The position numbers were made by a program, and so were the translations under genes. This document shows, piece by piece, positions 1-56,819 of a stretch of DNA of 56,819 nt. Position 1 is the first letter of the stretch. The number at the start of each line of letters is the position of its first letter. The notes under the pieces were generated by a model. The model saw only the letters and a list, made by a program, of their open reading frames with translations, had not been told where the DNA came from and ran no database searches. This stretch comes from Opitutaceae bacterium (lineage in GTDB: Bacteria; Verrucomicrobiota; Verrucomicrobiia; Opitutales; Opitutaceae). Where the stretch lies: NCBI GenBank assembly GCA_030648295.1, contig JAUSID010000042.1:1-56819 (forward strand), in the 5' to 3' direction.

Positions 1-1
1 A

Positions 2-142
2 CTCGACGAGGATTTTGCCCGGACCACGGCGTTCGGCTGGCTCGAGCGCCATGCGGCGCAGTTTGGATTCCGCTTGTCCTACCCGCGTGACAACCCGCAT
101 GGCATCGGATACGAGCCATGGCATTGGTGCTGGCATCGGTAG
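2..142 (+). CDS. D-alanyl-D-alanine carboxypeptidase, VanY (M15B) family, C-terminal fragment
   Basis: The window opens inside this gene and only its last 46 codons plus TAG are visible. The peptide contains FGWLERHAAQFGFRLSYP, then HGIGYEPWHW, and ends CWHR. A tryptophan-leucine helix followed by FGF.LSYP and a terminal YEPWH is the hallmark of the C-terminal end of M15B zinc peptidases (VanY/DdcY), where the histidine of EPWH is a metal ligand. These enzymes trim the peptide stems of peptidoglycan outside the cytoplasmic membrane. The upstream zinc-binding motif and the signal peptide lie outside the window, so activity cannot be judged. The next gene starts about 190 bp downstream on the same strand. 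Confidence 0.8.
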   Translation, partial: LDEDFARTTAFGWLERHAAQFGFRLSYPRDNPHGIGYEPWHWCWHR

Positions 143-331
143 GTCCGCTCCATTTCAGCCGTATCGGGGCACTCCATCGCAACATCTTGTAGCGGCGAGC
201 GCCAGCGAGCCGGTGCCGCAAGCCCCCTTGCTCCAGGCGCCACGGCGACAATCGCTCGGGGAATGGCGAAAAAATGTTGGCCGCCAGTCCGGCACGTGAT
301 TCGCTTCCTCACCTCGAAAAACATCCCCAAC

Positions 332-1690
332 ATGAAATTCTCCCGCAGACAATTCCTCGGATCGACGGCCAGCGCCGTGATCGTCGCCGGCATGAAAGCC
401 CAGGGCAAGGTCCTCGGCGCCAACAATCGCGTACGCGTGTGTGTCGTCGGCTTCAACGGCCGCGGCGGCTCGCACGTCAAGGAATTCATGGCGATGAAGG
501 GCGACTCCGAGGTTGCCGGCCTGTGCGACATTGACGAGAGCGTCCTCGCCAAGGGCGGCAAATCGGTCGAAAAAGAACAGGGCAAGGCACCGCAGCTCTT
601 CAAGGACGTCCGGCAGGCCTGCACCGCGAAGGATATCGATGCGATCTCGATCGCGACGCCGAACCACTGGCACTCGCTCGCCTCAATGCTCGCGATGCAG
701 GGTGGCAAGGACGTCTACGTCGAGAAGCCGATGTCGCATAACATCTACGAGGGGCGGCAGGTCGTGGCTGCCGCGCAGAAATATGGCCGGATTGTCCAGC
801 ACGGCACGCAGAGCCGGTCGAACCCGACACTGATTCGCGACATGAAGCTGATTCACTCCGGCTTCATCGGACAGATCGTCGAGTCGCGCGGCTACGTTTA
901 TAAAAACGGCAATCGCGCCTCGATCGGTCGCGGCAAACCGGGACCGGTGCCGCCCGGAATCGACTGGACGCTTTGGCAGGGACCCGCGCGCGAGGCGCAG
1001 TACATGATCAATGTGACGAAGCCGAAGAAGCCCGGGCTCTACGTGCACTACGACTGGCACTACTTCTGGGAATACGGCAATGGCGAGATCGGCAACCAGG
1101 GTGTGCACCAGATGGACCTCGCGTGCTGGGGCCACAATCGCGGGATGCCAACGCGCGCGCACAGCGCGGGCGGGCGCTTCGGCATGGACGACGACGGCCA
1201 GACGCCGAACACGCAGGCGACCACGTTCTCGTATCCCGATGGATCAATTCTGACCTTCGAGGTGCGCAATCTCGGGTCGTTCCAGGAAATGGACGGCGGT
1301 GATTGCGGTAACAGCTTTTTTGGCACGAAGGGCTTCTACGTCGTGGGCAAGGGCTTCTTCACCTACAAGCAGGGCCGGATGGAGCAGCGGGAGAAGATTC
1401 CGGTCCCCGGCGACGCGGCGACAAACGACGAGGGCAACGCCTTCAAACGCTTCGTCAACGCCGTGCGTTCGCGCAAGCAGTCGGACGCGCCGATGTCGGT
1501 GCTCGATGCGCACATCTCCTGTGCGCACTGCCATCTCGGCAACATCGCGTTTCGGCTCGGCCGCTCGCTGGAGTTCGATGGCAAGACCGAACGATTCAAG
1601 GACGCCGAGGCAAACAAGTACCTTTCGCGTGATTATCGAAAGGGCTTCGAGGTGCCGAAGGTCGCGGGCGATAATTTCGCCGTGACCTGA
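332..1690 (+). CDS. Tat-exported Gfo/Idh/MocA family NAD(P)-dependent oxidoreductase
   Basis: A 452-residue protein when begun at ATG 332; the frame stays open upstream to 263, but 332 places a twin-arginine signal at the very N-terminus (MKFSRRQFLG, then a short hydrophobic stretch ending near residue 22). A Rossmann fold follows, with a variant glycine loop (CVVGFNGRGG) and the family EKP motif (YVEKPMSH). The C-terminal half carries DWHYFWEYGNGEIGNQGVHQ, the signature of the Verrucomicrobia/Planctomycetes secreted branch. Such enzymes oxidise or epimerise sugars using a tightly bound, probably co-exported, nicotinamide cofactor; the substrate is unknown. A strong hairpin terminator follows, so it is probably transcribed separately from the fur-suf genes. 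Confidence 0.9.
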   Translation: MKFSRRQFLGSTASAVIVAGMKAQGKVLGANNRVRVCVVGFNGRGGSHVKEFMAMKGDSEVAGLCDIDESVLAKGGKSVEKEQGKAPQLFKDVRQACTAKDIDAISIATPNHWHSLASMLAMQGGKDVYVEKPMSHNIYEGRQVVAAAQKYGRIVQHGTQSRSNPTLIRDMKLIHSGFIGQIVESRGYVYKNGNRASIGRGKPGPVPPGIDWTLWQGPAREAQYMINVTKPKKPGLYVHYDWHYFWEYGNGEIGNQGVHQMDLACWGHNRGMPTRAHSAGGRFGMDDDGQTPNTQATTFSYPDGSILTFEVRNLGSFQEMDGGDCGNSFFGTKGFYVVGKGFFTYKQGRMEQREKIPVPGDAATNDEGNAFKRFVNAVRSRKQSDAPMSVLDAHISCAHCHLGNIAFRLGRSLEFDGKTERFKDAEANKYLSRDYRKGFEVPKVAGDNFAVT

Positions 1691-1717
1691 ACTAGCGCGA
1701 GCAATTCTGATTTCACC

Positions 1718-1748
1718 AGGCCGGCAGCAACGCGCTGCCGGCCTTTTT
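1718..1748 (+). terminator. Rho-independent terminator after the Gfo/Idh/MocA gene
   Basis: A perfect 11-bp stem (AGGCCGGCAGC paired with GCTGCCGGCCT) with a five-base AACGC loop is followed directly by a run of T at 1744-1748. It lies 28 bp after the stop codon at 1690. Confidence 0.85.
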
Positions 1749-1865
1749 CGTGAAGACGTCATGACGTGTTCCGAGTCGGAACTCACGAGCCAGGGCTCAT
1801 GCGAAGGCGCGAAGACTCATGAGTTCAGCAAGTCGGCTGCCAGCAAAGTGACGGTCTCCCGTTAC

Positions 1866-2028
1866 TAACCTGTCCCTTATGGCAGATCGGCCTTGCTCAG
1901 CGACTTTGCGACTTCGCACAGGAAATCTGAAGTGGCAGCGACCAAAGCGTCGGTGTCCGTTATTAACCTGTCCCTTATTGGCAGCCGTTTGAGCCGTTGG
2001 GGGTCTGCGTTATTAACCTGTCCCTTAT
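1866..2028 (+). repeat. Three REP-like copies of TAACCTGTCCCTTAT
   Basis: The 15-mer TAACCTGTCCCTTAT occurs exactly at 1866-1880, 1964-1978 and 2014-2028, all in the same orientation. The last two share a longer core, TATTAACCTGTCCCTTATTG. The same core, often with GACCTG for AACCTG, flanks the RAYT transposase gene 18.5 kb away at 20.5-20.8 and 22.1-22.2 kb. They are therefore probably REP-type sequences mobilised in trans. The rest of 1749-2140 holds no gene that can be supported. Confidence 0.8.
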
Positions 2029-2140
2029 TGGCCTGGCCGCTCCGTCGGGGCGACGTGAGCCACCATGACTCCAAGTACGCCGCGGAAGCCACTGCCGTTC
2101 GCAATGTGCCCGCATGAACCTCTGCACTTCCGCTTATTAT

Positions 2141-2186
2141 TTAGAACAATTCCAATTCTCACTTGCACATTAGAACCATTCCAATT
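2141..2186 (+). promoter_or_regulatory. Tandem Fur/PerR-type operator boxes upstream of the regulator and suf genes
   Basis: Two direct copies, TTAGAACAATTCCAATT at 2141-2157 and TTAGAACCATTCCAATT at 2170-2186, start 29 bp apart. Each contains a 7-1-7 arrangement (TTAGAAC, one base, ATTCCAA) whose half-sites match in five of seven positions after inversion, the architecture of Fur/PerR boxes. They end 17 bp before the regulator's ATG, so autoregulation and control of the downstream suf genes is a natural inference. No clear sigma-70 promoter was picked out. Confidence 0.6.
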
Positions 2187-2203
2187 TGGTACGGACCAAC
2201 CAA

Positions 2204-2680
2204 ATGCCCACACCCCCGACCATCGACGTTCTCTCGCAACGGCTTGCTGACAGCGGACTGCGGTCCACCCCACAACGCGAGGTCGTCTACAACGTTCTCC
2301 TAGCCAAGCGCGACCACCCCACGGCTGACGAAGTCTACGTCCGGGTCAAGGCCGAGCTGCCCACGATTTCGCTGGCGACGGTCTACAACTGCCTGGAAAC
2401 GCTCGTGCAGTGCCGCCTCGTCCGCTCGGTCAATTTCGAGCGCGGGCCGACGCGCTACTGCCCGAACCTGCGGCCGCACGCTCATTTTCACGACGAAAAG
2501 ACCGGCGAAACCCACGACATCGACCTGCCGCCGTCACTGCTCGAAACCGTCAACGGCATCCTGCCCAAAGGCTACGACGCGAAGTCGGTGGAAATCATTT
2601 TCCGCGGTTCAGCCGCCCATCCCGCCAGCAACGCAGGTGCGAATGGCGCGACTTCAGGTATCGTGCCGCCGTCGAATTAG
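2204..2680 (+). CDS. Fur/PerR superfamily metalloregulator, likely controlling the suf operon
   Basis: A 158-residue Fur-family protein when begun at ATG 2204; a TTG six codons upstream is possible but overlaps the second operator box. The N-terminal winged helix is clear: LRSTPQREVVYNVLL, HPTADEVY and TISLATVYNCLETL at about residues 19-67. The dimerisation/metal domain starts with RYCPNLRPHAHFH at about 84-96. The usual structural-zinc CxxC after this histidine cluster is missing and is replaced by DEKTGET, as in Mur/Irr-like branches. It is followed 51 bp later by sufC. Fur-family proteins bind AT-rich 7-1-7 boxes as metal- or peroxide-responsive dimers. The metal and signal are not determined; Fur, PerR or Irr-like are all possible. 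Confidence 0.87.
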   Translation: MPTPPTIDVLSQRLADSGLRSTPQREVVYNVLLAKRDHPTADEVYVRVKAELPTISLATVYNCLETLVQCRLVRSVNFERGPTRYCPNLRPHAHFHDEKTGETHDIDLPPSLLETVNGILPKGYDAKSVEIIFRGSAAHPASNAGANGATSGIVPPSN

Positions 2681-2731
2681 ACTCGTTTTCGTTTTCCAAG
2701 CTTTTCCAACTATACCGTTTCGCACTTTTCC

Positions 2732-3493
2732 ATGTCCTCGCTCGAAATCAAAAACCTCCACGTCACCATCGGCGAAAAGGAGATCGTCAAGGGACTCTCG
2801 CTTCAAATCAGCAGCGGCGAGGTCCACGCCATCATGGGGCCCAACGGCACCGGCAAGTCGACGCTCGCGATGGTGATCGCCGGCCACCCGGATTATGTCG
2901 TGACCAGCGGCGACGTGCTACTCGACGGCAAATCGGTGCTCGCGATGGAGGCCGACGAGCGGGCGCGGTCCGGACTCTTCCTCGCCTTCCAGTATCCGAG
3001 CGAGATTCCCGGTGTTTCCATCGCGAACTTCATGCGCGCCGCCGTCCAGGCGCGGATGGCGGAGGGCGAGGAACTCGACGCCACCAGCTACTACAAGCGG
3101 CTCTACGCCAAGATGGACATGTTGAAGATCGACCGGAAATTCACCGCGCGCTCCGTCAACGAGGGTTTCTCCGGCGGCGAAAAAAAGCGCTGCGAAATTT
3201 TGCAGATGGCGATGCTCGAGCCGAAGTTCGCGCTGATGGACGAGACCGATTCCGGCCTCGATATCGACGCGCTGCGGATTGTCGCCGAGGGCGTGAACGC
3301 CCTTCGCGGTCCCGGCCTCGGAGTTCTCCTCATCACGCACTACCAACGCCTCCTGAACTACATCATCCCGGATTTCGTCCACGTGATGTATGCCGGCCGC
3401 ATCGTGAAGAGCGGCGACAAATCGCTCGCGCTCGAACTCGAAGCGAAGGGCTACGACTGGGTAAAGAAGGAATTCGCCCTCGCGAATCCCTGA
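2732..3493 (+). CDS. sufC: Fe-S cluster assembly ATPase SufC
   Basis: A 253-residue ABC-type ATPase of the SufC family. Walker A is GPNGTGKS at residues 36-43, the Q-loop region is [11 protein letters not shown], the signature is [17 protein letters not shown] from residue 146, and Walker B ends MDETDSGLD at 169-177. The insertion and the GEKKR signature distinguish SufC from transporter ATPases. SufC binds SufB and SufD and couples ATP hydrolysis to assembly of nascent Fe-S clusters in the cytosol. It is the first suf gene after the Fur-type regulator and lies 36 bp before sufB, so the genes are very likely one operon. Confidence 0.97.
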
Positions 3494-3529
3494 TCCGCGT
3501 ACCGCCGCCCGCGAAACACACGCCGCACC

Positions 3530-4990
3530 ATGAAATCAGCACCTGACACCGACACCCTTTCCGACCGCGAAATCGAGGAGGCCAACGCCGCCAATCCTGT
3601 TGCCGGCATCGACCAGACCCGCGGCGATTTCAAGTACGAGATGTCGTACGAGTTCGACGCCGGCACCGGCCTGAACGAGAAGACCGTCGACTATATCAGC
3701 GGCGTGAAGAAGGAGGCGTCCTGGATCCGCGACTTTCGCCACAACGCGCTGAAGATCTTCCGCTCGAAGCCGATGCCCACGCACTGGGCGACGAAGGATC
3801 TCGAGAACATCAATTTCGACAAAATCCGCTATTACCTCTCCCAGGGGCAGAAGCCCAAGCGCACGTGGGACGAGGTGCCGGACGACATCAAGCATACGTT
3901 CGAGCGGCTCGGCATCCCCGAGCAGGAACGCAAATATCTCGCCGGCGTCGAGGCGCAGTTTGACTCCGAGGCGGCGTATTCGAATATCAAGGACGTCGTC
4001 TCGAAGCAGGGCGTCATTTTTGCCAATTCGACCGAGGCGCTGCGCGAGCATCCCGAGATCTTCCGCAAGTTCTTCGGCAAGGTCATCCCGACCGGCGACA
4101 ACAAGTTCTCCGCCCTCAACAGCGCGGTATTCTCCGGCGGCTCGTTCATCTACGTGCCGAAGGGCGTGAAGGTGGCCCAGCCGCTCCAGGCCTACTTCCG
4201 GATCAACGCGGAAAATTTCGGCCAGTTCGAGCGCACGCTCATCATCGCGGACGAAGGCGCCGAGGTGGTCTACATGGAGGGCTGCACCGCGCCAAAGTTC
4301 TCCACTTCGACGCTGCACAGCGCCGTGGTCGAACTCGTCGCGCTCAAGGGCGCCAAGATCCAGTACATCACCGTCCAGAACTGGGCGAACAATGTGTTCA
4401 ATCTCGTGACGAAGCGCGGCGTCGCGCACGAGGAGGCCGAGATCAAGTGGATCGATTGCAACATCGGCTCGCGGCTCACGATGAAATATCCCGGCGTGGT
4501 CCTGAAGGGCCGCAAATCCCGTGGTGAAGTCATCTCAATCGCGCTTGCCAACGACGGCCAGCACCAGGACACCGGCGCGAAGATGATTCACGCCGCCGAC
4601 GAGACGACTTCGAACATCGTGGCCAAGTCGATCTCGGTCGGCCAGGGCCGCAGCACGTATCGCGGTCAGGTTCACATCCCGAAGCATCTCAAGGGCTGCA
4701 AGAACAACACCGAGTGCGACGCGCTGCTGATCAACACGAACAGCCGCACCGACACGTATCCGGCAATCACCGTACGTGGTGACCGCAACTACGTGCAGCA
4801 CGAGGCCAGCGTCTCGAAGGTGAACGAGGAGATGATTTTCTACATGCAGCAGCGCGGGCTGACCGAGGGCCAGGCCATGAGCCTGGCGGTGAACGGATTC
4901 ATCAACGACCTGGCCCGCCAGTTCCCGATGGAATACTCCGTCGAATTGAAGCGGCTGATCGATCTCGAGATGGAAGGCTCGGTCGGCTGA
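3530..4990 (+). CDS. sufB: Fe-S cluster scaffold protein SufB
   Basis: A 486-residue SufB of full length. Typical stretches include the N-terminal [15 protein letters not shown], the central [12 protein letters not shown], and the C-terminal region with [16 protein letters not shown] and [11 protein letters not shown], which form the beta-helix and helical ends of the SufBCD scaffold. SufB receives persulfide sulfur and is the site of cluster assembly. The order here is sufC-sufB-sufD. No cysteine desulfurase (SufS) or SufE/SufU is encoded nearby, so sulfur must come from enzymes encoded elsewhere. Confidence 0.97.
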
Positions 4991-4999
4991 CCCGAGCAG

Positions 5000-5072
5000 T
5001 GATGCGTGGTGCGTGACGAGTGACGAGCTCGGACCGCCGGCACTCGTCACTGGTCACTCATCACTTGTCACT
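5000..5072. repeat. Period-7 dyad array (GTCACTC family) between sufB and sufD
   Basis: The left arm, around 5010-5028, reads GTGCGTGACGAGTGACGAG. The right arm at 5041-5072 is built of degenerate GTCACTC heptamers in the opposite sense and ends 7 bp before the sufD ATG. The same family lies between recO and the helicase gene (23.8-23.9 kb). A transcript could fold into an imperfect long hairpin. Confidence 0.75.
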
Positions 5073-5079
5073 ACGAGCC

Positions 5080-6414
5080 ATGTCCGCTCCCTCCCCTCTT
5101 TCCGTCCTCTCGCATTCACCGATCGGTTCGTTCGCGCCCGACGTGTTCGCGTCGCATCTGGCGAGCGTCGGCGTCGCGCCGGCGTGGTGGCTCGAACGCA
5201 AGCGAGCCGCGTACGAGAAATTTGCCGCCCTGCCGCTGCCCAAGCGCACCGACGAATCGTGGCGGTTCAGCAACATCCTCGGACTCACGCTCGACCGTTT
5301 CGCGCTCGCCGCACCGGCCAAGCCGTCGCTCGCGCCTTTCCCCGTGCCGCACGCGGCCAGCCTCACCTTCGTCAACAACCGGGCGATCGAAGGCGGGCAA
5401 AAGCACGGATGGATGGAACTCCCCGCCGGCGTCGTCATCACCACCATCGGTGAGGCCCTGGCGAAATTTCCCGACCTGCTGCGCAGCCACTTCATGGCCC
5501 AGCCGCAAAAACTCGGCTCGGGAAAATTCGCCGCCCTGCACACCGCGTTCCTGCACGACGGCGCGTTCATCTACGTGCCGCGCGGCGTCGAGGTCCCCGC
5601 GCCCATCGTGATCACCCACATTGCCGCCGGCCCGGGCGCCGCCGTCTTTCCGCACACCCTTGTGATCGCGGAGGAAAACTCCAAGGTTTCCGTCGTCGAC
5701 ACGTTCGCCTCCGCCGATGCGACCCCCCAGTTTGCCTGCGGCGCGAACGACCTCTATGCCTCCCACGGCGCGCAGATCACCTACATCGGCGCTCAAGCCT
5801 GGTCGCGTGAGACGATGTCGTTCCAGTTCAACTCGACCGTCGTGCGTCGCGATGCGCGCGTCCAATCGCTGAACCTGCACCTCGGCGGTCGGCAGGCGCG
5901 GCACGAGTCACTCTCGCAGCTCCAGGCGCCCGGCGCGTTTTCCGAGATGCTCGCGCTCACCGTCGCGGACCAGACCCAGGAGTTCGACCAGCGCACGCTC
6001 CAGATTCACCAGGCGGCGAACACAAAGTCGGATTTGCTCTACAAGAACGCGCTGCGCGATCAGGCGAAGACGATCTTCTCCGGGCTGATCATCGTCGACC
6101 CGGACGCACAAAAGACCGACGCGTACCAGAGCAACCGCAACCTGATGCTGAGCGAGGAGGCGGAAGCGAACTCGCTCCCTGGCCTCGAAATCCAGGCCAA
6201 CGACGTCCGCTGCACCCACGGAGCCACCTCGTCGCGAATCGATCCCGAGCAGGAATTCTATCTCCAATCGCGCGGCATCCGGAAGGAAATGGCCGACGAA
6301 CTCCTGACGTTCGGTTTCTTCGAGGAAGTCCTCAACCGGCTCGCAAGCGACGAGCTTCACGCCTCGCTCCGCACCATGATCCAGACCCAATTCACGAAAG
6401 GACCAAGGGTCTGA
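5080..6414 (+). CDS. sufD: Fe-S cluster assembly protein SufD
   Basis: A 444-residue SufD, begun at ATG 5080; the open frame extends to 5020 but only through the GTCACTC array. Diagnostic stretches include DESWRFSN near the N-terminus, HDGAFIYVPRGVEVPAPIVI in the beta-helix, and the C-terminal SRIDPEQEFYLQSRGI motif shared with SufB. SufD partners SufB and SufC in the scaffold complex and is needed for iron entry. The last codons (TKGPRV) and the stop run into the GGACCAAG array that fills the gap to sufT, suggesting that the array altered the C-terminus. Confidence 0.95.
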   Translation: MSAPSPLSVLSHSPIGSFAPDVFASHLASVGVAPAWWLERKRAAYEKFAALPLPKRTDESWRFSNILGLTLDRFALAAPAKPSLAPFPVPHAASLTFVNNRAIEGGQKHGWMELPAGVVITTIGEALAKFPDLLRSHFMAQPQKLGSGKFAALHTAFLHDGAFIYVPRGVEVPAPIVITHIAAGPGAAVFPHTLVIAEENSKVSVVDTFASADATPQFACGANDLYASHGAQITYIGAQAWSRETMSFQFNSTVVRRDARVQSLNLHLGGRQARHESLSQLQAPGAFSEMLALTVADQTQEFDQRTLQIHQAANTKSDLLYKNALRDQAKTIFSGLIIVDPDAQKTDAYQSNRNLMLSEEAEANSLPGLEIQANDVRCTHGATSSRIDPEQEFYLQSRGIRKEMADELLTFGFFEEVLNRLASDELHASLRTMIQTQFTKGPRV

Positions 6415-6575
6415 GAGGGACCAAAAGACCAAAGGACTAAGAGACCAAGGGACCCGGACCAAACAACCTCGGTGCAACGCCTGCTTCCGACATCAGCCAG
6501 GTCTTCAGTCTCTCGCTGGTCTCTTCGTCCCTTCGTCCCTTAGACTTTTAGTCCCTTAGTCCCTTCCTCCCTTTC
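6398..6575. repeat. Dyad array of GGACCAAG / CTTAGTCC units between sufD and sufT
   Basis: The left arm (about 6398-6462) repeats degenerate GGGACCAAAG units. The right arm (about 6511-6575) repeats TTCGTCCC and TTAGTCCC in the inverse sense with a period near 8 bp. It overlaps the end of sufD and stops a few bases before the sufT start codon. Related units occur inside the helicase gene at 24.8 kb. Confidence 0.75.
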
Positions 6576-6579
6576 CGCC

Positions 6580-7140
6580 ATGAATCGCGAACGCATCCTT
6601 TCCCGCGAGATCACCGTCACGCAGATTCCGTCCGGCGACAAACAAAAGCTGCCGGCCGGCTCACGCGTGTTCATCCACCAGACGCTCGGCGGCAGTTATA
6701 CGGTGCAAACCGACTTCGGTCTCTTCCGCATCGACGGCGCCGACGCCGATGCGATCGGCGAGCAGGTCAAGGACACGGAGGTAAGAGCGAACACGCTGTC
6801 GGACGGCACGCCCGACCCCGAGGCGGTGTGGGCGCAGTTGCGGCAGGTTTTCGATCCGGAAATCCCGGTGAACATCGTCGATCTCGGGCTGGTTTACTCG
6901 ATGGACATCGAGAAAATCGAATCACCCGGCCCCGAGGCGGAAGGCGGCTATCGCGTAAACGTCGCGATGACGCTGACGGCGCCCGGCTGCGGCATGGGCC
7001 CGGCGATCGCGGAGGACGCGAAGTCGAAGATTCTCCTCGTGCCCGGAGTCGCCGATGCCGATGTGCGCCTCACCTGGGATCCGCCGTGGAACCAGCAGAT
7101 GATTTCCGAAGAGGGCAAGATGAAGCTCGGGTTGATCTAG
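6580..7140 (+). CDS. sufT: Fe-S assembly accessory protein SufT (MIP18/DUF59 family with N-terminal extension)
   Basis: A 186-residue protein. Residues 1-75 form the extension typical of SufT, and residues 81-180 are a MIP18/DUF59 domain with [15 protein letters not shown] and the conserved cysteine in TAPGCGMG (Cys137). SufT-type proteins act in maturation or transfer of Fe-S clusters to client proteins. It follows sufD in the same direction, separated only by the dyad array, so it probably belongs to the fur-sufCBD unit. The start at 6580 is supported by the family N-terminus and by the end of the repeat just upstream. Confidence 0.92.
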
Positions 7141-7274
7141 CCATCCGGGGGCGCAGGCGTCTCGCGGCGTCAGCAGCGACGCCAAACCCAAACATTCTTG
7201 CCCCGCGCAGCTGCGCAGGACGAGACACTGTGGACTTGGAAAGCGCCGGAGCGTCCGCAACGCTCCGCGCCCGA

Positions 7275-9800
7275 ATGAATCCTTTCTTTCTGCGCGGGTG
7301 GCTTGCCGCGGCGCTTATCTTGCCGGCGGCCTTGTTTGCGGCCAAGCCACCGGCGATCCTTCCCGGGTATCAGCCGGACGGCTCTGTCCTGCTGCCCAAT
7401 CAGTGGTCGCTCCGACCCGTTGGCCGCCAGCTCCTCCTCGGCGACTTCCCCGTCAACATCGCGCTGCATCCATCCGGTCAATACGCCGCCATCCTCCACT
7501 CCGGCTATTCGCAACACGAAATCCGCATCGTTGACATCAAGACGGCACAACCCGTGTCGCAGGTGACGCTCGAGGAGTCGTTCTATGGGCTGGCTTGGTC
7601 GCCCGACGGCAAGCAGCTCTACGCCAGCGGCGCCTCGCTCGAAATAATCCACGCGTTCGCCTTTGCGAAGGGCTATCTCTCCGGCAATCGCGAGCTGCGG
7701 TTGCGCGCCAACGAGGAGATGGGCGTGCCGATCGGCGTGGCCGTGTCGTCCAACGGCCGCGCCCTATACGTCGCCGAAGGCTGGGGCCAGCGCGTGACGA
7801 AAATCGATGCGAACACCGGCGTGGCACAATGGTCCCTGAAACTCGGGGCGCCGGAAGGCCAGGCGCGCACGGCGCCGGACTCGGAGCGCGTGCTGCCCTC
7901 GGCCAATCCGGACGCCTCCTTTCCCTACTCCTGCCTGCCCGACGAGAAACGCGGCCGCGTTTACGTGAGCCTTTGGGCCAAGTCCGCCGTGCTCGTGCTC
8001 GATGCGAATTCTGGCGTCAAGCTCGCGCGCTGGCCCGTCGGTTCGCATCCGAACGAACTCGCGCTCGGCCGCGACGGCCGGCTGTTCGTCGCCGAGGCAA
8101 ATCTCAATACGGTCAGCGTGATCGATGTCACCACCGGCCGTGTGCTCGAGACTCTTTCCGGCTCCTTCGAGCCCGATGCGCCCCCGGGCTCCATGCCCAA
8201 CAGCGTGGCGCTGGCACCCGACGGCAAGACGCTCTACGTGGCCAACGCGAACAACAACGCCGTCGCGGTCTTCGACGTGTCGGATCGCGGCCGCGCCACG
8301 TCGCTCGGGTTCATTCCGGTCGGCTGGTTTCCCACGTCCGTCCGCGTCACATCCGATGGGCGGACGTTGCTGGTCGCAAACGGCAAGGGCATGACGTCGG
8401 CACCAAACCCCGGCGGTCCCTACCCCGGCGATCATCGTCCGCGCAGCCTCCAGGAGTACATCGGCGGACTATTTCGCGGGACGCTCAGCACGATTGATCT
8501 TCCGGCCGCGGCGCAGCGGGCGGCGAAGATGGCGGAATGGACGAAACAGGCGCTCGCGAACACCCCGATCGCGTCACCGCTTCATCCACGCAAGGAGCGC
8601 CCGGCCAACCACCCGATTCCAGCACGGCCCGGTGACCCGTCGCCGATCAAACACGTGATCTACATCGTGAAGGAAAACCGCACCTACGATCAGGTCCTCG
8701 GCGATATGGCCGAGGGAAATGGCGAGCCGCGGCTCTGCCTGTTTCCGGAAAACGTCACGCCGAACCACCATGCGCTCGCGCGCGAATTTGTCCTGCTCGA
8801 CAATTTTTTTGTGGACGGCGAGGTCAGTGCCGACGGCCACGAGTGGTCGCTTGGCGCCTACGCGAGCGATTTCGTCGAGAAGACCTGGCCGCTGAGCTAC
8901 GGGCACAACAAGCGCAAGAAGTTCGAGTACCCATCGGAGGGAAGGTACGCGTGGGTGACGCCCGCCCGCGGTTACCTCTGGGATCAGGCGGCGAGAGCGG
9001 GGGTGACGTACCGCAGCTACGGCGAGTTCGTCCGGACCACTCGCGGCGGCGCGGCGATCGCCTCGATTCCAATTCTGCGGGATCATATCGACCCGCAGTA
9101 TCGGCCTTGGGATCTTTCGTATCCCGACGTAAAGCGCGCGGAACGCTTCATCGCCGAGCTCAAGCGCTTCGAGGGAGAGGGCGACATGCCGCGATTGCAG
9201 GTCGTACGGCTCGGCAACGATCACACGTCGGGCACCCGTCCCGGGGCCACGACGCCGACGGCGATGGTGGCCGACAACGATCGCGCGTTCGGGCTGGTCG
9301 TCGAAGCGGTGAGCCGCTCGAAATTCTGGCCGGCGACCGCCATCTTTGTGCTCGAGGACGACGCGCAGAATGGGCCGGACCATGTCGACGCGCATCGGAT
9401 ACCGGCGTTTGTCATCAGTCCCTACACGAAGCGCCGGGCCGTTGATTCGACGTTGTATTCGACCACGAGCATGCTGCGCACGATCGAGCTGATCCTCGGG
9501 CTGCAGCCGATGTCGCAGTTCGATGCCGCAGCGGCGCCCATGTATGGCGCTTTCGATCCGACGGCGGATCTCGCGGGTTACACGGCGCGTCCGGCACAGG
9601 TCGATCTCGAGGCGAAAAATACCGGGATGTCCTGGGGTGCACGCGAGTCGATGCGGATGAATCTGGCGGAGGCCGATCAAGCTGACGACATCAAGTTGAA
9701 CGAGATCGTCTGGCGTTCGGTCAAAGGACCGAACTCACCAATGCCGGCGCCGGTTCGAGCCGCGTTTTTCAAGGCGCATCCGAAGGACGATAAGGATTAG
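7275..9800 (+). CDS. Secreted YncE-type beta-propeller / phosphoesterase fusion
   Basis: An 841-residue protein when begun at ATG 7275, which gives a clean signal peptide (hydrophobic stretch ending ALFAAK). Residues from about 40 to 410 are YncE-like blades with repeated VSSNGRALYVAE and LAPDGKTLYVAN patterns. The C-terminal half from about 455 is a phosphoesterase domain of the alkaline phosphatase fold (PF04185), starting VIYIVKENRTYDQVLGDM and containing FVLEDDAQNGPDHVDAHR. The fusion is common in Verrucomicrobia and Acidobacteria. The substrate is unknown, though related phosphoesterases cleave phospholipids or phosphate monoesters in the periplasm. It could contribute to phosphorus acquisition. 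Confidence 0.88.
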   Translation: MNPFFLRGWLAAALILPAALFAAKPPAILPGYQPDGSVLLPNQWSLRPVGRQLLLGDFPVNIALHPSGQYAAILHSGYSQHEIRIVDIKTAQPVSQVTLEESFYGLAWSPDGKQLYASGASLEIIHAFAFAKGYLSGNRELRLRANEEMGVPIGVAVSSNGRALYVAEGWGQRVTKIDANTGVAQWSLKLGAPEGQARTAPDSERVLPSANPDASFPYSCLPDEKRGRVYVSLWAKSAVLVLDANSGVKLARWPVGSHPNELALGRDGRLFVAEANLNTVSVIDVTTGRVLETLSGSFEPDAPPGSMPNSVALAPDGKTLYVANANNNAVAVFDVSDRGRATSLGFIPVGWFPTSVRVTSDGRTLLVANGKGMTSAPNPGGPYPGDHRPRSLQEYIGGLFRGTLSTIDLPAAAQRAAKMAEWTKQALANTPIASPLHPRKERPANHPIPARPGDPSPIKHVIYIVKENRTYDQVLGDMAEGNGEPRLCLFPENVTPNHHALAREFVLLDNFFVDGEVSADGHEWSLGAYASDFVEKTWPLSYGHNKRKKFEYPSEGRYAWVTPARGYLWDQAARAGVTYRSYGEFVRTTRGGAAIASIPILRDHIDPQYRPWDLSYPDVKRAERFIAELKRFEGEGDMPRLQVVRLGNDHTSGTRPGATTPTAMVADNDRAFGLVVEAVSRSKFWPATAIFVLEDDAQNGPDHVDAHRIPAFVISPYTKRRAVDSTLYSTTSMLRTIELILGLQPMSQFDAAAAPMYGAFDPTADLAGYTARPAQVDLEAKNTGMSWGARESMRMNLAEADQADDIKLNEIVWRSVKGPNSPMPAPVRAAFFKAHPKDDKD

Positions 9801-9916
9801 CGGACATTCTGCGCACCGGATTCAGCGAGGCTGGTCGAAGATCTGTCGCATGTAGCATGCCGACGCGACAGAACTGTGCGTCGTGTTTGCAGCGCCGCGA
9901 CCTGGAAGCGCCGCCA

Positions 9917-10078
9917 CCTGGGAGCGCGGGCGTCCCGCCCGCATTGGTTTTCGTTTGGTTTCCATTGCGGGCCGGAGGCCCGCGCACCCAGGACGAACCA
10001 TTCGATCCGCATCGCCCGAGCGAATCACCGCCTCACTGCCTCACCGATCATCCGCCGCCGGAGGCCCGCGCTCCCGGG
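9917..10078. repeat. Intergenic dyads: CCTGGGAGCGCGGGC family and CCTCACTGCCTCACC family
   Basis: In the 399-bp gap before the TonB receptor gene, CCTGGGAGCGCGGGCGTCCC at 9917 is answered by an inverted CCCGCGCACCCAGG ending at 9992. A run of CCTCACTGCCTCACCGATC at about 10031 matches, inverted, the array at 18.35-18.43 kb. Another half, GAGGCCCGCGCTCCCGGG, ends at 10078. The first family recurs near 13.14, 15.62, 30.66 and 36.9 kb. No gene can be supported in this gap. Confidence 0.6.
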
Positions 10079-10199
10079 AAAACGACGCCAGCACCGCGAC
10101 TTGCCTTCGGATTTCTACGTGCGAGCATGCTGGTCGTCACGCCGCACGATCGTCGCACTTTCGGCGGCTCGCGGTCCCCTTCAATCCCGGCCTAACCCC

Positions 10200-13136
10200 A
10201 TGATTCAAATTCCGCGTCTTGTTGTCCTCACGAGCTGCATCCTTGTCCTGCTCACCGCGATCGCACGTATCCACGCCGCCGATGCCGCCGGCACGATCAC
10301 CGGCAGCGTCAGCAACACCGCCACCGGCAACCTGCTCGAAGGCGCCCGCATCGAACTCCCGGCCCTCGGCCTCAGTGCCTTCACCGATCTCACCGGCCGT
10401 TTCGTGCTCACCGGCGTGCCGGCGGGCACGCATGAGATCGTGGCATCCTACACCGGCCTCGATGCGAGCCGCGGCCAGCTGACGATCGCGCCGGGTGAAC
10501 GCGTGGTGAAAAACTTCGATCTTACGAGCGGGATTTACCGGATGCAGGAATTCACCGTCACGGGGGAACGGGAGGGCGCGGCCGCCGCCATCACGGCCCA
10601 GCGCAACGCCGAAAACGTGAAGAATGTCGTTTCAATGGACTCCTTCGGCAACCTGCCGAACTCGAGCGCCAGCGAGGTCGCCATCCTTCTTCCCGGCGTG
10701 GCGGGCAATCTCAACGAAGCCGGACTCGTCGCCGGATTTACGATACGCGGCATCCAGCCGGGGCTGAACAGCGTCACCATGGACGGCGTCTTGCTGACGA
10801 GTCGAGACGACAACCTGACCCGGGCCACGCAACTGCACGTCTACACCAGTGCCATGTTCGACACGCTCGAGCTCACCAAAGGCCACACCCCCGACAAGGG
10901 CGCCGACTCGCTCGGCGGCACGATGAACCTGAAGAGCCGCTCGCCGCTGAGCATGAAGGAAAAGCGGCGCTTCACGTACAATCTCTCCGGCCGGCTGGCG
11001 CCATCGTTCACGCAACAGGTTCCACTCCGCGAGGCGCACCGGTTCCATCCGCTGTTCAACGTCGGCTACCAGGAGGTGTTCAGCGTGCTCGGCGCGGAGC
11101 GCAACCTGGGCGTGGCGGTGAATCTGTTCTACAGCGAATTTGCCACGGGCTGGTTCCTCACCACCCGTGACTTTCAAAACACGACCAGCTCGCCCGCGTT
11201 CCTTTTCGATTACCGCACGACGGACACCTTCAACCCCCACATGCAGCGGAGCATCAACACCAAGATCGACTACCGCCTGTCGCCCACGACGAAGCTGACG
11301 TTCAACGCCATCGCGAACGACAACAACGAGAAGTTCCGGCGGCGCTACCAGACGCGCGCGTTCACGAATCAAAACGTCGGCACGACCGGCACGGCGGGGA
11401 TTCTGCCCGGCTACACCGATCGGATCACGCAGGTGCGCGCCGCGCCGGCATCGATCATCGACGTGTCCACGCTCGGGCCGAACAACGTGTTTGTCCGGAT
11501 GCGGAATGCGGATTTCGGGGTCGAACAGGAATTGGGCCGGCTGAGGCTCGATTACAAGGCGAGCTACAACCAGAGCCATGTGAACCGCGGCAGCGGCAAG
11601 GGCGGCGAGCTCACGAACCGGATCACCAATGTGGGTTGGATTCTCGATCGCACCGAGTCGGACCTTTACCCGCGGTTCATCCAGACCGAGGGGGCGGACA
11701 TCACCAATCCCGCGAACTACCGGCCGAACGGTTTTCTGTTGAACAGCAATCGCGAGAACGATCGCGAAGTCAAAGCAGTCCACGGCAACGCCCGCTACGA
11801 GCTGCCCACGCGTTTCTCCGCATTCCTGAAAACGGGCTTCCAATGGCGGGAGAATGCAGCCGAGGACGTCGATCGCTCGCGTCGCTGGAGTTACATCGGA
11901 ACGGCCCCGCTGCCCGCGAATCCGTCCCTGCTCATGTTCGACATGGTGAAGACCGGCCGGGGGATTCCGCAGTGGCAGGCGAGCGACTTCATCAGCACGC
12001 GCCAGCCGGCCGATCCGCAGCTCTGGCGCGAGGATGTTTACTTTCACGAGTCGTCCAACTTCACCGGCACGCGCGAGGTGACCGAGAAGATCACCGCCGG
12101 GTATCTGATGACGCAGGGCAAGGTTGGCCGCACGGGATTCCTCGCCGGCGTCCGTACCGAGAAGACGGAGACGGAGAGCGGAGGCTGGGTTCGCACGCGT
12201 ACGCCAAGCAGCGCGGCGCAGCAGGCCGCGGATCCCGTGGGCGCGGCGCAGCGCGACTACGCCAATACCCGGCGCGACATCAAGGGCCGCTACACGAAAT
12301 CGTTTCCCAGCGTGCACCTGAATCACGATATCATGCCGGACCTCAAAGCCCGGCTGAGTTGGTCCACGAGCTTCGGCCGTCCGCCGCTGTCCAACCTGCT
12401 CCCCAACGAGACGGTCAGCGAGACCAACCAGACACTGACGGTGAACAATCCCAGCCTGCTGCCGCAGACGGCGGAGAACTGGGACGCGACGCTCGAGTAT
12501 TATTTCGAGCCGGTGGGCAACTTTTCCGTGGCGTGGTTCCACAAGTCGATTGAGGACTATATCATCAGCGGCACCGAGGCGGGTATCATCGGCACCGGCA
12601 CTGACAATGGCTACAACGGCGAATACGGCGGCTTCCGCCGTCTGACCTCGGCGAATGCCGGGACCGCCGTGGTGCAGGGCTGGGAATTCAGTTACCAGCA
12701 GCAGTTCACGTTTCTGCCCGGCCTCCTTAAGGGGCTGAGCGCATCCGGCAACTACACGGTCATCGATACGCATGGTGACTTCGGTGGGTCGGGTTCGCGG
12801 AGCACAAACCAGGTTCCCGGATTCATTCCGCGAACGGGCAACTTCAGCCTGGGCTGGCGCTACCGGAGTTTCGGGGCGCGCATCGCGCTCAACTACACCG
12901 GCGAGTACATCACGAACTTCTCGGCTGCGAGCGCCGGGCGAAATCTCTACCGGTATAAGCGAAAGATCACGAATGTGGGCGTGGCGTATTACTGGCGGCC
13001 CGCGGTGAACCTGACGCTCGATGTCCAGAACCTCTTCAACAAACCCGAGTCGTTCTATCGCGGGATTCCGGATCAGATGCAGCGCACGAACATCGCCGGC
13101 GTGTCAGTCACGATGGGAATGAACGGGAGGTTCTGA
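10200..13136 (+). CDS. TonB-dependent outer-membrane receptor with carboxypeptidase-like regulatory domain
   Basis: A 978-residue protein begun at ATG 10200, where a signal peptide follows immediately (LVVLTSCILVLLTAIARIHA). Residues about 28-110 are a CarboxypepD_reg-like beta-sandwich (GTITGSVSNTATGNLLEGAR), typical of TonB receptors in Bacteroidetes and Verrucomicrobia. The plug domain has GFTIRGIQPGLNSVTMDGV, and the remainder is a long beta-barrel ending in phenylalanine (MGMNGRF). It would import a bulky ligand, probably an oligosaccharide given the esterase and glycosidases downstream, using TonB energy. No SusD-like partner is present, as is usual for Opitutaceae receptors. A long open frame on the opposite strand (10632-12773) is a GC-bias shadow. 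Confidence 0.93.
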   Translation: MIQIPRLVVLTSCILVLLTAIARIHAADAAGTITGSVSNTATGNLLEGARIELPALGLSAFTDLTGRFVLTGVPAGTHEIVASYTGLDASRGQLTIAPGERVVKNFDLTSGIYRMQEFTVTGEREGAAAAITAQRNAENVKNVVSMDSFGNLPNSSASEVAILLPGVAGNLNEAGLVAGFTIRGIQPGLNSVTMDGVLLTSRDDNLTRATQLHVYTSAMFDTLELTKGHTPDKGADSLGGTMNLKSRSPLSMKEKRRFTYNLSGRLAPSFTQQVPLREAHRFHPLFNVGYQEVFSVLGAERNLGVAVNLFYSEFATGWFLTTRDFQNTTSSPAFLFDYRTTDTFNPHMQRSINTKIDYRLSPTTKLTFNAIANDNNEKFRRRYQTRAFTNQNVGTTGTAGILPGYTDRITQVRAAPASIIDVSTLGPNNVFVRMRNADFGVEQELGRLRLDYKASYNQSHVNRGSGKGGELTNRITNVGWILDRTESDLYPRFIQTEGADITNPANYRPNGFLLNSNRENDREVKAVHGNARYELPTRFSAFLKTGFQWRENAAEDVDRSRRWSYIGTAPLPANPSLLMFDMVKTGRGIPQWQASDFISTRQPADPQLWREDVYFHESSNFTGTREVTEKITAGYLMTQGKVGRTGFLAGVRTEKTETESGGWVRTRTPSSAAQQAADPVGAAQRDYANTRRDIKGRYTKSFPSVHLNHDIMPDLKARLSWSTSFGRPPLSNLLPNETVSETNQTLTVNNPSLLPQTAENWDATLEYYFEPVGNFSVAWFHKSIEDYIISGTEAGIIGTGTDNGYNGEYGGFRRLTSANAGTAVVQGWEFSYQQQFTFLPGLLKGLSASGNYTVIDTHGDFGGSGSRSTNQVPGFIPRTGNFSLGWRYRSFGARIALNYTGEYITNFSAASAGRNLYRYKRKITNVGVAYYWRPAVNLTLDVQNLFNKPESFYRGIPDQMQRTNIAGVSVTMGMNGRF

Positions 13137-13225
13137 GCTCCTGGGAGCGCGGGACGCCCGCACCGCTCGTAATTCCGAGCCGCAGACTCGCGCTTCGAGG
13201 AGAAACGGAAATAATCGCACATCAA

Positions 13226-15616
13226 ATGGGCCCCACCCGCCTCTTGATCGCCGGCATAATTTTCGCGCTGACCATCGCGCGCGCGCAAACGCTCCCCGGC
13301 ACCGCGCCACTAACGATGGAAGGCGATCTGTCCGCGCAAATGATCGCGGGCATCGATCGGTTCCTCGAACGCGAAACGCTCGCGGCTGCCGCCGGCCGCT
13401 CCGGGTATTGGAAAGTCGATACCTCCGGTGATCGCGCCGCCTACGAGCAATCGGTGCAGCCGAATCGCGACCGGCTGGCGCGAATCCTTGGCGTGATTGA
13501 TCCGCGCGTGCCCAGCGTGGAGCTCGAGTATATCGCGACCGCGACGGTCCCGGCCAGGGTCGCCGAGACCAGCCTTTTCACCGTCTATGCGGTGCGCTGG
13601 CCGGTGCTCGACGGGTTGCACGCGGAAGGGCTGTTGCTTCAGCCGAAGGGCCGGATCATCGCACGCGTCGTCGCCCTGCCCGATGCAGACCAGACGCCCG
13701 AAGTCATCGCGGGCCTCGCGCCCGGGCTTCCGGCCGAATTGCAGTATGCGCGGCGGCTGGCGGAGAATGGCTGCGAGGTGATCGTGCCGACGCTCGTGGA
13801 TCGTTCGGACACGTTTTCCGGCAACCCAGCGCTGAACCTATCCACCAACCATCCGCATCGCGAATGGATTTACCGGCAGTCGTTCGTACTCGGACGAAAC
13901 GTCGGCGGATACGAGCTCCAGAAAATCTTCGCCGCGGTGGATTGGTTCACGCGGCGCAACCGCGAGATGCCCGCAAGCATCGGCGTCGCCGGCTGGGGCG
14001 AAGGCGGGTTGCTCGCGCTCCACAGCGCCGCGCTCGACCGGCGAATCGACGCCACGCTCGTCAGTGGATATTTCGGCCCGCGCGAGCAGCTCTGGCGGGA
14101 GCCGATCTATCGCAACGCGTTCGGGCTGTTGAACGAATTCGGCGATGCGGAAATCGCGCGGCTGATCGTGCCGCGAGCGCTGTTCATCGAACACGCCTTC
14201 ACCCCGAAGGTCGATGGTCCGCCGGCGGCGCGGCCGCGTCATAGCGGTGCGGCGCCGGGAAGAATCACTCCGCTGGATTTCGCTCGCATCCGCGAGGAAT
14301 ACGAGCGCGCAAGGCAACTCGCCGGTCCGCACGCCAACTCGATTCGGCTGCATCATGGGCGCGACGGCGGCGCGATCGGGCCGGTGGCGGAGACGACACT
14401 GCTGCCATTCCTGCAATCGCTCCTGGCGGAATTCAAAGGGCTGCGGCGTGCCGGCGATCCGCCGGTGGAGCTGCGCCCGGGTTTCGAAACCATTGCGGGC
14501 GGAATGCCCGCGCTCCCAGCTGCCGTCACCGCGCGACAGGAGCGGCAGGTCCGCGGGATGGAACGGTACACGCAGTGGCAACTCCAGTTTGCCGACCGCC
14601 AACGCGACGAATTCCTTTGGAAAAGAGTCACGCCCACGAATGCCGACACCTGGCATGCGGCCATGGATTCCTATCGGGATAAAGCGTGGCACGAAATGAT
14701 CGGCCGCTATCCGACCGGAACGGTGCCGCTGAATCCGCGGACGCGGCTCCTGCGCGAAGCGCCCACGTGGACCGGTTACGAGGTGATTCTCGATGTGCTG
14801 CCCGAGGTGTATGCGTGGGGATATCTTCTGCTGCCCAAAGGGATGAAACCCGGTGAAAAACGGTCCGTCGTCGTGACGCAGCACGGAGTGAGCGGGCGTC
14901 CCGACAGCGTGATTTCCGAGGATAAAACCGCGCGCGCCTACGCCACCTACCAGGCGTATGCCGTCCGGCTGGTCGAACGCGGGTTCATCGTTTTTGCTCC
15001 GCACAACCCGTATACCGGCGACGATGCCGCGCGCGTGCTGCAGCGAAAGGCGCAGCCGATCGGGAAAACGATCTTCTCGATCATAATCGCGCAGCACGAA
15101 TGCATCCTCGATTTCCTGTCCAGCCGCGCAGACGTGGATTCGGCGCGAATCGCGTTTTACGGACTATCGTATGGCGGCCAGACCGCCATGCGCGTACCGG
15201 TGATTGTCGAACGCTACGCCGCGTCGATCTGCTCGGGCGACTTCAACGAGTGGACGTGGAAGAATGCCAGCACGGACTTCTCGAAGAGTTACATGTACAA
15301 CAACGCCTACGAGCGGCCCGAGTTTCGGATGGGCCTGACCTTCGGCTACGCGGAGTTGGCGGCGCTGATGGTGCCGCGGCCGTTCATGGTCGAGCGCGGT
15401 CACGACGACGGCGTGGGCATCGACGAGTGGGTGGCTTATGAATACGCGAAGGTCAGGCGGCTGTACGACAAGCTGGGAATTTCAAATCGGACCGAGATCG
15501 AATTCTTCAACGGCCCGCACATGATTCACGGCGAAGGCACGTTCAAGTTCCTCCACCGTCACCTGAACTGGCCCGAGCCGAAAGAGACGGCGGCGAGTGT
15601 CCCGGCGGCACGGTAG
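13226..15616 (+). CDS. Secreted double-domain alpha/beta hydrolase (acetyl-xylan-esterase / dienelactone-hydrolase-like)
   Basis: A 796-residue protein with a signal peptide (LLIAGIIFALTIARAQ). There are two hydrolase-like halves. In the second, FYGLSYGGQ carries the nucleophile elbow GxSxG (Ser648), and a late histidine lies in GPHMIHGEG. In the first, the equivalent position reads VAGWGEGG, so Gly258 stands where the serine should be and that half is probably non-catalytic. The closest families are large secreted esterases that deacylate plant polysaccharides; the true substrate is unknown. It sits between the TonB receptor and the alpha-galactosidase, supporting a glycan-degradation role. 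A copy of the GGGAGCGCGGG repeat lies in the short gap before it. Confidence 0.82.
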   Translation: MGPTRLLIAGIIFALTIARAQTLPGTAPLTMEGDLSAQMIAGIDRFLERETLAAAAGRSGYWKVDTSGDRAAYEQSVQPNRDRLARILGVIDPRVPSVELEYIATATVPARVAETSLFTVYAVRWPVLDGLHAEGLLLQPKGRIIARVVALPDADQTPEVIAGLAPGLPAELQYARRLAENGCEVIVPTLVDRSDTFSGNPALNLSTNHPHREWIYRQSFVLGRNVGGYELQKIFAAVDWFTRRNREMPASIGVAGWGEGGLLALHSAALDRRIDATLVSGYFGPREQLWREPIYRNAFGLLNEFGDAEIARLIVPRALFIEHAFTPKVDGPPAARPRHSGAAPGRITPLDFARIREEYERARQLAGPHANSIRLHHGRDGGAIGPVAETTLLPFLQSLLAEFKGLRRAGDPPVELRPGFETIAGGMPALPAAVTARQERQVRGMERYTQWQLQFADRQRDEFLWKRVTPTNADTWHAAMDSYRDKAWHEMIGRYPTGTVPLNPRTRLLREAPTWTGYEVILDVLPEVYAWGYLLLPKGMKPGEKRSVVVTQHGVSGRPDSVISEDKTARAYATYQAYAVRLVERGFIVFAPHNPYTGDDAARVLQRKAQPIGKTIFSIIIAQHECILDFLSSRADVDSARIAFYGLSYGGQTAMRVPVIVERYAASICSGDFNEWTWKNASTDFSKSYMYNNAYERPEFRMGLTFGYAELAALMVPRPFMVERGHDDGVGIDEWVAYEYAKVRRLYDKLGISNRTEIEFFNGPHMIHGEGTFKFLHRHLNWPEPKETAASVPAAR

Positions 15617-15717
15617 CGCCCTGGGAGCGCGGGAGGGCAGCCACCAAGCCGGATGCCGGCGACCCGCCGCATCTCACTTTCTTGCAGAATCACCACCTGG
15701 CATCGTGGCCAGGCCTC

Positions 15718-15766
15718 GGCGGCTGGAAAGCCGCCGCTCCGGCGGAAGGGCGGCTTTCCAGCCGCC
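15718..15766. repeat. Perfect 18-bp inverted repeat (hairpin)
   Basis: GGCGGCTGGAAAGCCGCC at 15718-15735 is matched without mismatch by its inverse at 15749-15766, with a 13-base loop. It lies 100 bp after the hydrolase gene but has no T-run, so it is more likely a mobile palindrome than a terminator. A GGGAGCGCGGGAGG copy lies just upstream at about 15622. No other feature was seen in 15617-15888. Confidence 0.8.
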
Positions 15767-15888
15767 CATGCATGGCGCGAGGAGAGCGCCACATGTCAGC
15801 GAAGCCGGATTGCAAAATCGGTTTGGGCGGACATGATCGCCGTCTCCGCCACGGCGGAGGTGTTGGTTCAGATCAACCCCTTGAAGCC

Positions 15889-16095
15889 ATGAAGCCTTCA
15901 AAACCCCAATCGCGAGACGCGGGCTTCAGTGATTACGAGCTGCTGAAGTGGCAGGTTCGCGTTGCTCAACGCGCCGATGAGCTGCGGGAAAAAACCAGCG
16001 GCCCGACGAAGGACGATCGCGAGACATGGTTGCGAGCGGAAGCGGAGGTACTCGGCCGGTTGCCCGATCAGCCCCGGGCGGGCGACAGCGGTTGA
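15889..16095 (+). CDS. Small DUF2934-like protein
   Basis: A 68-residue protein from ATG 15889. The frame is open further upstream, but that part overlaps the palindromic repeat and looks non-coding. The stretch from VRVAQRADELREK to ETWLRAEAEVLGRL matches the pattern of DUF2934, a short helical family of unknown function (alanine-arginine-alanine helix, then D..WLRAE). It is charged, lacks a signal peptide and is probably cytoplasmic. The family assignment is by eye. Confidence 0.55.
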   Translation: MKPSKPQSRDAGFSDYELLKWQVRVAQRADELREKTSGPTKDDRETWLRAEAEVLGRLPDQPRAGDSG

Positions 16096-16311
16096 ACACA
16101 CGTTCGTCCACCAGCCGCGCCCAGCATTCGCCAAGAAATGCGGCGGCATGCCGCGCTCGCGTCTTCTAGACTGGCGGCGCTTCCGGCATGACCGCGTGAT
16201 GGTCGTTCTAGAACTCCAGTCCGCACGGCGTGGAAACCCGCGCGGCCGGGGAGAGTGAATGATCGGTCACGACGGAGCGCCTCCGCTTCAACCCCGAATC
16301 CGCCCAGGAAT

Positions 16312-18309
16312 ATGGACCTTCACGCGCGATGTATCCGTCTGCTCGCCTTCATCTCCCTCGCGCCCGCCGCGCAGCCGCTGGCGGCGGACACAATTTCGCT
16401 GGCCGATCTCGATCTCACTCATCTGCACGTGGCCGGCTGGAGCGCGCCTCGCGTCGACCTTTCGTTCAACGGGAAACCGCTTTCGATTGGCGGGCGAAAG
16501 TTCGAGCGCGGCATAGGTACGCGAGCGACGACAACGCTCTGGCTCGAACTCGATGGCCGCGCGGAGCGTTTCAGCGGCTGGGTCGGGGTGGATGACGCCG
16601 CGACAGCACCAAATGCCGCCATCCGGATGGTCATCGTGGGCGACGACCGCAAGTTGTGGGAATCCGGCGTGATGAAACGTGGCGACGCCGCGAAGCCGAT
16701 CGATGTGGCACTCGGCGGCGTGCGGTCTCTCTTGCTGACGGTCCTGCATCCCGCGGAACCGAACGCGCAGAATTTCGCCGACTGGGCCGATGCGCGGTTC
16801 ACCTACTCGGGTGCCGCTCCGCGCGCCGTCAACGCCCCGAGGGAAGGCGCAGTTATTCTTACGCCGAAACCACCGGCGGCGCCGCGGATCAATGGACCGC
16901 GGCTTTATGGCGGCCGACCGGGCCACCCGTTCCTCTATCGAATCCCGACCACGGGTGAACGGCCGATTACATTTGCGGCCGATGGATTGCCAGCGGGGCT
17001 GCGGCTTGATTCGACCAGCGGCATTCTGACCGGTTCGACGCCGCCGCGTGGAAAACATGTCGTTACGCTGCATGCGAGGAATTCCCACGGCGCGACCACG
17101 CGCGCGTTTGAGATCGTCAGCGGCGACACCCTCGCGCTGACCCCGCACATGGGCTGGAATCATTGGTATGCGCACTACAACCGCATCACGGACGCGATGA
17201 CGCGGGAAGCGGCGGATGTGATGGTGAAGACCGGCATGGCGGATGTCGGCTATTCGTATGTGAACATCGATGATTGCTGGTCGCACGCGAGCCCCGACGT
17301 GAAACGGCAGCCGGACCAGCAGCGGTTTGGGCCGTTCCGCGATGCGGCCGGGAACATCCTGACCAACGCGCACTTTCCCGACATGCGGGCGCTGACGGAT
17401 TATATTCATGGATACGGATTGAAGGCGGGAATCTATTCGTCACCGGGTCCGCTGACCTGCGGCCGGTACGCGGCCAGCTACGAACACGAGGAACAGGACG
17501 CGAAGCAGTTCGCGGCGTGGGGCTTTGATTTTCTGAAATACGACTGGTGCACCTACCGACAGATTGCCGGAACGGACAACAGCCTAGCCATGATGCAGAA
17601 GCCGTATCGCCTCATGGGCGACATTCTGAAAACGCTGCCCCGCGACGTGGTGTTCAACCTCTGCCAGTATGGCCATGGCAACGTATGGGAATGGGGCGCG
17701 GCAGTCGGCGGCCATTCCTGGCGCACGGCCGGCGACCTGGGAGGGGAATTGAACCAGATTTTCGCGGTGGCGTTGAAAAACGCCGAGCATCGTGAGTGGT
17801 CGAAGCCCGGGGCCTGGAACGATCCCGACTACCTCCAAATCGGGTTCATCGGCGAAGCGCGCACGAACGGGGAACCGAAGCCGTGTCCGCTCACCGCGAC
17901 CGAGCAATATGCGTTCATGTCGCTTTGGAGCCTGATGGCGTCGCCGTTAATCTTTAGCGGCGACATGAGTCGGCTCGACGATTTTACGCTGAACGTGCTG
18001 TGCAATCCCGAGGTGATCGAGATCGACCAGGATCCACTTGGTGAGTGTGCGCGCGTGGTCAGACTGTCCGCGGAAACCTTCCTCATGGTCAAAACGCTCG
18101 CGGATGGCAGTCGCGCGATTGGATTGTGCAATCAGGACGAGGTCAGCCGGGACGTCACCGCGAGTTGGAAGGATCTGGGGTTGAGCGGCCCGCAGCGAGT
18201 GCGCGACGTCTGGCGGCAGCGCGACCTCGGTGAAATCAGCCGCGAGTTCAAGGCGACCGTGCCGCGCCACGGTGTGGTGCTGGTGCGGATGTTTCCGCGT
18301 CGGCGTTGA
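16312..18309 (+). CDS. Secreted GH27-type alpha-galactosidase with NPCBM and Ig-like domains
   Basis: A 665-residue protein begun at ATG 16312, with AGGA five bases upstream and a signal peptide following. Residues about 25-165 are an NPCBM module (galactose-binding-like; FERGIGTRATTTLWLELDG). About 185-268 is a putative Ig fold (He_PIG type; GLPAGLRLDSTSGILTGSTP). The rest is a GH27/GH36-type TIM barrel, starting HMGWNHWYAHYN and YVNIDDCW. The likely nucleophile is Asp411 in FLKYDWC and the acid/base Asp506 in WNDPDYL. It should release terminal alpha-galactose (or alpha-N-acetylgalactosamine) from glycans outside the cytoplasm. It lies between the esterase and the GH172 gene. Confidence 0.9.
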   Translation: MDLHARCIRLLAFISLAPAAQPLAADTISLADLDLTHLHVAGWSAPRVDLSFNGKPLSIGGRKFERGIGTRATTTLWLELDGRAERFSGWVGVDDAATAPNAAIRMVIVGDDRKLWESGVMKRGDAAKPIDVALGGVRSLLLTVLHPAEPNAQNFADWADARFTYSGAAPRAVNAPREGAVILTPKPPAAPRINGPRLYGGRPGHPFLYRIPTTGERPITFAADGLPAGLRLDSTSGILTGSTPPRGKHVVTLHARNSHGATTRAFEIVSGDTLALTPHMGWNHWYAHYNRITDAMTREAADVMVKTGMADVGYSYVNIDDCWSHASPDVKRQPDQQRFGPFRDAAGNILTNAHFPDMRALTDYIHGYGLKAGIYSSPGPLTCGRYAASYEHEEQDAKQFAAWGFDFLKYDWCTYRQIAGTDNSLAMMQKPYRLMGDILKTLPRDVVFNLCQYGHGNVWEWGAAVGGHSWRTAGDLGGELNQIFAVALKNAEHREWSKPGAWNDPDYLQIGFIGEARTNGEPKPCPLTATEQYAFMSLWSLMASPLIFSGDMSRLDDFTLNVLCNPEVIEIDQDPLGECARVVRLSAETFLMVKTLADGSRAIGLCNQDEVSRDVTASWKDLGLSGPQRVRDVWRQRDLGEISREFKATVPRHGVVLVRMFPRRR

Positions 18310-18349
18310 TGTAGGTCTGATGGGGAACGCGACCGCCCCCGGTCGCCGG

Positions 18350-18433
18350 TGATTCGGTGGTCGGTTGTCAGTGAAGCCGTGAAACGGTGGTGAGGCGGAT
18401 GAGCAGATGGTCGGATGGTCGGTGAGGCAGCGG
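18350..18433. repeat. Array of GGTCGGATGGTCGGTGAGGC-type units
   Basis: Degenerate units GATGGTCG and GGTGAGGC follow the GH27 gene. The inverse of this string (CCTCACTGCCTCACC, then GATCATCCGCC) is found at about 10031 in front of the TonB receptor gene. It is one of several short-period intergenic arrays. A GCGACC-(N6)-GGTCGC hairpin precedes it at about 18329. No gene was seen in 18310-18575. Confidence 0.55.
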
Positions 18434-18575
18434 ATTGAGTTCCACCATAGCGGAACGCGTGAACATTTCGCCCTGGGCGCGGAGGCTATCGGAGACACGC
18501 CGCTGCGTCTGGGAAATCGCAGATGAAACCGCAATCGCATGGCGCGCGGGTTTCGGTTTCATTCGTTCCAATCGT

Positions 18576-20207
18576 ATGAGCATCACCGATCGCCATCCAC
18601 CCCGCCGAGATTTTCTCCCTGGCTACGGGATCGCGATGACGATTGCGCTACTGGTTTTGACGGGGTCCCACGCCGCGACGGCCGAGGAACCGCCGCATCC
18701 GGACTCGCTGTATGTGCACCACCCCGCGATCACCAGCGATCGCGCAGCGGGAATCGGGAAACGGGTCCAGCCCGGTGGCTCACTCGCGTTCGCCGACATC
18801 AAAGGTCCGGCGATCATCCGGCACATTTGGATGACGAACATCCGGGGAGTCGAACCGGTGATCGCGGCGGGCAAGGTGTCGATTCGATTTTATTGGGACG
18901 GACACGAAACACCGGATCTGGAGGTCCCGCTGAACGAGTTCTTCGGCACGCGATTCACCGCGTCGAACGGGCGATCGTTCCGAATGGATCTCGGCAAAAA
19001 TGCCTATTACGCGATGCCGTTTGGAAAATCAGCCAGGGTGGAGATCACGAACCACAGCGAAACCGAACTCGTCGGCGTGTACTGGCAGATCGATTACGAC
19101 AAGCTCGAGCGCGGGCCGGCCGACGGCGAGTACTTCAATCAAAACCGCCGCGTCGCTACGCCGGTATTGCTCACTGCATCGGCGGACGACACCAGGCACG
19201 TCGAAGCGGGTGGTGAATTGCGCCCGGCCCAGCGGCTGACGATTGCGACGTTGAAAGGACCGGCGGTTATCCGGCGGCTGACCCTCGCGTACGAGAAGAC
19301 CACCGGCGCGGACCAAGTCATCGTCAACCGGGGCGTCGTGGTCCGGATGTTTTGGGATGACGAGGCGCAGCCTTCAGTCGAGGTACCATTGGCAGATTTT
19401 TTCGGGACGGGGTTTGGGGAACGGCGGGAGTTCGATTCCGCGGCCTGGCGTCAGCATGGGACGACGGCGGAAATTCTGTTTCCGATGCCGTTCAAACGGG
19501 CGGCGCGAATCGAACTCGTCAATGTCGCAACGCGTGATACGGGGCGGTTTATGTGGCGAATTGAGTACGAACCCAAGCCGCGAGAGTTTCTCGATGCCGA
19601 CGTGGAGTATTTCCATGCGTGCTTCCGGATGTCGCGGCCCGTCCCGTTGAACAGCACCCATGTGGCGCTGGAGACCAGCGGCCCCGGAAAATTCGTGGGA
19701 CTGGTGTGGAGTTGCCACTGGTTGAACGCCGAACAGAAACCGGAAGGCACGCAAAATTTTTGGGTGGACGGCGTGAGAATCCAGAGCACGGGCTCGGAGG
19801 ATTATTTCGGCCGGGCGTGGGGTTTCGGGAAAGAGCCGCTGATTCATGCTTACAAGGGCATCACGATGGCGGCGGAAAAGAGTGCGGGCAACGCAACGCC
19901 GGTCGAGTGGCGACGCGTGACGGCATACCGGGCCCACGTACTCGACCCCATCATTTTCCAGAAATCGCTTAAGCTCGACTTCACCTGCTATGGCTACAAT
20001 CGCGGCCATCGCACGGACGAATACACGACCGCGTGCTTCTGGTATCAGCGCGAGCCGCACAAGCCGTTTATGCCCCTGCCGCCGAACGAGGATCTCCTGC
20101 CGCTCGATCATCCTGACTCGTTCGGGTTCGGGATGACGCAGGTCCATCAGCACGAGCGGACGCAGGACCGTGGTGCGGCGATGGGGGTATCTGTTCGGGG
20201 CGATTGA
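18576..20207 (+). CDS. GH172 / DUF2961 family secreted glycoside hydrolase
   Basis: A 543-residue protein when begun at ATG 18576; the frame stays open to 18435 but the N-terminus is best here, with a hydrophobic export segment (IAMTIALLVLTGSHAATA). Typical DUF2961 features are FADIKGPAIIRHIWMT, YWDGHETPDLEVPLNEFFG and TGSEDYFGRAWGF. DUF2961 is classified as GH172, known for difructose-anhydride and alpha-fructo- or arabinofuranosidase activities; the substrate here is unknown. The jelly-roll pattern occurs twice (about residues 60-190 and 200-340). The last residues (AAMGVSVRGD) look out of frame with the family. The next reading frame continues as a sensible domain, so a frameshift in the G-run near 20180 is possible. 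Confidence 0.85.
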   Translation: MSITDRHPPRRDFLPGYGIAMTIALLVLTGSHAATAEEPPHPDSLYVHHPAITSDRAAGIGKRVQPGGSLAFADIKGPAIIRHIWMTNIRGVEPVIAAGKVSIRFYWDGHETPDLEVPLNEFFGTRFTASNGRSFRMDLGKNAYYAMPFGKSARVEITNHSETELVGVYWQIDYDKLERGPADGEYFNQNRRVATPVLLTASADDTRHVEAGGELRPAQRLTIATLKGPAVIRRLTLAYEKTTGADQVIVNRGVVVRMFWDDEAQPSVEVPLADFFGTGFGERREFDSAAWRQHGTTAEILFPMPFKRAARIELVNVATRDTGRFMWRIEYEPKPREFLDADVEYFHACFRMSRPVPLNSTHVALETSGPGKFVGLVWSCHWLNAEQKPEGTQNFWVDGVRIQSTGSEDYFGRAWGFGKEPLIHAYKGITMAAEKSAGNATPVEWRRVTAYRAHVLDPIIFQKSLKLDFTCYGYNRGHRTDEYTTACFWYQREPHKPFMPLPPNEDLLPLDHPDSFGFGMTQVHQHERTQDRGAAMGVSVRGD

Positions 20208-20487
20208 TCTCGCGGGGCCGGACATCGTGACGGACGCGAGTTGGAAGATGTCGGAAGCAGCCGGCGAAGGCTGGCAGGAACCGGGATTCGATGATGCGAA
20301 ATGGAGCGTGGCAACGGCTCATCCGTTGTCGGCGTTCGGTGATGGTTCCTGGACGTGGCTTTGGCCCCGCGGATTTCGGATTTTTCCGGGCCGGATGGAA
20401 CGGATTTGGAACGCCTCGATTTTTCCGGAAGAGAAGGGGTACCAGGAAACGCTCTATTTCCGGCGGGACTTCCGTGTATCCCGGTGA
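20170..20487 (+). pseudogene. Truncated carbohydrate-binding-like domain, out of frame after GH172
   Basis: A 105-residue open frame in +1 relative to the GH172 gene. It contains YLFGAIDLAGPDIVTDASW, GEGWQEPGFDDAKWSVAT and ends YQETLYFRRDFRVSR. The pattern (tryptophan, GW..PGFDDA.W, terminal FRRDF.V) is that of galactose-binding-like modules found at the start or end of secreted glycosidases, and it stops exactly where such a module would continue into another domain. REP-like copies begin about 27 bp later. It may be the remainder of a longer gene cut by that repeat cluster, or the frameshifted tail of GH172. Confidence 0.5.
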
Positions 20488-20513
20488 AGCCCGCGCGACG
20501 TTAGGCGGCGCAG

Positions 20514-20785
20514 TAAGAGAGAGGTCAAATTCGTCATCCCCCGGCTAAGGCGGCACTGTAAGGGACAGGTCAAGTTCACCAGAGGCGGCACTGTAAGGGA
20601 CAGGTCAAGTTCACCAGTACGCGTGCTAAGGGACAGGTCAAGTTCGCCAGGGACGCCGTAAGGGTCAATTTCGTCATACGCCATGAACGGCAGTTCCTGA
20701 TCCGGGAACGACGGATACAGCAGGAGGCTCTTTCGACCGCCCTTTAACGGACAGGTCACGCCTGGTAAGGGACAGGTCAATTATG
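20514..20785. repeat. REP-like cluster left of the RAYT gene (TAAGGGACAGGTCAA)
   Basis: TAAGGGACAGGTCAAGTTC occurs at 20559-20577, 20594-20612 and 20627-20645, and TAAGGGACAGGTCAATTATG begins at 20766. Degenerate copies lie at about 20514, 20659 and 20747. All are in one orientation, opposite to the right-hand cluster, and end about 130 bp before the transposase gene. Confidence 0.9.
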
Positions 20786-20918
20786 CGTGCGCTCAGAGCC
20801 CGGTCATTCATGCCCACGCGGGCCAGCTGGAAGAGACAGGGCTGCCAGGACTGGCATACTCTGAATTGAGTAGTCAGCGCTCTCGATCTGAGACGAGGGG
20901 CTGGGGACAAACGAGGCC

Positions 20919-21905
20919 ATGAGACATCCACGAATCAAGATTTCGACGGCAGAAAACGAAGCGGCTTATCATTGCATCAGCCGCACGGTGAACGGCGAGT
21001 GGCTGCTTGACGATGCCGCCAAGGACATTTTGCGCCGACAGTTGTGGCAGGTCGCGGACTATTGCGGCGTGAATCTTGTGACCTACACGATTCTTTCGAA
21101 TCATTTTCACGTTTTGGTTCACGTGCCACAGCGCGAACCCGTACCCGACAACGAGCTTTTGCGGCGTTACCGCGTCCTCTATCCGAGCCCCACGAAGTAT
21201 CAGATGGCGCGGCTCGAGGTCATTCAGGCCGAGCTGTCCACCAATGGCGTGCACGCCGCCGGGTGGCGGAATCAGCAGCTCATGCTGATGGGCGACGTGT
21301 CGCAATTCATGAAGCTGGTGAAGCAGCGGTTCTCGATTTGGTTCAACAAATCGCACGGTCGCTTCGGCACCCTGTGGGCTGAGCGGTTCAAGAGCGAGTT
21401 GGTCGAGCCCGGCGAACACGTCCTCCAAACGATCGCGGCCTACATCGATTTGAACTGCGTGCGCGCGGGGATCGTCACTGACCCGAAGGAGTACCGTTTC
21501 TGCGGATACGCCGAGGCGGTTGCCGGCAGCGAAGCGGCCCGGGCCGGAATCCGTCGCATGCTGGGTGGCAGCGGATGGAACGATGCTCAGGCGCAATACC
21601 GCCAGATGCTGTTCGGAACAGGTGCCGGCGCGTACGAAGGGGCCGCCAGCATCCCCAACGCGGAGTTCCAGCGCGTGCTTACGGAAGGCGGAAAACTGCC
21701 GTTGGCTACTATTCTGCGCTGCCGGATTCGGTACTTCAGCGACGGCGCTGTGCTTGGGAGCAATGCATATGTGCAGGTGCAGCTCGCGGCATACCGGCAG
21801 AAGACCGGCAACCGGAAACAGACTGCACCGCGCCCACTCCCCTTGTGGACCGATTGGGGTGACTTGACGACTTTGCGCAGACTCCGAACCCAGGCAATTG
21901 GCTGA
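20919..21905 (+). CDS. REP-associated tyrosine transposase (RAYT, Y1/IS200-like HUH family)
   Basis: A 328-residue protein. The N-terminal half is a Y1_Tnp domain. The HUH pair is His62 and His64 in NHFHVLVH, and the probable catalytic tyrosine is Tyr175 in AAYIDLNCVRAGIV, the family's YIxxNPVRAG region. RAYTs are domesticated single-strand transposases that move short palindromic REP sequences. This gene lies between clusters of one short repeat in opposite orientations (20.5-20.8 and 22.07-22.20 kb), the layout expected of a RAYT with its cognate REPs. The C-terminal 130 residues (helical, basic) are longer than in minimal RAYTs. It appears intact. Confidence 0.92.
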   Translation: MRHPRIKISTAENEAAYHCISRTVNGEWLLDDAAKDILRRQLWQVADYCGVNLVTYTILSNHFHVLVHVPQREPVPDNELLRRYRVLYPSPTKYQMARLEVIQAELSTNGVHAAGWRNQQLMLMGDVSQFMKLVKQRFSIWFNKSHGRFGTLWAERFKSELVEPGEHVLQTIAAYIDLNCVRAGIVTDPKEYRFCGYAEAVAGSEAARAGIRRMLGGSGWNDAQAQYRQMLFGTGAGAYEGAASIPNAEFQRVLTEGGKLPLATILRCRIRYFSDGAVLGSNAYVQVQLAAYRQKTGNRKQTAPRPLPLWTDWGDLTTLRRLRTQAIG

Positions 21906-22070
21906 CCCGCAGCCGCAACGCGCCTGGCCTCGTTGTCCCGATCACCATCGGGACAGAAGTCTTGCCGTATCCGGCGTCGATGAGCGCCGCGGCCCGCCGC
22001 ACCCCTCGATACTGGTTGTGACGCGCTAACCCCGCCACTGGCGGCAGCGCAAGGTTCGCGCCCGATCGAA

Positions 22071-22203
22071 TTCACCTGTCCTTGACAAACTGCAATTAGC
22101 CAGCCGGCCGAAGAGACAGAATTGACCTGTCCCTTAGCGCCAATCCTCGATAATTAACCTGTCCCTTAGCTCGGGTTCCGCTGGACCTGACCTGTCCCTT
22201 ATG
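22071..22203. repeat. REP-like cluster right of the RAYT gene (GACCTGTCCCTTA)
   Basis: TTGACCTGTCCCTTAGC at about 22122, TTAACCTGTCCCTTAGC at 22154-22170 and TGACCTGTCCCTTATG at 22188-22203, with a degenerate CACCTGTCCTTGAC at 22073. These are the inverse of the left cluster. The remainder of the 491-bp gap 21906-22397 shows no supportable gene. Confidence 0.88.
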
Positions 22204-22397
22204 CCATCGCACGCGCTGCGTGATGCGGCGATATCGCAGATCGCCGTTCGTTCGATCCCAGCCCGTGCGGCGATGATGAGCCTAACGACCAGCGGACGAC
22301 AGTTTTCCGTGCCCGCGGCCCGCCGGGAGAAACAGCTTTCCGGCCATCTCAAAAAACTTTGCCTCGGGCGGGCACGGCCCGACATCCTTTCCGCTCC

Positions 22398-23075
22398 ATG
22401 ACACCTGAGGTTGGGTTGCAGCCATCGCTGTTTGTCCGTTTCCGGAATGCCTTCATTTCCGGAGTGCTGCTGCTCGCGCCCCTCGTGGTCACGCTCTGGG
22501 CGTTCAGCACGATCATCAACATGGTCGGCGGGACGTTTCGTCCGCTCTACGAACATTCCATTCCGGAATCACTCCAGCGGCTGCCATTCTTCTGGGACCT
22601 GATGGCGACAATCGTCGTCGTCCTGTTCGTCACCGCTCTCGGCTACTTTTCGAGCTACGTTTTCGGGAAATACTTCTTCAGCGTCGGCGAGCGCGCGATC
22701 CAACGCATTCCCGGCATCGGTGGGCTCTATAATTCCGTCAAGCAAATCGTCACCACGTTCGGCACCCAGAAACGCAATCTCTTCACCAAGGTCGTCATGG
22801 TCGAGTTTCCGCGCAAAGGCATCTGGGTGCTCGGCTTTCTCACCAACAAGACACAGGGCGAGGCACAGGCGCTGTGCGGCGGCGAAGTCTGGACCATCTT
22901 CGTGCCCACCACACCGAATCCCACCAGTGGTTTCCTCGTCATGATGCCGCGCCATGAAGTCACGGAACTCGAGATGAGCGTCGGCGACGGCATGAAAATG
23001 ATCATTTCCGGTGGCGCCGTCATCCCACCCTGGCCGCAGCCACAGGCGCCAGTGCCCGCCGAAGCAACACGGTGA
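22398..23075 (+). CDS. DUF502 family inner-membrane protein
   Basis: A 225-residue protein from ATG 22398 with two N-terminal membrane segments: FISGVLLLAPLVVTLWAF (about residues 18-40) and LMATIVVVLFVTALGYF (about 69-87). The soluble remainder carries the DUF502 core: ERAIQRIPGIGGLYNSVKQI, MVEFPRKGIWVLGF, and VFVPTTPNPTSG-like FVPTTPNPTSGFLVMM. The family is widespread and of unknown function; some members associate with membrane-channel or LIKE COV proteins of plants. It precedes the RecO-like gene by about 110 bp on the same strand. Confidence 0.9.
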   Translation: MTPEVGLQPSLFVRFRNAFISGVLLLAPLVVTLWAFSTIINMVGGTFRPLYEHSIPESLQRLPFFWDLMATIVVVLFVTALGYFSSYVFGKYFFSVGERAIQRIPGIGGLYNSVKQIVTTFGTQKRNLFTKVVMVEFPRKGIWVLGFLTNKTQGEAQALCGGEVWTIFVPTTPNPTSGFLVMMPRHEVTELEMSVGDGMKMIISGGAVIPPWPQPQAPVPAEATR

Positions 23076-23183
23076 CGCGTTGTCCCGCCGCCCGCTGCTC
23101 ATTGCGACCAGTTCCTCGCGGCGAAGCAGCCAGCCCCGAATCAGTTTGGCGCCGCATCGCCACACTGCTTTTTCGCCCCATCC

Positions 23184-23801
23184 GTGCCCGCTCAATCACT
23201 CCAAACCGAAGCCTTCGTTCTGTTGAAGCGGCCGGCTGGCGACGCGTTCCAAAGCTTCAACGTGTTTTCGGCCGAGCACGGCTCGTTGCTTGTGCTTCAG
23301 CGCGTGGCGAAGAAAGCGGCCACCGCCAGTACACCGCTCGACCTCTTCGACGAGGTGTCGCTGTTGCTCGATTCGTCCAACCAGGGCCGCACGTGGTTCG
23401 TCAAAGAAGCGAGGATCACGCTTCGACGTCCCGAGTTGGGACGGAGCTATGACACGCTGCGAATGGCGTCCGCGCTCGCGACGCTTGTCGCCCGCAACCA
23501 GGTCGACGAAGAGAGCCGTCCTGCCGTGGCCGAGTTGCTCCGCACGGCGTTCGCGGCGTTCGCCACGGGTGCGCGCCCCGACGTAGTGTACTTCAAGAGC
23601 CTTTTCCGATTCGCGCGCGACGAAGGCTATCCGTTGAAACAGCAATGGTTCCCCACCCTGCCCCCCGTCGACCGCACCGACGTTGCCGCCCTGCTGAATC
23701 GCCCGCTGGCCGACCAAACCGCGGAACCCGCGGCTGTAACGCGACTCCAGCGGCGACTCGAGGAATACCTCCGCGGCCATACCGAGATCCTGGTGGAGTG
23801 A
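23184..23801 (+). CDS. RecO-like protein (N-terminal OB fold, no zinc finger)
   Basis: A 205-residue protein with a GTG start at 23184. The N-terminus (TEAFVLLKRPAGDAFQSFNV, then FSAEHGSLLVLQRVAKK) follows the RecO OB-fold pattern in which a phenylalanine/threonine-rich strand is followed by EHG and a basic helix. The middle and C-terminus are helical (YDTLRMASALATLVARN) as in RecO, but the cysteine zinc-finger of many RecO proteins is absent. RecO helps RecR load RecA onto single-stranded DNA. The assignment is by pattern only. Its TGA stop is supplied by the GAGTGAC repeat array, and a large helicase gene follows. Confidence 0.65.
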   Translation: MPAQSLQTEAFVLLKRPAGDAFQSFNVFSAEHGSLLVLQRVAKKAATASTPLDLFDEVSLLLDSSNQGRTWFVKEARITLRRPELGRSYDTLRMASALATLVARNQVDEESRPAVAELLRTAFAAFATGARPDVVYFKSLFRFARDEGYPLKQQWFPTLPPVDRTDVAALLNRPLADQTAEPAAVTRLQRRLEEYLRGHTEILVE

Positions 23802-23922
23802 CGAGTGATGAGTGACAAGTGGCCGGTGGCGAGAATCGTTCCCTCCGGCTTGTCACTCGTCACTTGTCACTCGTCACTTGTCCGTCACTTGTCACTCGTC
23901 GTTACTCCATCACTAGTCGCTC
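23797..23922. repeat. Period-7 dyad array (GTCACTC family) between recO-like and helicase genes
   Basis: The left arm (GAGTGACGAGTGATGAGTGA) starts at the recO-like stop codon. The right arm (about 23850-23920) has six or more degenerate GTCACTT/GTCACTC heptamers and ends just before the helicase ATG at 23927. It is the same family as at 5.0 kb. Confidence 0.8.
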
Positions 23923-23926
23923 CCGC

Positions 23927-26671
23927 ATGATTTTTGATCTCGCGCAACACACCTCCGCCTTGAGCGTGGGCGAATTCGCCGGGTTCGCGCTCGGGCCCCA
24001 GGATTCGAGCGGGGGCGGAGGCGGAATCTGGCGGGCCCAGCTCGGCACGCACTGGCATAATGAGCTGCGTCTGCGCGCGACCGCCGAACACGCCACCGCC
24101 GCGGAATTCGAGATTCCGATCACGGGGCGGATCGCCCACCGCGGATGGACCCTCACCCTCACCGGGCGAATCGACCAGGTCATTCGCGCACCCGACGGAA
24201 TCACGCTCCGCGAAATCAAATCCGTCACGCGCGCGCTGCCGGCCGACGAATCGGAACTGCGGCGCGACTACCCGGACTACTTTGTACAACTCGCCACGTA
24301 CGCGACGCTCCGTCGCAACGGGCTGCTCGCGGTTGAATCGCAATCGGCCGACATTCTGCGCGGGCTCTCAGGCGGCGCTGCGGTGCGCGCCGAACTCGTG
24401 TTCGTGGAAGTCGGCAGCGGTCTCGCCCAGACCATCGTGCTCACCCCGGCCGACGATGCCCTGTTTCGCGCCCAGCTGGAACGTATCACACAGTTCCTTA
24501 CGCTCCGACTGCGGGCGCGCCAGCGGCTCCAGAATCTGCGGTTTCGGCCCGCCTTCGCCGTCCCGCGGCCCGGACAGGCGACGACGCGCACCGAACTGAC
24601 TGCTCTATTTGAGCGGCGGCCCCTGGTCTTCTTCGAGGCCCCGACCGGATTCGGCAAAACCGGCGTCTTGCTCGAGTTCGCGCTCGGCCAGCTCCGCTCC
24701 GGCCATTTCGATCGCGCGCTTTACCTGACCAGCAAGTCCACCGGACAGCTCCAGGTCGTGCGAACGCTGCAGATGATGACCGCCGAAGGACCAGAGACCG
24801 AGAAAGGACCAAGGACCAGGGACCAAAGACCAGGGACTGAAGACGAACGACCAGGGACCAGGGACAAGGGACTAGGGACCTCAAACCCAGAACTCAGAAC
24901 TCAGAACCCAGAACCCAGAACCCAGAACTCAGCTGAGCCGGCCGCGACGCCCGTCGCCGCCTGGCACGTGCGCAACAAGAGTGAGCACTGCGTGAACACC
25001 GTCTTTCACTGCGTGCGCGACCGCTGTAGTTACCTCGCGGATGCAGCGTCGCGCTGGAGCCAGAGCGGACTGGCGCGCTTTTATCTCGACGAAAAACACG
25101 CGCGTGATCTTGAAACCCTGCGCGCGGCCGGCCGGGACGCCCGAATCTGTCCCTACGAAATCACGCGGGCCGCGCTCGCGTTCAACGACGTGTGGATTGG
25201 CGACTACAATTACGTGTTCGCGCCGCGCAATCGCGGGTTGTTCTTCGAACAGCCGGGTTTCGAACCCGCGCGCACGCTGCTTCTGATCGACGAGGCACAC
25301 AACCTGCCGTCCCGGGTGGCCGACGCCTATTCGCACGCATTCTCCGCCGCCGAGGCGTTTGCCGTGCGCGACGAATTGCACCGTATCCGGCCGCCGGCGG
25401 CGCTCGTCACGGCGTGGGATCACTGGTGCCAATTTCTGCTCCAGCTGCGGCCGAAGGATGCGCTGCCGCTCGCGGACGAGGACGACGCGCGCCACCTGCT
25501 GGCCGAACTGGCGAAAATGATCACGAGCGTCCCGCTGGATCTCGCCACGCTGGCACCCGAGACATCGGACCGGCTCTGGCAGGTGCCGTCGCTGGTCGAC
25601 GACCTGGCCGCCCCGACGCTTCCCCGTCTCTGGTGGTGTCCGCGCGACGGCGAACTCGCCCTCACCTGCCTCGACGCGGCGCCGGCCATCGGCGCGGCAT
25701 TGCGCGAATTCGGCGGGGTCGTCCTGGCGAGTGCGACCCTGACACCGATCGACGGATTCACCGCCGCGTGCGGACTAAACCGGGAAGAAAACCGGATTCC
25801 GGATACCGAAAACGGGAACGATCCCGAGTCCGAGCGTTCCGGTATCCGGTCTCCGAAATCCGGAATCAGTGACCTCGAGCGGCTCGGCACGCTGAACAAG
25901 CGCGATACGAAGAAACTCTTCAGCCAGCTCACGAGTGCGGCGGAGTTGCTCAAGGTCGAGGAAGCCCGTGACGCGGCCAGCCCGGCGCTTTTGCGCGCGC
26001 ACACGCCGTGGCGTGATGGGGCGTATGACATCGCCTTCGATGCCCGGGTCGACACCTCGTTCCAGCACCGCTCTCATCACTACACGACGACGGCACTGAC
26101 GATCGCGGCTCTCCAAGCCGAAGCGTCGGGTGTCATCGCGGTTTTTTTCCCCTCCTACGCCTACGCGGATGCCATCATGCAGGAAATGGCGACGGCCGCG
26201 GCCGCGGTGCGCGTCGCATTGCAACCGCGATTGCGCGATCTCGCGCGACAGGCGGCCTGGGTTGATGAATCGCTCGTGACTGCGAATGCCCTCTTCCTCG
26301 TGCTCGGATCCAGTTTTGCGGAGAGCATTGATGTGCTCGGCGGCCGGATTTCGCACGCCATGGTCGTCGGTCCCGCGTTGCCCGAGGTCAACGCCGTCCA
26401 GCGGGCGCGGCACGCCGACGCGACACGACACGGCTTCAGCCGCGAAGCCGCTTTCCGGCGCGTGTATCAGATTCCCGGCATGACGAAAGTGAACCAGGCG
26501 CTCGGCCGGCTCGTGCGTGCGCCGGGCCAGCGCGCACGGGTCGTACTGCACTGCCGCCGGTTTCTCGACCCGAGTTACACGAACCTGCTCGCATCAGAAT
26601 ACCAGGAGGGAACGCGGATCATCGACGATGATCAGCTCGCCGCCTGGCTGCGCCGGACGGTGAGGGCGTGA
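23927..26671 (+). CDS. XPD/DinG-like Fe-S DNA helicase with N-terminal PD-(D/E)XK nuclease domain
   Basis: A 914-residue protein from ATG 23927. Residues about 40-130 hold a Cas4/RecB-like nuclease core: Asp83 in GRIDQV, Glu96-x-Lys98 in LREIKSV, and Gln121/Tyr125 in VQLATYATL. The superfamily 2 helicase follows: Walker A APTGFGKT with Lys244, four cysteines C355, C362, C367 and C408 placed like the Fe-S domain of XPD/DinG, DEAH at 455-458, and motif VI QALGRLVRAP near the end. It should be an ATP-dependent 5'-3' DNA helicase coupled to a nuclease. Two repeat arrays are inserted in frame at about residues 287-340 and 618-650. It follows a RecO-like gene, suggesting a repair role. Confidence 0.87.
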   Translation: MIFDLAQHTSALSVGEFAGFALGPQDSSGGGGGIWRAQLGTHWHNELRLRATAEHATAAEFEIPITGRIAHRGWTLTLTGRIDQVIRAPDGITLREIKSVTRALPADESELRRDYPDYFVQLATYATLRRNGLLAVESQSADILRGLSGGAAVRAELVFVEVGSGLAQTIVLTPADDALFRAQLERITQFLTLRLRARQRLQNLRFRPAFAVPRPGQATTRTELTALFERRPLVFFEAPTGFGKTGVLLEFALGQLRSGHFDRALYLTSKSTGQLQVVRTLQMMTAEGPETEKGPRTRDQRPGTEDERPGTRDKGLGTSNPELRTQNPEPRTQNSAEPAATPVAAWHVRNKSEHCVNTVFHCVRDRCSYLADAASRWSQSGLARFYLDEKHARDLETLRAAGRDARICPYEITRAALAFNDVWIGDYNYVFAPRNRGLFFEQPGFEPARTLLLIDEAHNLPSRVADAYSHAFSAAEAFAVRDELHRIRPPAALVTAWDHWCQFLLQLRPKDALPLADEDDARHLLAELAKMITSVPLDLATLAPETSDRLWQVPSLVDDLAAPTLPRLWWCPRDGELALTCLDAAPAIGAALREFGGVVLASATLTPIDGFTAACGLNREENRIPDTENGNDPESERSGIRSPKSGISDLERLGTLNKRDTKKLFSQLTSAAELLKVEEARDAASPALLRAHTPWRDGAYDIAFDARVDTSFQHRSHHYTTTALTIAALQAEASGVIAVFFPSYAYADAIMQEMATAAAAVRVALQPRLRDLARQAAWVDESLVTANALFLVLGSSFAESIDVLGGRISHAMVVGPALPEVNAVQRARHADATRHGFSREAAFRRVYQIPGMTKVNQALGRLVRAPGQRARVVLHCRRFLDPSYTNLLASEYQEGTRIIDDDQLAAWLRRTVRA
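24785..24935 (+). repeat. In-frame heptamer arrays (GACCAGG and CAGAACC units) inside the helicase gene
   Basis: From 24785 units of GGACCAAG/GACCAGG run to about 24880, then CAGAACT and CAGAACC heptamers run to about 24932. The reading frame stays open and encodes a charged low-complexity insert with a 7-residue period (RPGTRDQ, then EPRTQNP). It lies between Walker A and the Fe-S cysteines. Confidence 0.85.
25788..25872. repeat. In-frame CCGGATA dyad array inside the helicase gene
   Basis: The left arm ACCGGATTCCGGATACCG and the inverted right arm CCGGTATCCGGTCTCCG are about 30 bp apart. They encode NRIPDTEN and SGIRSPKSGI in frame within the helicase C-terminal half. The same family occurs in valS, after glnD and at the start of the sensor kinase. 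Confidence 0.85.
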
Positions 26672-26704
26672 GGATTCTGCCAAGCAGGGAAAGCTCTCCG
26701 CGGC

Positions 26705-27274
26705 TCACCGCTGCAATCGCGCCGCGACGGACACCAACTCGTTCGCCACCGCGAGGGCAGCCTTCTGCGCCCGCTCATCCGTCAACACGCCCTTTTCATC
26801 GAATGCCTTGTCTGCATTTGGCAACAGGCACTGCGCAGGAATCACGTGGCAACCGAGGTGCGTGAGCAACTGCCGCGCCAGCGTCATCGAGCGGATGCCG
26901 CCGAAGTTGCCGGGCGAGGCGGACACGACGGCGGCGACCTTGCCCTGGAGCGGGTTTTCGTCCGCGCGCGTGCACCAGTCGATCGCGTTCTTCAACAAGG
27001 GCGTGTTCTGCGAATTGTACTCGGGCGATGCGATCAGCAGCGCGTCGTGATCGAGCATCAACGCGACCAGCTTCTGCGCGCCAGCGGGCATACCCTTTTC
27101 GTCCTCGAGATCGCCGTCGTAGAGCGGCAGCGCGAGTTCCCGCAGATCGACCACCGTCACCTCACCTCCGGCCGTGCGAGCGCGTTCAACGACCGCCGCG
27201 AGCAGTTTCCGGTTCAAGGATTCACGCCGGGCACTGCCGGAAAACGCCAGGATGCGGGGCGCAGGAGTGGCCAT
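26705..27274 (-). CDS. NAD(P)H-dependent FMN reductase, flavodoxin fold
   Basis: A 189-residue protein begun at the ATG whose complement ends at 27274; six extra upstream codons are less likely. The N-terminus LAFSGSARRESLNRKLL is the phosphate-binding loop of the NADPH-dependent FMN reductase family, and SPEYNSQNTPLLKNAIDWCT is its second hallmark, contacting the isoalloxazine ring. Such enzymes reduce flavins, quinones, azo dyes or chromate in the cytosol. It lies downstream of valS on the same strand, with a CCGGATA dyad array between them, and converges on the helicase gene, leaving 33 bp between the stops. Confidence 0.92.
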   Translation of the reverse strand: MATPAPRILAFSGSARRESLNRKLLAAVVERARTAGGEVTVVDLRELALPLYDGDLEDEKGMPAGAQKLVALMLDHDALLIASPEYNSQNTPLLKNAIDWCTRADENPLQGKVAAVVSASPGNFGGIRSMTLARQLLTHLGCHVIPAQCLLPNADKAFDEKGVLTDERAQKAALAVANELVSVAARLQR

Positions 27275-27320
27275 CCGTAGAACAAACCGCAAACGGCGGG
27301 TTCGGCAAGCGGCGGCCGCG

Positions 27321-27441
27321 TGCGGATACCGGAAATCGGGTACCGGAATCCGAAATCCCGAATGGGAAATCGTCCGCGACCAACAACCGCCGGCCTATTC
27401 CGCTATCCGGTGTCCGGTATCCGGTATCCGAAATCAGAAAT
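27321..27441. repeat. CCGGATA dyad array between valS and the FMN reductase gene
   Basis: The left arm (27321-27370; GCGGATACCGGAAATCGGG) and right arm (27398-27441; CCGCTATCCGGTGTCCGG) are inverted. The right arm ends three bases from the valS stop codon. On the minus strand it is the valS 3' end and could fold as a long hairpin. Confidence 0.8.
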
Positions 27442-27443
27442 CC

Positions 27444-30296
27444 TCACCCGAGCGCCTGCAACAGCCGCTCCAATTCCACGCGCTTCGCGTGCTGTTCCGC
27501 GAGCTGCTTCTTCGCGCCCTCGATCACGGCCGGCGGTGCCTTGTCGGTGAAGGCCTTGTTCGCGAGCCGCGCTTCGGTTCCGGCGATGTGCTTGGTCAGT
27601 TGATCGAGCTCCCTGGTCAGCCGGATTTTTTCGGCCCCCACGTCGACTGCGCTAGCGAGGTCGAGATACACGGTGCCCAAGGGCGTCACGATGGCGGGTG
27701 CGCCCTCGACCTTGTCGCGACGGATAAACTCCGCCGCGCCGGCCATCCGCGTGAGCTTGGCCAGATTCGTGGCGATCACGGACCAGTCGGCGTCCGACGC
27801 GATGACGAAAAACTTGCTGTCACGACGGCTGGCCAGGTTGTGCTCGGCCTTGAGCGCGCGGGCCTGGGACACCAATGATATCAGCTGTGCCACCTGGGCA
27901 ACCGCCGCGCGATCGAGCGTCAGCCCGTGGCCGACCGACGAGCTGGCAATCTGCGACGCGTTTTCCAGCCGCACATCCTCGATGAATCTTCCCTCCGGTC
28001 CGTATCCGAGCTGGTGCCAGAGTTCCTCCGTGATGAATGGGATGAATGGGTGCAGCAGCAGCAGCGTCTGCCGCAGCACCAGGTCCTGAATCGTCAGGCA
28101 GTTCGCCTTTGTATCCAGATCCTGGAGCTTCGACTTGGAGACCTCGACATACCAGTCGCAGAAATCGTTCCAGAAGAATGTGTAGAGAGCCTGGACGGCG
28201 GCGCTGAACTCGAACTCGCAGAGAGAGCGGTTCACCTCGCGCGAAGTCGCGAGCATGCGATCAAGGATCGCGTGATCATCGGCGTCGAACTTTGCCGGTT
28301 CCAGCCGGCTGAGAATGGCCTCAAGCGACGAGTTGTCGCCCGCTCCCCCGCTCATCTGCCGGAACCGGCAGGCGTTCCAGAGCTTGTTGCAGAAGTTCTT
28401 GCCGCTCTCGATCCGGTCCTCCTGGAACCGGATGTCCTGGCCCTGTGGCGCGATGGACACGATCCCGAACCGCAGCCCGTCGGCGCCGTATTTGTCGATC
28501 AGGTCGAGGGGATCGGGCGAATTGCCAAGCGACTTCGACATCTTCCGGCCCTGCGCGTCACGGATGATGCCGGTGAAATACACATGCCGGAAGGGAAGGC
28601 GTGCCTGGATTTCATCGGGTGTTAGCATACCGGATACCGGATACCGGATACAGGATGCATCTTTGGCGCCCGCCGACCCCGCGGTATCCGGTATTCGGTT
28701 TCCGGTTTCCGGTATCGAGTCGGTTTGCGCTGGCGGTTTCCCCATGAACTCCAGCCCCGCCATGATCATCCGTGCCACCCAGAAGAAAATGATGTCCGGG
28801 CCCGTCACCAGCGTCGTCGTCGGATAAAAGTAATCCAGCCCGGCCTTCTGCATCGCGGCCTGGTCCGGCCATCCCATGGTCGCAAACGGCCACAGCCAGG
28901 ACGATGCCCATGTGTCGAGCACGTCGTCCTCCTGGGTCCAGTTTTCCGGATCCGCCGGGCCCGCCAGCGAAACGTGCACCTTCGCCGGGTCGCGCAAATC
29001 GGCCTCGGTGAGCTTCTCCTTGTCCAAGCCTTTCCGATACCAGACGGGTATCCGGTGTCCCCACCACAGCTGCCGGCTGATGCACCAGTCCTGGATGTTC
29101 TCCAGCCAGTGCAGGTACACCTTGCTCCAGCGTTCCGGGTGAAACTTGATGAGTTCGTCGCGCACGACCGCCTTTGCCTCCTCGACCCGCGGGTAACGCA
29201 GCCACCACTGCCACGTCAGCCGCGGTTCGATCGGAACGTCGGCGCGCTCCGAGAACCCGACGTTGTTCGAGTAGGCCTCGTCGGCCACCAGCGCACCCGA
29301 TGACCTCAACATCTCGGCTGCCTTCTTTCGTCCGGCGAATCGTTCCATGCCCGCCAGCTCCGGCCCGGCGAATTCGTTCAACGTCCCGTCCGCATTCAGC
29401 ACATCGACGATCGGCAGCCCATGCCGGCCGCCAATCTCGAAGTCAGCCTTGTCGTGCGCCGGCGTGATCTTCAGCGCGCCGGTGCCGAATTCCCTGTCCA
29501 CGGCCGCGTCCGCCACGATCGGAATGTCCGCGGCCGGCCCGATCGGCCGCCGCACCTTTTTGCCGACCCAGCCATCATAGCGCGGATCCTCGGGGTGCAC
29601 GGCGATCGCGACGTCGCCCGGGATCGTCTCCGGCCGCGTCGTCTTCACCTCGATGAATTTTCCCGGCGCATCCACCCTCTCGTATCGCACGTGGTACATC
29701 GTGCCGTTCACCGGCTTCATGTTCACCTCCTCGTCGGACAACGCCGTCTGCGTCGCCGGGCACCAGTTCACCATCCGTTTTCCGCGGTAGATATTGCCCT
29801 TCTGGAAAAGCCCGACGAACGCGGTCAGCACCGCCCGCGAATAATGTGGGTCCATGGTGAACTGCGTCCGGTCCCAATCGCACGAGGCGCCGAGCCGGCG
29901 CAGCTGCTCGAGGATGATCCCACCCTTCTCCTCGCGCCACTCCCAGACCTTCGCCTCGAATTTCTCCCGCCCAAGATCACGACGCGTCTTTTTTTCCTTC
30001 TGGCGCAGCTGCCGCTCGACCACGTTCTGCGTGGCGATGCCGGCATGATCGGTCCCGGGAATCCACAGCGCCGCACGACCCTCCAGCCGCGCGCGGCGGA
30101 CGAGGATGTCCTGGAGCGTATTGTTCAGCACGTGGCCCATCGTCAGCACGCCCGTCACATTCGGCGGCGGGATGACAATCGTGTACGGCTCCTTGCCCGG
30201 CGTCACCCTGCCGGCAAACGCGTGGGAGGCCAGCCATGCGGCATACCATTTCTTCTCTACCTCGCGTGGTTCGTAACTCTTGGAGATGTCAGCCAT
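27444..30296 (-). CDS. valS: Valyl-tRNA synthetase
   Basis: A 950-residue class I aminoacyl-tRNA synthetase charging tRNA-Val. The N-terminus is typical (YEPREVEKKWYAAW). The HIGH-type motif is in PPPNVTGVLTMGHVLNNT (residues 43-60), KMSKS is at 585-589, and the C-terminal coiled-coil arm is present (LDQLTKHIAGTEARLANKAF). The editing domain with GTGALKITPAHDKADFE is intact. The oddity is an in-frame insertion at about residues 524-559, coded by a CCGGATA dyad array (IPETGNRIPDT, then CIRYPVSG). It falls in the catalytic domain before the stretch FRHVYFTGIIRD that precedes KMSKS. The gene is divergent from glnD. Confidence 0.97.
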   Translation of the reverse strand: MADISKSYEPREVEKKWYAAWLASHAFAGRVTPGKEPYTIVIPPPNVTGVLTMGHVLNNTLQDILVRRARLEGRAALWIPGTDHAGIATQNVVERQLRQKEKKTRRDLGREKFEAKVWEWREEKGGIILEQLRRLGASCDWDRTQFTMDPHYSRAVLTAFVGLFQKGNIYRGKRMVNWCPATQTALSDEEVNMKPVNGTMYHVRYERVDAPGKFIEVKTTRPETIPGDVAIAVHPEDPRYDGWVGKKVRRPIGPAADIPIVADAAVDREFGTGALKITPAHDKADFEIGGRHGLPIVDVLNADGTLNEFAGPELAGMERFAGRKKAAEMLRSSGALVADEAYSNNVGFSERADVPIEPRLTWQWWLRYPRVEEAKAVVRDELIKFHPERWSKVYLHWLENIQDWCISRQLWWGHRIPVWYRKGLDKEKLTEADLRDPAKVHVSLAGPADPENWTQEDDVLDTWASSWLWPFATMGWPDQAAMQKAGLDYFYPTTTLVTGPDIIFFWVARMIMAGLEFMGKPPAQTDSIPETGNRIPDTAGSAGAKDASCIRYPVSGMLTPDEIQARLPFRHVYFTGIIRDAQGRKMSKSLGNSPDPLDLIDKYGADGLRFGIVSIAPQGQDIRFQEDRIESGKNFCNKLWNACRFRQMSGGAGDNSSLEAILSRLEPAKFDADDHAILDRMLATSREVNRSLCEFEFSAAVQALYTFFWNDFCDWYVEVSKSKLQDLDTKANCLTIQDLVLRQTLLLLHPFIPFITEELWHQLGYGPEGRFIEDVRLENASQIASSSVGHGLTLDRAAVAQVAQLISLVSQARALKAEHNLASRRDSKFFVIASDADWSVIATNLAKLTRMAGAAEFIRRDKVEGAPAIVTPLGTVYLDLASAVDVGAEKIRLTRELDQLTKHIAGTEARLANKAFTDKAPPAVIEGAKKQLAEQHAKRVELERLLQALG
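28622..28725. repeat. In-frame CCGGATA dyad array inside valS
   Basis: At 28630-28651 three near-perfect CCGGATA heptamers run in tandem, and at 28683-28716 the inverse units TATCCGG, TATTCGG and TTTCCGG answer them. The insert is open in the valS frame and adds roughly 35 residues absent from ordinary ValRS. Confidence 0.9.
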
Positions 30297-30503
30297 CGGT
30301 GGGTCGCTGAATTTAAACCGCCGAAAGAACTCCGCGGCGCAGCGGGAGGCAAGTGGTTAATCGCCCGCGACGACGCCGGTGGTTTGCAGTGTCGCAGACC
30401 GAACGTCCGGCCTCGCGGGCTCGAAGTGGCACGGGCATCCCTGGTCGCCTTCGGCGCCGCCAGAGGCGGGTAAACTTGCCGCGGACTTCCAGCGATCGCA
30501 TCG

Positions 30504-30700
30504 CGCTCTTTCTCTTTCCCTTAATCGTTCTCTTTATCTCGACTGATTGGAGCAGATTGGGGCTACGGGAAAGCCAGCCGTGGCGATCGAAGCCTTCGCC
30601 GTGGCAGATTAAGAGTAAGAGGAAGATAAAGAGAAAGAGGAGGCGACGATCCAACCCGCTTCATTGCGGGCGGGGACGCCCGCGCTCCCAGGAAAACGCC
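30504..30700. repeat. Purine/pyrimidine dyad array and GGGAGCGCGGGC-type repeat upstream of glnD
   Basis: A pyrimidine arm (CTCTTTCTCTTTCCCTTAAT at about 30508) is answered by a purine arm with period 6 (AAGAGTAAGAGGAAGATAAA at about 30612). At 30661-30693 a GCGGGCGGGGACGCCCGCGC stretch belongs to the CCTGGGAGCGCGGGC family. This fills much of the 503-bp valS-glnD divergent gap; 30297-30503 shows nothing recognisable beyond presumably the two promoters. Confidence 0.65.
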
Positions 30701-30799
30701 GCGGAACCGGCCATCGGCGCACCCAAAGGATCGCCCTGCAACTTGAACGTTGAATGTTCCTCGTTAGCTCTTCGGAATGCCCGGTTCCGCCGCCCCCGC

Positions 30800-33613
<2,814 letters not shown>

Positions 33614-33617
33614 TTTT

Positions 33618-33660
33618 TTTTTGATTTCGGATTTCGGATACCGGAAACCGGATAGCGGAG
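33618..33660 (+). repeat. CCGGATA array after glnD
   Basis: GATTTCGGATTTCGGATACC then GGAAACCGGATAGCGG follow the glnD stop within ten bases, a single arm of the CCGGATA family. A T-run precedes it (33614-33622). Confidence 0.7.
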
Positions 33661-33736
33661 CTCGGGTCGCATACTGCGATTTGAGTATTCAGCCGGCTGT
33701 TCTTCGAAGCATCTGCCCGCAATAACGCGAGTCGCT

Positions 33737-34090
33737 ATGACTCGTGATGAATTCAAGAACCGCACGAAAGCATACGCGCTTCGTGTCATTCGGCTCGTGG
33801 AGGCTCTGCCACGCGATGCCATATCGAAAACCATCGGCCATCAACTCCTGCGCGCCGGCACGTCAGTCGCCGCAAACTATCGCGCGGCAATTCGCTCGAA
33901 ATCCACAGCGGATTTCATCTCAAAAATGGGCACCGTCGAAGAGGAGTGCGACGAGTCGCTGTTCTGGATCGAACTTCTAATCGACTGCGGTCGCGTCAAA
34001 GCAAACCGTGTTTCCAGTTTGATGGCCGAAGGCGAAGAAATTCTCGCGATCACCGTCGCCTCGATCAAAACCGCCCGGCGATCCAAGTAG
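33737..34090 (+). CDS. Four-helix-bundle protein (23S rRNA intervening-sequence protein family)
   Basis: A 117-residue all-helical protein. LRAGTSVAANYRAAIRSKS and EECDESLFWIELLID are diagnostic of the four helix bundle / S23 ribosomal protein family, originally found in intervening sequences of 23S rRNA genes but scattered as stand-alone genes in many Verrucomicrobia, Bacteroidetes and Planctomycetes. Its biochemical role is not established. There is no rRNA gene nearby. It lies between two heptamer array blocks and overlaps no real neighbour. Confidence 0.88.
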   Translation: MTRDEFKNRTKAYALRVIRLVEALPRDAISKTIGHQLLRAGTSVAANYRAAIRSKSTADFISKMGTVEEECDESLFWIELLIDCGRVKANRVSSLMAEGEEILAITVASIKTARRSK

Positions 34091-34155
34091 ACACCCCGAA
34101 TTGGGCGGGAAGGGAATCGCTGGCCATCGACCGAAGGTACGACGAAGATTGGCCC

Positions 34156-36090
34156 GTGGCACAGCATGAGAAAAAGCCGCGGACTCCGGAGTCGCCGGAT
34201 CCGAAATCCTCCGACCATCCGGTTTCCGGTATCCGGTCTCCGGTATCGCCGAATCCGCCATCCGCAATCCGCAATCCGCAATCAACAGACCATCCGGTTT
34301 CCGGTTTCGCAGATCCGAAATCGGGCGGATCCGAAATCCGCAATCCGCAATCACCCCCGGTTTCCGGTATCCGGTTTCCGGTATCACCGAATCCGCAATC
34401 CTCCGCCCCCCGCGCCCTGCCCGTCCTCTACCGGCTCGCCGCCCAGGCCGCACGCGAGCTGGATCCACGCGACGCACTGCGGGAGGCGCTCGATCTGTTC
34501 ATCGACGCGTTCAGGGCCGAGGCCGGCTCGATTGCGTTGCTGAACCCCGACACGGGTAATCTCCAGGTCGAGGTGCAAACCGGCCTTCCGGACGGCCAGT
34601 CGTACCACGAGTTGAAACTTGGCCACGGCATCACCGGCTGGTGCGGACTCAACCGCCGCGCGCTGCTCGTGCCCGACGTCAAAGCTGAATCGCGCTACAT
34701 CGCGGTACGGCCCACCGCGTGCTGCGAAATGGCGGCGCCAATTCTCAATGAGGACCAGGTCATCGGCGTGATTGACCTCGAATGCGATCGCGTCGGTGGA
34801 TTTACCCCGGCCGATCTCGCCCTCCTTGAACTTTTCGCGGCCGAAACGGCGCGCGTGATGCAGCGGCTGTGGCAGCTGCGTCACCTCCAGGGCAAGGCGC
34901 GCCAGCTGGAATCATTGATCACCGCCGGGCAGTCGCTGGTGACAAAACTCGAGCAGCAGGAATTGTTCGACACCCTCACGCGCGAGGCGCGATTCATGAT
35001 GCAGGCGCGAAGCTGCGCACTGTACGTATACGACGCCGAAACCTCGACCGTTCGGTTTGCCTCCTTGACGAGTTCGGCGGTGACACCGCTGCCCGACGCG
35101 CCCATTCCCCTCGATTCCTGTGCCGTCGCATCGCCGATTCACACCCGGCGACAGGTCGTGTTCGCCGACATCCAGTCGGCCGAGTTCCGCGAGCTCCACG
35201 ATCTCCCGGCCGACCAACGGCTGGTTTCGATGCTGGCGACGCCGCTGATCTTCGAGACCGAGGTCCTCGGCGTGCTCGCGATTTTCACCGAGCGCGTGCA
35301 TCGGTTCGACAACGACGAGAAGCGGCTCTGCGCCGCGCTGGCGAGCCTCGGGGCGGTCGCGCTCCAGAACGCGCGACTCTACGCCCGGGTGTTTCAGAGC
35401 GAGGATGTGCTGCGGAAAAACGAGCGGCTCACCACGCTGGGCCTCCTCGCGGCGGAAATCGCGCACGAAATCCGAAATCCGCTCACCGTCCTGAAGCTGC
35501 TGCACGGCGGACTCGGCCTCGAGTTTCCCGAAGGCGATCCGCGCAAAACCGACATCCGCGTGATTGGGGAGAAGCTCGACCAGCTCGAGGCGATCGTGAG
35601 TCGCGTGCTGAATTTCGCCCAAGCCCCATCGAGCCTGCACGCGCGCTGCTCGCTGACCGACGTGATCGAGGACACCCTGCTGCTCGTCCGGCTGAAGCTC
35701 ACCCAGGGCAAAGTCGCGCTCCATTTCGAGCCGGTGGCGCGCACGCTTTTCGTCGATGCCCACAAGGGCCAGCTTCAACAGGTGCTGCTGAATTTGCTGC
35801 TCAACGCGACGCAGGCGATGCCCGATGGCGGAACGATCGAGGTCACAGTTTCCACCGAGCCTCGCAACGGCGGCAGGGTGGCAAACATCGATATCACCGA
35901 CACTGGCTCGGGCGTGCCGGAGGGGATCCGCGATCGCGTGTTCGACTCGTTCCTGTCCGGCCGGCCGGATGGCACCGGGCTCGGACTCGCAATCGCCAAG
36001 CGGATTTTGCTCAGTCACCACGGCGACATCACGCTGCTGCGCACCGGCGGCACGGGCACGACAATGCAGGTGACGCTGCCGGTCGCTTGA
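34156..36090 (+). CDS. GAF-domain sensor histidine kinase
   Basis: A 644-residue kinase if begun at GTG 34156; no ATG lies between here and the first domain, so the start is uncertain. Residues about 10-82 are encoded by repeat arrays (PVSGIRSPVS, SAIRNPQS) and are probably disordered. Two GAF domains follow (about 110-240, with AEAGSIALLNPDTG, and about 270-420). The HisKA phosphoacceptor is His437 in EIAHEIRNPLTVLKLL. The ATPase domain has NLLLNATQAMPDGG, DTGSGVPEGI and GTGLGLAIAKRI. It has no membrane segment or receiver, and no response regulator gene is adjacent, so it is an orphan cytosolic sensor. The signal is unknown. Confidence 0.88.
   Translation: MAQHEKKPRTPESPDPKSSDHPVSGIRSPVSPNPPSAIRNPQSTDHPVSGFADPKSGGSEIRNPQSPPVSGIRFPVSPNPQSSAPRALPVLYRLAAQAARELDPRDALREALDLFIDAFRAEAGSIALLNPDTGNLQVEVQTGLPDGQSYHELKLGHGITGWCGLNRRALLVPDVKAESRYIAVRPTACCEMAAPILNEDQVIGVIDLECDRVGGFTPADLALLELFAAETARVMQRLWQLRHLQGKARQLESLITAGQSLVTKLEQQELFDTLTREARFMMQARSCALYVYDAETSTVRFASLTSSAVTPLPDAPIPLDSCAVASPIHTRRQVVFADIQSAEFRELHDLPADQRLVSMLATPLIFETEVLGVLAIFTERVHRFDNDEKRLCAALASLGAVALQNARLYARVFQSEDVLRKNERLTTLGLLAAEIAHEIRNPLTVLKLLHGGLGLEFPEGDPRKTDIRVIGEKLDQLEAIVSRVLNFAQAPSSLHARCSLTDVIEDTLLLVRLKLTQGKVALHFEPVARTLFVDAHKGQLQQVLLNLLLNATQAMPDGGTIEVTVSTEPRNGGRVANIDITDTGSGVPEGIRDRVFDSFLSGRPDGTGLGLAIAKRILLSHHGDITLLRTGGTGTTMQVTLPVA
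34186..34400 (+). repeat. Composite heptamer arrays (CCGGTTT and ATCCGCA units) at the start of the kinase gene
   Basis: Arms of CCGGTATCCGGTCTCCGG alternate with ATCCGCA units (CCATCCGCAATCCGCAATCC) four times over about 215 bp, all in the coding strand sense. The encoded text alternates PVSGIRF and IRNPQS heptapeptides. It forms the whole N-terminus of the kinase. Confidence 0.88.
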
Positions 36091-36179
36091 ATTTCGGATT
36101 GCGGATTGCGGATCGGCTGACGCCGCGACATTCGGAGTTCATTAAGCCATGTTTTCAAACCTCGTTGCAGAAACTCGGC

Positions 36180-36274
36180 GTAGCGGAACACGTGAGCCCG
36201 CCGAAGGCGGGTAAACGCTTGCCCGCCTCTGGCGGGTTTCGTCGATATGGCGAAAGCCTCACGGCTTCCGCTAC
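36180..36274. mobile_element. MITE-like palindromic element, copy 1
   Basis: A 95-bp element with terminal inverted repeats: GTAGCGGAACACGTGAG on the left, and on the right CTCACGGCTTCCGCTAC, matching in 15 of 17 positions. Inside are two small hairpins, CCCGCCGAAGGCGGG and CCCGCCTCTGGCGGG. The second copy is at 50281-50394. Similarity between copies extends about 18 bp further left (AACTCGGC immediately before both). It encodes no protein, so it would need a transposase in trans. Confidence 0.8.
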
Positions 36275-36330
36275 GGTGTGCTAATTTCGATCCGAATCGT
36301 TCATGTTTGCGACGATTTCAAAACCCTGAA

Positions 36331-36542
36331 TTTTACAGGAGAAAGCAGAGGGAGCAGAGGGAGCAGAGGTCCACTTCATGCATTTTCTCTGCTTCCTCCG
36401 CTGCCTCCTGTTAAATGGGTTGGGTTTGGTTGCGGCCCCGTGTCGCGGTGGGAATTATCCGGGCTAACGCGTTGTCTTCGCGTTTGCCCAATCCGAAATC
36501 CGCAATCCGAAATCGAACGGTCCGAAATCCGAAATTGAAACC
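36331..36542. repeat. Dyad arrays before the cupin gene
   Basis: TTTTACAGGAGAAAGCAGAG then GGAGCAGAG units (36331-36370, period 9) are answered by CTCTGCTTCCTCCGCTGCC and CTCCTGTTAAA (36385-36414). At 36489-36540 ATCCGAA/ATCCGCA heptamers run up to the cupin start codon. A short array of the same heptamer family (GGATTGC) also follows the kinase stop at 36094-36112. Confidence 0.7.
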
Positions 36543-36543
36543 C

Positions 36544-36870
36544 ATGTTTTCCCACCTCGCCTCGCTTCCTGGCCGCACGCTCTTTCCGGGAGTGAACGGA
36601 CATTACGCGCATGAAGCGCGCTTCACCATCGGCCACATCGAACTCGCGGCCGGCGCGGTCGTGCCGGTGCACCAACATCCGCACGATCAGATCTCCTACG
36701 TGATCGAAGGAGAACTTGAGTTCAGCTGTGGATCCGAGATCCGCGTGATGCGTCGCGGTGACTGCCTGATCATCACCGGCGGCATACCGCACGGCTGCCG
36801 CGCCATCACCGGCTGCGAGGTAATCGACACCTTCACCCCGGCACGGGACGATTACCGGCTCCAGACCTGA
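36544..36870 (+). CDS. Small cupin-domain protein
   Basis: A 108-residue single-domain cupin begun at ATG 36544; the upstream frame is open only through the repeat array. Cupin motif 1 is PVHQHPHDQISYVIEGELEF with metal-ligand histidines (HQHPHDQ), and motif 2 is RRGDCLIITGGIPHGC. Such short cupins bind a divalent metal and act as small-molecule isomerases, dioxygenases or sensors; the function cannot be fixed from sequence. It is followed by a 358-bp gap with repeats only. Confidence 0.88.
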   Translation: MFSHLASLPGRTLFPGVNGHYAHEARFTIGHIELAAGAVVPVHQHPHDQISYVIEGELEFSCGSEIRVMRRGDCLIITGGIPHGCRAITGCEVIDTFTPARDDYRLQT

Positions 36871-37012
36871 TGCGCATCTCGGTTGGCGGTCGATGACTCT
36901 GCAGTGGCATGGGCGTCCCGCCCATGATCATGCACTCGAATCACCGGCAGGAATGCCGGCGCCACTCCAAATCTGCGGGCGCAACGCCGCGCCACCAAGC
37001 CGAACCAAGTCA

Positions 37013-37162
37013 GTTAACCGCGAATGGACGCAAATAGACGCGAATGAGAATCGGAGCCGGCCGGAGATGGGACCTCGCTGAAAATGTGAACGACTCTCGC
37101 AGCAGCGGTCTTTTGTCCATCACCTCTTGAATTTGCATCCATTCGCGTTGATTCGCGGTTCC
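37013..37162. repeat. Dyad array of CGCGAATGGACGCAAATAG units
   Basis: The left arm (37013-37048; GTTAACCGCGAATGGACGC, then AAATAGACGCGAATGA) is answered by the inverted right arm (37131-37161; ATTTGCATCCATTCGCG, then TTGATTCGCGGTT). Related units lie at 43.09-43.17 kb. A GGGCGTCCCGCCC copy is at about 36910. No gene was seen in 36871-37228. Confidence 0.7.
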
Positions 37163-37228
37163 AACTGCATGGTTGGCTGGCGCTCACACCCAAGCGCGAC
37201 CTTGTCGTTTTACAGTGAACGCTGAACG

Positions 37229-37471
37229 ATGGCGGGACTCCACGTCATGGCTGCACCAGACACCGATCCCGCCGCACGGCGCACGCGCCAACGCAAGACG
37301 ATCACGATTCTCGGGGTTGCGCTGATCGTGATCGGGCTCGCGGTTCTTCTCCTGCTACAGCGAATGCCTCTGCCGCTCCGGCTGATGGTCGGGCTCGGCG
37401 ACGTGCTTGCGGGCGCCGTGCTCCTCGTGCTCGCGCGGCAGATTCTTGCTCCGCAAAAACCCAAGAACTAG
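37229..37471 (+). CDS. Small two-helix membrane protein of unknown function
   Basis: An 80-residue protein, or 74 if begun at the second ATG (37247). A basic N-terminus (ARRTRQRKT) precedes ITILGVALIVIGLAVLLLL and a second hydrophobic stretch VGLGDVLAGAVLLVLARQIL. I do not recognise a family. The codon pattern is plausible and it converges with the ACT-domain gene, overlapping it by four bases at the stops. Confidence 0.55.
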   Translation: MAGLHVMAAPDTDPAARRTRQRKTITILGVALIVIGLAVLLLLQRMPLPLRLMVGLGDVLAGAVLLVLARQILAPQKPKN

Positions 37472-38004
37472 GTTTTCGCGTCAGCGGAAACCTTCAGGTC
37501 GACCATCAAATCCGCCGCGATTTTTTCCAGGTCGGCGCGGACGGCGGACAGCTTCACCTGTTGCGGTATGAACACGGTCGCGCGCGCCTGGAACAGCACG
37601 CCACCATCCATCGGCGCATTCACGCGCTCGGATGCGAGTTCCTCGACATTGACGCCGTGGGCCGCAAACACGCTCGACACGCTGCGCAGGATGCCGGGAC
37701 GGTCGTGGCCGACCAGTTCGATTGTCGCCAGCGTGCCGTGCGCAGGAGCGCCAATGGCCGCGCCGCCTTCGGCGTGGATGATCACGGAAAGTCCATCCAC
37801 CTCGAGCAGACGCAGCGCGTTCACCAGGTCGTCGCGGCGCTCGCTGGCGACCTCCACCCGCAGGATGCCGGCAAACTGGCCTCCGAGCCTGCACATCCGG
37901 CTCTCGAGCCAGTTGCCGCCGTGGTCGGCGACGCGGGTCGCCACCATTTTCACCAACCCGGGGCGGTCCGCCCCAATCACCGTCATCACGAGAGTCGCGA
38001 GCAT
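37468..38004 (-). CDS. Double-ACT-domain protein, GcvR-like
   Basis: A 178-residue protein made of two ACT domains: LVMTVIGADRPGLVKMVATRV at the N-terminus and IELVGHDRPGILRSVSSVF from about residue 92. This is the layout of the glycine cleavage repressor GcvR family and of related amino-acid-binding regulators with no DNA-binding domain. It probably senses a small ligand such as glycine and acts by contacting another protein. No gcv genes are in the window, so the name is tentative. Confidence 0.85.
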   Translation of the reverse strand: MLATLVMTVIGADRPGLVKMVATRVADHGGNWLESRMCRLGGQFAGILRVEVASERRDDLVNALRLLEVDGLSVIIHAEGGAAIGAPAHGTLATIELVGHDRPGILRSVSSVFAAHGVNVEELASERVNAPMDGGVLFQARATVFIPQQVKLSAVRADLEKIAADLMVDLKVSADAKT

Positions 38005-38122
38005 GCGCGAAAACTGCGGCGTCGATCATGTCGCCGCAACTCCGGAAACTCCGGTGAATTCAGGCCATCGGCGGCCGTCGCGGTTTGCATCCCGTCCGTT
38101 GACGCACAGATTCGTGCCCCCC

Positions 38123-38809
38123 GTGCCACCCATCTCGTCTTTTGCGTATTCACCTGCTTTCCGGACCACGATTGCCGCTGCTCTTTGCTGGGTAGCGGCC
38201 GCGGGATGTACCACCCGGAGTGTTCCGCTCCGGCGCGGCGAACATGCGGTACGGGTCAACGCCACCGCCTCCGCTCCCGTGCAGCCTGGCACCGCGTTCG
38301 TCGTCACTCCCCCGCGGCGTGACCCGGGCGCGGAGTCCAGCCTGCTCTACGCCGAAACCGCACGGCTGGTGAAGGGCGCATTGATGGCGAAAGGACTGTA
38401 CGAAGCACCGGACTCGGCCCACGCGCGGGTGATCGTCGAAGTCGAGTACACCATGGAGACGCCACGCGTCTCGCGCGCCGCGCCTGATCCGACGGGCCAG
38501 CCGGGCGCAGCCGCGCGCGGCATGGAGATCCCCGACGAGGCACTCAACGCGCGTTCCGCCCAACGCGGACCGCTCGAGAAGAATCTGATTCTGACCGCGC
38601 GCGAGGCCCGGCCGGCCGGTGGCGGAGTTCCCCGCACACTGTGGTCCGTCGAGGTGTCGACGACCGACAACAGCAACGACCTGCGGAAATATCTCCCGAT
38701 CCTCGCGGCGAGCGCGATCGATCACATGGGCACCGACAGCGACGGTCCGAAGACGATCCGGATCAGTGAAACGGACAAAAGCGTCACGCTGATCCGCCAG
38801 AGCAAGTAA
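38123..38809 (+). CDS. Putative lipoprotein, DUF4136-like
   Basis: A 228-residue protein if begun at GTG 38123 (GTG 38114 is equally possible). A hydrophobic signal ends in WVAAAGC, a lipobox with cysteine at about residue 24, so it is probably lipidated. The body has LLYAETARLVKGALMAKGLY then HARVIVEVEYTMETPR, resembling the DUF4136 pattern in which a helix ending in KGY or KGL precedes a strand rich in valine and tyrosine. The C-terminus (TDSDGPKTIRISETDKSVTL) is polar. Function unknown. It faces the TIR gene's 3' end. Confidence 0.65.
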   Translation: MPPISSFAYSPAFRTTIAAALCWVAAAGCTTRSVPLRRGEHAVRVNATASAPVQPGTAFVVTPPRRDPGAESSLLYAETARLVKGALMAKGLYEAPDSAHARVIVEVEYTMETPRVSRAAPDPTGQPGAAARGMEIPDEALNARSAQRGPLEKNLILTAREARPAGGGVPRTLWSVEVSTTDNSNDLRKYLPILAASAIDHMGTDSDGPKTIRISETDKSVTLIRQSK

Positions 38810-39001
38810 CGCCGCGACGCGGCGAGTTGTGGCATTGCGTGCAAGCCCGGTCACACACGTTCCCGGTGCGGTGTAGCCGTGACTTCACTTGCGCTATCGG
38901 CACCGGGTTCTCGCGGCCTGGCGCCGTGCGACCTTGTTACCGCTCTGCTTCGCCGCGTTCTTTCGCTTCCGGCCTCCGACCATGGACTCGGTGGGTTGTG
39001 A

Positions 39002-41173
39002 TTACGGGTGATGGACAGATGTCAACGGAGTGTCGGGCCACGGCACGATGGGGCTGTAGCCGAACCGGTCGAGTCGCGCGATCAATGCATGGCTCTCATC
39101 GCTCCGACCGAGCAGGGCGAGTGCGCGGGCCGCGGGATCGAGCACCCGCCAGTCCTTCGATCGGTCAATTCGCGCGGCCAGTAGAGCAAAGGCGCGACTC
39201 GCGTGTGCCACGCACCTCTCGCGGTCGCCCCGGCGTTCTGCAATGGCGGCGGCAGCGAGGTAGGCACGCGCACATTCGCCGATGGCGCCCTCGGTTGGCG
39301 TGCCCGCTCCAACCAGTGATTCACCGAGTTCGATCGCCCGGGCCGCAGCCTCGCGGGCGCCCGCACCGCTCGTTTGATCGAGGAATTCCGCTTCCATCCG
39401 GAAAGCCATGGCGAGGTGCGGCCGTGCCATCCGACTCGATGACACCGCCACCGCAATTCCCTCGAGTGCCTGCCGCGCGTGCCCGACCTCCTGTGCGACT
39501 GCCGGCGTCACTCCGGTCGCACTCTGCAGCGCCGCTTCCTTGAGCCGCGCACGCTGCAGGACGATCGCCCATTCGCGGTTGGCACCATCGTGCGCGACCA
39601 GCTCCCCTATCACTTTTCGCACCTCTGCCATCATCGTCCTGGCTTCCGCGATTCGCCCCGTAATCGAAAGAATCGTGGCCTGAAACGAGAGGCTGTCCGC
39701 CCTTTCGAAGCGCCACCTCATCGTATGCGGTTCGGCCCGGGCGATTGTCGCCAGCCCCTCCGACTCGGACGAGAAGCGAGCGAGCGCCGCGGAGAAATCG
39801 CCAGACCGTTCCGCCACGCTGCCCAACCACGATTCCGTATCGGTGATTCGGTATTTCAACTCCAGGTTCGTCGGATTCGCGGCCGACATTACCCGGAGGG
39901 CTTCCAGTTTGCCGATGAACGCCGCCCGGGCAGCGTCGAGGTCCCCTGCGTCGACACGAAGCACCGCGAGATTGTGCCAGCTGGATGAAAGCTCGGTCCG
40001 CCATTTCTGGTTCGCCGGCTCCATCCTCACCATCGCGACTGCAGAATCGCGGTAGCGCGTCAGCCATTCCTGGGCGGCGTCAAACTGGCCCTGCCTCCGG
40101 TGCACATAGCCAATCCAATATTCGGCCTGCGCGCGCTCGAAATACATGGCGGGGTCTCGAGGGTGTCTTTCTGTCAGTGCTGATGCGCGCTGATACGCCG
40201 TCACGAAGGCCCGGGCCGCCTCGGGATAACGCCCCTGCACCATCCGCGTCTCGCCGATTTGCGTCAGCGCCTTCGCCTGCCGCGCCAGCGTGGTGTCAGT
40301 GAGATCCTGCGGCTGGAGCGACGCGAAATACGCCATCGATTTCGTTCCCACCTCCTCGAGGATGTCGAGCCGGCCGACCTTCTGGAGTTGGGTGCGGATG
40401 TCGCCGAGGATGAACGCGAGCAAATCCTCCGACTGATCCTGCCGACGCCGCGCGTCGTTGCGCGCCTGCCAGGCGATCACGGCGAGTCCAAGGGTGAGCG
40501 CCATCCCGAACGCCGAGGACAACGCGATCAACGTGAGCCGCCGGTTGCGCCGTTGCAGTTCCCTGCGCCTCAGGTCGTCGAAGCCCACGCCGAGCAAGCC
40601 CGCTACCAGCCGCACGAATGCCAGTTTCGGGCCGTCGCCTTTCGGGCGCGCATCGGCGGCCACGACCTCGGCGGGGGTGGAGCCAAGCTCGCCGTCGGCG
40701 CCGACCCCGGCACGGAGGGCGGGCGGAAAACAATCGTCGGCCGCCCCGGCGGCGTTGGGTTCACCGTCGACGATGAAGGCGAACACGCTACGTTCACCGT
40801 GCACCCGCTTGAACGCCATGATTTCCTCGTGCACCCAGCGCGAACGCGCCGCGCGCGGCGAGCAGATGACGACCAGCGTCGCGGACTGCCGCAGCGCCTG
40901 GCGGATGGTTTCGCCGAGATCACTCGTCGTCGGCAGTTCCTCGCGATCGCGAAACACCGGCGCGATGCGAGGACCCACACAACCAATCGGCGCCGGCCGG
41001 CCGTGAAACCGCCGCGGCACGCGATAGCGCTCGAGCCGCCGCATCAGCCACCGGGCCCATTTGGTATCGGAATGGCTGTAGCTGAGAAAAACGGGATAGA
41101 GGGCGGCCGCCGCGCCCGCGACGGTGGCGGGTGCCGTGGAAAAATCGAGCGCGGGGTGCGGTGGCGCGGCCAT
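39002..41173 (-). CDS. TIR domain, transmembrane, TPR-like repeat protein
   Basis: A 723-residue protein with ATG complement ending at 41173. Residues 26-140 are a TIR domain: YPVFLSYSHSD, FRDREELPTTSDLGETI, and SRWVHEEI, where a glutamate at 116-117 occupies the catalytic position of NADase TIRs. One membrane helix lies at about 213-235 (LIALSSAFGMALTLGLAVIAW). The rest is helical with TPR-like periodicity (ALTQIGETRMVQGRYPEAAR, HNLAVLRVDAGDLDAARAAF). The domain order puts the TIR and the repeats on opposite sides of the membrane or membrane-tethered. It is divergent from the SIR2-TIR gene by about 270 bp. Defence or signalling is inferred from the company it keeps. Confidence 0.87.
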   Translation of the reverse strand: MAAPPHPALDFSTAPATVAGAAAALYPVFLSYSHSDTKWARWLMRRLERYRVPRRFHGRPAPIGCVGPRIAPVFRDREELPTTSDLGETIRQALRQSATLVVICSPRAARSRWVHEEIMAFKRVHGERSVFAFIVDGEPNAAGAADDCFPPALRAGVGADGELGSTPAEVVAADARPKGDGPKLAFVRLVAGLLGVGFDDLRRRELQRRNRRLTLIALSSAFGMALTLGLAVIAWQARNDARRRQDQSEDLLAFILGDIRTQLQKVGRLDILEEVGTKSMAYFASLQPQDLTDTTLARQAKALTQIGETRMVQGRYPEAARAFVTAYQRASALTERHPRDPAMYFERAQAEYWIGYVHRRQGQFDAAQEWLTRYRDSAVAMVRMEPANQKWRTELSSSWHNLAVLRVDAGDLDAARAAFIGKLEALRVMSAANPTNLELKYRITDTESWLGSVAERSGDFSAALARFSSESEGLATIARAEPHTMRWRFERADSLSFQATILSITGRIAEARTMMAEVRKVIGELVAHDGANREWAIVLQRARLKEAALQSATGVTPAVAQEVGHARQALEGIAVAVSSSRMARPHLAMAFRMEAEFLDQTSGAGAREAAARAIELGESLVGAGTPTEGAIGECARAYLAAAAIAERRGDRERCVAHASRAFALLAARIDRSKDWRVLDPAARALALLGRSDESHALIARLDRFGYSPIVPWPDTPLTSVHHP

Positions 41174-41445
41174 CGAAAAAAGGGATAACGAGTCGTCGCG
41201 ACAAACAGGATACACCGGCGCGGCGGAAGCGGGGAGTTCTCCATCACCGCCGCGAAAGGCGATGGTGGGGCCGCGCCAGTGTGATCGTGGGAGGCGGGCA
41301 TGAAGCCGGACATCGCCCCAAAGGGCCAGCCTGTTGTACGTGATGCCAATTCGTGGCGGTGAGATGCGCCCCTTCGGCATTACGTGCACAAACACGTCTT
41401 GACGCGCCCGCGGTTCCCCACGCCAATGGCGGCACCCCACCCCGC

Positions 41446-42858
41446 GTGCTCCACTCCGCGCCCGCTGCCCAGGATTTTTTTTGGGACGATCTGCTCGAAT
41501 ACATCGAGGATCGTCGCGTGATTCCCATTGTCGGCGCGGAGCTGCTGACCGTACCGGACGCCAGCGGCAACGATACGCCGCTGATGAGCGTGCTCGCCAT
41601 GCAGCTCGCCGCACGGTTGCGGGTGCCGGCCGAGGACTGCACGGGCGATGACGCGCTGCACACGGTCGTCTGCCGCTACCTTCAGCGCGGCGGCCGGCGC
41701 GAGGAAATTTATCCGCGCATCCGCACCTTGATGAAGGAGCTCGCGCCGGCGGTTCCACCGGTGCTGCGCGCGCTCGCGCGTATCCAGCATTTCAATCTCT
41801 TCGTCTCGACGACGTTTGACTCGCTGCTGGCCCAGGCCCTCGACGAGGAGCGGCATGGCGGGCTGCCGCGCACGCAGTCGATCGCCTACGCGCCCAATCA
41901 CACGCAGGATCTGGCGGCAGACGCGCGGCGCAGCGAAACACCGACGGTCTTTCACCTGCTCGGCCGGATGTCGGCGTCGCCGGACTACGTCATCACCGAG
42001 GAGGACACGCTCGAGTTTTTCACCTCGATGCAGTCCGAGTCGAAACGGCCTGGCGTGCTGCTCGACGAATTGAAGTCGAGCCACCTGCTGCTGCTGGGCA
42101 ATTCGTTCCCGGACTGGCTGACGCGGTTCTTCATCCGGATCGCGAAGAGCGGCCGGCTGTCGCTTCAGCGGGAGGAACTCGAGATCATCGCCGATCGTTC
42201 ATCGGCTCACGACGCGAAGCTCGTGCTGTTCCTGCGCAATTTCAGCTATCGCACGCAAGTGTACGAGGGTTCCGCTACCGAGTTTGTCCATGCGTTGTCA
42301 GACCGGTATTTGGCGCGGAACCCTGGGGTCGCGGCGGCCGCGACAGACGGACTGCCATCGGCCAACCCGGGGACGACAGAAAAGGGCTCTGAACCACACG
42401 CCATGAAGCCCGGATCGGTCTTCATCAGTTACTCGCGCGCCGATTCCGCGGCGGTGGAAACGCTTCATGCCGCACTCGAAGCAGCGGGGATCGACGTGTG
42501 GTTCGATCAACGCCGTCTCGAGGGCGGCGACGATTTTGACGCCCAGATCAAAAAGAACATCCGCAGCTGCTCCTACTTCGTCCCGATTATCTCGGCGTCA
42601 ACGCAGTCACGACACGAAGGTTATTTCCGGTTGGAATGGGATCTCGCCGTCGAGCGGTCACGGCTGATCGCCGAATCCGTGCCCTTTATTCTCCCGGTGG
42701 CGATTGATCCGGTCAGCGAAGCCGAGGCGCTCGTGCCGGAAAGATTCCGCGCCGTACATTGGACGCGGCTGCCCGGCGGAGAACCCACGCCCGAGTTTGT
42801 CGAGCGGATGGTCCGGTTGATCCGCGACCATCGGAAGCGGGAACGCGGCCTCCTCTGA
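41446..42858 (+). CDS. SIR2-like / TIR fusion protein
   Basis: A 470-residue protein from GTG 41446 (an earlier GTG at 41353 is also possible). The N-terminal 300 residues are a SIR2_2-like NAD-binding domain: RRVIPIVGAELL, NLFVSTTFDSLLAQAL, FHLLGRMSASPDYVITEED and HLLLLGNSFPDWLTRFF follow the order of defence-type SIR2 proteins. A linker leads to a TIR domain from residue 320 (VFISYSRADSAAVETL, GIDVWFDQRRLEGGDD) with a glutamate at 397 (YFRLEWDLA) in the catalytic region. Each domain can degrade or bind NAD in characterised systems (Thoeris, DSR, prokaryotic Argonaute partners). Having both in one chain next to a STAND ATPase suggests abortive-infection defence. Activity is untested. Confidence 0.88.
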   Translation: MLHSAPAAQDFFWDDLLEYIEDRRVIPIVGAELLTVPDASGNDTPLMSVLAMQLAARLRVPAEDCTGDDALHTVVCRYLQRGGRREEIYPRIRTLMKELAPAVPPVLRALARIQHFNLFVSTTFDSLLAQALDEERHGGLPRTQSIAYAPNHTQDLAADARRSETPTVFHLLGRMSASPDYVITEEDTLEFFTSMQSESKRPGVLLDELKSSHLLLLGNSFPDWLTRFFIRIAKSGRLSLQREELEIIADRSSAHDAKLVLFLRNFSYRTQVYEGSATEFVHALSDRYLARNPGVAAAATDGLPSANPGTTEKGSEPHAMKPGSVFISYSRADSAAVETLHAALEAAGIDVWFDQRRLEGGDDFDAQIKKNIRSCSYFVPIISASTQSRHEGYFRLEWDLAVERSRLIAESVPFILPVAIDPVSEAEALVPERFRAVHWTRLPGGEPTPEFVERMVRLIRDHRKRERGLL

Positions 42859-42884
42859 TAGACGAACCACAGACGATCCAATCC

Positions 42885-43225
42885 GGTTAACCGCAGAGAA
42901 CGCAGAGAACACAAAGACCAAGTCATCAAGCCATGACTCACTGCTCCTATTCCGCTCCCTGCGCTCCTTGCGCTCTTTGCGGTTAAATGCCTTTGCCCGA
43001 TCTCATTTCGGTAGCCAATTCGATGAAAACTTTGGAACACAGAGGACACAGAGCTCGGACACAGAGGACACGGAGCAAGACAAGTCGCCCGCCAATGACG
43101 CGAACTAACGCGAATATCTTTGATCTCCAACTCCACAGCTTCGCGCGAATTCGCGTGATTCGCGGGCCGTCAAGATATGTCGCTCCGGTCTTCTCGGTGA
43201 CCTCTGTGTCCCCTCTGTGATCTCT
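42885..43225. repeat. Composite dyad arrays between the SIR2-TIR and nSTAND genes
   Basis: GGTTAACCGCAGAGAACGC at 42884 is answered by CTTGCGCTCTTTGCGGTTAA at about 42967. A second set, GGACACAGAG units at 43035-43075, is answered by CTCTGTGTCC units at 43200-43225. Between them, ACGCGAACTAACGCGAA faces TTCGCGTGATTCGCG. The last arm runs into the GTG start of the nSTAND gene. No gene was seen. Confidence 0.75.
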
Positions 43226-46200
43226 GTGTCCCATATTCCGACGCCCGAGATCGACCGCGAAAATCCGTGGCCGGGGCTTTCGTCGTTCACGGAGGAGTCG
43301 TGCACGCTTTTCTTTGGCCGCGACAAGGAGACGGATGAACTCGCGCGGCTGGTTCGCCGCGAAACACTCACGGTCCTCTTCGGCCAGTCGGGGCTCGGCA
43401 AGAGTTCGCTGCTTCAGGCCGGGCTGTTCCCGCTGCTGCGGGAACAGGATCATCTGCCGCTGTACATCCGGCTCGATCACGGGGCCAAGCAATTGCCGAT
43501 TGCCGATTGCCAAGTGCCGATTGCCGGGACGGCCGATGAGCGCCCTTCCCGGTGCGACCACGAATCAATCGGCAATCGCCAATCGCCAATCGGCAATTTC
43601 CTCTCCGATCAGGTGAAAGCAGCGCTAAACGCGGCATTCGTTGCCGCGCGCGCGGACGCACCGGCAATCGGCGCCGGTGAAACCCTGTGGGAATATTTTC
43701 ACCGGAAGGACGTCGACATCTGGAGCGCGAAGAACCGGCTGCTGACCCCGGTCCTCGCCTTCGATCAGTTCGAGGAAATCTTCACCTTGGGCCGCGCGGA
43801 CGAAGCGGCCCGCGAGCGGTCCCGCGCCTTTCTCATCGAGATTGCGGACCTGATCGAGAATCGTCCCCCCGCTGCGCTGCGGGAGAAATTCGACCGCGGT
43901 GAGGCGGACCCCGCGCGATACAATTACGACAAGCCCTCGTGTCGCGTCATCCTCAGCCTGCGCGAGGACTTTCTCCCCGACCTCGAAGGCCTCAAGCAGT
44001 CGTTGCCCGCGCTGATCCACAACCGCCTCCGGCTGAAACGGCTCAATGGCGCGCAGGCGCTGGAGGCGGTGACACGCCCCGCGCCGCATCTGCTGGCGGA
44101 GGGCGTGGGTGAAAAGATTGTTGAGTTTGTTGCCGGAGTTCGCGGCGGCTCAGTGGAACGACTGTTGGAAATGGAGGTTGAACCTGCGCTTCTTTCCGTA
44201 ATCTGCCGCGAACTCAACGAGCGCCGCAGGGCGCTCGGGCAGGAGAAAATCACCGCCGACCTCGTCTCCGGCAACCGCCGCGAAATCCTCACCGATTTCT
44301 ACGAACGGAGCGTGAGCGACATGCCGGAAGGCATGAGGATCTTTATCGAGGATCATCTCCTGACGAAGTCCGGTTTCCGCGACAACCTCGCGCTGGAGAC
44401 TGCGCTCGAATTCCCCGGTGTCACGCGGCTGTTGATCGACACCCTGGTGTCGCGCCGGCTGCTGCGGATCGAGGAACGGCTCGGCGTCCAGCGCGTAGAA
44501 CTCACCCATGACGTTCTCGCCGATGTGGTGAAAGCAAGTCGTGATGCCCGGCAGCAACGACTAGCGCTGGAGGCGGCCGCCGCACGCGAAAGCGCCGCCC
44601 GCGAGGAGGCTGCCCGCCGCGCCCACCGGATGCGGTTCGCGATCGCAGGGCTGGTGGCCGTGGTAATGGCACTCAGCATCGGCGCGGTATTCGGGATTCG
44701 ATCGCAGCGTCAGACGGTGAAACGTGCCAGCCATACGGATTTCGTGCTCGGTTCGCGGCTGCTCGACGAGGGCAAACTGACGGAAGGACTGGCGTACCTC
44801 GTCCGCGCCGGCCGGAAGGACCCGCACAATCCAATCGTCGCCCCGCGGCTGCTCGCCACGCTGGCCGCGGAAAACTTCTGTCTGCCGAACGCCGAACCGA
44901 TTCCGTTGAACGGGCCAGCGATTGCCGCCGCCTACTCCGCCGAGGGACGCTGGCTCGCCGTGCAGAACCAGGACGACGTCATTCGGATTTTCGATGCGGT
45001 CACCTGGACCACCAGCCACGAAATCAAGTTCGGACACAAGATCCGGCGGCTCGGCTGGCAGTGGGCGGGCAAGACACCGGATCTGTTCGCGGTGTTGTTG
45101 GAAGACAACACGGTCGTTGTTTGCGACGCTGCCAGCGGCAGACCCAAACACGCTCCCATTCGCGTCCCGGAGCCGATTCCGGGCCGCATCCCCAATCTCG
45201 CGGTCAGCCCCGATGGACGGTGGATTGCGGCCAGTTCACCGGCGGTCGCCCGGGTATGGGATGTCGCGAGCGGCCGGTTGACGGCGACGATGCCGAATGA
45301 TCGCAGCGCGTATTCAAGGATCAACTTCAGCGCTGACAGCCAGCGCGTGGTCACGACCCACGGCGCGAATGTCACGCAGATGTGGTCGGTCGCCGATGGC
45401 GCCCCGGTGGGCGAACCCATGGTGCGCTCCGGGACCACAACCTATCTCAATTCGATCTTCAGCGAGGACGGCAGCACGCTGGTGGTGTGGCACGTGCAGG
45501 GTGCGCAACGTTTCGACTCGCGCACGGGTCTGCCGCTGAGCGAGGTCGTCCCCTTCTCCGTCAATACCGTGCGCCAGGTGGAAGACGTCGCGCTCAACGC
45601 CGACGGCCGGCGGCTGGCGATGGCGACGCTGCAGAACGAGGTCGCGATCATCGATCTCGAATCAGGGAAGAATGTGGTGCCGCCGCTCCAACATGGCGGC
45701 CCCATTTACCACCTGGCCTTCGGCTCGGGCGGGAGCGTGCTGTTCACCAATTCGGTCGACGGCGTTTTTCGGCTGTGGGATGTGGCGACCGGCCGATTGA
45801 TTGCGGTGCCGACATTTCAGCAGGAGCAATACTCGCCCGCGGCGCTTTCTCCCGACCGGGCGTCGGTCGCCGTCTTTGCTCCGGACGGACACGGTTACCG
45901 GCTGCGGATCGGCCGGGGCCGGGCCGAACCGATCCGATTCCCGCGCGCACGCGACGTCCGAGTGGTGAACTTCCACCCTAGCCCTCCGACCCGTCTCGCG
46001 TGGGGACTGCCGGACCGATTAATGGCGTTCGACGTCGCCAGCGGCAAAGAGACCTCCGGGGGATTCCCGTTTCCCGGCCGAATCGTCGGTCCGAGCGGAG
46101 CAATCCGGTCGACCCATGGCCAGACGCTGGGCGATGGACAGTCGCTGGTCGTGCTGGCGGCAACACCGTCCGGCCGCGCGTGGCGCGCGTGGTCTCTCGG

Positions 46201-47767
46201 AGACCACAACGTGGCCCAAGACGTTGCGCTATCGAACGTGCCGGAGGACGTACCGTATTTCATGCTCAATCCCACTGGCAAACTGGGGTGGGCCATCGGC
46301 GGCGGACAAACCGCGGCGGAATGCGGAATATGGGACCTGGGGACCGGACAACGCATCGCGCGACTCGTAGCCGGTAAACCGATACGGCGCGGAGCAGCCC
46401 AAGTCAGCCCCAACGAGACGCTCGCCTGGCTGCAAACCACGGACAATGCCGTCCACGTGTACAAAATTGCGAGTGCCAAACGGCTCGCCACGCTGAGTCT
46501 GAGCGGCCGTGCCGTGATCGAAACAATTCGATTCTCGCCCGACAGCCGGCATGTTCTGGCCGGTGACGATTGGGGCGGCGTCCACGTCTTCAACGCTCAC
46601 ACGGGCGAAAAGGTGAAGTCGACGCTCGCCCATCGCACACTCGTCCGGCGTTTCGACGCCTCGTCAGATGGACGCTATTACGCGAGTTTGTCCGCCGATG
46701 GGTCGGCTCAGGTGTGGGAGACCGCCACCCACGCGGCAGTTGGCGCGCCGATGCTGCATTTCGGCAATTCGTCCCGGGTCGATTTCAGTCGTGATAACAC
46801 GCGGGTGATCGCCTCGGGCGGAATGAGAGCACGCGTCTGGGACGTCGGGACCGGCCTGCCACTGTCGCCCGCGCTGGAAAGTCCCGAATCGATCGGGGTG
46901 GTTGGCTACAGTCCCGACGGAAGGTTCGTCGAAGCGCACGCGGGAGTTGGTGGCACGAGTGGAATCCTCGTGTGGTCCGCGCCGCCGAAGGCGTCGGGTG
47001 CGGCCACGCCTGACTGGCTGCTGGATCTGGCGACCGTCTGTGCCGGCCAGCGGCTCGACGACGAAAACCGGCTGGTACCCGCCGCGGCCGAGTTCGCGCG
47101 GTTCGGCGGAACGCGCCGAACGATTGCCGCTTTGCCCGCCGCGGACCCGTATGGCGAATGGGCGCAATGGCTGCTGTCGGACCGCCCGACGCGGCCGATC
47201 GCGCCGCATTTTCAAATCACGCCGGCGGAGTCCAGGACGCTGCGGGAAAAGATGTCCGCTGAGATCGAAGAAAGCCTACCGGCCTTGGTGGCGCGGGTAT
47301 TGCAAATGCGGGGCGCACGTCCGGAGGAAGCGGAGCCGCTCGAGCGCCGAATTCTCGAACTCACGCGAACCGAATATGGCGAAGAAGGCGAAGAGTTCGC
47401 GCAGCGCGGAGCGAACCTCGCGGTCACGCTCGTGCGCGTGGGCAAGCACGCCGAGGCGGAGAGCCTGACCCGCCAGGTCCTTCGGCTCCGGGAAAAGATC
47501 GCGGCCAATGCGATCCAAATCGCGAACATGAAGGCCGCGCTGGGATGGGCGCTCGCCGGACTGGCGCGTCATATGGAAGCGGAGCCGCTGCTGCTGGCGG
47601 GCTACGACGTCCTGAAGGATTCCACCCTCCGCCCGCGCATCCGCGAAACCGCACAGGCGCTGGCTGATTTGTACGAGGCGACGGAGCGGCCCGATCAAGC
47701 TGCGGAATGGAAGCGGAAGGCGCAGGGCGAAGCCGCGGTCAGTCGGACCAACGCGAATGCGCCATGA
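43226..47767 (+). CDS. nSTAND1 NTPase with WD40 repeats and C-terminal TPR
   Basis: A 1513-residue protein from GTG 43226 (GTG 43217 is three codons earlier). The N-terminus NPWPGLSSFTEES is the nSTAND1 lead-in; Walker A is GQSGLGKSS at 53-61 and Walker B LAFDQFEEIF at about 177-186. A membrane helix lies at about 470-492 (FAIAGLVAVVMALSIGAVF). About 550-1260 holds degenerate WD40 blades (LAVSPDGRWIAASS, VWDVASGR), and about 1395-1505 holds TPR-like helices. STAND ATPases oligomerise after ligand binding, and this could be the sensor for the adjacent SIR2-TIR effector. A heptamer array is inserted in frame at about residues 89-126, just after the nucleotide-binding loop. Confidence 0.88.
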   Translation: MSHIPTPEIDRENPWPGLSSFTEESCTLFFGRDKETDELARLVRRETLTVLFGQSGLGKSSLLQAGLFPLLREQDHLPLYIRLDHGAKQLPIADCQVPIAGTADERPSRCDHESIGNRQSPIGNFLSDQVKAALNAAFVAARADAPAIGAGETLWEYFHRKDVDIWSAKNRLLTPVLAFDQFEEIFTLGRADEAARERSRAFLIEIADLIENRPPAALREKFDRGEADPARYNYDKPSCRVILSLREDFLPDLEGLKQSLPALIHNRLRLKRLNGAQALEAVTRPAPHLLAEGVGEKIVEFVAGVRGGSVERLLEMEVEPALLSVICRELNERRRALGQEKITADLVSGNRREILTDFYERSVSDMPEGMRIFIEDHLLTKSGFRDNLALETALEFPGVTRLLIDTLVSRRLLRIEERLGVQRVELTHDVLADVVKASRDARQQRLALEAAAARESAAREEAARRAHRMRFAIAGLVAVVMALSIGAVFGIRSQRQTVKRASHTDFVLGSRLLDEGKLTEGLAYLVRAGRKDPHNPIVAPRLLATLAAENFCLPNAEPIPLNGPAIAAAYSAEGRWLAVQNQDDVIRIFDAVTWTTSHEIKFGHKIRRLGWQWAGKTPDLFAVLLEDNTVVVCDAASGRPKHAPIRVPEPIPGRIPNLAVSPDGRWIAASSPAVARVWDVASGRLTATMPNDRSAYSRINFSADSQRVVTTHGANVTQMWSVADGAPVGEPMVRSGTTTYLNSIFSEDGSTLVVWHVQGAQRFDSRTGLPLSEVVPFSVNTVRQVEDVALNADGRRLAMATLQNEVAIIDLESGKNVVPPLQHGGPIYHLAFGSGGSVLFTNSVDGVFRLWDVATGRLIAVPTFQQEQYSPAALSPDRASVAVFAPDGHGYRLRIGRGRAEPIRFPRARDVRVVNFHPSPPTRLAWGLPDRLMAFDVASGKETSGGFPFPGRIVGPSGAIRSTHGQTLGDGQSLVVLAATPSGRAWRAWSLGDHNVAQDVALSNVPEDVPYFMLNPTGKLGWAIGGGQTAAECGIWDLGTGQRIARLVAGKPIRRGAAQVSPNETLAWLQTTDNAVHVYKIASAKRLATLSLSGRAVIETIRFSPDSRHVLAGDDWGGVHVFNAHTGEKVKSTLAHRTLVRRFDASSDGRYYASLSADGSAQVWETATHAAVGAPMLHFGNSSRVDFSRDNTRVIASGGMRARVWDVGTGLPLSPALESPESIGVVGYSPDGRFVEAHAGVGGTSGILVWSAPPKASGAATPDWLLDLATVCAGQRLDDENRLVPAAAEFARFGGTRRTIAALPAADPYGEWAQWLLSDRPTRPIAPHFQITPAESRTLREKMSAEIEESLPALVARVLQMRGARPEEAEPLERRILELTRTEYGEEGEEFAQRGANLAVTLVRVGKHAEAESLTRQVLRLREKIAANAIQIANMKAALGWALAGLARHMEAEPLLLAGYDVLKDSTLRPRIRETAQALADLYEATERPDQAAEWKRKAQGEAAVSRTNANAP
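43492..43605. repeat. In-frame heptamer dyad (GCCGATT / AATCGGC) inside the nSTAND gene
   Basis: The left arm GCCGATTGCCGATTGCC at about 43495 and the inverted right arm GGCAATCGCCAATCGCC from 43571 have period 7, separated by about 40 bp. They are open in the gene's frame, encoding LPIADCQVPIAG and SIGNRQSPIGN. Confidence 0.88.
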
Positions 47768-47861
47768 GCAAGTCACGTGAGGATTTTTCTCCAGGATGCA
47801 GACACGGAGAATTTCAACGCCCGACCCTAAACGTTCACCCGAGTACCCGCTTTGCCTCACT

Positions 47862-47945
47862 TAAACGTTAAAAGTTAAGCGTTGAATGTTGAGCGTTTCC
47901 CCAGCTCCCAATCCGAAATCCGCAATTTCCGAATGACCGCCTTCC
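47862..47945 (+). repeat. Duplicated gene-start module, copy 1
   Basis: Heptamers of the CGTTAAA/CGTTGAA type, then CCCAATCCGAAATCCGC, then CGCAATTTCCGAATGACCG leading into the start codon of the SIR2 remnant. Nearly the same module with the same first codons recurs at 48653-48735. Confidence 0.75.
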
Positions 47946-48130
47946 CCGCCGCGCTCTCCTCCGCCCCGCCCGTAGCCGTCTTCGACGACGACGCGTGGGA
48001 GGATCTGCTCAACTTCGTCGAGGAGAAGCGCGTCATTCCGATCGTCGGCCCGGAGCTGACGGTGTTGCAGACCGACAAAGGCGCCGAGAATCTCTACAGT
48101 TGGCTGGCGCGCGCCCTCGTGGGAAGAAAT
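47933..48130 (+). pseudogene. 5' remnant of a second SIR2-like gene
   Basis: From ATG 47933 the frame encodes MTAFPAALSSAPP, then DAWEDLLNFVEEKRVIPIVG and LYSWLARALVGRN, matching the start of the SIR2-TIR protein (DDLLEYIEDRRVIPIVGAEL). After about 48120 the similarity ends; the frame runs on without recognisable content and the SIR2 core, NAD-site motifs and TIR are missing. The break coincides with the downstream edge of a minus-strand antitoxin-like region. It is probably the stub of a paralogue lost by recombination. Confidence 0.7.
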
Positions 48131-48287
48131 CGATCGGGCGGAACGCGGCACGGCCGATTCGCATCGGGCAAGTGCAGAGCCAAGACCGGCAACTGCGCCA
48201 TGATTACCCTTGCACAGCTCAGTTCTGCCGATGCCGTCCGATCAATCCGCAGCTTCGACTTGGCGAATGATGTCCTCCAGCAAACTT

Positions 48288-48485
48288 TCATTCCCGGCCA
48301 TGCAAACCCCACTCCGCGTCTTCCCGCACGAACGTTTCTGTCAGTCGGTCGGAATGCGAGTCGAGATAGCGGCGGAGCGCCTCAGCGAGGAGGTGGTCGA
48401 TGTCTGCGGCCCAGCCGTGTTTCACAAACGCACGCGCCTCAGCGAGCAGCTCCTCCGGCAACACGGCGTGAATCTCGGCTTTCAT
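48288..48485 (-). CDS. Small antitoxin-like protein, partner gene missing
   Basis: A 65-residue protein from the ATG complement ending at 48485. EIHAVLPEELLAEARAF, then AADIDHLLAEALRRYLDSH, resembles the beta-helix-helix DNA-binding antitoxins that pair with PIN toxins. The tail ends EDAEWGLHGRE. No recognisable toxin follows on the minus strand: only a 19-codon frame (48242-48301) and unrecognisable sequence before the SIR2 remnant. It is probably an orphan left by the same rearrangement. Confidence 0.5.
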   Translation of the reverse strand: MKAEIHAVLPEELLAEARAFVKHGWAADIDHLLAEALRRYLDSHSDRLTETFVREDAEWGLHGRE

Positions 48486-48652
48486 GCGGCAAATCAACTG
48501 ACACCGAAGCGACCGCGGGTCAAACTTCGTGTTGTCATGCGGCGCGGCGAAACGCTCAGACGCCGCGGCGCGGAACGCTCAACGCTCAACTCTTAACGCT
48601 GAACGCTCAAGTGACCCATCCAACTGACCTCTTCGCACTCCTTGTCAAAACT

Positions 48653-48735
48653 TCAGCGTTAAAAGTTGAACGTTGAGCGTTCCCCCCGTCCCCAATCCGC
48701 AATCCGCAATTTCCGAATGACCGCCTTCCCCGCCG
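48653..48735 (+). repeat. Duplicated gene-start module, copy 2, with truncated MTAFPAA start
   Basis: CGTTAAAAGTTGAACGTTG, then CAATCCGCAATCCGCAATTT, then ATGACCGCCTTCCCCGCCG at 48717. The first seven codons equal those of the SIR2 remnant at 47933, after which the two diverge at once. A further heptamer array (ACGCTCAACGCTCAACTC) is at about 48574-48611. The rest of 48486-48872 holds no gene that can be supported. Confidence 0.75.
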
Positions 48736-48872
48736 CCGTTCCTCTTTACTTTCCGAGCCATGACGGGAGGAGTTTTTCAACGTCCTCCTGCGATTTCCAT
48801 CCGCTAGTCCGGCAACTCGATCGAGTCGTGGATTCGGCGGGTAATCTCACGGCGGCGCCGATGTGCTCGCCT

Positions 48873-49292
48873 TCAGGCAACGACGTAAGGCGCCGGATCA
48901 ATCAACCGCAACCCGGGCACACGGCTGAATTCGGCCCGATTGAGCGTCGCCAAAGCATGGTCGTGACGCAGGGCGGTCGCTGCGATCAGGAGGTCATGTG
49001 GGCCGATTTTCTGGCCTTGTTTCTCCAAGCCTGCCCACAACTCCGAGTGGCGTCGTGCCGTCCCAAGGTCGAAATCAAGCGTCGGAATTTTCGAAAGAAT
49101 TGCTTCGACAAACGTCGATCGCTCGGTCTTTCGAGCCGGTGGCTGCGCTCGCATCACGCCGTACAAGAGCTCGGACACGGTGATCGCAGCGAGGAAAAAC
49201 GTTTCCTGCCGATAAGCCGACAAAAGCCCCGGCAGATCGAGGCGTTTCTTCTCCGCGGCGATCAAGACCGACGAGTCAAACATCAGCCCCAT
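48873..49292 (-). CDS. PIN-domain toxin, VapC-like
   Basis: A 139-residue PIN protein. The first acidic residue is in LMFDSSVLIAAEK, the conserved glutamate is in ITVSELLYGVMRA, and the third acidic site is in GPHDLLIAATALRHDHAL. VapC toxins are Mg-dependent ribonucleases that cut tRNA or rRNA unless bound by antitoxin. The start codon overlaps the end of the upstream antitoxin gene by ten bases, typical of a VapBC operon. Confidence 0.88.
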   Translation of the reverse strand: MGLMFDSSVLIAAEKKRLDLPGLLSAYRQETFFLAAITVSELLYGVMRAQPPARKTERSTFVEAILSKIPTLDFDLGTARRHSELWAGLEKQGQKIGPHDLLIAATALRHDHALATLNRAEFSRVPGLRLIDPAPYVVA

Positions 49293-49606
49293 TTCGAGGT
49301 GACTATCTTCTCCAGATTTTGGCGAGCGTCGGCGATATCGCGTTCAAATGCCTCCGCTTCCTTTACGCTAAGGTGTGGCAAGGTTGGCCAGAGCGCAGCC
49401 AGCTCCCGGCCGGTCGGTGCGCGTGGCGCGGAGTTTGCTCCGGGCGCACGATCGGCCAACGAACGCGCGGCAGCGGTGGCTACCGCGTTGACGAGAGGCG
49501 CTTCGTTTTTCGAACTCGCCCCGCGACCTTTGCGGACAGCGCGCCGTTTGCGGACCGGCTTGGACCGCGACGAAGCTGTGGAGTGTGCTGCCGTTGGCAT
49601 GGGCAA
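49283..49606 (-). CDS. VapB-like antitoxin of the downstream PIN toxin
   Basis: A 107-residue protein. The basic, alanine-rich N-terminal half is low complexity. The C-terminal stretch GRELAALWPTLPHLSVKEAE, then FERDIADARQNLEK, matches the toxin-wrapping tail of many VapB-type antitoxins (LWP.LP.L...EA..F..DI..AR). Translation is probably coupled to the toxin through the ten-base overlap. The true start may lie further inside. Confidence 0.65.
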   Translation of the reverse strand: MPMPTAAHSTASSRSKPVRKRRAVRKGRGASSKNEAPLVNAVATAAARSLADRAPGANSAPRAPTGRELAALWPTLPHLSVKEAEAFERDIADARQNLEKIVTSKWG

Positions 49607-49648
49607 AACGTCGGTCGTGCGCTCGCTCGTGGCAAGCGGGATGTGCGA

Positions 49649-49719
49649 AGGTTTTCGCGCCGCGAAAACCTCCGGTGGGTCGCTTGACCTGTCGATATAA
49701 TGACACCATAAAGACCGAC
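49649..49719 (+). promoter_or_regulatory. Palindrome and promoter-like site upstream of the Phd/RelE pair
   Basis: AGGTTTTCGCG at 49649-49659 is perfectly inverted at 49661-49671 around one base. A TATAAT hexamer at 49696-49701 lies 19 bp before the antitoxin ATG, without a convincing -35. The palindrome could be the antitoxin operator. Its TTTTCGCG core also appears in the hairpins at 54.5 kb, so a mobile palindrome is an alternative. Confidence 0.4.
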
Positions 49720-50037
49720 ATGAAGACGCTCACTGTCACCGCTGCCCGGCAAAAACTCGGCTACTGGCTGAAACGCGCGGAAAGCGGCGAGGAAATCGGC
49801 GTCATCTTCGGCGCTTCGGTTTTTGCCCTGCGCAAAGTACCGATTCAAGCGGCCGACTACCTGGAAACTGAATATGGCCTCACCAAGGAAGAAGCGGAGA
49901 GGGCGGCCAAGCAAATCCGCGCCGAAAGCACCCGCGACTACAAGCGCGGGAACTACGTCCCCCTCGACGAGCTCACCGCGACGCTTGCGGCTCGTCGCAA
50001 AACCCACCGTCGTGGACGTGCTCGCCGCGCTGCCTGA
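49720..50037 (+). CDS. Phd-like antitoxin
   Basis: A 105-residue protein from ATG 49720. MKTLTVTAARQKLGYWL is the Phd/YefM-type N-terminus (swapped helix after TVTAAR). The C-terminal part (YGLTKEEAERAAKQIRAE) is a charged helix of the sort that wraps a RelE/ParE toxin. Frame openness upstream to 49585 overlaps the neighbouring promoter palindrome and is not coding. It overlaps the downstream toxin frame by about 50 bases. Confidence 0.75.
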   Translation: MKTLTVTAARQKLGYWLKRAESGEEIGVIFGASVFALRKVPIQAADYLETEYGLTKEEAERAAKQIRAESTRDYKRGNYVPLDELTATLAARRKTHRRGRARRAA

Positions 50038-50260
50038 GGACGTCGAAGCGTCCGCCCTGGCGGAACTGCGTGCCCTCCCCGACGCCTTCGGCCGGCCGCA
50101 CACGCACGGTGGTGCGGGCATTCGGCAGCTGCGTTCCGGGATTTACGAGGCGCGCCTCGGGCTCCATCTGCGGGCGGTGTTCACACGGGAGGACGATGCG
50201 CTGTTTGTGCGGATGATTGGCACGCACGATGATGTGCAGCGGTATCTGCGGAGTCTTTGA
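49985..50260 (+). CDS. RelE/HigB-like toxin
   Basis: A 91-residue protein if begun at TTG 49985; the start is uncertain because the frame continues upstream inside the antitoxin gene. LAELRALPDAFGRPH, GIRQLRSGIYEARLGLHLRA and EDDALFVRMIGTHDD follow the RelE-superfamily fold (helix, then strands with R..G.YE.R and a final strand-helix). Toxins of this type cleave ribosome-bound mRNA. A MITE-like element begins 20 bp after the stop. Confidence 0.7.
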   Translation: MRLVAKPTVVDVLAALPEDVEASALAELRALPDAFGRPHTHGGAGIRQLRSGIYEARLGLHLRAVFTREDDALFVRMIGTHDDVQRYLRSL

Positions 50261-50280
50261 ACTTCGTTACCGAACTCGGC

Positions 50281-50394
50281 GTAGCGGAACGCGTGAGCCC
50301 GCCGAAGGCGGGTAAACGTTTGCCGGCCTCTGGCGGACTTGCCCGCCTCTGGCGGGTTTCGTTTGTATGGCGAAAGCCTCACGGCTTCCGCTAC
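50281..50394. mobile_element. MITE-like palindromic element, copy 2
   Basis: A 114-bp copy of the element at 36180-36274. The ends are GTAGCGGAACGCGTGAG and CTCACGGCTTCCGCTAC (15 of 17 paired). It differs by one extra internal hairpin half (GCCGGCCTCTGGCGGACTT), so the inner module has duplicated. It lies between the RelE-like gene and a convergent PIN toxin gene. Confidence 0.8.
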
Positions 50395-50428
50395 ACCGGC
50401 GTCCCATTCCCACGTGGCTTCGTTCGTT

Positions 50429-50821
50429 TTAGTCCAGCCCTTCGAGAACCTTCAGCCCCGGGATCTCGCGGAAATGAGCATCCAGACTGAGCACCGCCGC
50501 TCTCGCCTGAAGCGCGCAGGCCGCGATCAGAAGGTCGGCCGCGGGTAGAACGGCCCCGCGACGATCCAGCGACCATGCCAGTTGTGTCGCCTGCTCCCAG
50601 ACCGAGGCGCCCGCCGCAATGTACGGCATGATCGCGAACCGCTCGCGGAAGCGTTGCAACAACGCGGGATTGCTGCGGCCGCGGCAGACTTCGAGCACAA
50701 CCATGCCGCACGTCGCGAATTCGTAATCCTCCAAACGCGCCGCGAGCGCGACGAACGGGTCGACCCCGCCGCGCGCGCAGTTGATGTAGAAACTGCTATC
50801 GGGCAGGACGAGACTTGCCAT
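50429..50821 (-). CDS. PIN-domain toxin, VapC-like
   Basis: A 130-residue PIN protein: LVLPDSSFYINCAR gives the first aspartate, MVVLEVCRG the glutamate, and LPAADLLIAACAL the third acidic site. ALQARAAVLSLDAHFREI completes the family C-terminus. The gene overlaps its antitoxin by 26 bases. It is a second, unrelated VapBC pair 1.5 kb from the first. Confidence 0.88.
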   Translation of the reverse strand: MASLVLPDSSFYINCARGGVDPFVALAARLEDYEFATCGMVVLEVCRGRSNPALLQRFRERFAIMPYIAAGASVWEQATQLAWSLDRRGAVLPAADLLIAACALQARAAVLSLDAHFREIPGLKVLEGLD

Positions 50822-51065
50822 ACGGCGCCTTTTTCTCGGCCACCATCAGGCCGTGGCTGTCGAGCACATCCGAGGGAGAAGGCGCGAATTCGGCCCGAAG
50901 TTCGTCGGGCGTCAGCCCGACGCCCTGGCTGAACAGCTCCTTCATCTTGTGGCGACGCGCCATCTCGGCGAGGGCCATCTCCACCGCCTGCGTCTTGGTC
51001 TTGGCGCCCGTCACCTTCATGACGCGGGCGAGGACATCCTCGTCGATGTTCATCGTCATTTTCAT
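50796..51065 (-). CDS. VapB-type antitoxin (DUF2191-like ribbon-helix-helix)
   Basis: An 89-residue protein from the ATG complement ending at 51065. MKMTMNIDEDVLARVMKVTG, then TKTQAVEMALAEMARR, is the ribbon-helix-helix DNA-binding pattern of VapB antitoxins; the rest (MKELFSQGVGLTPDELRAEF) would bind the PIN toxin. It is upstream of and overlaps the toxin gene, so the pair is one operon. The VapB fold usually binds its own promoter. Confidence 0.85.
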   Translation of the reverse strand: MKMTMNIDEDVLARVMKVTGAKTKTQAVEMALAEMARRHKMKELFSQGVGLTPDELRAEFAPSPSDVLDSHGLMVAEKKAPYGKSRPAR

Positions 51066-51236
51066 AACGGTCCAAAAGTATGGCTCCGCAGCCATACCAC
51101 AAGCCGCGAATATTGCTGACCAGCCATACGGGCGGTGTCATCGCGCCACGCTTGGCCATTTTCACGCGCCGTCCGGCCGGCGCGAAACCAGCTCAACGGC
51201 GCAAAGGAGAATCTCCGCCCTCCGAAACGACTCCCA

Positions 51237-52094
51237 TCAACCGCCGAACTTGCGCTGCACGTCGATTGGAACGTCCACCCGGGTTTTCCCGATATCGTGC
51301 AATACGGTGTGCGATTTTTGCCGGACCAGCACCTTCTTGCGGTCGACGACCAGAATACCGGCGAGTTCCAAGTCGTATTTCACCACCCTCCCACCCTTCA
51401 GCCACAGCCGGAACCCTCCTGCCGCCATCACCGGTTCCAATTTGCCCTGGCCCTCGCGCACCAGCAGGAGCTGCGCTCCCAGGTCAGTGAGTGTTCCCGT
51501 CGCAATGTCGTCTTCCACGTGCATGGCCTCGTAGCTGCTGACCATGACGCCGAGTTCCTCGTGCGGCAAAGCGAGGGCAAGTTGTGCATTGCTATAGGGC
51601 ACGGCCGAAGTCCGGCGCGCCGGCGGCGCGGGGTAGAGAATCACGGCGGGCCATCCGAATGGATCGAGCGGCGTGATTGCACCGGTCAACGGATCGATTG
51701 CCATGGGCACGGAAACGGGCGCGCCCCACCAGTTGTCCTCGTCCATCCAATCGGGGTCGCGTCGCGGCAGCTCATCCAGCGTTTTCCACCCGTCTTGCGT
51801 CCGAATCGCGAAGTGGCCGGCATCGCGGAAAATGGTTTCGAGCACCGAGTCCGCGTCGCGCCCGAGGCGGCGCGCCACTGACTTGATCATCGGCAGTCGC
51901 TGCCAGGTGTATCCATTTCTCTCGGTTTCGCCCTTGATGTCGTACGTGCTGGCATCGTCCATGACGGTACATGTCCAGCTGTAGTTCGGTTGTTCCGACA
52001 GGTTCATGGCGGCGACAATGGCGGTGTCGATTGGCCCGCTTCTGGTGGTGGTGAGGGGAAGCAGAGCCAGCGCCAGGATGGCGTTGGTTTTCAT
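51237..52094 (-). CDS. Secreted protein of unknown function
   Basis: A 285-residue protein with a short signal peptide (MKTNAILALALLPLTTTRSG). I do not recognise a family. YSWTCTVMDDASTYDIKGET near the N-terminus and GILVVDRKKVLVRQKSHTVL near the C-terminus look like beta-strand-rich segments. Tryptophans cluster in DWMDEDNWWG. Similar proteins are seen as lone genes in Opitutaceae. The C-terminus mentions a VDVPIDVQRKFG motif but no catalytic residues stand out. Confidence 0.7.
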   Translation of the reverse strand: MKTNAILALALLPLTTTRSGPIDTAIVAAMNLSEQPNYSWTCTVMDDASTYDIKGETERNGYTWQRLPMIKSVARRLGRDADSVLETIFRDAGHFAIRTQDGWKTLDELPRRDPDWMDEDNWWGAPVSVPMAIDPLTGAITPLDPFGWPAVILYPAPPARRTSAVPYSNAQLALALPHEELGVMVSSYEAMHVEDDIATGTLTDLGAQLLLVREGQGKLEPVMAAGGFRLWLKGGRVVKYDLELAGILVVDRKKVLVRQKSHTVLHDIGKTRVDVPIDVQRKFGG

Positions 52095-52352
52095 AATGCG
52101 AATCGGTGGATCCGCCCCGCGACTTCTATCCAGCCGGTGGCACCGGTGCGGGTGAAAGCAGGGGATAGACTACTTTCGCGGCCACATGCTCAAAAAAAAT
52201 TCTTACCCGTTTCGCGGTTGAAGCCGCCATGAATCCAGCACTCCCGCGAACGCGATCCTTACCGCTCGGTCAGGGTCGGGCTGATCGCATGGCCGAATGC
52301 ATCCGACGGCGGACCAGCTGACGATTTCGACAGCCGGCCGGAAAAACGGAAC

Positions 52353-52589
52353 CTACAACCTAGTCCGGCCTCGAGTTATTTTCCTGCCCCCGGCGTCCGG
52401 CCCTGGTGGCGTTCGGTGGCCATGGGTCGTTCTGAAATCCGCGATGTAGTGCCTGAGCGCGAGTGCCAGCACTCCCACCGCGGACAGCACGAAGGCGAGG
52501 TGCTCGAGTGTCTTCTCCGAGTCGGGGGTGATCATGAGCAGGGCCGCTGGTCCTCGCCGCATCCAGCACCTCATCCCTTGATCACGCAA
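52353..52589 (-). CDS. Possible small membrane protein
   Basis: A 78-residue frame with one hydrophobic segment (HLAFVLSAVGVLALALRHYI, about residues 30-49) and a basic tail. No family is recognised and the start is uncertain. It may be non-coding; it lies alone in the 535-bp gap between the secreted protein and the DEAD-box gene. The part of that gap at 52095-52352 shows nothing recognisable. Confidence 0.35.
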   Translation of the reverse strand: MRDQGMRCWMRRGPAALLMITPDSEKTLEHLAFVLSAVGVLALALRHYIADFRTTHGHRTPPGPDAGGRKITRGRTRL

Positions 52590-52629
52590 TGGCGGCTACC
52601 TGACAACTCTGTCAGCCACCGCCCCATCT

Positions 52630-54456
52630 TCACCCCGAAGTCTGCGGCGACACCCCTACCCGCGCGGGTGCGAGTGCGACGCCCTTCACCTTGATGCCAG
52701 TGAGCTTCTTCACGATGACGTCGGCCTCGCTCTCCTTCACGTCGGCCAGCGAATGGCGCTGGTGGATATCAATCGCTCCGACCACCTCCGCCGGCAGCCG
52801 CGTGACGCCCGCGATTTTCCCGACGATGTCGGCCGGCGTGACGAGTTGCTTGCGGCCCACATTGAGAAAGATCGCCACCATTCCCGGCTCCTTCCCGGTG
52901 CGCGCGGGCCGGTCGTATTTGCTTTTCCGGTTCGCGTGAGACTCGCCGGCCTCGGCGCCCGACTCGTCCGCGTCGTCCGCGCGCGGCATCGACGGCGCGC
53001 GTTCGCCGGCGGGCTTCGCCGTCGACCGTGTGTCCGCCCACGCCGGCTTCGCCGCGACATCGTCGCGCGGCTGCGACTCGAAACTCTTCGACGGCGCCGC
53101 TCCGCGGTCGAACGGCTCCGGTCGGGCGGCCGGCTTTTGCGGGATCGGCGCGCCACCGCCGGCACCGGCACCCGTCTGGAGCAAATGGATTAGCGCGGAG
53201 CAGATGTCCGTGCTCGCATATCCTTCATCGAGCAGCCGGTCGATCATCCGATCGTGCGGCTTGAACTGCCGGCCTTCGAGCGTGGCGCGGATCTTCTCGA
53301 AGAACACATTGGCCCGTGCCTCCTCCACCTCGTCGAGTGAAGGCAGCCGCTCGCGGCGGATCTTCAGTTTCGCGAACCGCACCATGCCCTGGAGCTTGTA
53401 GATCTCCTGCCCGCTCACGAACGTAAACGCCCGGCCCGACTTGCCCGCTCGGCCAGTGCGTCCGATCCGGTGGGTATAGTCCTCGGCGTCGTTGGGCAGA
53501 TCGAAATTGATCACCACCTCGAGGTCATCGATATCGAGCCCGCGCGCCGCCACGTCAGTCGCGATCAAGAACTCGAATTTTCGCTCGCGGAACTTTTCCA
53601 TCACCCGGTTCCGCTGCGATTGCGTGATGTCGCCATGCAACCGGTCCACGGCGTAGCCGCGTGCGTGCAGGTGCTCGTCGAGGTCGTCGACCATGATTTT
53701 CGTGCTGCAAAAAATGAGCCCGTAACGGAAATCGTGCACGTCGATCAACCGCGTCAGCGCCTCGATCTTCGAGCGCCGATCGACCTCGAAGTAAACCTGA
53801 TCGACCTGCGGCGCGTTCTGCGCCACCGATTCGATTTTGAGCCAGGCCGGATCGCGGCTGTAACGCTTGATTAGCTCCTGGATTGCCCAGGGCATCGTCG
53901 CGGAAAAAAACAGCAGCTGCCGCGATTCGGGCACGGCGGAAAGGATTTTCTCGATGTCGTCGCGGAAACCCATGTCGAGCATCCGGTCGGCCTCGTCGAG
54001 CACGACGAGCTTCAGGGCATCGAGCCGCAGCGTGCCGCGGTCCATGTGATCCATGACGCGGCCCGGGGTGCCGATGACGATCTGCACGCCGGCCTCGAGC
54101 GCGCGAAATTGCCGGTCGTAGCTCTGGCCGCCGTAAATCGGCACCTCGCGCACGCCGCGCTTGAAGAACGCCAGCCGCCCGGTCTCCTCCGCCACCTGCA
54201 CCGCGAGCTCGCGCGTCGGGCAGAGGATCAGCACCTGCACGACGCGTTTCGCGGGGTCGACTTTTTCGATCGCGGGAATTGCGAACGCCGCCGTCTTGCC
54301 CGAGCCCGTCGATGACTGGCCCACGATGTCGCGGCCCGTGAGCGCGACGGGAATGACGGCCGTTTGAATCGGCGACGCCTCCTCGAATCCCATCTTCGCC
54401 ACGGCCTTCAGTATCTCCGGCGAAAGTCCGAGTTGGTCAAAGGGCAGTTTTTCCAT
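52630..54456 (-). CDS. DEAD-box ATP-dependent RNA helicase with DbpA-type RNA-binding domain
   Basis: A 608-residue helicase. The Q motif region is PIQTAVIPVAL (about 29-39), Walker A STGSGKT (49-55), DEAD at 154-157 in VVLDEADRMLDMGF, SAT near 185, and motif VI YTHRIGRTGRAG. A linker of about 110 low-complexity residues leads to a C-terminal DbpA RNA-binding-like domain (VAIFLNVGRKQLVTPADIVG, then AIDIHQRHSLADV). It should unwind structured RNA in ribosome assembly or cold adaptation. Two strong hairpins lie just upstream of its start. Confidence 0.95.
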   Translation of the reverse strand: MEKLPFDQLGLSPEILKAVAKMGFEEASPIQTAVIPVALTGRDIVGQSSTGSGKTAAFAIPAIEKVDPAKRVVQVLILCPTRELAVQVAEETGRLAFFKRGVREVPIYGGQSYDRQFRALEAGVQIVIGTPGRVMDHMDRGTLRLDALKLVVLDEADRMLDMGFRDDIEKILSAVPESRQLLFFSATMPWAIQELIKRYSRDPAWLKIESVAQNAPQVDQVYFEVDRRSKIEALTRLIDVHDFRYGLIFCSTKIMVDDLDEHLHARGYAVDRLHGDITQSQRNRVMEKFRERKFEFLIATDVAARGLDIDDLEVVINFDLPNDAEDYTHRIGRTGRAGKSGRAFTFVSGQEIYKLQGMVRFAKLKIRRERLPSLDEVEEARANVFFEKIRATLEGRQFKPHDRMIDRLLDEGYASTDICSALIHLLQTGAGAGGGAPIPQKPAARPEPFDRGAAPSKSFESQPRDDVAAKPAWADTRSTAKPAGERAPSMPRADDADESGAEAGESHANRKSKYDRPARTGKEPGMVAIFLNVGRKQLVTPADIVGKIAGVTRLPAEVVGAIDIHQRHSLADVKESEADVIVKKLTGIKVKGVALAPARVGVSPQTSG

Positions 54457-54497
54457 GACCGCAAAGGTGCCGGGAATGTAGCGAAGCGCCAGCCGGG

Positions 54498-54562
54498 CTT
54501 TTTCGCGGCTGCGCCGCGAAAAAGAAGCGCGCTAGTTTTCGCGGGTAATCCGCGAAAACTAG
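54498..54562 (-). terminator. Two perfect hairpins between the PQQ dehydrogenase and DEAD-box genes
   Basis: CTTTTTCGCGGC at 54498-54509 pairs perfectly with 54513-54524 (3-base loop). CTAGTTTTCGCGG at 54532-54544 pairs perfectly with 54550-54562 (5-base loop) and includes the PQQ gene stop codon. Read on the minus strand they end the PQQ transcript and begin the DEAD-box 5' leader. They share a TTTTCGCGG core. They may act as terminators, or as a structured leader for the RNA helicase mRNA. Confidence 0.7.
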
Positions 54563-56661
54563 GGCAGTGCAAACGCCACATACGCGTCGCCGGACTTCGT
54601 GCCCATTTTTCCGCCGCCGCACGCGATCACGACGTATTGCCGTCCTCCCACCTCGTACGTGGCAGGCGTCGCATAGCCCCCGGCGGGCAGGGATGTTTCC
54701 CACAGCAATTCGCCCGTGGCCGCGGAGAACGCCCGGAATTTTTCATCCTTCGTCGCGCCAATGAACAACACGCCCCCGGCGGTCACGATTGGCCCGCCGT
54801 AGTTTTCGGTGCCGGTCGGCGGAATTCCCGCTGCGGTCAACTCCGGCAACTCGCCCAGCGTCCGCTGCCAGAGGTATTTTCCCGTGTTCAGATCGAGCGC
54901 GTTCAACGTGCCCCACGGCGGCCGGATCGCGGGATATCCATCCGGATCCACGAACCGGTTGTAGCCGGTTGTCACATACGGGCTGCGTGCCCCGCTGCCG
55001 CCCACCGTTTCGCGCGCGGTCGGGGCCGTCGGCGCCGTAGACGGCGGCTTGTCGGGCGCGAGCAGGAATTCCACCAGCGCCTGTTTCGACCGATCGGGGA
55101 GAAAGTTGAAGGACGGCATCACGCCTTTGCCGGTGCGCAGCATGGCGAGGATTTCGGAGTATTGCAGGCGCTGCATGATGTTCACCAGGCTCGGAATGTT
55201 CTGGGCCGGGTTGCCTTCGCGGTTCGGCCCGTGGCAGCCGATGCACAGTTGCGCATAGAGCGGCCCGGCGCCTTCAGTGAAAAGCGAGGTCGGCACCATT
55301 TGCAGAATCCAGGGCATCTCGTTGCTGTTGACGTACAGCACGCCGCGCGGATCGACGGCGGGGCCGCCCCACTCCGCTCCACCATCGAAACCGGGAAGAA
55401 TAATCGTGCCGCGCTCGCTCGGCGGATCCCATGGCTGGTGCGGGCTGACCTCCTCGAGCCGGCGCTTCACCGCTGCTTGCGCGGCCGGCGTGCGTTCGGT
55501 CACGTCCTCGGGCCGGAACCGTTGCCGGGCGAACGGCGCCGGGATCAGCGGCATCGGTTGCGTCGGCCACGCCTCCTCGCCCCGGAGGGCGGACGCCGGA
55601 GTCGAATGCTCGCGCCAGGGGAAAAGCGAACGACCCGTCACGCGATCGAAGACCCACACGTGAGCCGACTTCGTCACCTGTGCCACCGCTGCCACTTTTT
55701 TCCCCTCGTTCATCACTTCGCAAAGGACCGGCGCGGCCGGCGGATCGCGGTCCCACATGTCGTGGTGGACGAATTGGAAATGCCACCGGCGTTCTCCCGT
55801 CGCGGCGTCGAGCGCGAGCAGGCAGTTGGCGTAAAGGTTCGAGCCCAGCCGGTCGCCGCCCCAGAAATCGAATGCCGCCGAGCCGGTCGGCACAAACGCG
55901 AGTCCCCGCTCGTGATCGACGACGAGCCCCGCCCAGCAGTTCGCGCCGCCGGCGGTCTTCCACGCCTCGGCCGGCCACGTTTCGTACCCCGGCTCGCCGG
56001 GATGCGGAATCGTATGGAAAATCCAACGACGCTTGCCGGTGCGCACATCGTACGCGCAGATATGTCCCGGCGCCGCCGGGCCCGGCCCCTCACCCACCCG
56101 CACCGAAACAATGATTAGATCGCGGTAGAGCGCGCCCGGCGTGTTGCCCGTGAGGTACATTCCACTCACGTCGCGATCGAGTCCGTTCAGCAGGTTGATC
56201 CGGCCCGTGTCGCCGAAGCTGGCAATCAGCTTGCCCGTGTCAGGATCGACCGCGTGCAAAAAGCTCCCGGCCGAAAACATCAGCCGTCGCTCGTCGCCTT
56301 CGCGCCACATGGTCAGGCCGCGGTTCAGTCCCCGCGCCGCCTCCGGGCCACCGCCCTCGAACGGATTGAACCGCCACAACTCCTTCCCGGTCGCGGCATC
56401 GAGCGCGAAGAGCTTCAACTGCGGCGACGTGCCATAAAGCACGCCATCGATCACGAGCGGGTTGCACTGGATTTGGGAGCGATTGTTGGCCGAGGCGTCG
56501 CCGGTCCGAAACTCCCACGCCCGCTCGAGCTTCGTCACGTTCGTCGCATTGATCGCGCTGAGCGTGGAATAATGCGTCGCGCCCGTGTCGCCGAGATAAG
56601 CGGCCCAGTCGCGTCCCGCCGCACCGAATACCGGTGCGATTCCGGTGAGCAGGACGACCAT
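54559..56661 (-). CDS. PQQ-dependent dehydrogenase with internal haem c domain
   Basis: A 700-residue protein from the ATG complement ending at 56661; the frame is open to 56811 through repeat-like sequence. A short export signal (VVLLTGIAPVFGA) precedes DWAAYLGDTGATHYS, the start of membrane-type quinoprotein glucose dehydrogenase-like propellers. Blade motifs such as LFALDAATGKELWRFNP and LYANCLLALDAATGERRW recur. A c-type cytochrome segment (LYAQLCIGCHGPNREG, CxxCH) is inserted near residue 475 before the last blades, which end with ALDLNTGKYLWQRTLGELPE. It oxidises a sugar or alcohol with PQQ in the periplasm and passes electrons to its haem. The substrate is unknown. Confidence 0.9.
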   Translation of the reverse strand: MVVLLTGIAPVFGAAGRDWAAYLGDTGATHYSTLSAINATNVTKLERAWEFRTGDASANNRSQIQCNPLVIDGVLYGTSPQLKLFALDAATGKELWRFNPFEGGGPEAARGLNRGLTMWREGDERRLMFSAGSFLHAVDPDTGKLIASFGDTGRINLLNGLDRDVSGMYLTGNTPGALYRDLIIVSVRVGEGPGPAAPGHICAYDVRTGKRRWIFHTIPHPGEPGYETWPAEAWKTAGGANCWAGLVVDHERGLAFVPTGSAAFDFWGGDRLGSNLYANCLLALDAATGERRWHFQFVHHDMWDRDPPAAPVLCEVMNEGKKVAAVAQVTKSAHVWVFDRVTGRSLFPWREHSTPASALRGEEAWPTQPMPLIPAPFARQRFRPEDVTERTPAAQAAVKRRLEEVSPHQPWDPPSERGTIILPGFDGGAEWGGPAVDPRGVLYVNSNEMPWILQMVPTSLFTEGAGPLYAQLCIGCHGPNREGNPAQNIPSLVNIMQRLQYSEILAMLRTGKGVMPSFNFLPDRSKQALVEFLLAPDKPPSTAPTAPTARETVGGSGARSPYVTTGYNRFVDPDGYPAIRPPWGTLNALDLNTGKYLWQRTLGELPELTAAGIPPTGTENYGGPIVTAGGVLFIGATKDEKFRAFSAATGELLWETSLPAGGYATPATYEVGGRQYVVIACGGGKMGTKSGDAYVAFALP

Positions 56662-56794
56662 CAGCGCGTGACCGTTGAACCCAGGGCGGCGCAGCCCCTC
56701 GGCAGGCTCACGGCCAAAACGATTTCCGGACTGAAAGGCCTCGAGCTTGTCGAGAGGCTTTTCGAGACGGCCACAACCGAATGGAGATGGATTT

Positions 56795-56819
56795 AGCCGC
56801 AAAGAACGCAAGGAACGCA
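56795..56819 (+). repeat. Short array of GCAAAGAACGCAAGGAACGC units at the window edge
   Basis: The final bases are degenerate CGCAAAGAA/CGCAAGGAA units with period 9, the same family as CGCAGAGAACGCAGAGAA at 42.89 kb. The array is cut by the window end. Confidence 0.6.

What the first reader, a model, noticed from the sequence alone, without database searches (positions are those of the whole stretch)
24785..43605. Heptanucleotide arrays inserted in frame inside conserved proteins
Short arrays interrupt valS (residues about 524-559), the Fe-S helicase (two inserts), the nSTAND ATPase (about 89-126) and the sensor kinase N-terminus. Most units are exactly 7 bp (CCGGATA, ATCCGCA, CAGAACC, GCCGATT). 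Since 7 mod 3 is 1, an array with no stop in 21 bp encodes the same heptapeptide in all three frames (CCGGTAT gives PVSGIRY; ATCCGCA gives IRNPQSA), and for these families the reverse strand is also open. Such an array can land anywhere in a gene without bringing in a stop; only total length mod 3 matters. This recalls Rickettsia palindromic elements (in-frame, inside genes) and the heptameric STRR repeats of heterocystous cyanobacteria, but combines both features with many different heptamers.
Basis: partly seen in the sequence, partly recalled or inferred. Interest (0 to 1): 0.9.

Follow-up and report, generated by a model that had tools for sequence, protein, structure and literature searches.

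The report
Seven-base repeat hairpins inside bacterial genes
In a family of bacteria known mostly from metagenomes, short hairpins built from repeated seven-letter DNA words sit at gene ends and also, without breaking the reading frame, inside proteins as important as aminoacyl-tRNA synthetases, and related species can carry differently worded repeats at the same spots.

Summary
Period 7 is the dominant short period in the window and in 857 kb sampled from its genome, an Opitutaceae (Verrucomicrobiota) MAG: 83 arrays/Mb, control 0. ValS, the Fe-S helicase (two sites) and the nSTAND protein carry in-frame arrays absent from the relatives compared; so does uvrA elsewhere. The kinase array is probably an N-terminal tail. 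New here: (1) arrays are often arms of a hairpin with fixed polarity, the G-rich arm being 5' in 29 of 36 inverted pairs. (2) They are mainly intergenic and hug gene ends: G-rich arm after stops, C-rich arm before starts. Only 17 of 70 heptamer arrays are inside genes. (3) The same linkers are hit repeatedly: one helicase linker carries 7 heptamer families across Opitutaceae (17 changes on a 77-row tree). (4) At orthologous loci, even at about 93% DNA identity, the element can stay while its heptamer differs. Openness in every frame is near chance (74% of units against 61% of random heptamers). Best mechanism, partly inferred: array-armed quasi-palindromes changed by slippage and arm-to-arm template switching, spread by an unknown copying route and tolerated in variable loops. 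Closest known: heptanucleotide stems of the Nostoc trnL intron.

The parts
24804..24932 (+). Helicase linker 1: three heptamer arrays (AAGGACC, GACCAGG, AACCCAG) in frame between the PDDEXK and DEAD_2 domains
25789..25868 (+). Helicase site 2: degenerate inverted pair (ACCGGAT-type arm, then CCGGTAT-type arm), in frame
   Evidence: below the array threshold, boundaries read by eye
28627..28713 (-). valS loop insert: inverted heptamer arms (ATACCGG and CGGTATC) around a 25-nt spacer
34216..34386 (+). Sensor kinase: four heptamer arrays upstream of the first conserved residues; probably a translated N-terminal tail, as no ATG/GTG/TTG lies in frame between the arrays and the conserved part
43492..43597 (+). 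nSTAND-WD40 insert: inverted heptamer arms (ATTGCCG and CAATCGG)
4999..5065 (.). Intergenic heptamer hairpin after the ORF end at 4990
   Evidence: fold z -4.7
6418..6573 (.). Intergenic arms of period about 8 (GGACCAAA-type, then GTCCCTTA)
23796..23900 (.). Heptamer hairpin at a gene junction; its 5' arm contains the TGA stop of ORF 23184-23801 and its 3' arm ends before the helicase start predicted at 23927
   Evidence: fold z -8.1
27398..27443 (-). Single G-rich array (sense strand) directly after the valS stop
   Evidence: does not fold better than shuffles (z +0.4)
33618..33654 (+). G-rich array directly after the end of the GlnD-like ORF (33613)
36086..36116 (+). G-rich array over and after the kinase stop
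36344..36410 (.). Hairpin with period-9 arms (AGCAGAGGG)
   Evidence: z -4.7; right boundary by eye
36487..36535 (+). C-rich array just before a weakly predicted start at 36544
42892..42981 (.). Hairpin with period-9 arms and TTAACCGC/GCGGTTAA ends
   Evidence: z -3.6
48569..48690 (.). Intergenic heptamer hairpin (AACGCTC arm and its complement)
   Evidence: z -7.6; right boundary by eye

Best explanation
The arrays are whole or half copies of one kind of short hairpin element: a few tandem copies of a 7-nt (less often 8-10-nt) unit, a spacer of about 20-80 nt, then the complementary array. Reading 5' to 3' on either strand, the G-rich arm comes first and the C-rich arm second. Shown: anatomy, polarity, placement at gene ends, genome-specific unit families, repeated use of the same protein linkers, and different units at the same orthologous site. 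Inferred: (a) arms are kept uniform and change by slippage of 7-nt units; (b) arms are kept complementary by template switching between them in replication, so both arms can change together; (c) a unit type spreads through one genome by an unidentified copying route; (d) new copies survive mostly between genes, beginning at the stop codon; (e) copies inside genes survive mainly in loops and linkers, if their sense strand lacks stops and their length is a multiple of three. They then act as added, probably disordered, linker peptides. Phase switching of the host genes is not proposed, because one-unit slips would break genes that are very likely essential.
For: Hairpins: folds of eight window elements that I chose, z -2.2 to -8.1 for 7 of 8; the eighth, a single arm, +0.4. 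36 inverted against 16 direct related neighbour pairs. Polarity: G-rich arm first 29 of 36 (p 3e-4), purine-rich arm first 30 of 36, G-rich first in 27 of 33 genome-unit classes. Gene ends, sense strand, from 15 nt inside to 25 nt beyond the gene end: after stops G>C 17 v 3, 15 v 2, 7 v 2; before starts C>G 15 v 0, 2 v 0, 2 v 0 (G000, G008, G006). Genome-specific units: same unit in 61 of 1225 pairs within G000, 10 of 1600 between G000 and G008, 15 of 2800 between G000 and the 80 family loci. AATCCGC x3 hits (overlapping hits counted): 242 in G000; 81, 79, 15 and 7 in four relatives; at most 2 in the other ten. TTTCAAC x3: none in G000, 180 in G008. Different units at one site: L188/L229, L185/L225, L211/L205, part of G006/G008. 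Repeated sites: helicase linker 1, helicase site 2, uvrA. One empty site at a gene junction, L178 v L179, flanks about 94% identical.
Against: At the strict threshold only 20 of 122 arrays have an inverted partner; 65 stand alone. Helicase linker 1 of this genome holds direct arrays of unlike units, not an inverted pair. Slippage and template switching are not seen directly, and they do not explain how one unit type reaches many loci of one genome. In the G006/G008 comparison about half of the 15 orthologous intervals keep the same unit (by eye). Unit sharing among the 80 family loci is also high, 56 of 1540, though these include close relatives and orthologous sites. Genome-wide figures rest on 9.4% of G000 and on my own gene caller.
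Confidence: 0.5

Rival explanations
1. A REP/BIME-like or MITE-like mobile hairpin moved in trans by a RAYT (Y1 transposase); arrays are a by-product of slippage in its arms.
For: Hairpin form, intergenic placement, many copies, genome-specific families; Y1_Tnp matches in 14 of 15 genus genomes, 11 in G000, one of them in this window at 20958-21137; one clean insertion of about 115 bp.
Against: Copy number does not follow Y1_Tnp number: G006 and G008 have one match each and many arrays; G003 has 23 matches, no hit of the two heptamer patterns and no period-7 array in 60 kb. No shared tag or spacer noticed among the heptamer elements printed (not scanned systematically), no target-site duplication at the one empty site (by eye), and different units at old sites are not explained by transposition.
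Confidence: 0.2
2. Selected RNA elements: 3'-end hairpins (terminator, processing or stability) for upstream genes and leader elements for downstream ones; selection for pairing keeps the arms complementary and the in-gene copies are strays.
For: Arms hug stops and starts with fixed strand bias; convergent gene pairs over-represented in G008 (12 of 32 clusters v 59 of 369 gene pairs) and G006 (9 of 19 v 33 of 171); pairing kept while units differ; T content in the 12 nt after the 3' arm is 0.28 against 0.18 genome-wide.
Against: In G000 convergent pairs are near background (11 of 60 v 86 of 591). T-runs are uncommon: TTTT/AAAA beside 5 of 72 arm ends, background 2.2%, so most are not ordinary intrinsic terminators. 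No Rfam match in the window. Several genus members lack period-7 arrays in the samples taken.
Confidence: 0.15
3. Repeat addition at broken 3' ends by a telomerase-like or other templated enzyme, followed by joining: G-rich repeats on both 3' ends would give the observed G-rich then C-rich order.
For: Polarity; short units specific to a genome.
Against: RVT_1 reverse transcriptase matches in 5 of 15 genomes and not in G008 or G020, which are rich by pattern counts (G020 is 86% complete). Ku in only 2 of 15. 66 unit types among 130 arrays of the G000 sample would need many templates.
Confidence: 0.05
4. Ordinary simple-sequence turnover in linkers and spacers, with similar units by convergence; no special element.
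For: Linkers vary in length in relatives without arrays too; heptamer repeats are known to be over-represented in many bacteria (PMC4692102, introduction); units share a loose skeleton (4.68 v 3.50 bits in letter-shuffled units).
Against: Inverted pairing with polarity, sharing of one unit by many loci of one genome but not by most relatives.
Confidence: 0.08
5. Assembly artefact of a metagenome.
For: Most genomes compared are MAGs and the window's MAG has 294 contigs; no array was found in a confirmed isolate genome here.
Against: The same kind of element occurs in separate assemblies, among them G008 (about 20 contigs, one of 1.8 Mb) at 85/Mb (Markov control 2.5/Mb), at orthologous positions in G006.
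Confidence: 0.02

Closest known systems
Heptanucleotide-repeat stem of the P6b loop, trnL(UAA) group I intron of Nostoc (Class I TDNGATT, Class II NNTGAGT)
   Same: A hairpin stem built on seven-nucleotide repeat motifs; one class replaces the other at the same site in independent lineages, and replacement of the entire region is argued for one group (PMC4476775: passages found by term search)
   Different: One locus in an RNA intron and two unit classes; here many loci, dozens of units, and protein-coding sites
Rickettsia palindromic elements
   Same: Palindromic elements in frame inside unrelated genes (review PMC10969869: passages; original papers not seen, one look-up failed)
   Different: About 150 bp, ten families, encoding a conserved peptide; here no conserved element sequence, only a tandem-repeat architecture
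TAACTGA heptamer repeats of Beggiatoaceae and G-rich heptamers of Xanthomonas/Nostoc; STRR repeats of cyanobacteria (recalled)
   Same: Heptamer arrays, mostly intergenic, near starts or stops; some inside ORFs, one orientation open in all frames (PMC4679880: abstract and two sections; PMC4692102: abstract and introduction)
   Different: One main unit type described per system, direct repeats rather than paired inverted arms; in-ORF cases mostly at protein ends
Tandem repeats in Borg genomes
   Same: Repeat arrays that create disordered segments in proteins, with a conserved hotspot (PMC9879509: abstract and two sections)
   Different: All Borg ORF repeats have unit lengths divisible by three; here the unit is 7 nt
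Template switching between inverted-repeat arms
   Same: A mutation process that creates stems and repairs their pairing (PMC8794818: abstract and opening text)
   Different: Described there for RNA genes, not for tandem-array arms
Coding palindromes in Nematomorpha mitochondria
   Same: Inverted repeats tolerated inside coding genes (PMC6649704: abstract)
   Different: There both arms encode conserved protein regions; here they are added loops

Membership tests
Rickettsia palindromic elements | Palindromic, in frame inside conserved genes | tested here: met
   valS, nSTAND, uvrA
Rickettsia palindromic elements | Copies homologous to a family sequence of about 150 bp | tested here: not met
   Units and spacers differ between the elements printed; spacers compared by eye only
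REP/RAYT system | Presence of a Y1 transposase of RAYT type | tested here: inconclusive
   Y1_Tnp in 14 of 15 genomes but not scaling with arrays
REP/RAYT system | GTAG or CGTC tag at one end of a 20-40 bp palindrome | not tested
   No systematic scan
Nostoc P6b-type heptanucleotide stems | Stem arms made of complementary heptanucleotide repeats | tested here: met
   for the paired subset of arrays
Nostoc P6b-type heptanucleotide stems | Different unit classes at the same site in related lineages | tested here: met
Nostoc P6b-type heptanucleotide stems | Location in the trnL group I intron | tested here: not met
   Sites are intergenic or in protein genes; no Rfam match in the window
MITE | Target-site duplication at an empty/filled pair | tested here: inconclusive
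   One clean pair, no duplication seen by eye
Intrinsic terminator | Stem followed by a T-run | tested here: not met
   TTTT/AAAA beside 5 of 72 arm ends, against 2.2% background: a mild excess, but absent from most
Borg-type ORF repeats | Unit length divisible by three in ORFs | tested here: not met
   17 of the 19 in-gene arrays of periods 7-10 in G000 have period 7

The most novel reading that the evidence does not exclude
Opitutaceae carry a so far undescribed class of self-renewing hairpin elements whose identity is the architecture (two complementary heptamer arrays with fixed G-to-C polarity), not the sequence. Each genome has its own changing vocabulary of heptamers; a word spreads to many tens of loci and overwrites older words in place, and the elements repeatedly write new linkers of roughly 15-50 residues into essential proteins.
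Probability: 0.35. Interest if true: 0.9.

Novelty: new variant of a known kind. Interest (0 to 1): 0.7.

Why it matters
Repeats inside genes are expected to have units divisible by three. Here a 7-nt repeat with hairpin arms enters genes such as valS and uvrA in frame, again and again at the same linkers, with different words in different species. That gives a natural series of insertions for asking how new protein linkers arise, how stems stay paired while their sequence changes, and what spreads a repeat word through one genome. It also warns that ORFs can run open through such arrays in any frame, which can mislead gene start calls.

Tried and rejected
Reverse transcriptase (RVT_1) and Ku as drivers: not consistent with the distribution. 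Y1_Tnp number as driver: no relation seen. Designed openness in all frames: near chance. Unit variation mainly by transitions, suspected by eye: 255 transitions to 221 transversions, enriched but not dominant. Intrinsic terminators: T-runs uncommon. My first gene calls for G008 contained shadow ORFs (seen), so the G008 part and the pooled position table are superseded. Kinase array as purely intergenic: dropped. The helicase labels were chosen by me after seeing the linkers: 17 of 78 linkers got a label, 13 of them strongly (score 9 or more), 77 rows entered the tree, and no shuffled-label control was printed. In one search, clusters whose two flanks matched on different strands were skipped without being counted.
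Full report
Setting. The window is contig C281 of a 9.12-Mb MAG in 294 contigs. A genome-contig scan with the helicase returned Verrucomicrobiota records, mostly Opitutaceae/Opitutia (80 kept of 108), so the host is very likely an Opitutaceae bacterium.

Is it more than chance? Yes. At one threshold, period 7 gives 18 segments (730 bp) in the window; its multiple 14 gives 11 and no other lag from 4 to 24 exceeds 3. In 856,819 bases of the genome (9.4%) periods 6 to 10 give 9.3, 82.9, 35.0, 23.3 and 10.5 arrays per Mb, periods 5 and 11 none, and a 5th-order Markov control none at periods 7 and 8. The relative G008 has 85/Mb of period 7 in 400 kb (control 2.5/Mb). Samples of G016 (other family, 200 kb), G010 and G002 (100 kb each) had none of period 7. 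Smaller samples (14-60 kb) of twelve genus members gave 9 in G006 (40 kb), 1 each in G004 and G005 and 0 in nine, among them G011 and G020, which are nevertheless rich by pattern counts.

Are the inserts clean? ValS: 48 residues between the flanking motifs in this genome, 9 in 11 of 13 relative rows (two rows from one genome), 26 and 35 in G002 and G020 (one further locus ended before the site). The alignment to Thermus ValRS (1GAX) breaks at the same point with no extra residues in 1GAX. nSTAND: 8 of 8 rows covering both sides lack the insert, two of them the same gene; one partial row has other residues. Helicase linker 1: none of 17 relative rows (15 genes) has this segment, but the linker varies in length among them. 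UvrA, outside the window: arrays in this genome, other arrays in G006 and G008, very short linkers in G003, G009, G010 and G012, and linkers without a detected array in G002, G004, G005 and G011 (one row gave nothing). Other in-gene arrays in the G000 sample lie in AlaRS-, MetRS-, DNA-ligase-, U32-peptidase-, FabI- and WD40-type proteins (Pfam on six of the seven hosts listed there; the AlaRS label is my reading). The ligase array lies within the Pfam domain match, so not every site is plainly a linker. In the kinase, the arrays lie between the last possible in-frame start (GTG 34156) and the conserved part, where G019 and G012 have a possible start 9 and 14 residues before it. A translated N-terminal tail is the simplest reading, unless a rare start such as CTG is used.

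Anatomy. Printing array clusters showed arms that are reverse complements across a spacer. Folds of eight window elements that I chose gave z from -2.2 to -8.1 for seven; the eighth, a single arm, gave +0.4. At a relaxed threshold 36 related neighbour pairs are inverted and 16 direct; spacer median 46 nt, arm median 30 nt. The G-rich arm is 5' in 29 of 36, or 27 of 33 genome-unit classes. At the strict threshold only 20 of 122 arrays have an inverted partner, 13 a direct one, 24 an unrelated neighbour, and 65 stand alone, so many arrays are single arms or have a decayed partner.

Placement. In G000, 17 of 70 period-7 arrays are inside predicted genes, 6 at edges, 47 between genes, with 83.5% of the DNA coding. 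Periods 8-10 are inside genes in 2 of 52 (Fisher p 0.002), both low-complexity codon repeats by their translation. Within -15 to +25 nt of a stop, arrays of period 7-8 are G>C on the sense strand 17 v 3 (G000), 15 v 2 (G008), 7 v 2 (G006); within the same distance of a start they are C>G 15 v 0, 2 v 0, 2 v 0 (ties left out). The window shows this directly: the TGA of ORF 23184-23801 lies within the first arm of the hairpin at 23796, and G-rich arrays follow the stops of valS, the GlnD-like ORF and the kinase.

Evolution. Of 100 helicase loci inspected, 82 gave a linker (some genomes appear twice) and 17 of those hold a detectable 7- or 8-nt array. The words differ, and several form inverted arms: TGATGGG/CCCATCA, AAGTTGA/TTCAACT, GACAGGA/CCTGTCT, GTCACTT, AACCCGA, CTCTCAA. 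On a 77-row tree built without the linker, labels need at least 17 changes; 17 of 78 linkers carried one of 7 labels, 13 strongly. L171 and L175, sister rows, differ by the insert. At aligned loci of L188 and L229 (about 93.5% DNA identity) two arrays have different words at the same place (CCCATCG-type v TCGAAAA; CCCATCA-type v CTCGTCA), and at helicase site 2 one has AGATGGG arms and the other ATCGCCC-like sequence. G006/G008 (82.8% identity): of 15 orthologous intervals 12 also hold an array in G008, about half with the same word by my reading; 13 clusters had no orthologue in the sample, 1 was set aside, and strand-discordant ones were skipped uncounted. L178/L179 give one empty site: an element of about 115 bp fills a gene junction, flanks about 94% identical, no target duplication by eye.

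Words belong to genomes. Two arrays of G000 share a word in 61 of 1225 pairs, G008 33 of 496, G006 7 of 210; an array of G000 and one of G008 in 10 of 1600, G000 and G006 in 12 of 1050; the sisters G006 and G008 in 35 of 672; G000 and the 80 family loci in 15 of 2800; among those loci 56 of 1540, which include close relatives and orthologous sites. AATCCGC x3 (up to 2 mismatches, overlapping hits counted): 242 in G000, 81 in G006, 79 in G008, 15 and 7 in two others, 0-2 in the other ten; the reversed control gave 0. TTTCAAC x3: 0 in G000, 180 in G008, 177 in G006, 133 in G020, 92 in G011, 26 and 11 in two others, 0 in the other eight; there the reversed control also hits (for example 99 in G008), being itself a similar heptamer pattern. 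The number of separate loci per word was not counted.

Frames. A 7-nt array without stops does give one heptapeptide in all frames. 52 of 70 units are open on both strands, 18 on one, none on neither, against 61% both-open for random heptamers of that composition; 16 of 17 in-gene units are open on the sense strand. This is what a passive filter would leave; the lack of units closed on both strands is a mild excess, with units not independent because they recur.

Mechanism. Shown: form, polarity, placement, recurrence, different words at one site, genome specificity. Inferred: slippage and arm-to-arm template switching (described for RNA stems in PMC8794818, abstract and opening text read), an unknown copying route, and survival in loops. 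Reverse transcriptase, Ku and Y1 transposase numbers do not track the arrays.

Prior art. Heptanucleotide stems with class replacement are known at one site, the Nostoc trnL intron (PMC4476775, passages). In-frame palindromes are known in Rickettsia (PMC10969869, passages). The frame argument and in-ORF heptamers are in PMC4679880 (abstract, two sections). Borg ORF repeats all have units divisible by three (PMC9879509, section). No description of these elements in Opitutaceae or Verrucomicrobiota showed in the listings, which cover only open PMC papers. I therefore file it as a new variant of a known kind.

Noticed in passing
window 20548-21905: A Y1 transposase (RAYT-type) match in ORF 20919-21905 with a threefold 35-bp tandem repeat just upstream; possible REP/RAYT pair.
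   Followed up: no
window 39002-47767: TIR-TPR, SIR2-TIR and nSTAND-WD40 genes in a row, resembling a defence or signalling cluster.
   Followed up: no
window 42885-42990 and 36335-36430: Hairpins with 9-bp arms and recognisable ends (TTAACCGC...GCGGTTAA; ACAGGAG...CTCCTGT); a 10-bp type (CGCGAATGGA) recurs elsewhere in the genome and looks more like a conventional dispersed element; in the G000 sample none of the 10-bp arrays and only two codon-type 9-bp arrays were inside genes.
   Followed up: partly
L229 about 9484-9514 and the aligned stretch of L188: A further in-frame site upstream in the same region, where two species with about 94% identical flanks carry different arrays; by eye it lies in the nuclease part of the helicase gene.
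   Followed up: partly
L179 9691-9802: By eye, the element supplies a new stop codon to the upstream gene compared with the empty site in L178.
   Followed up: no
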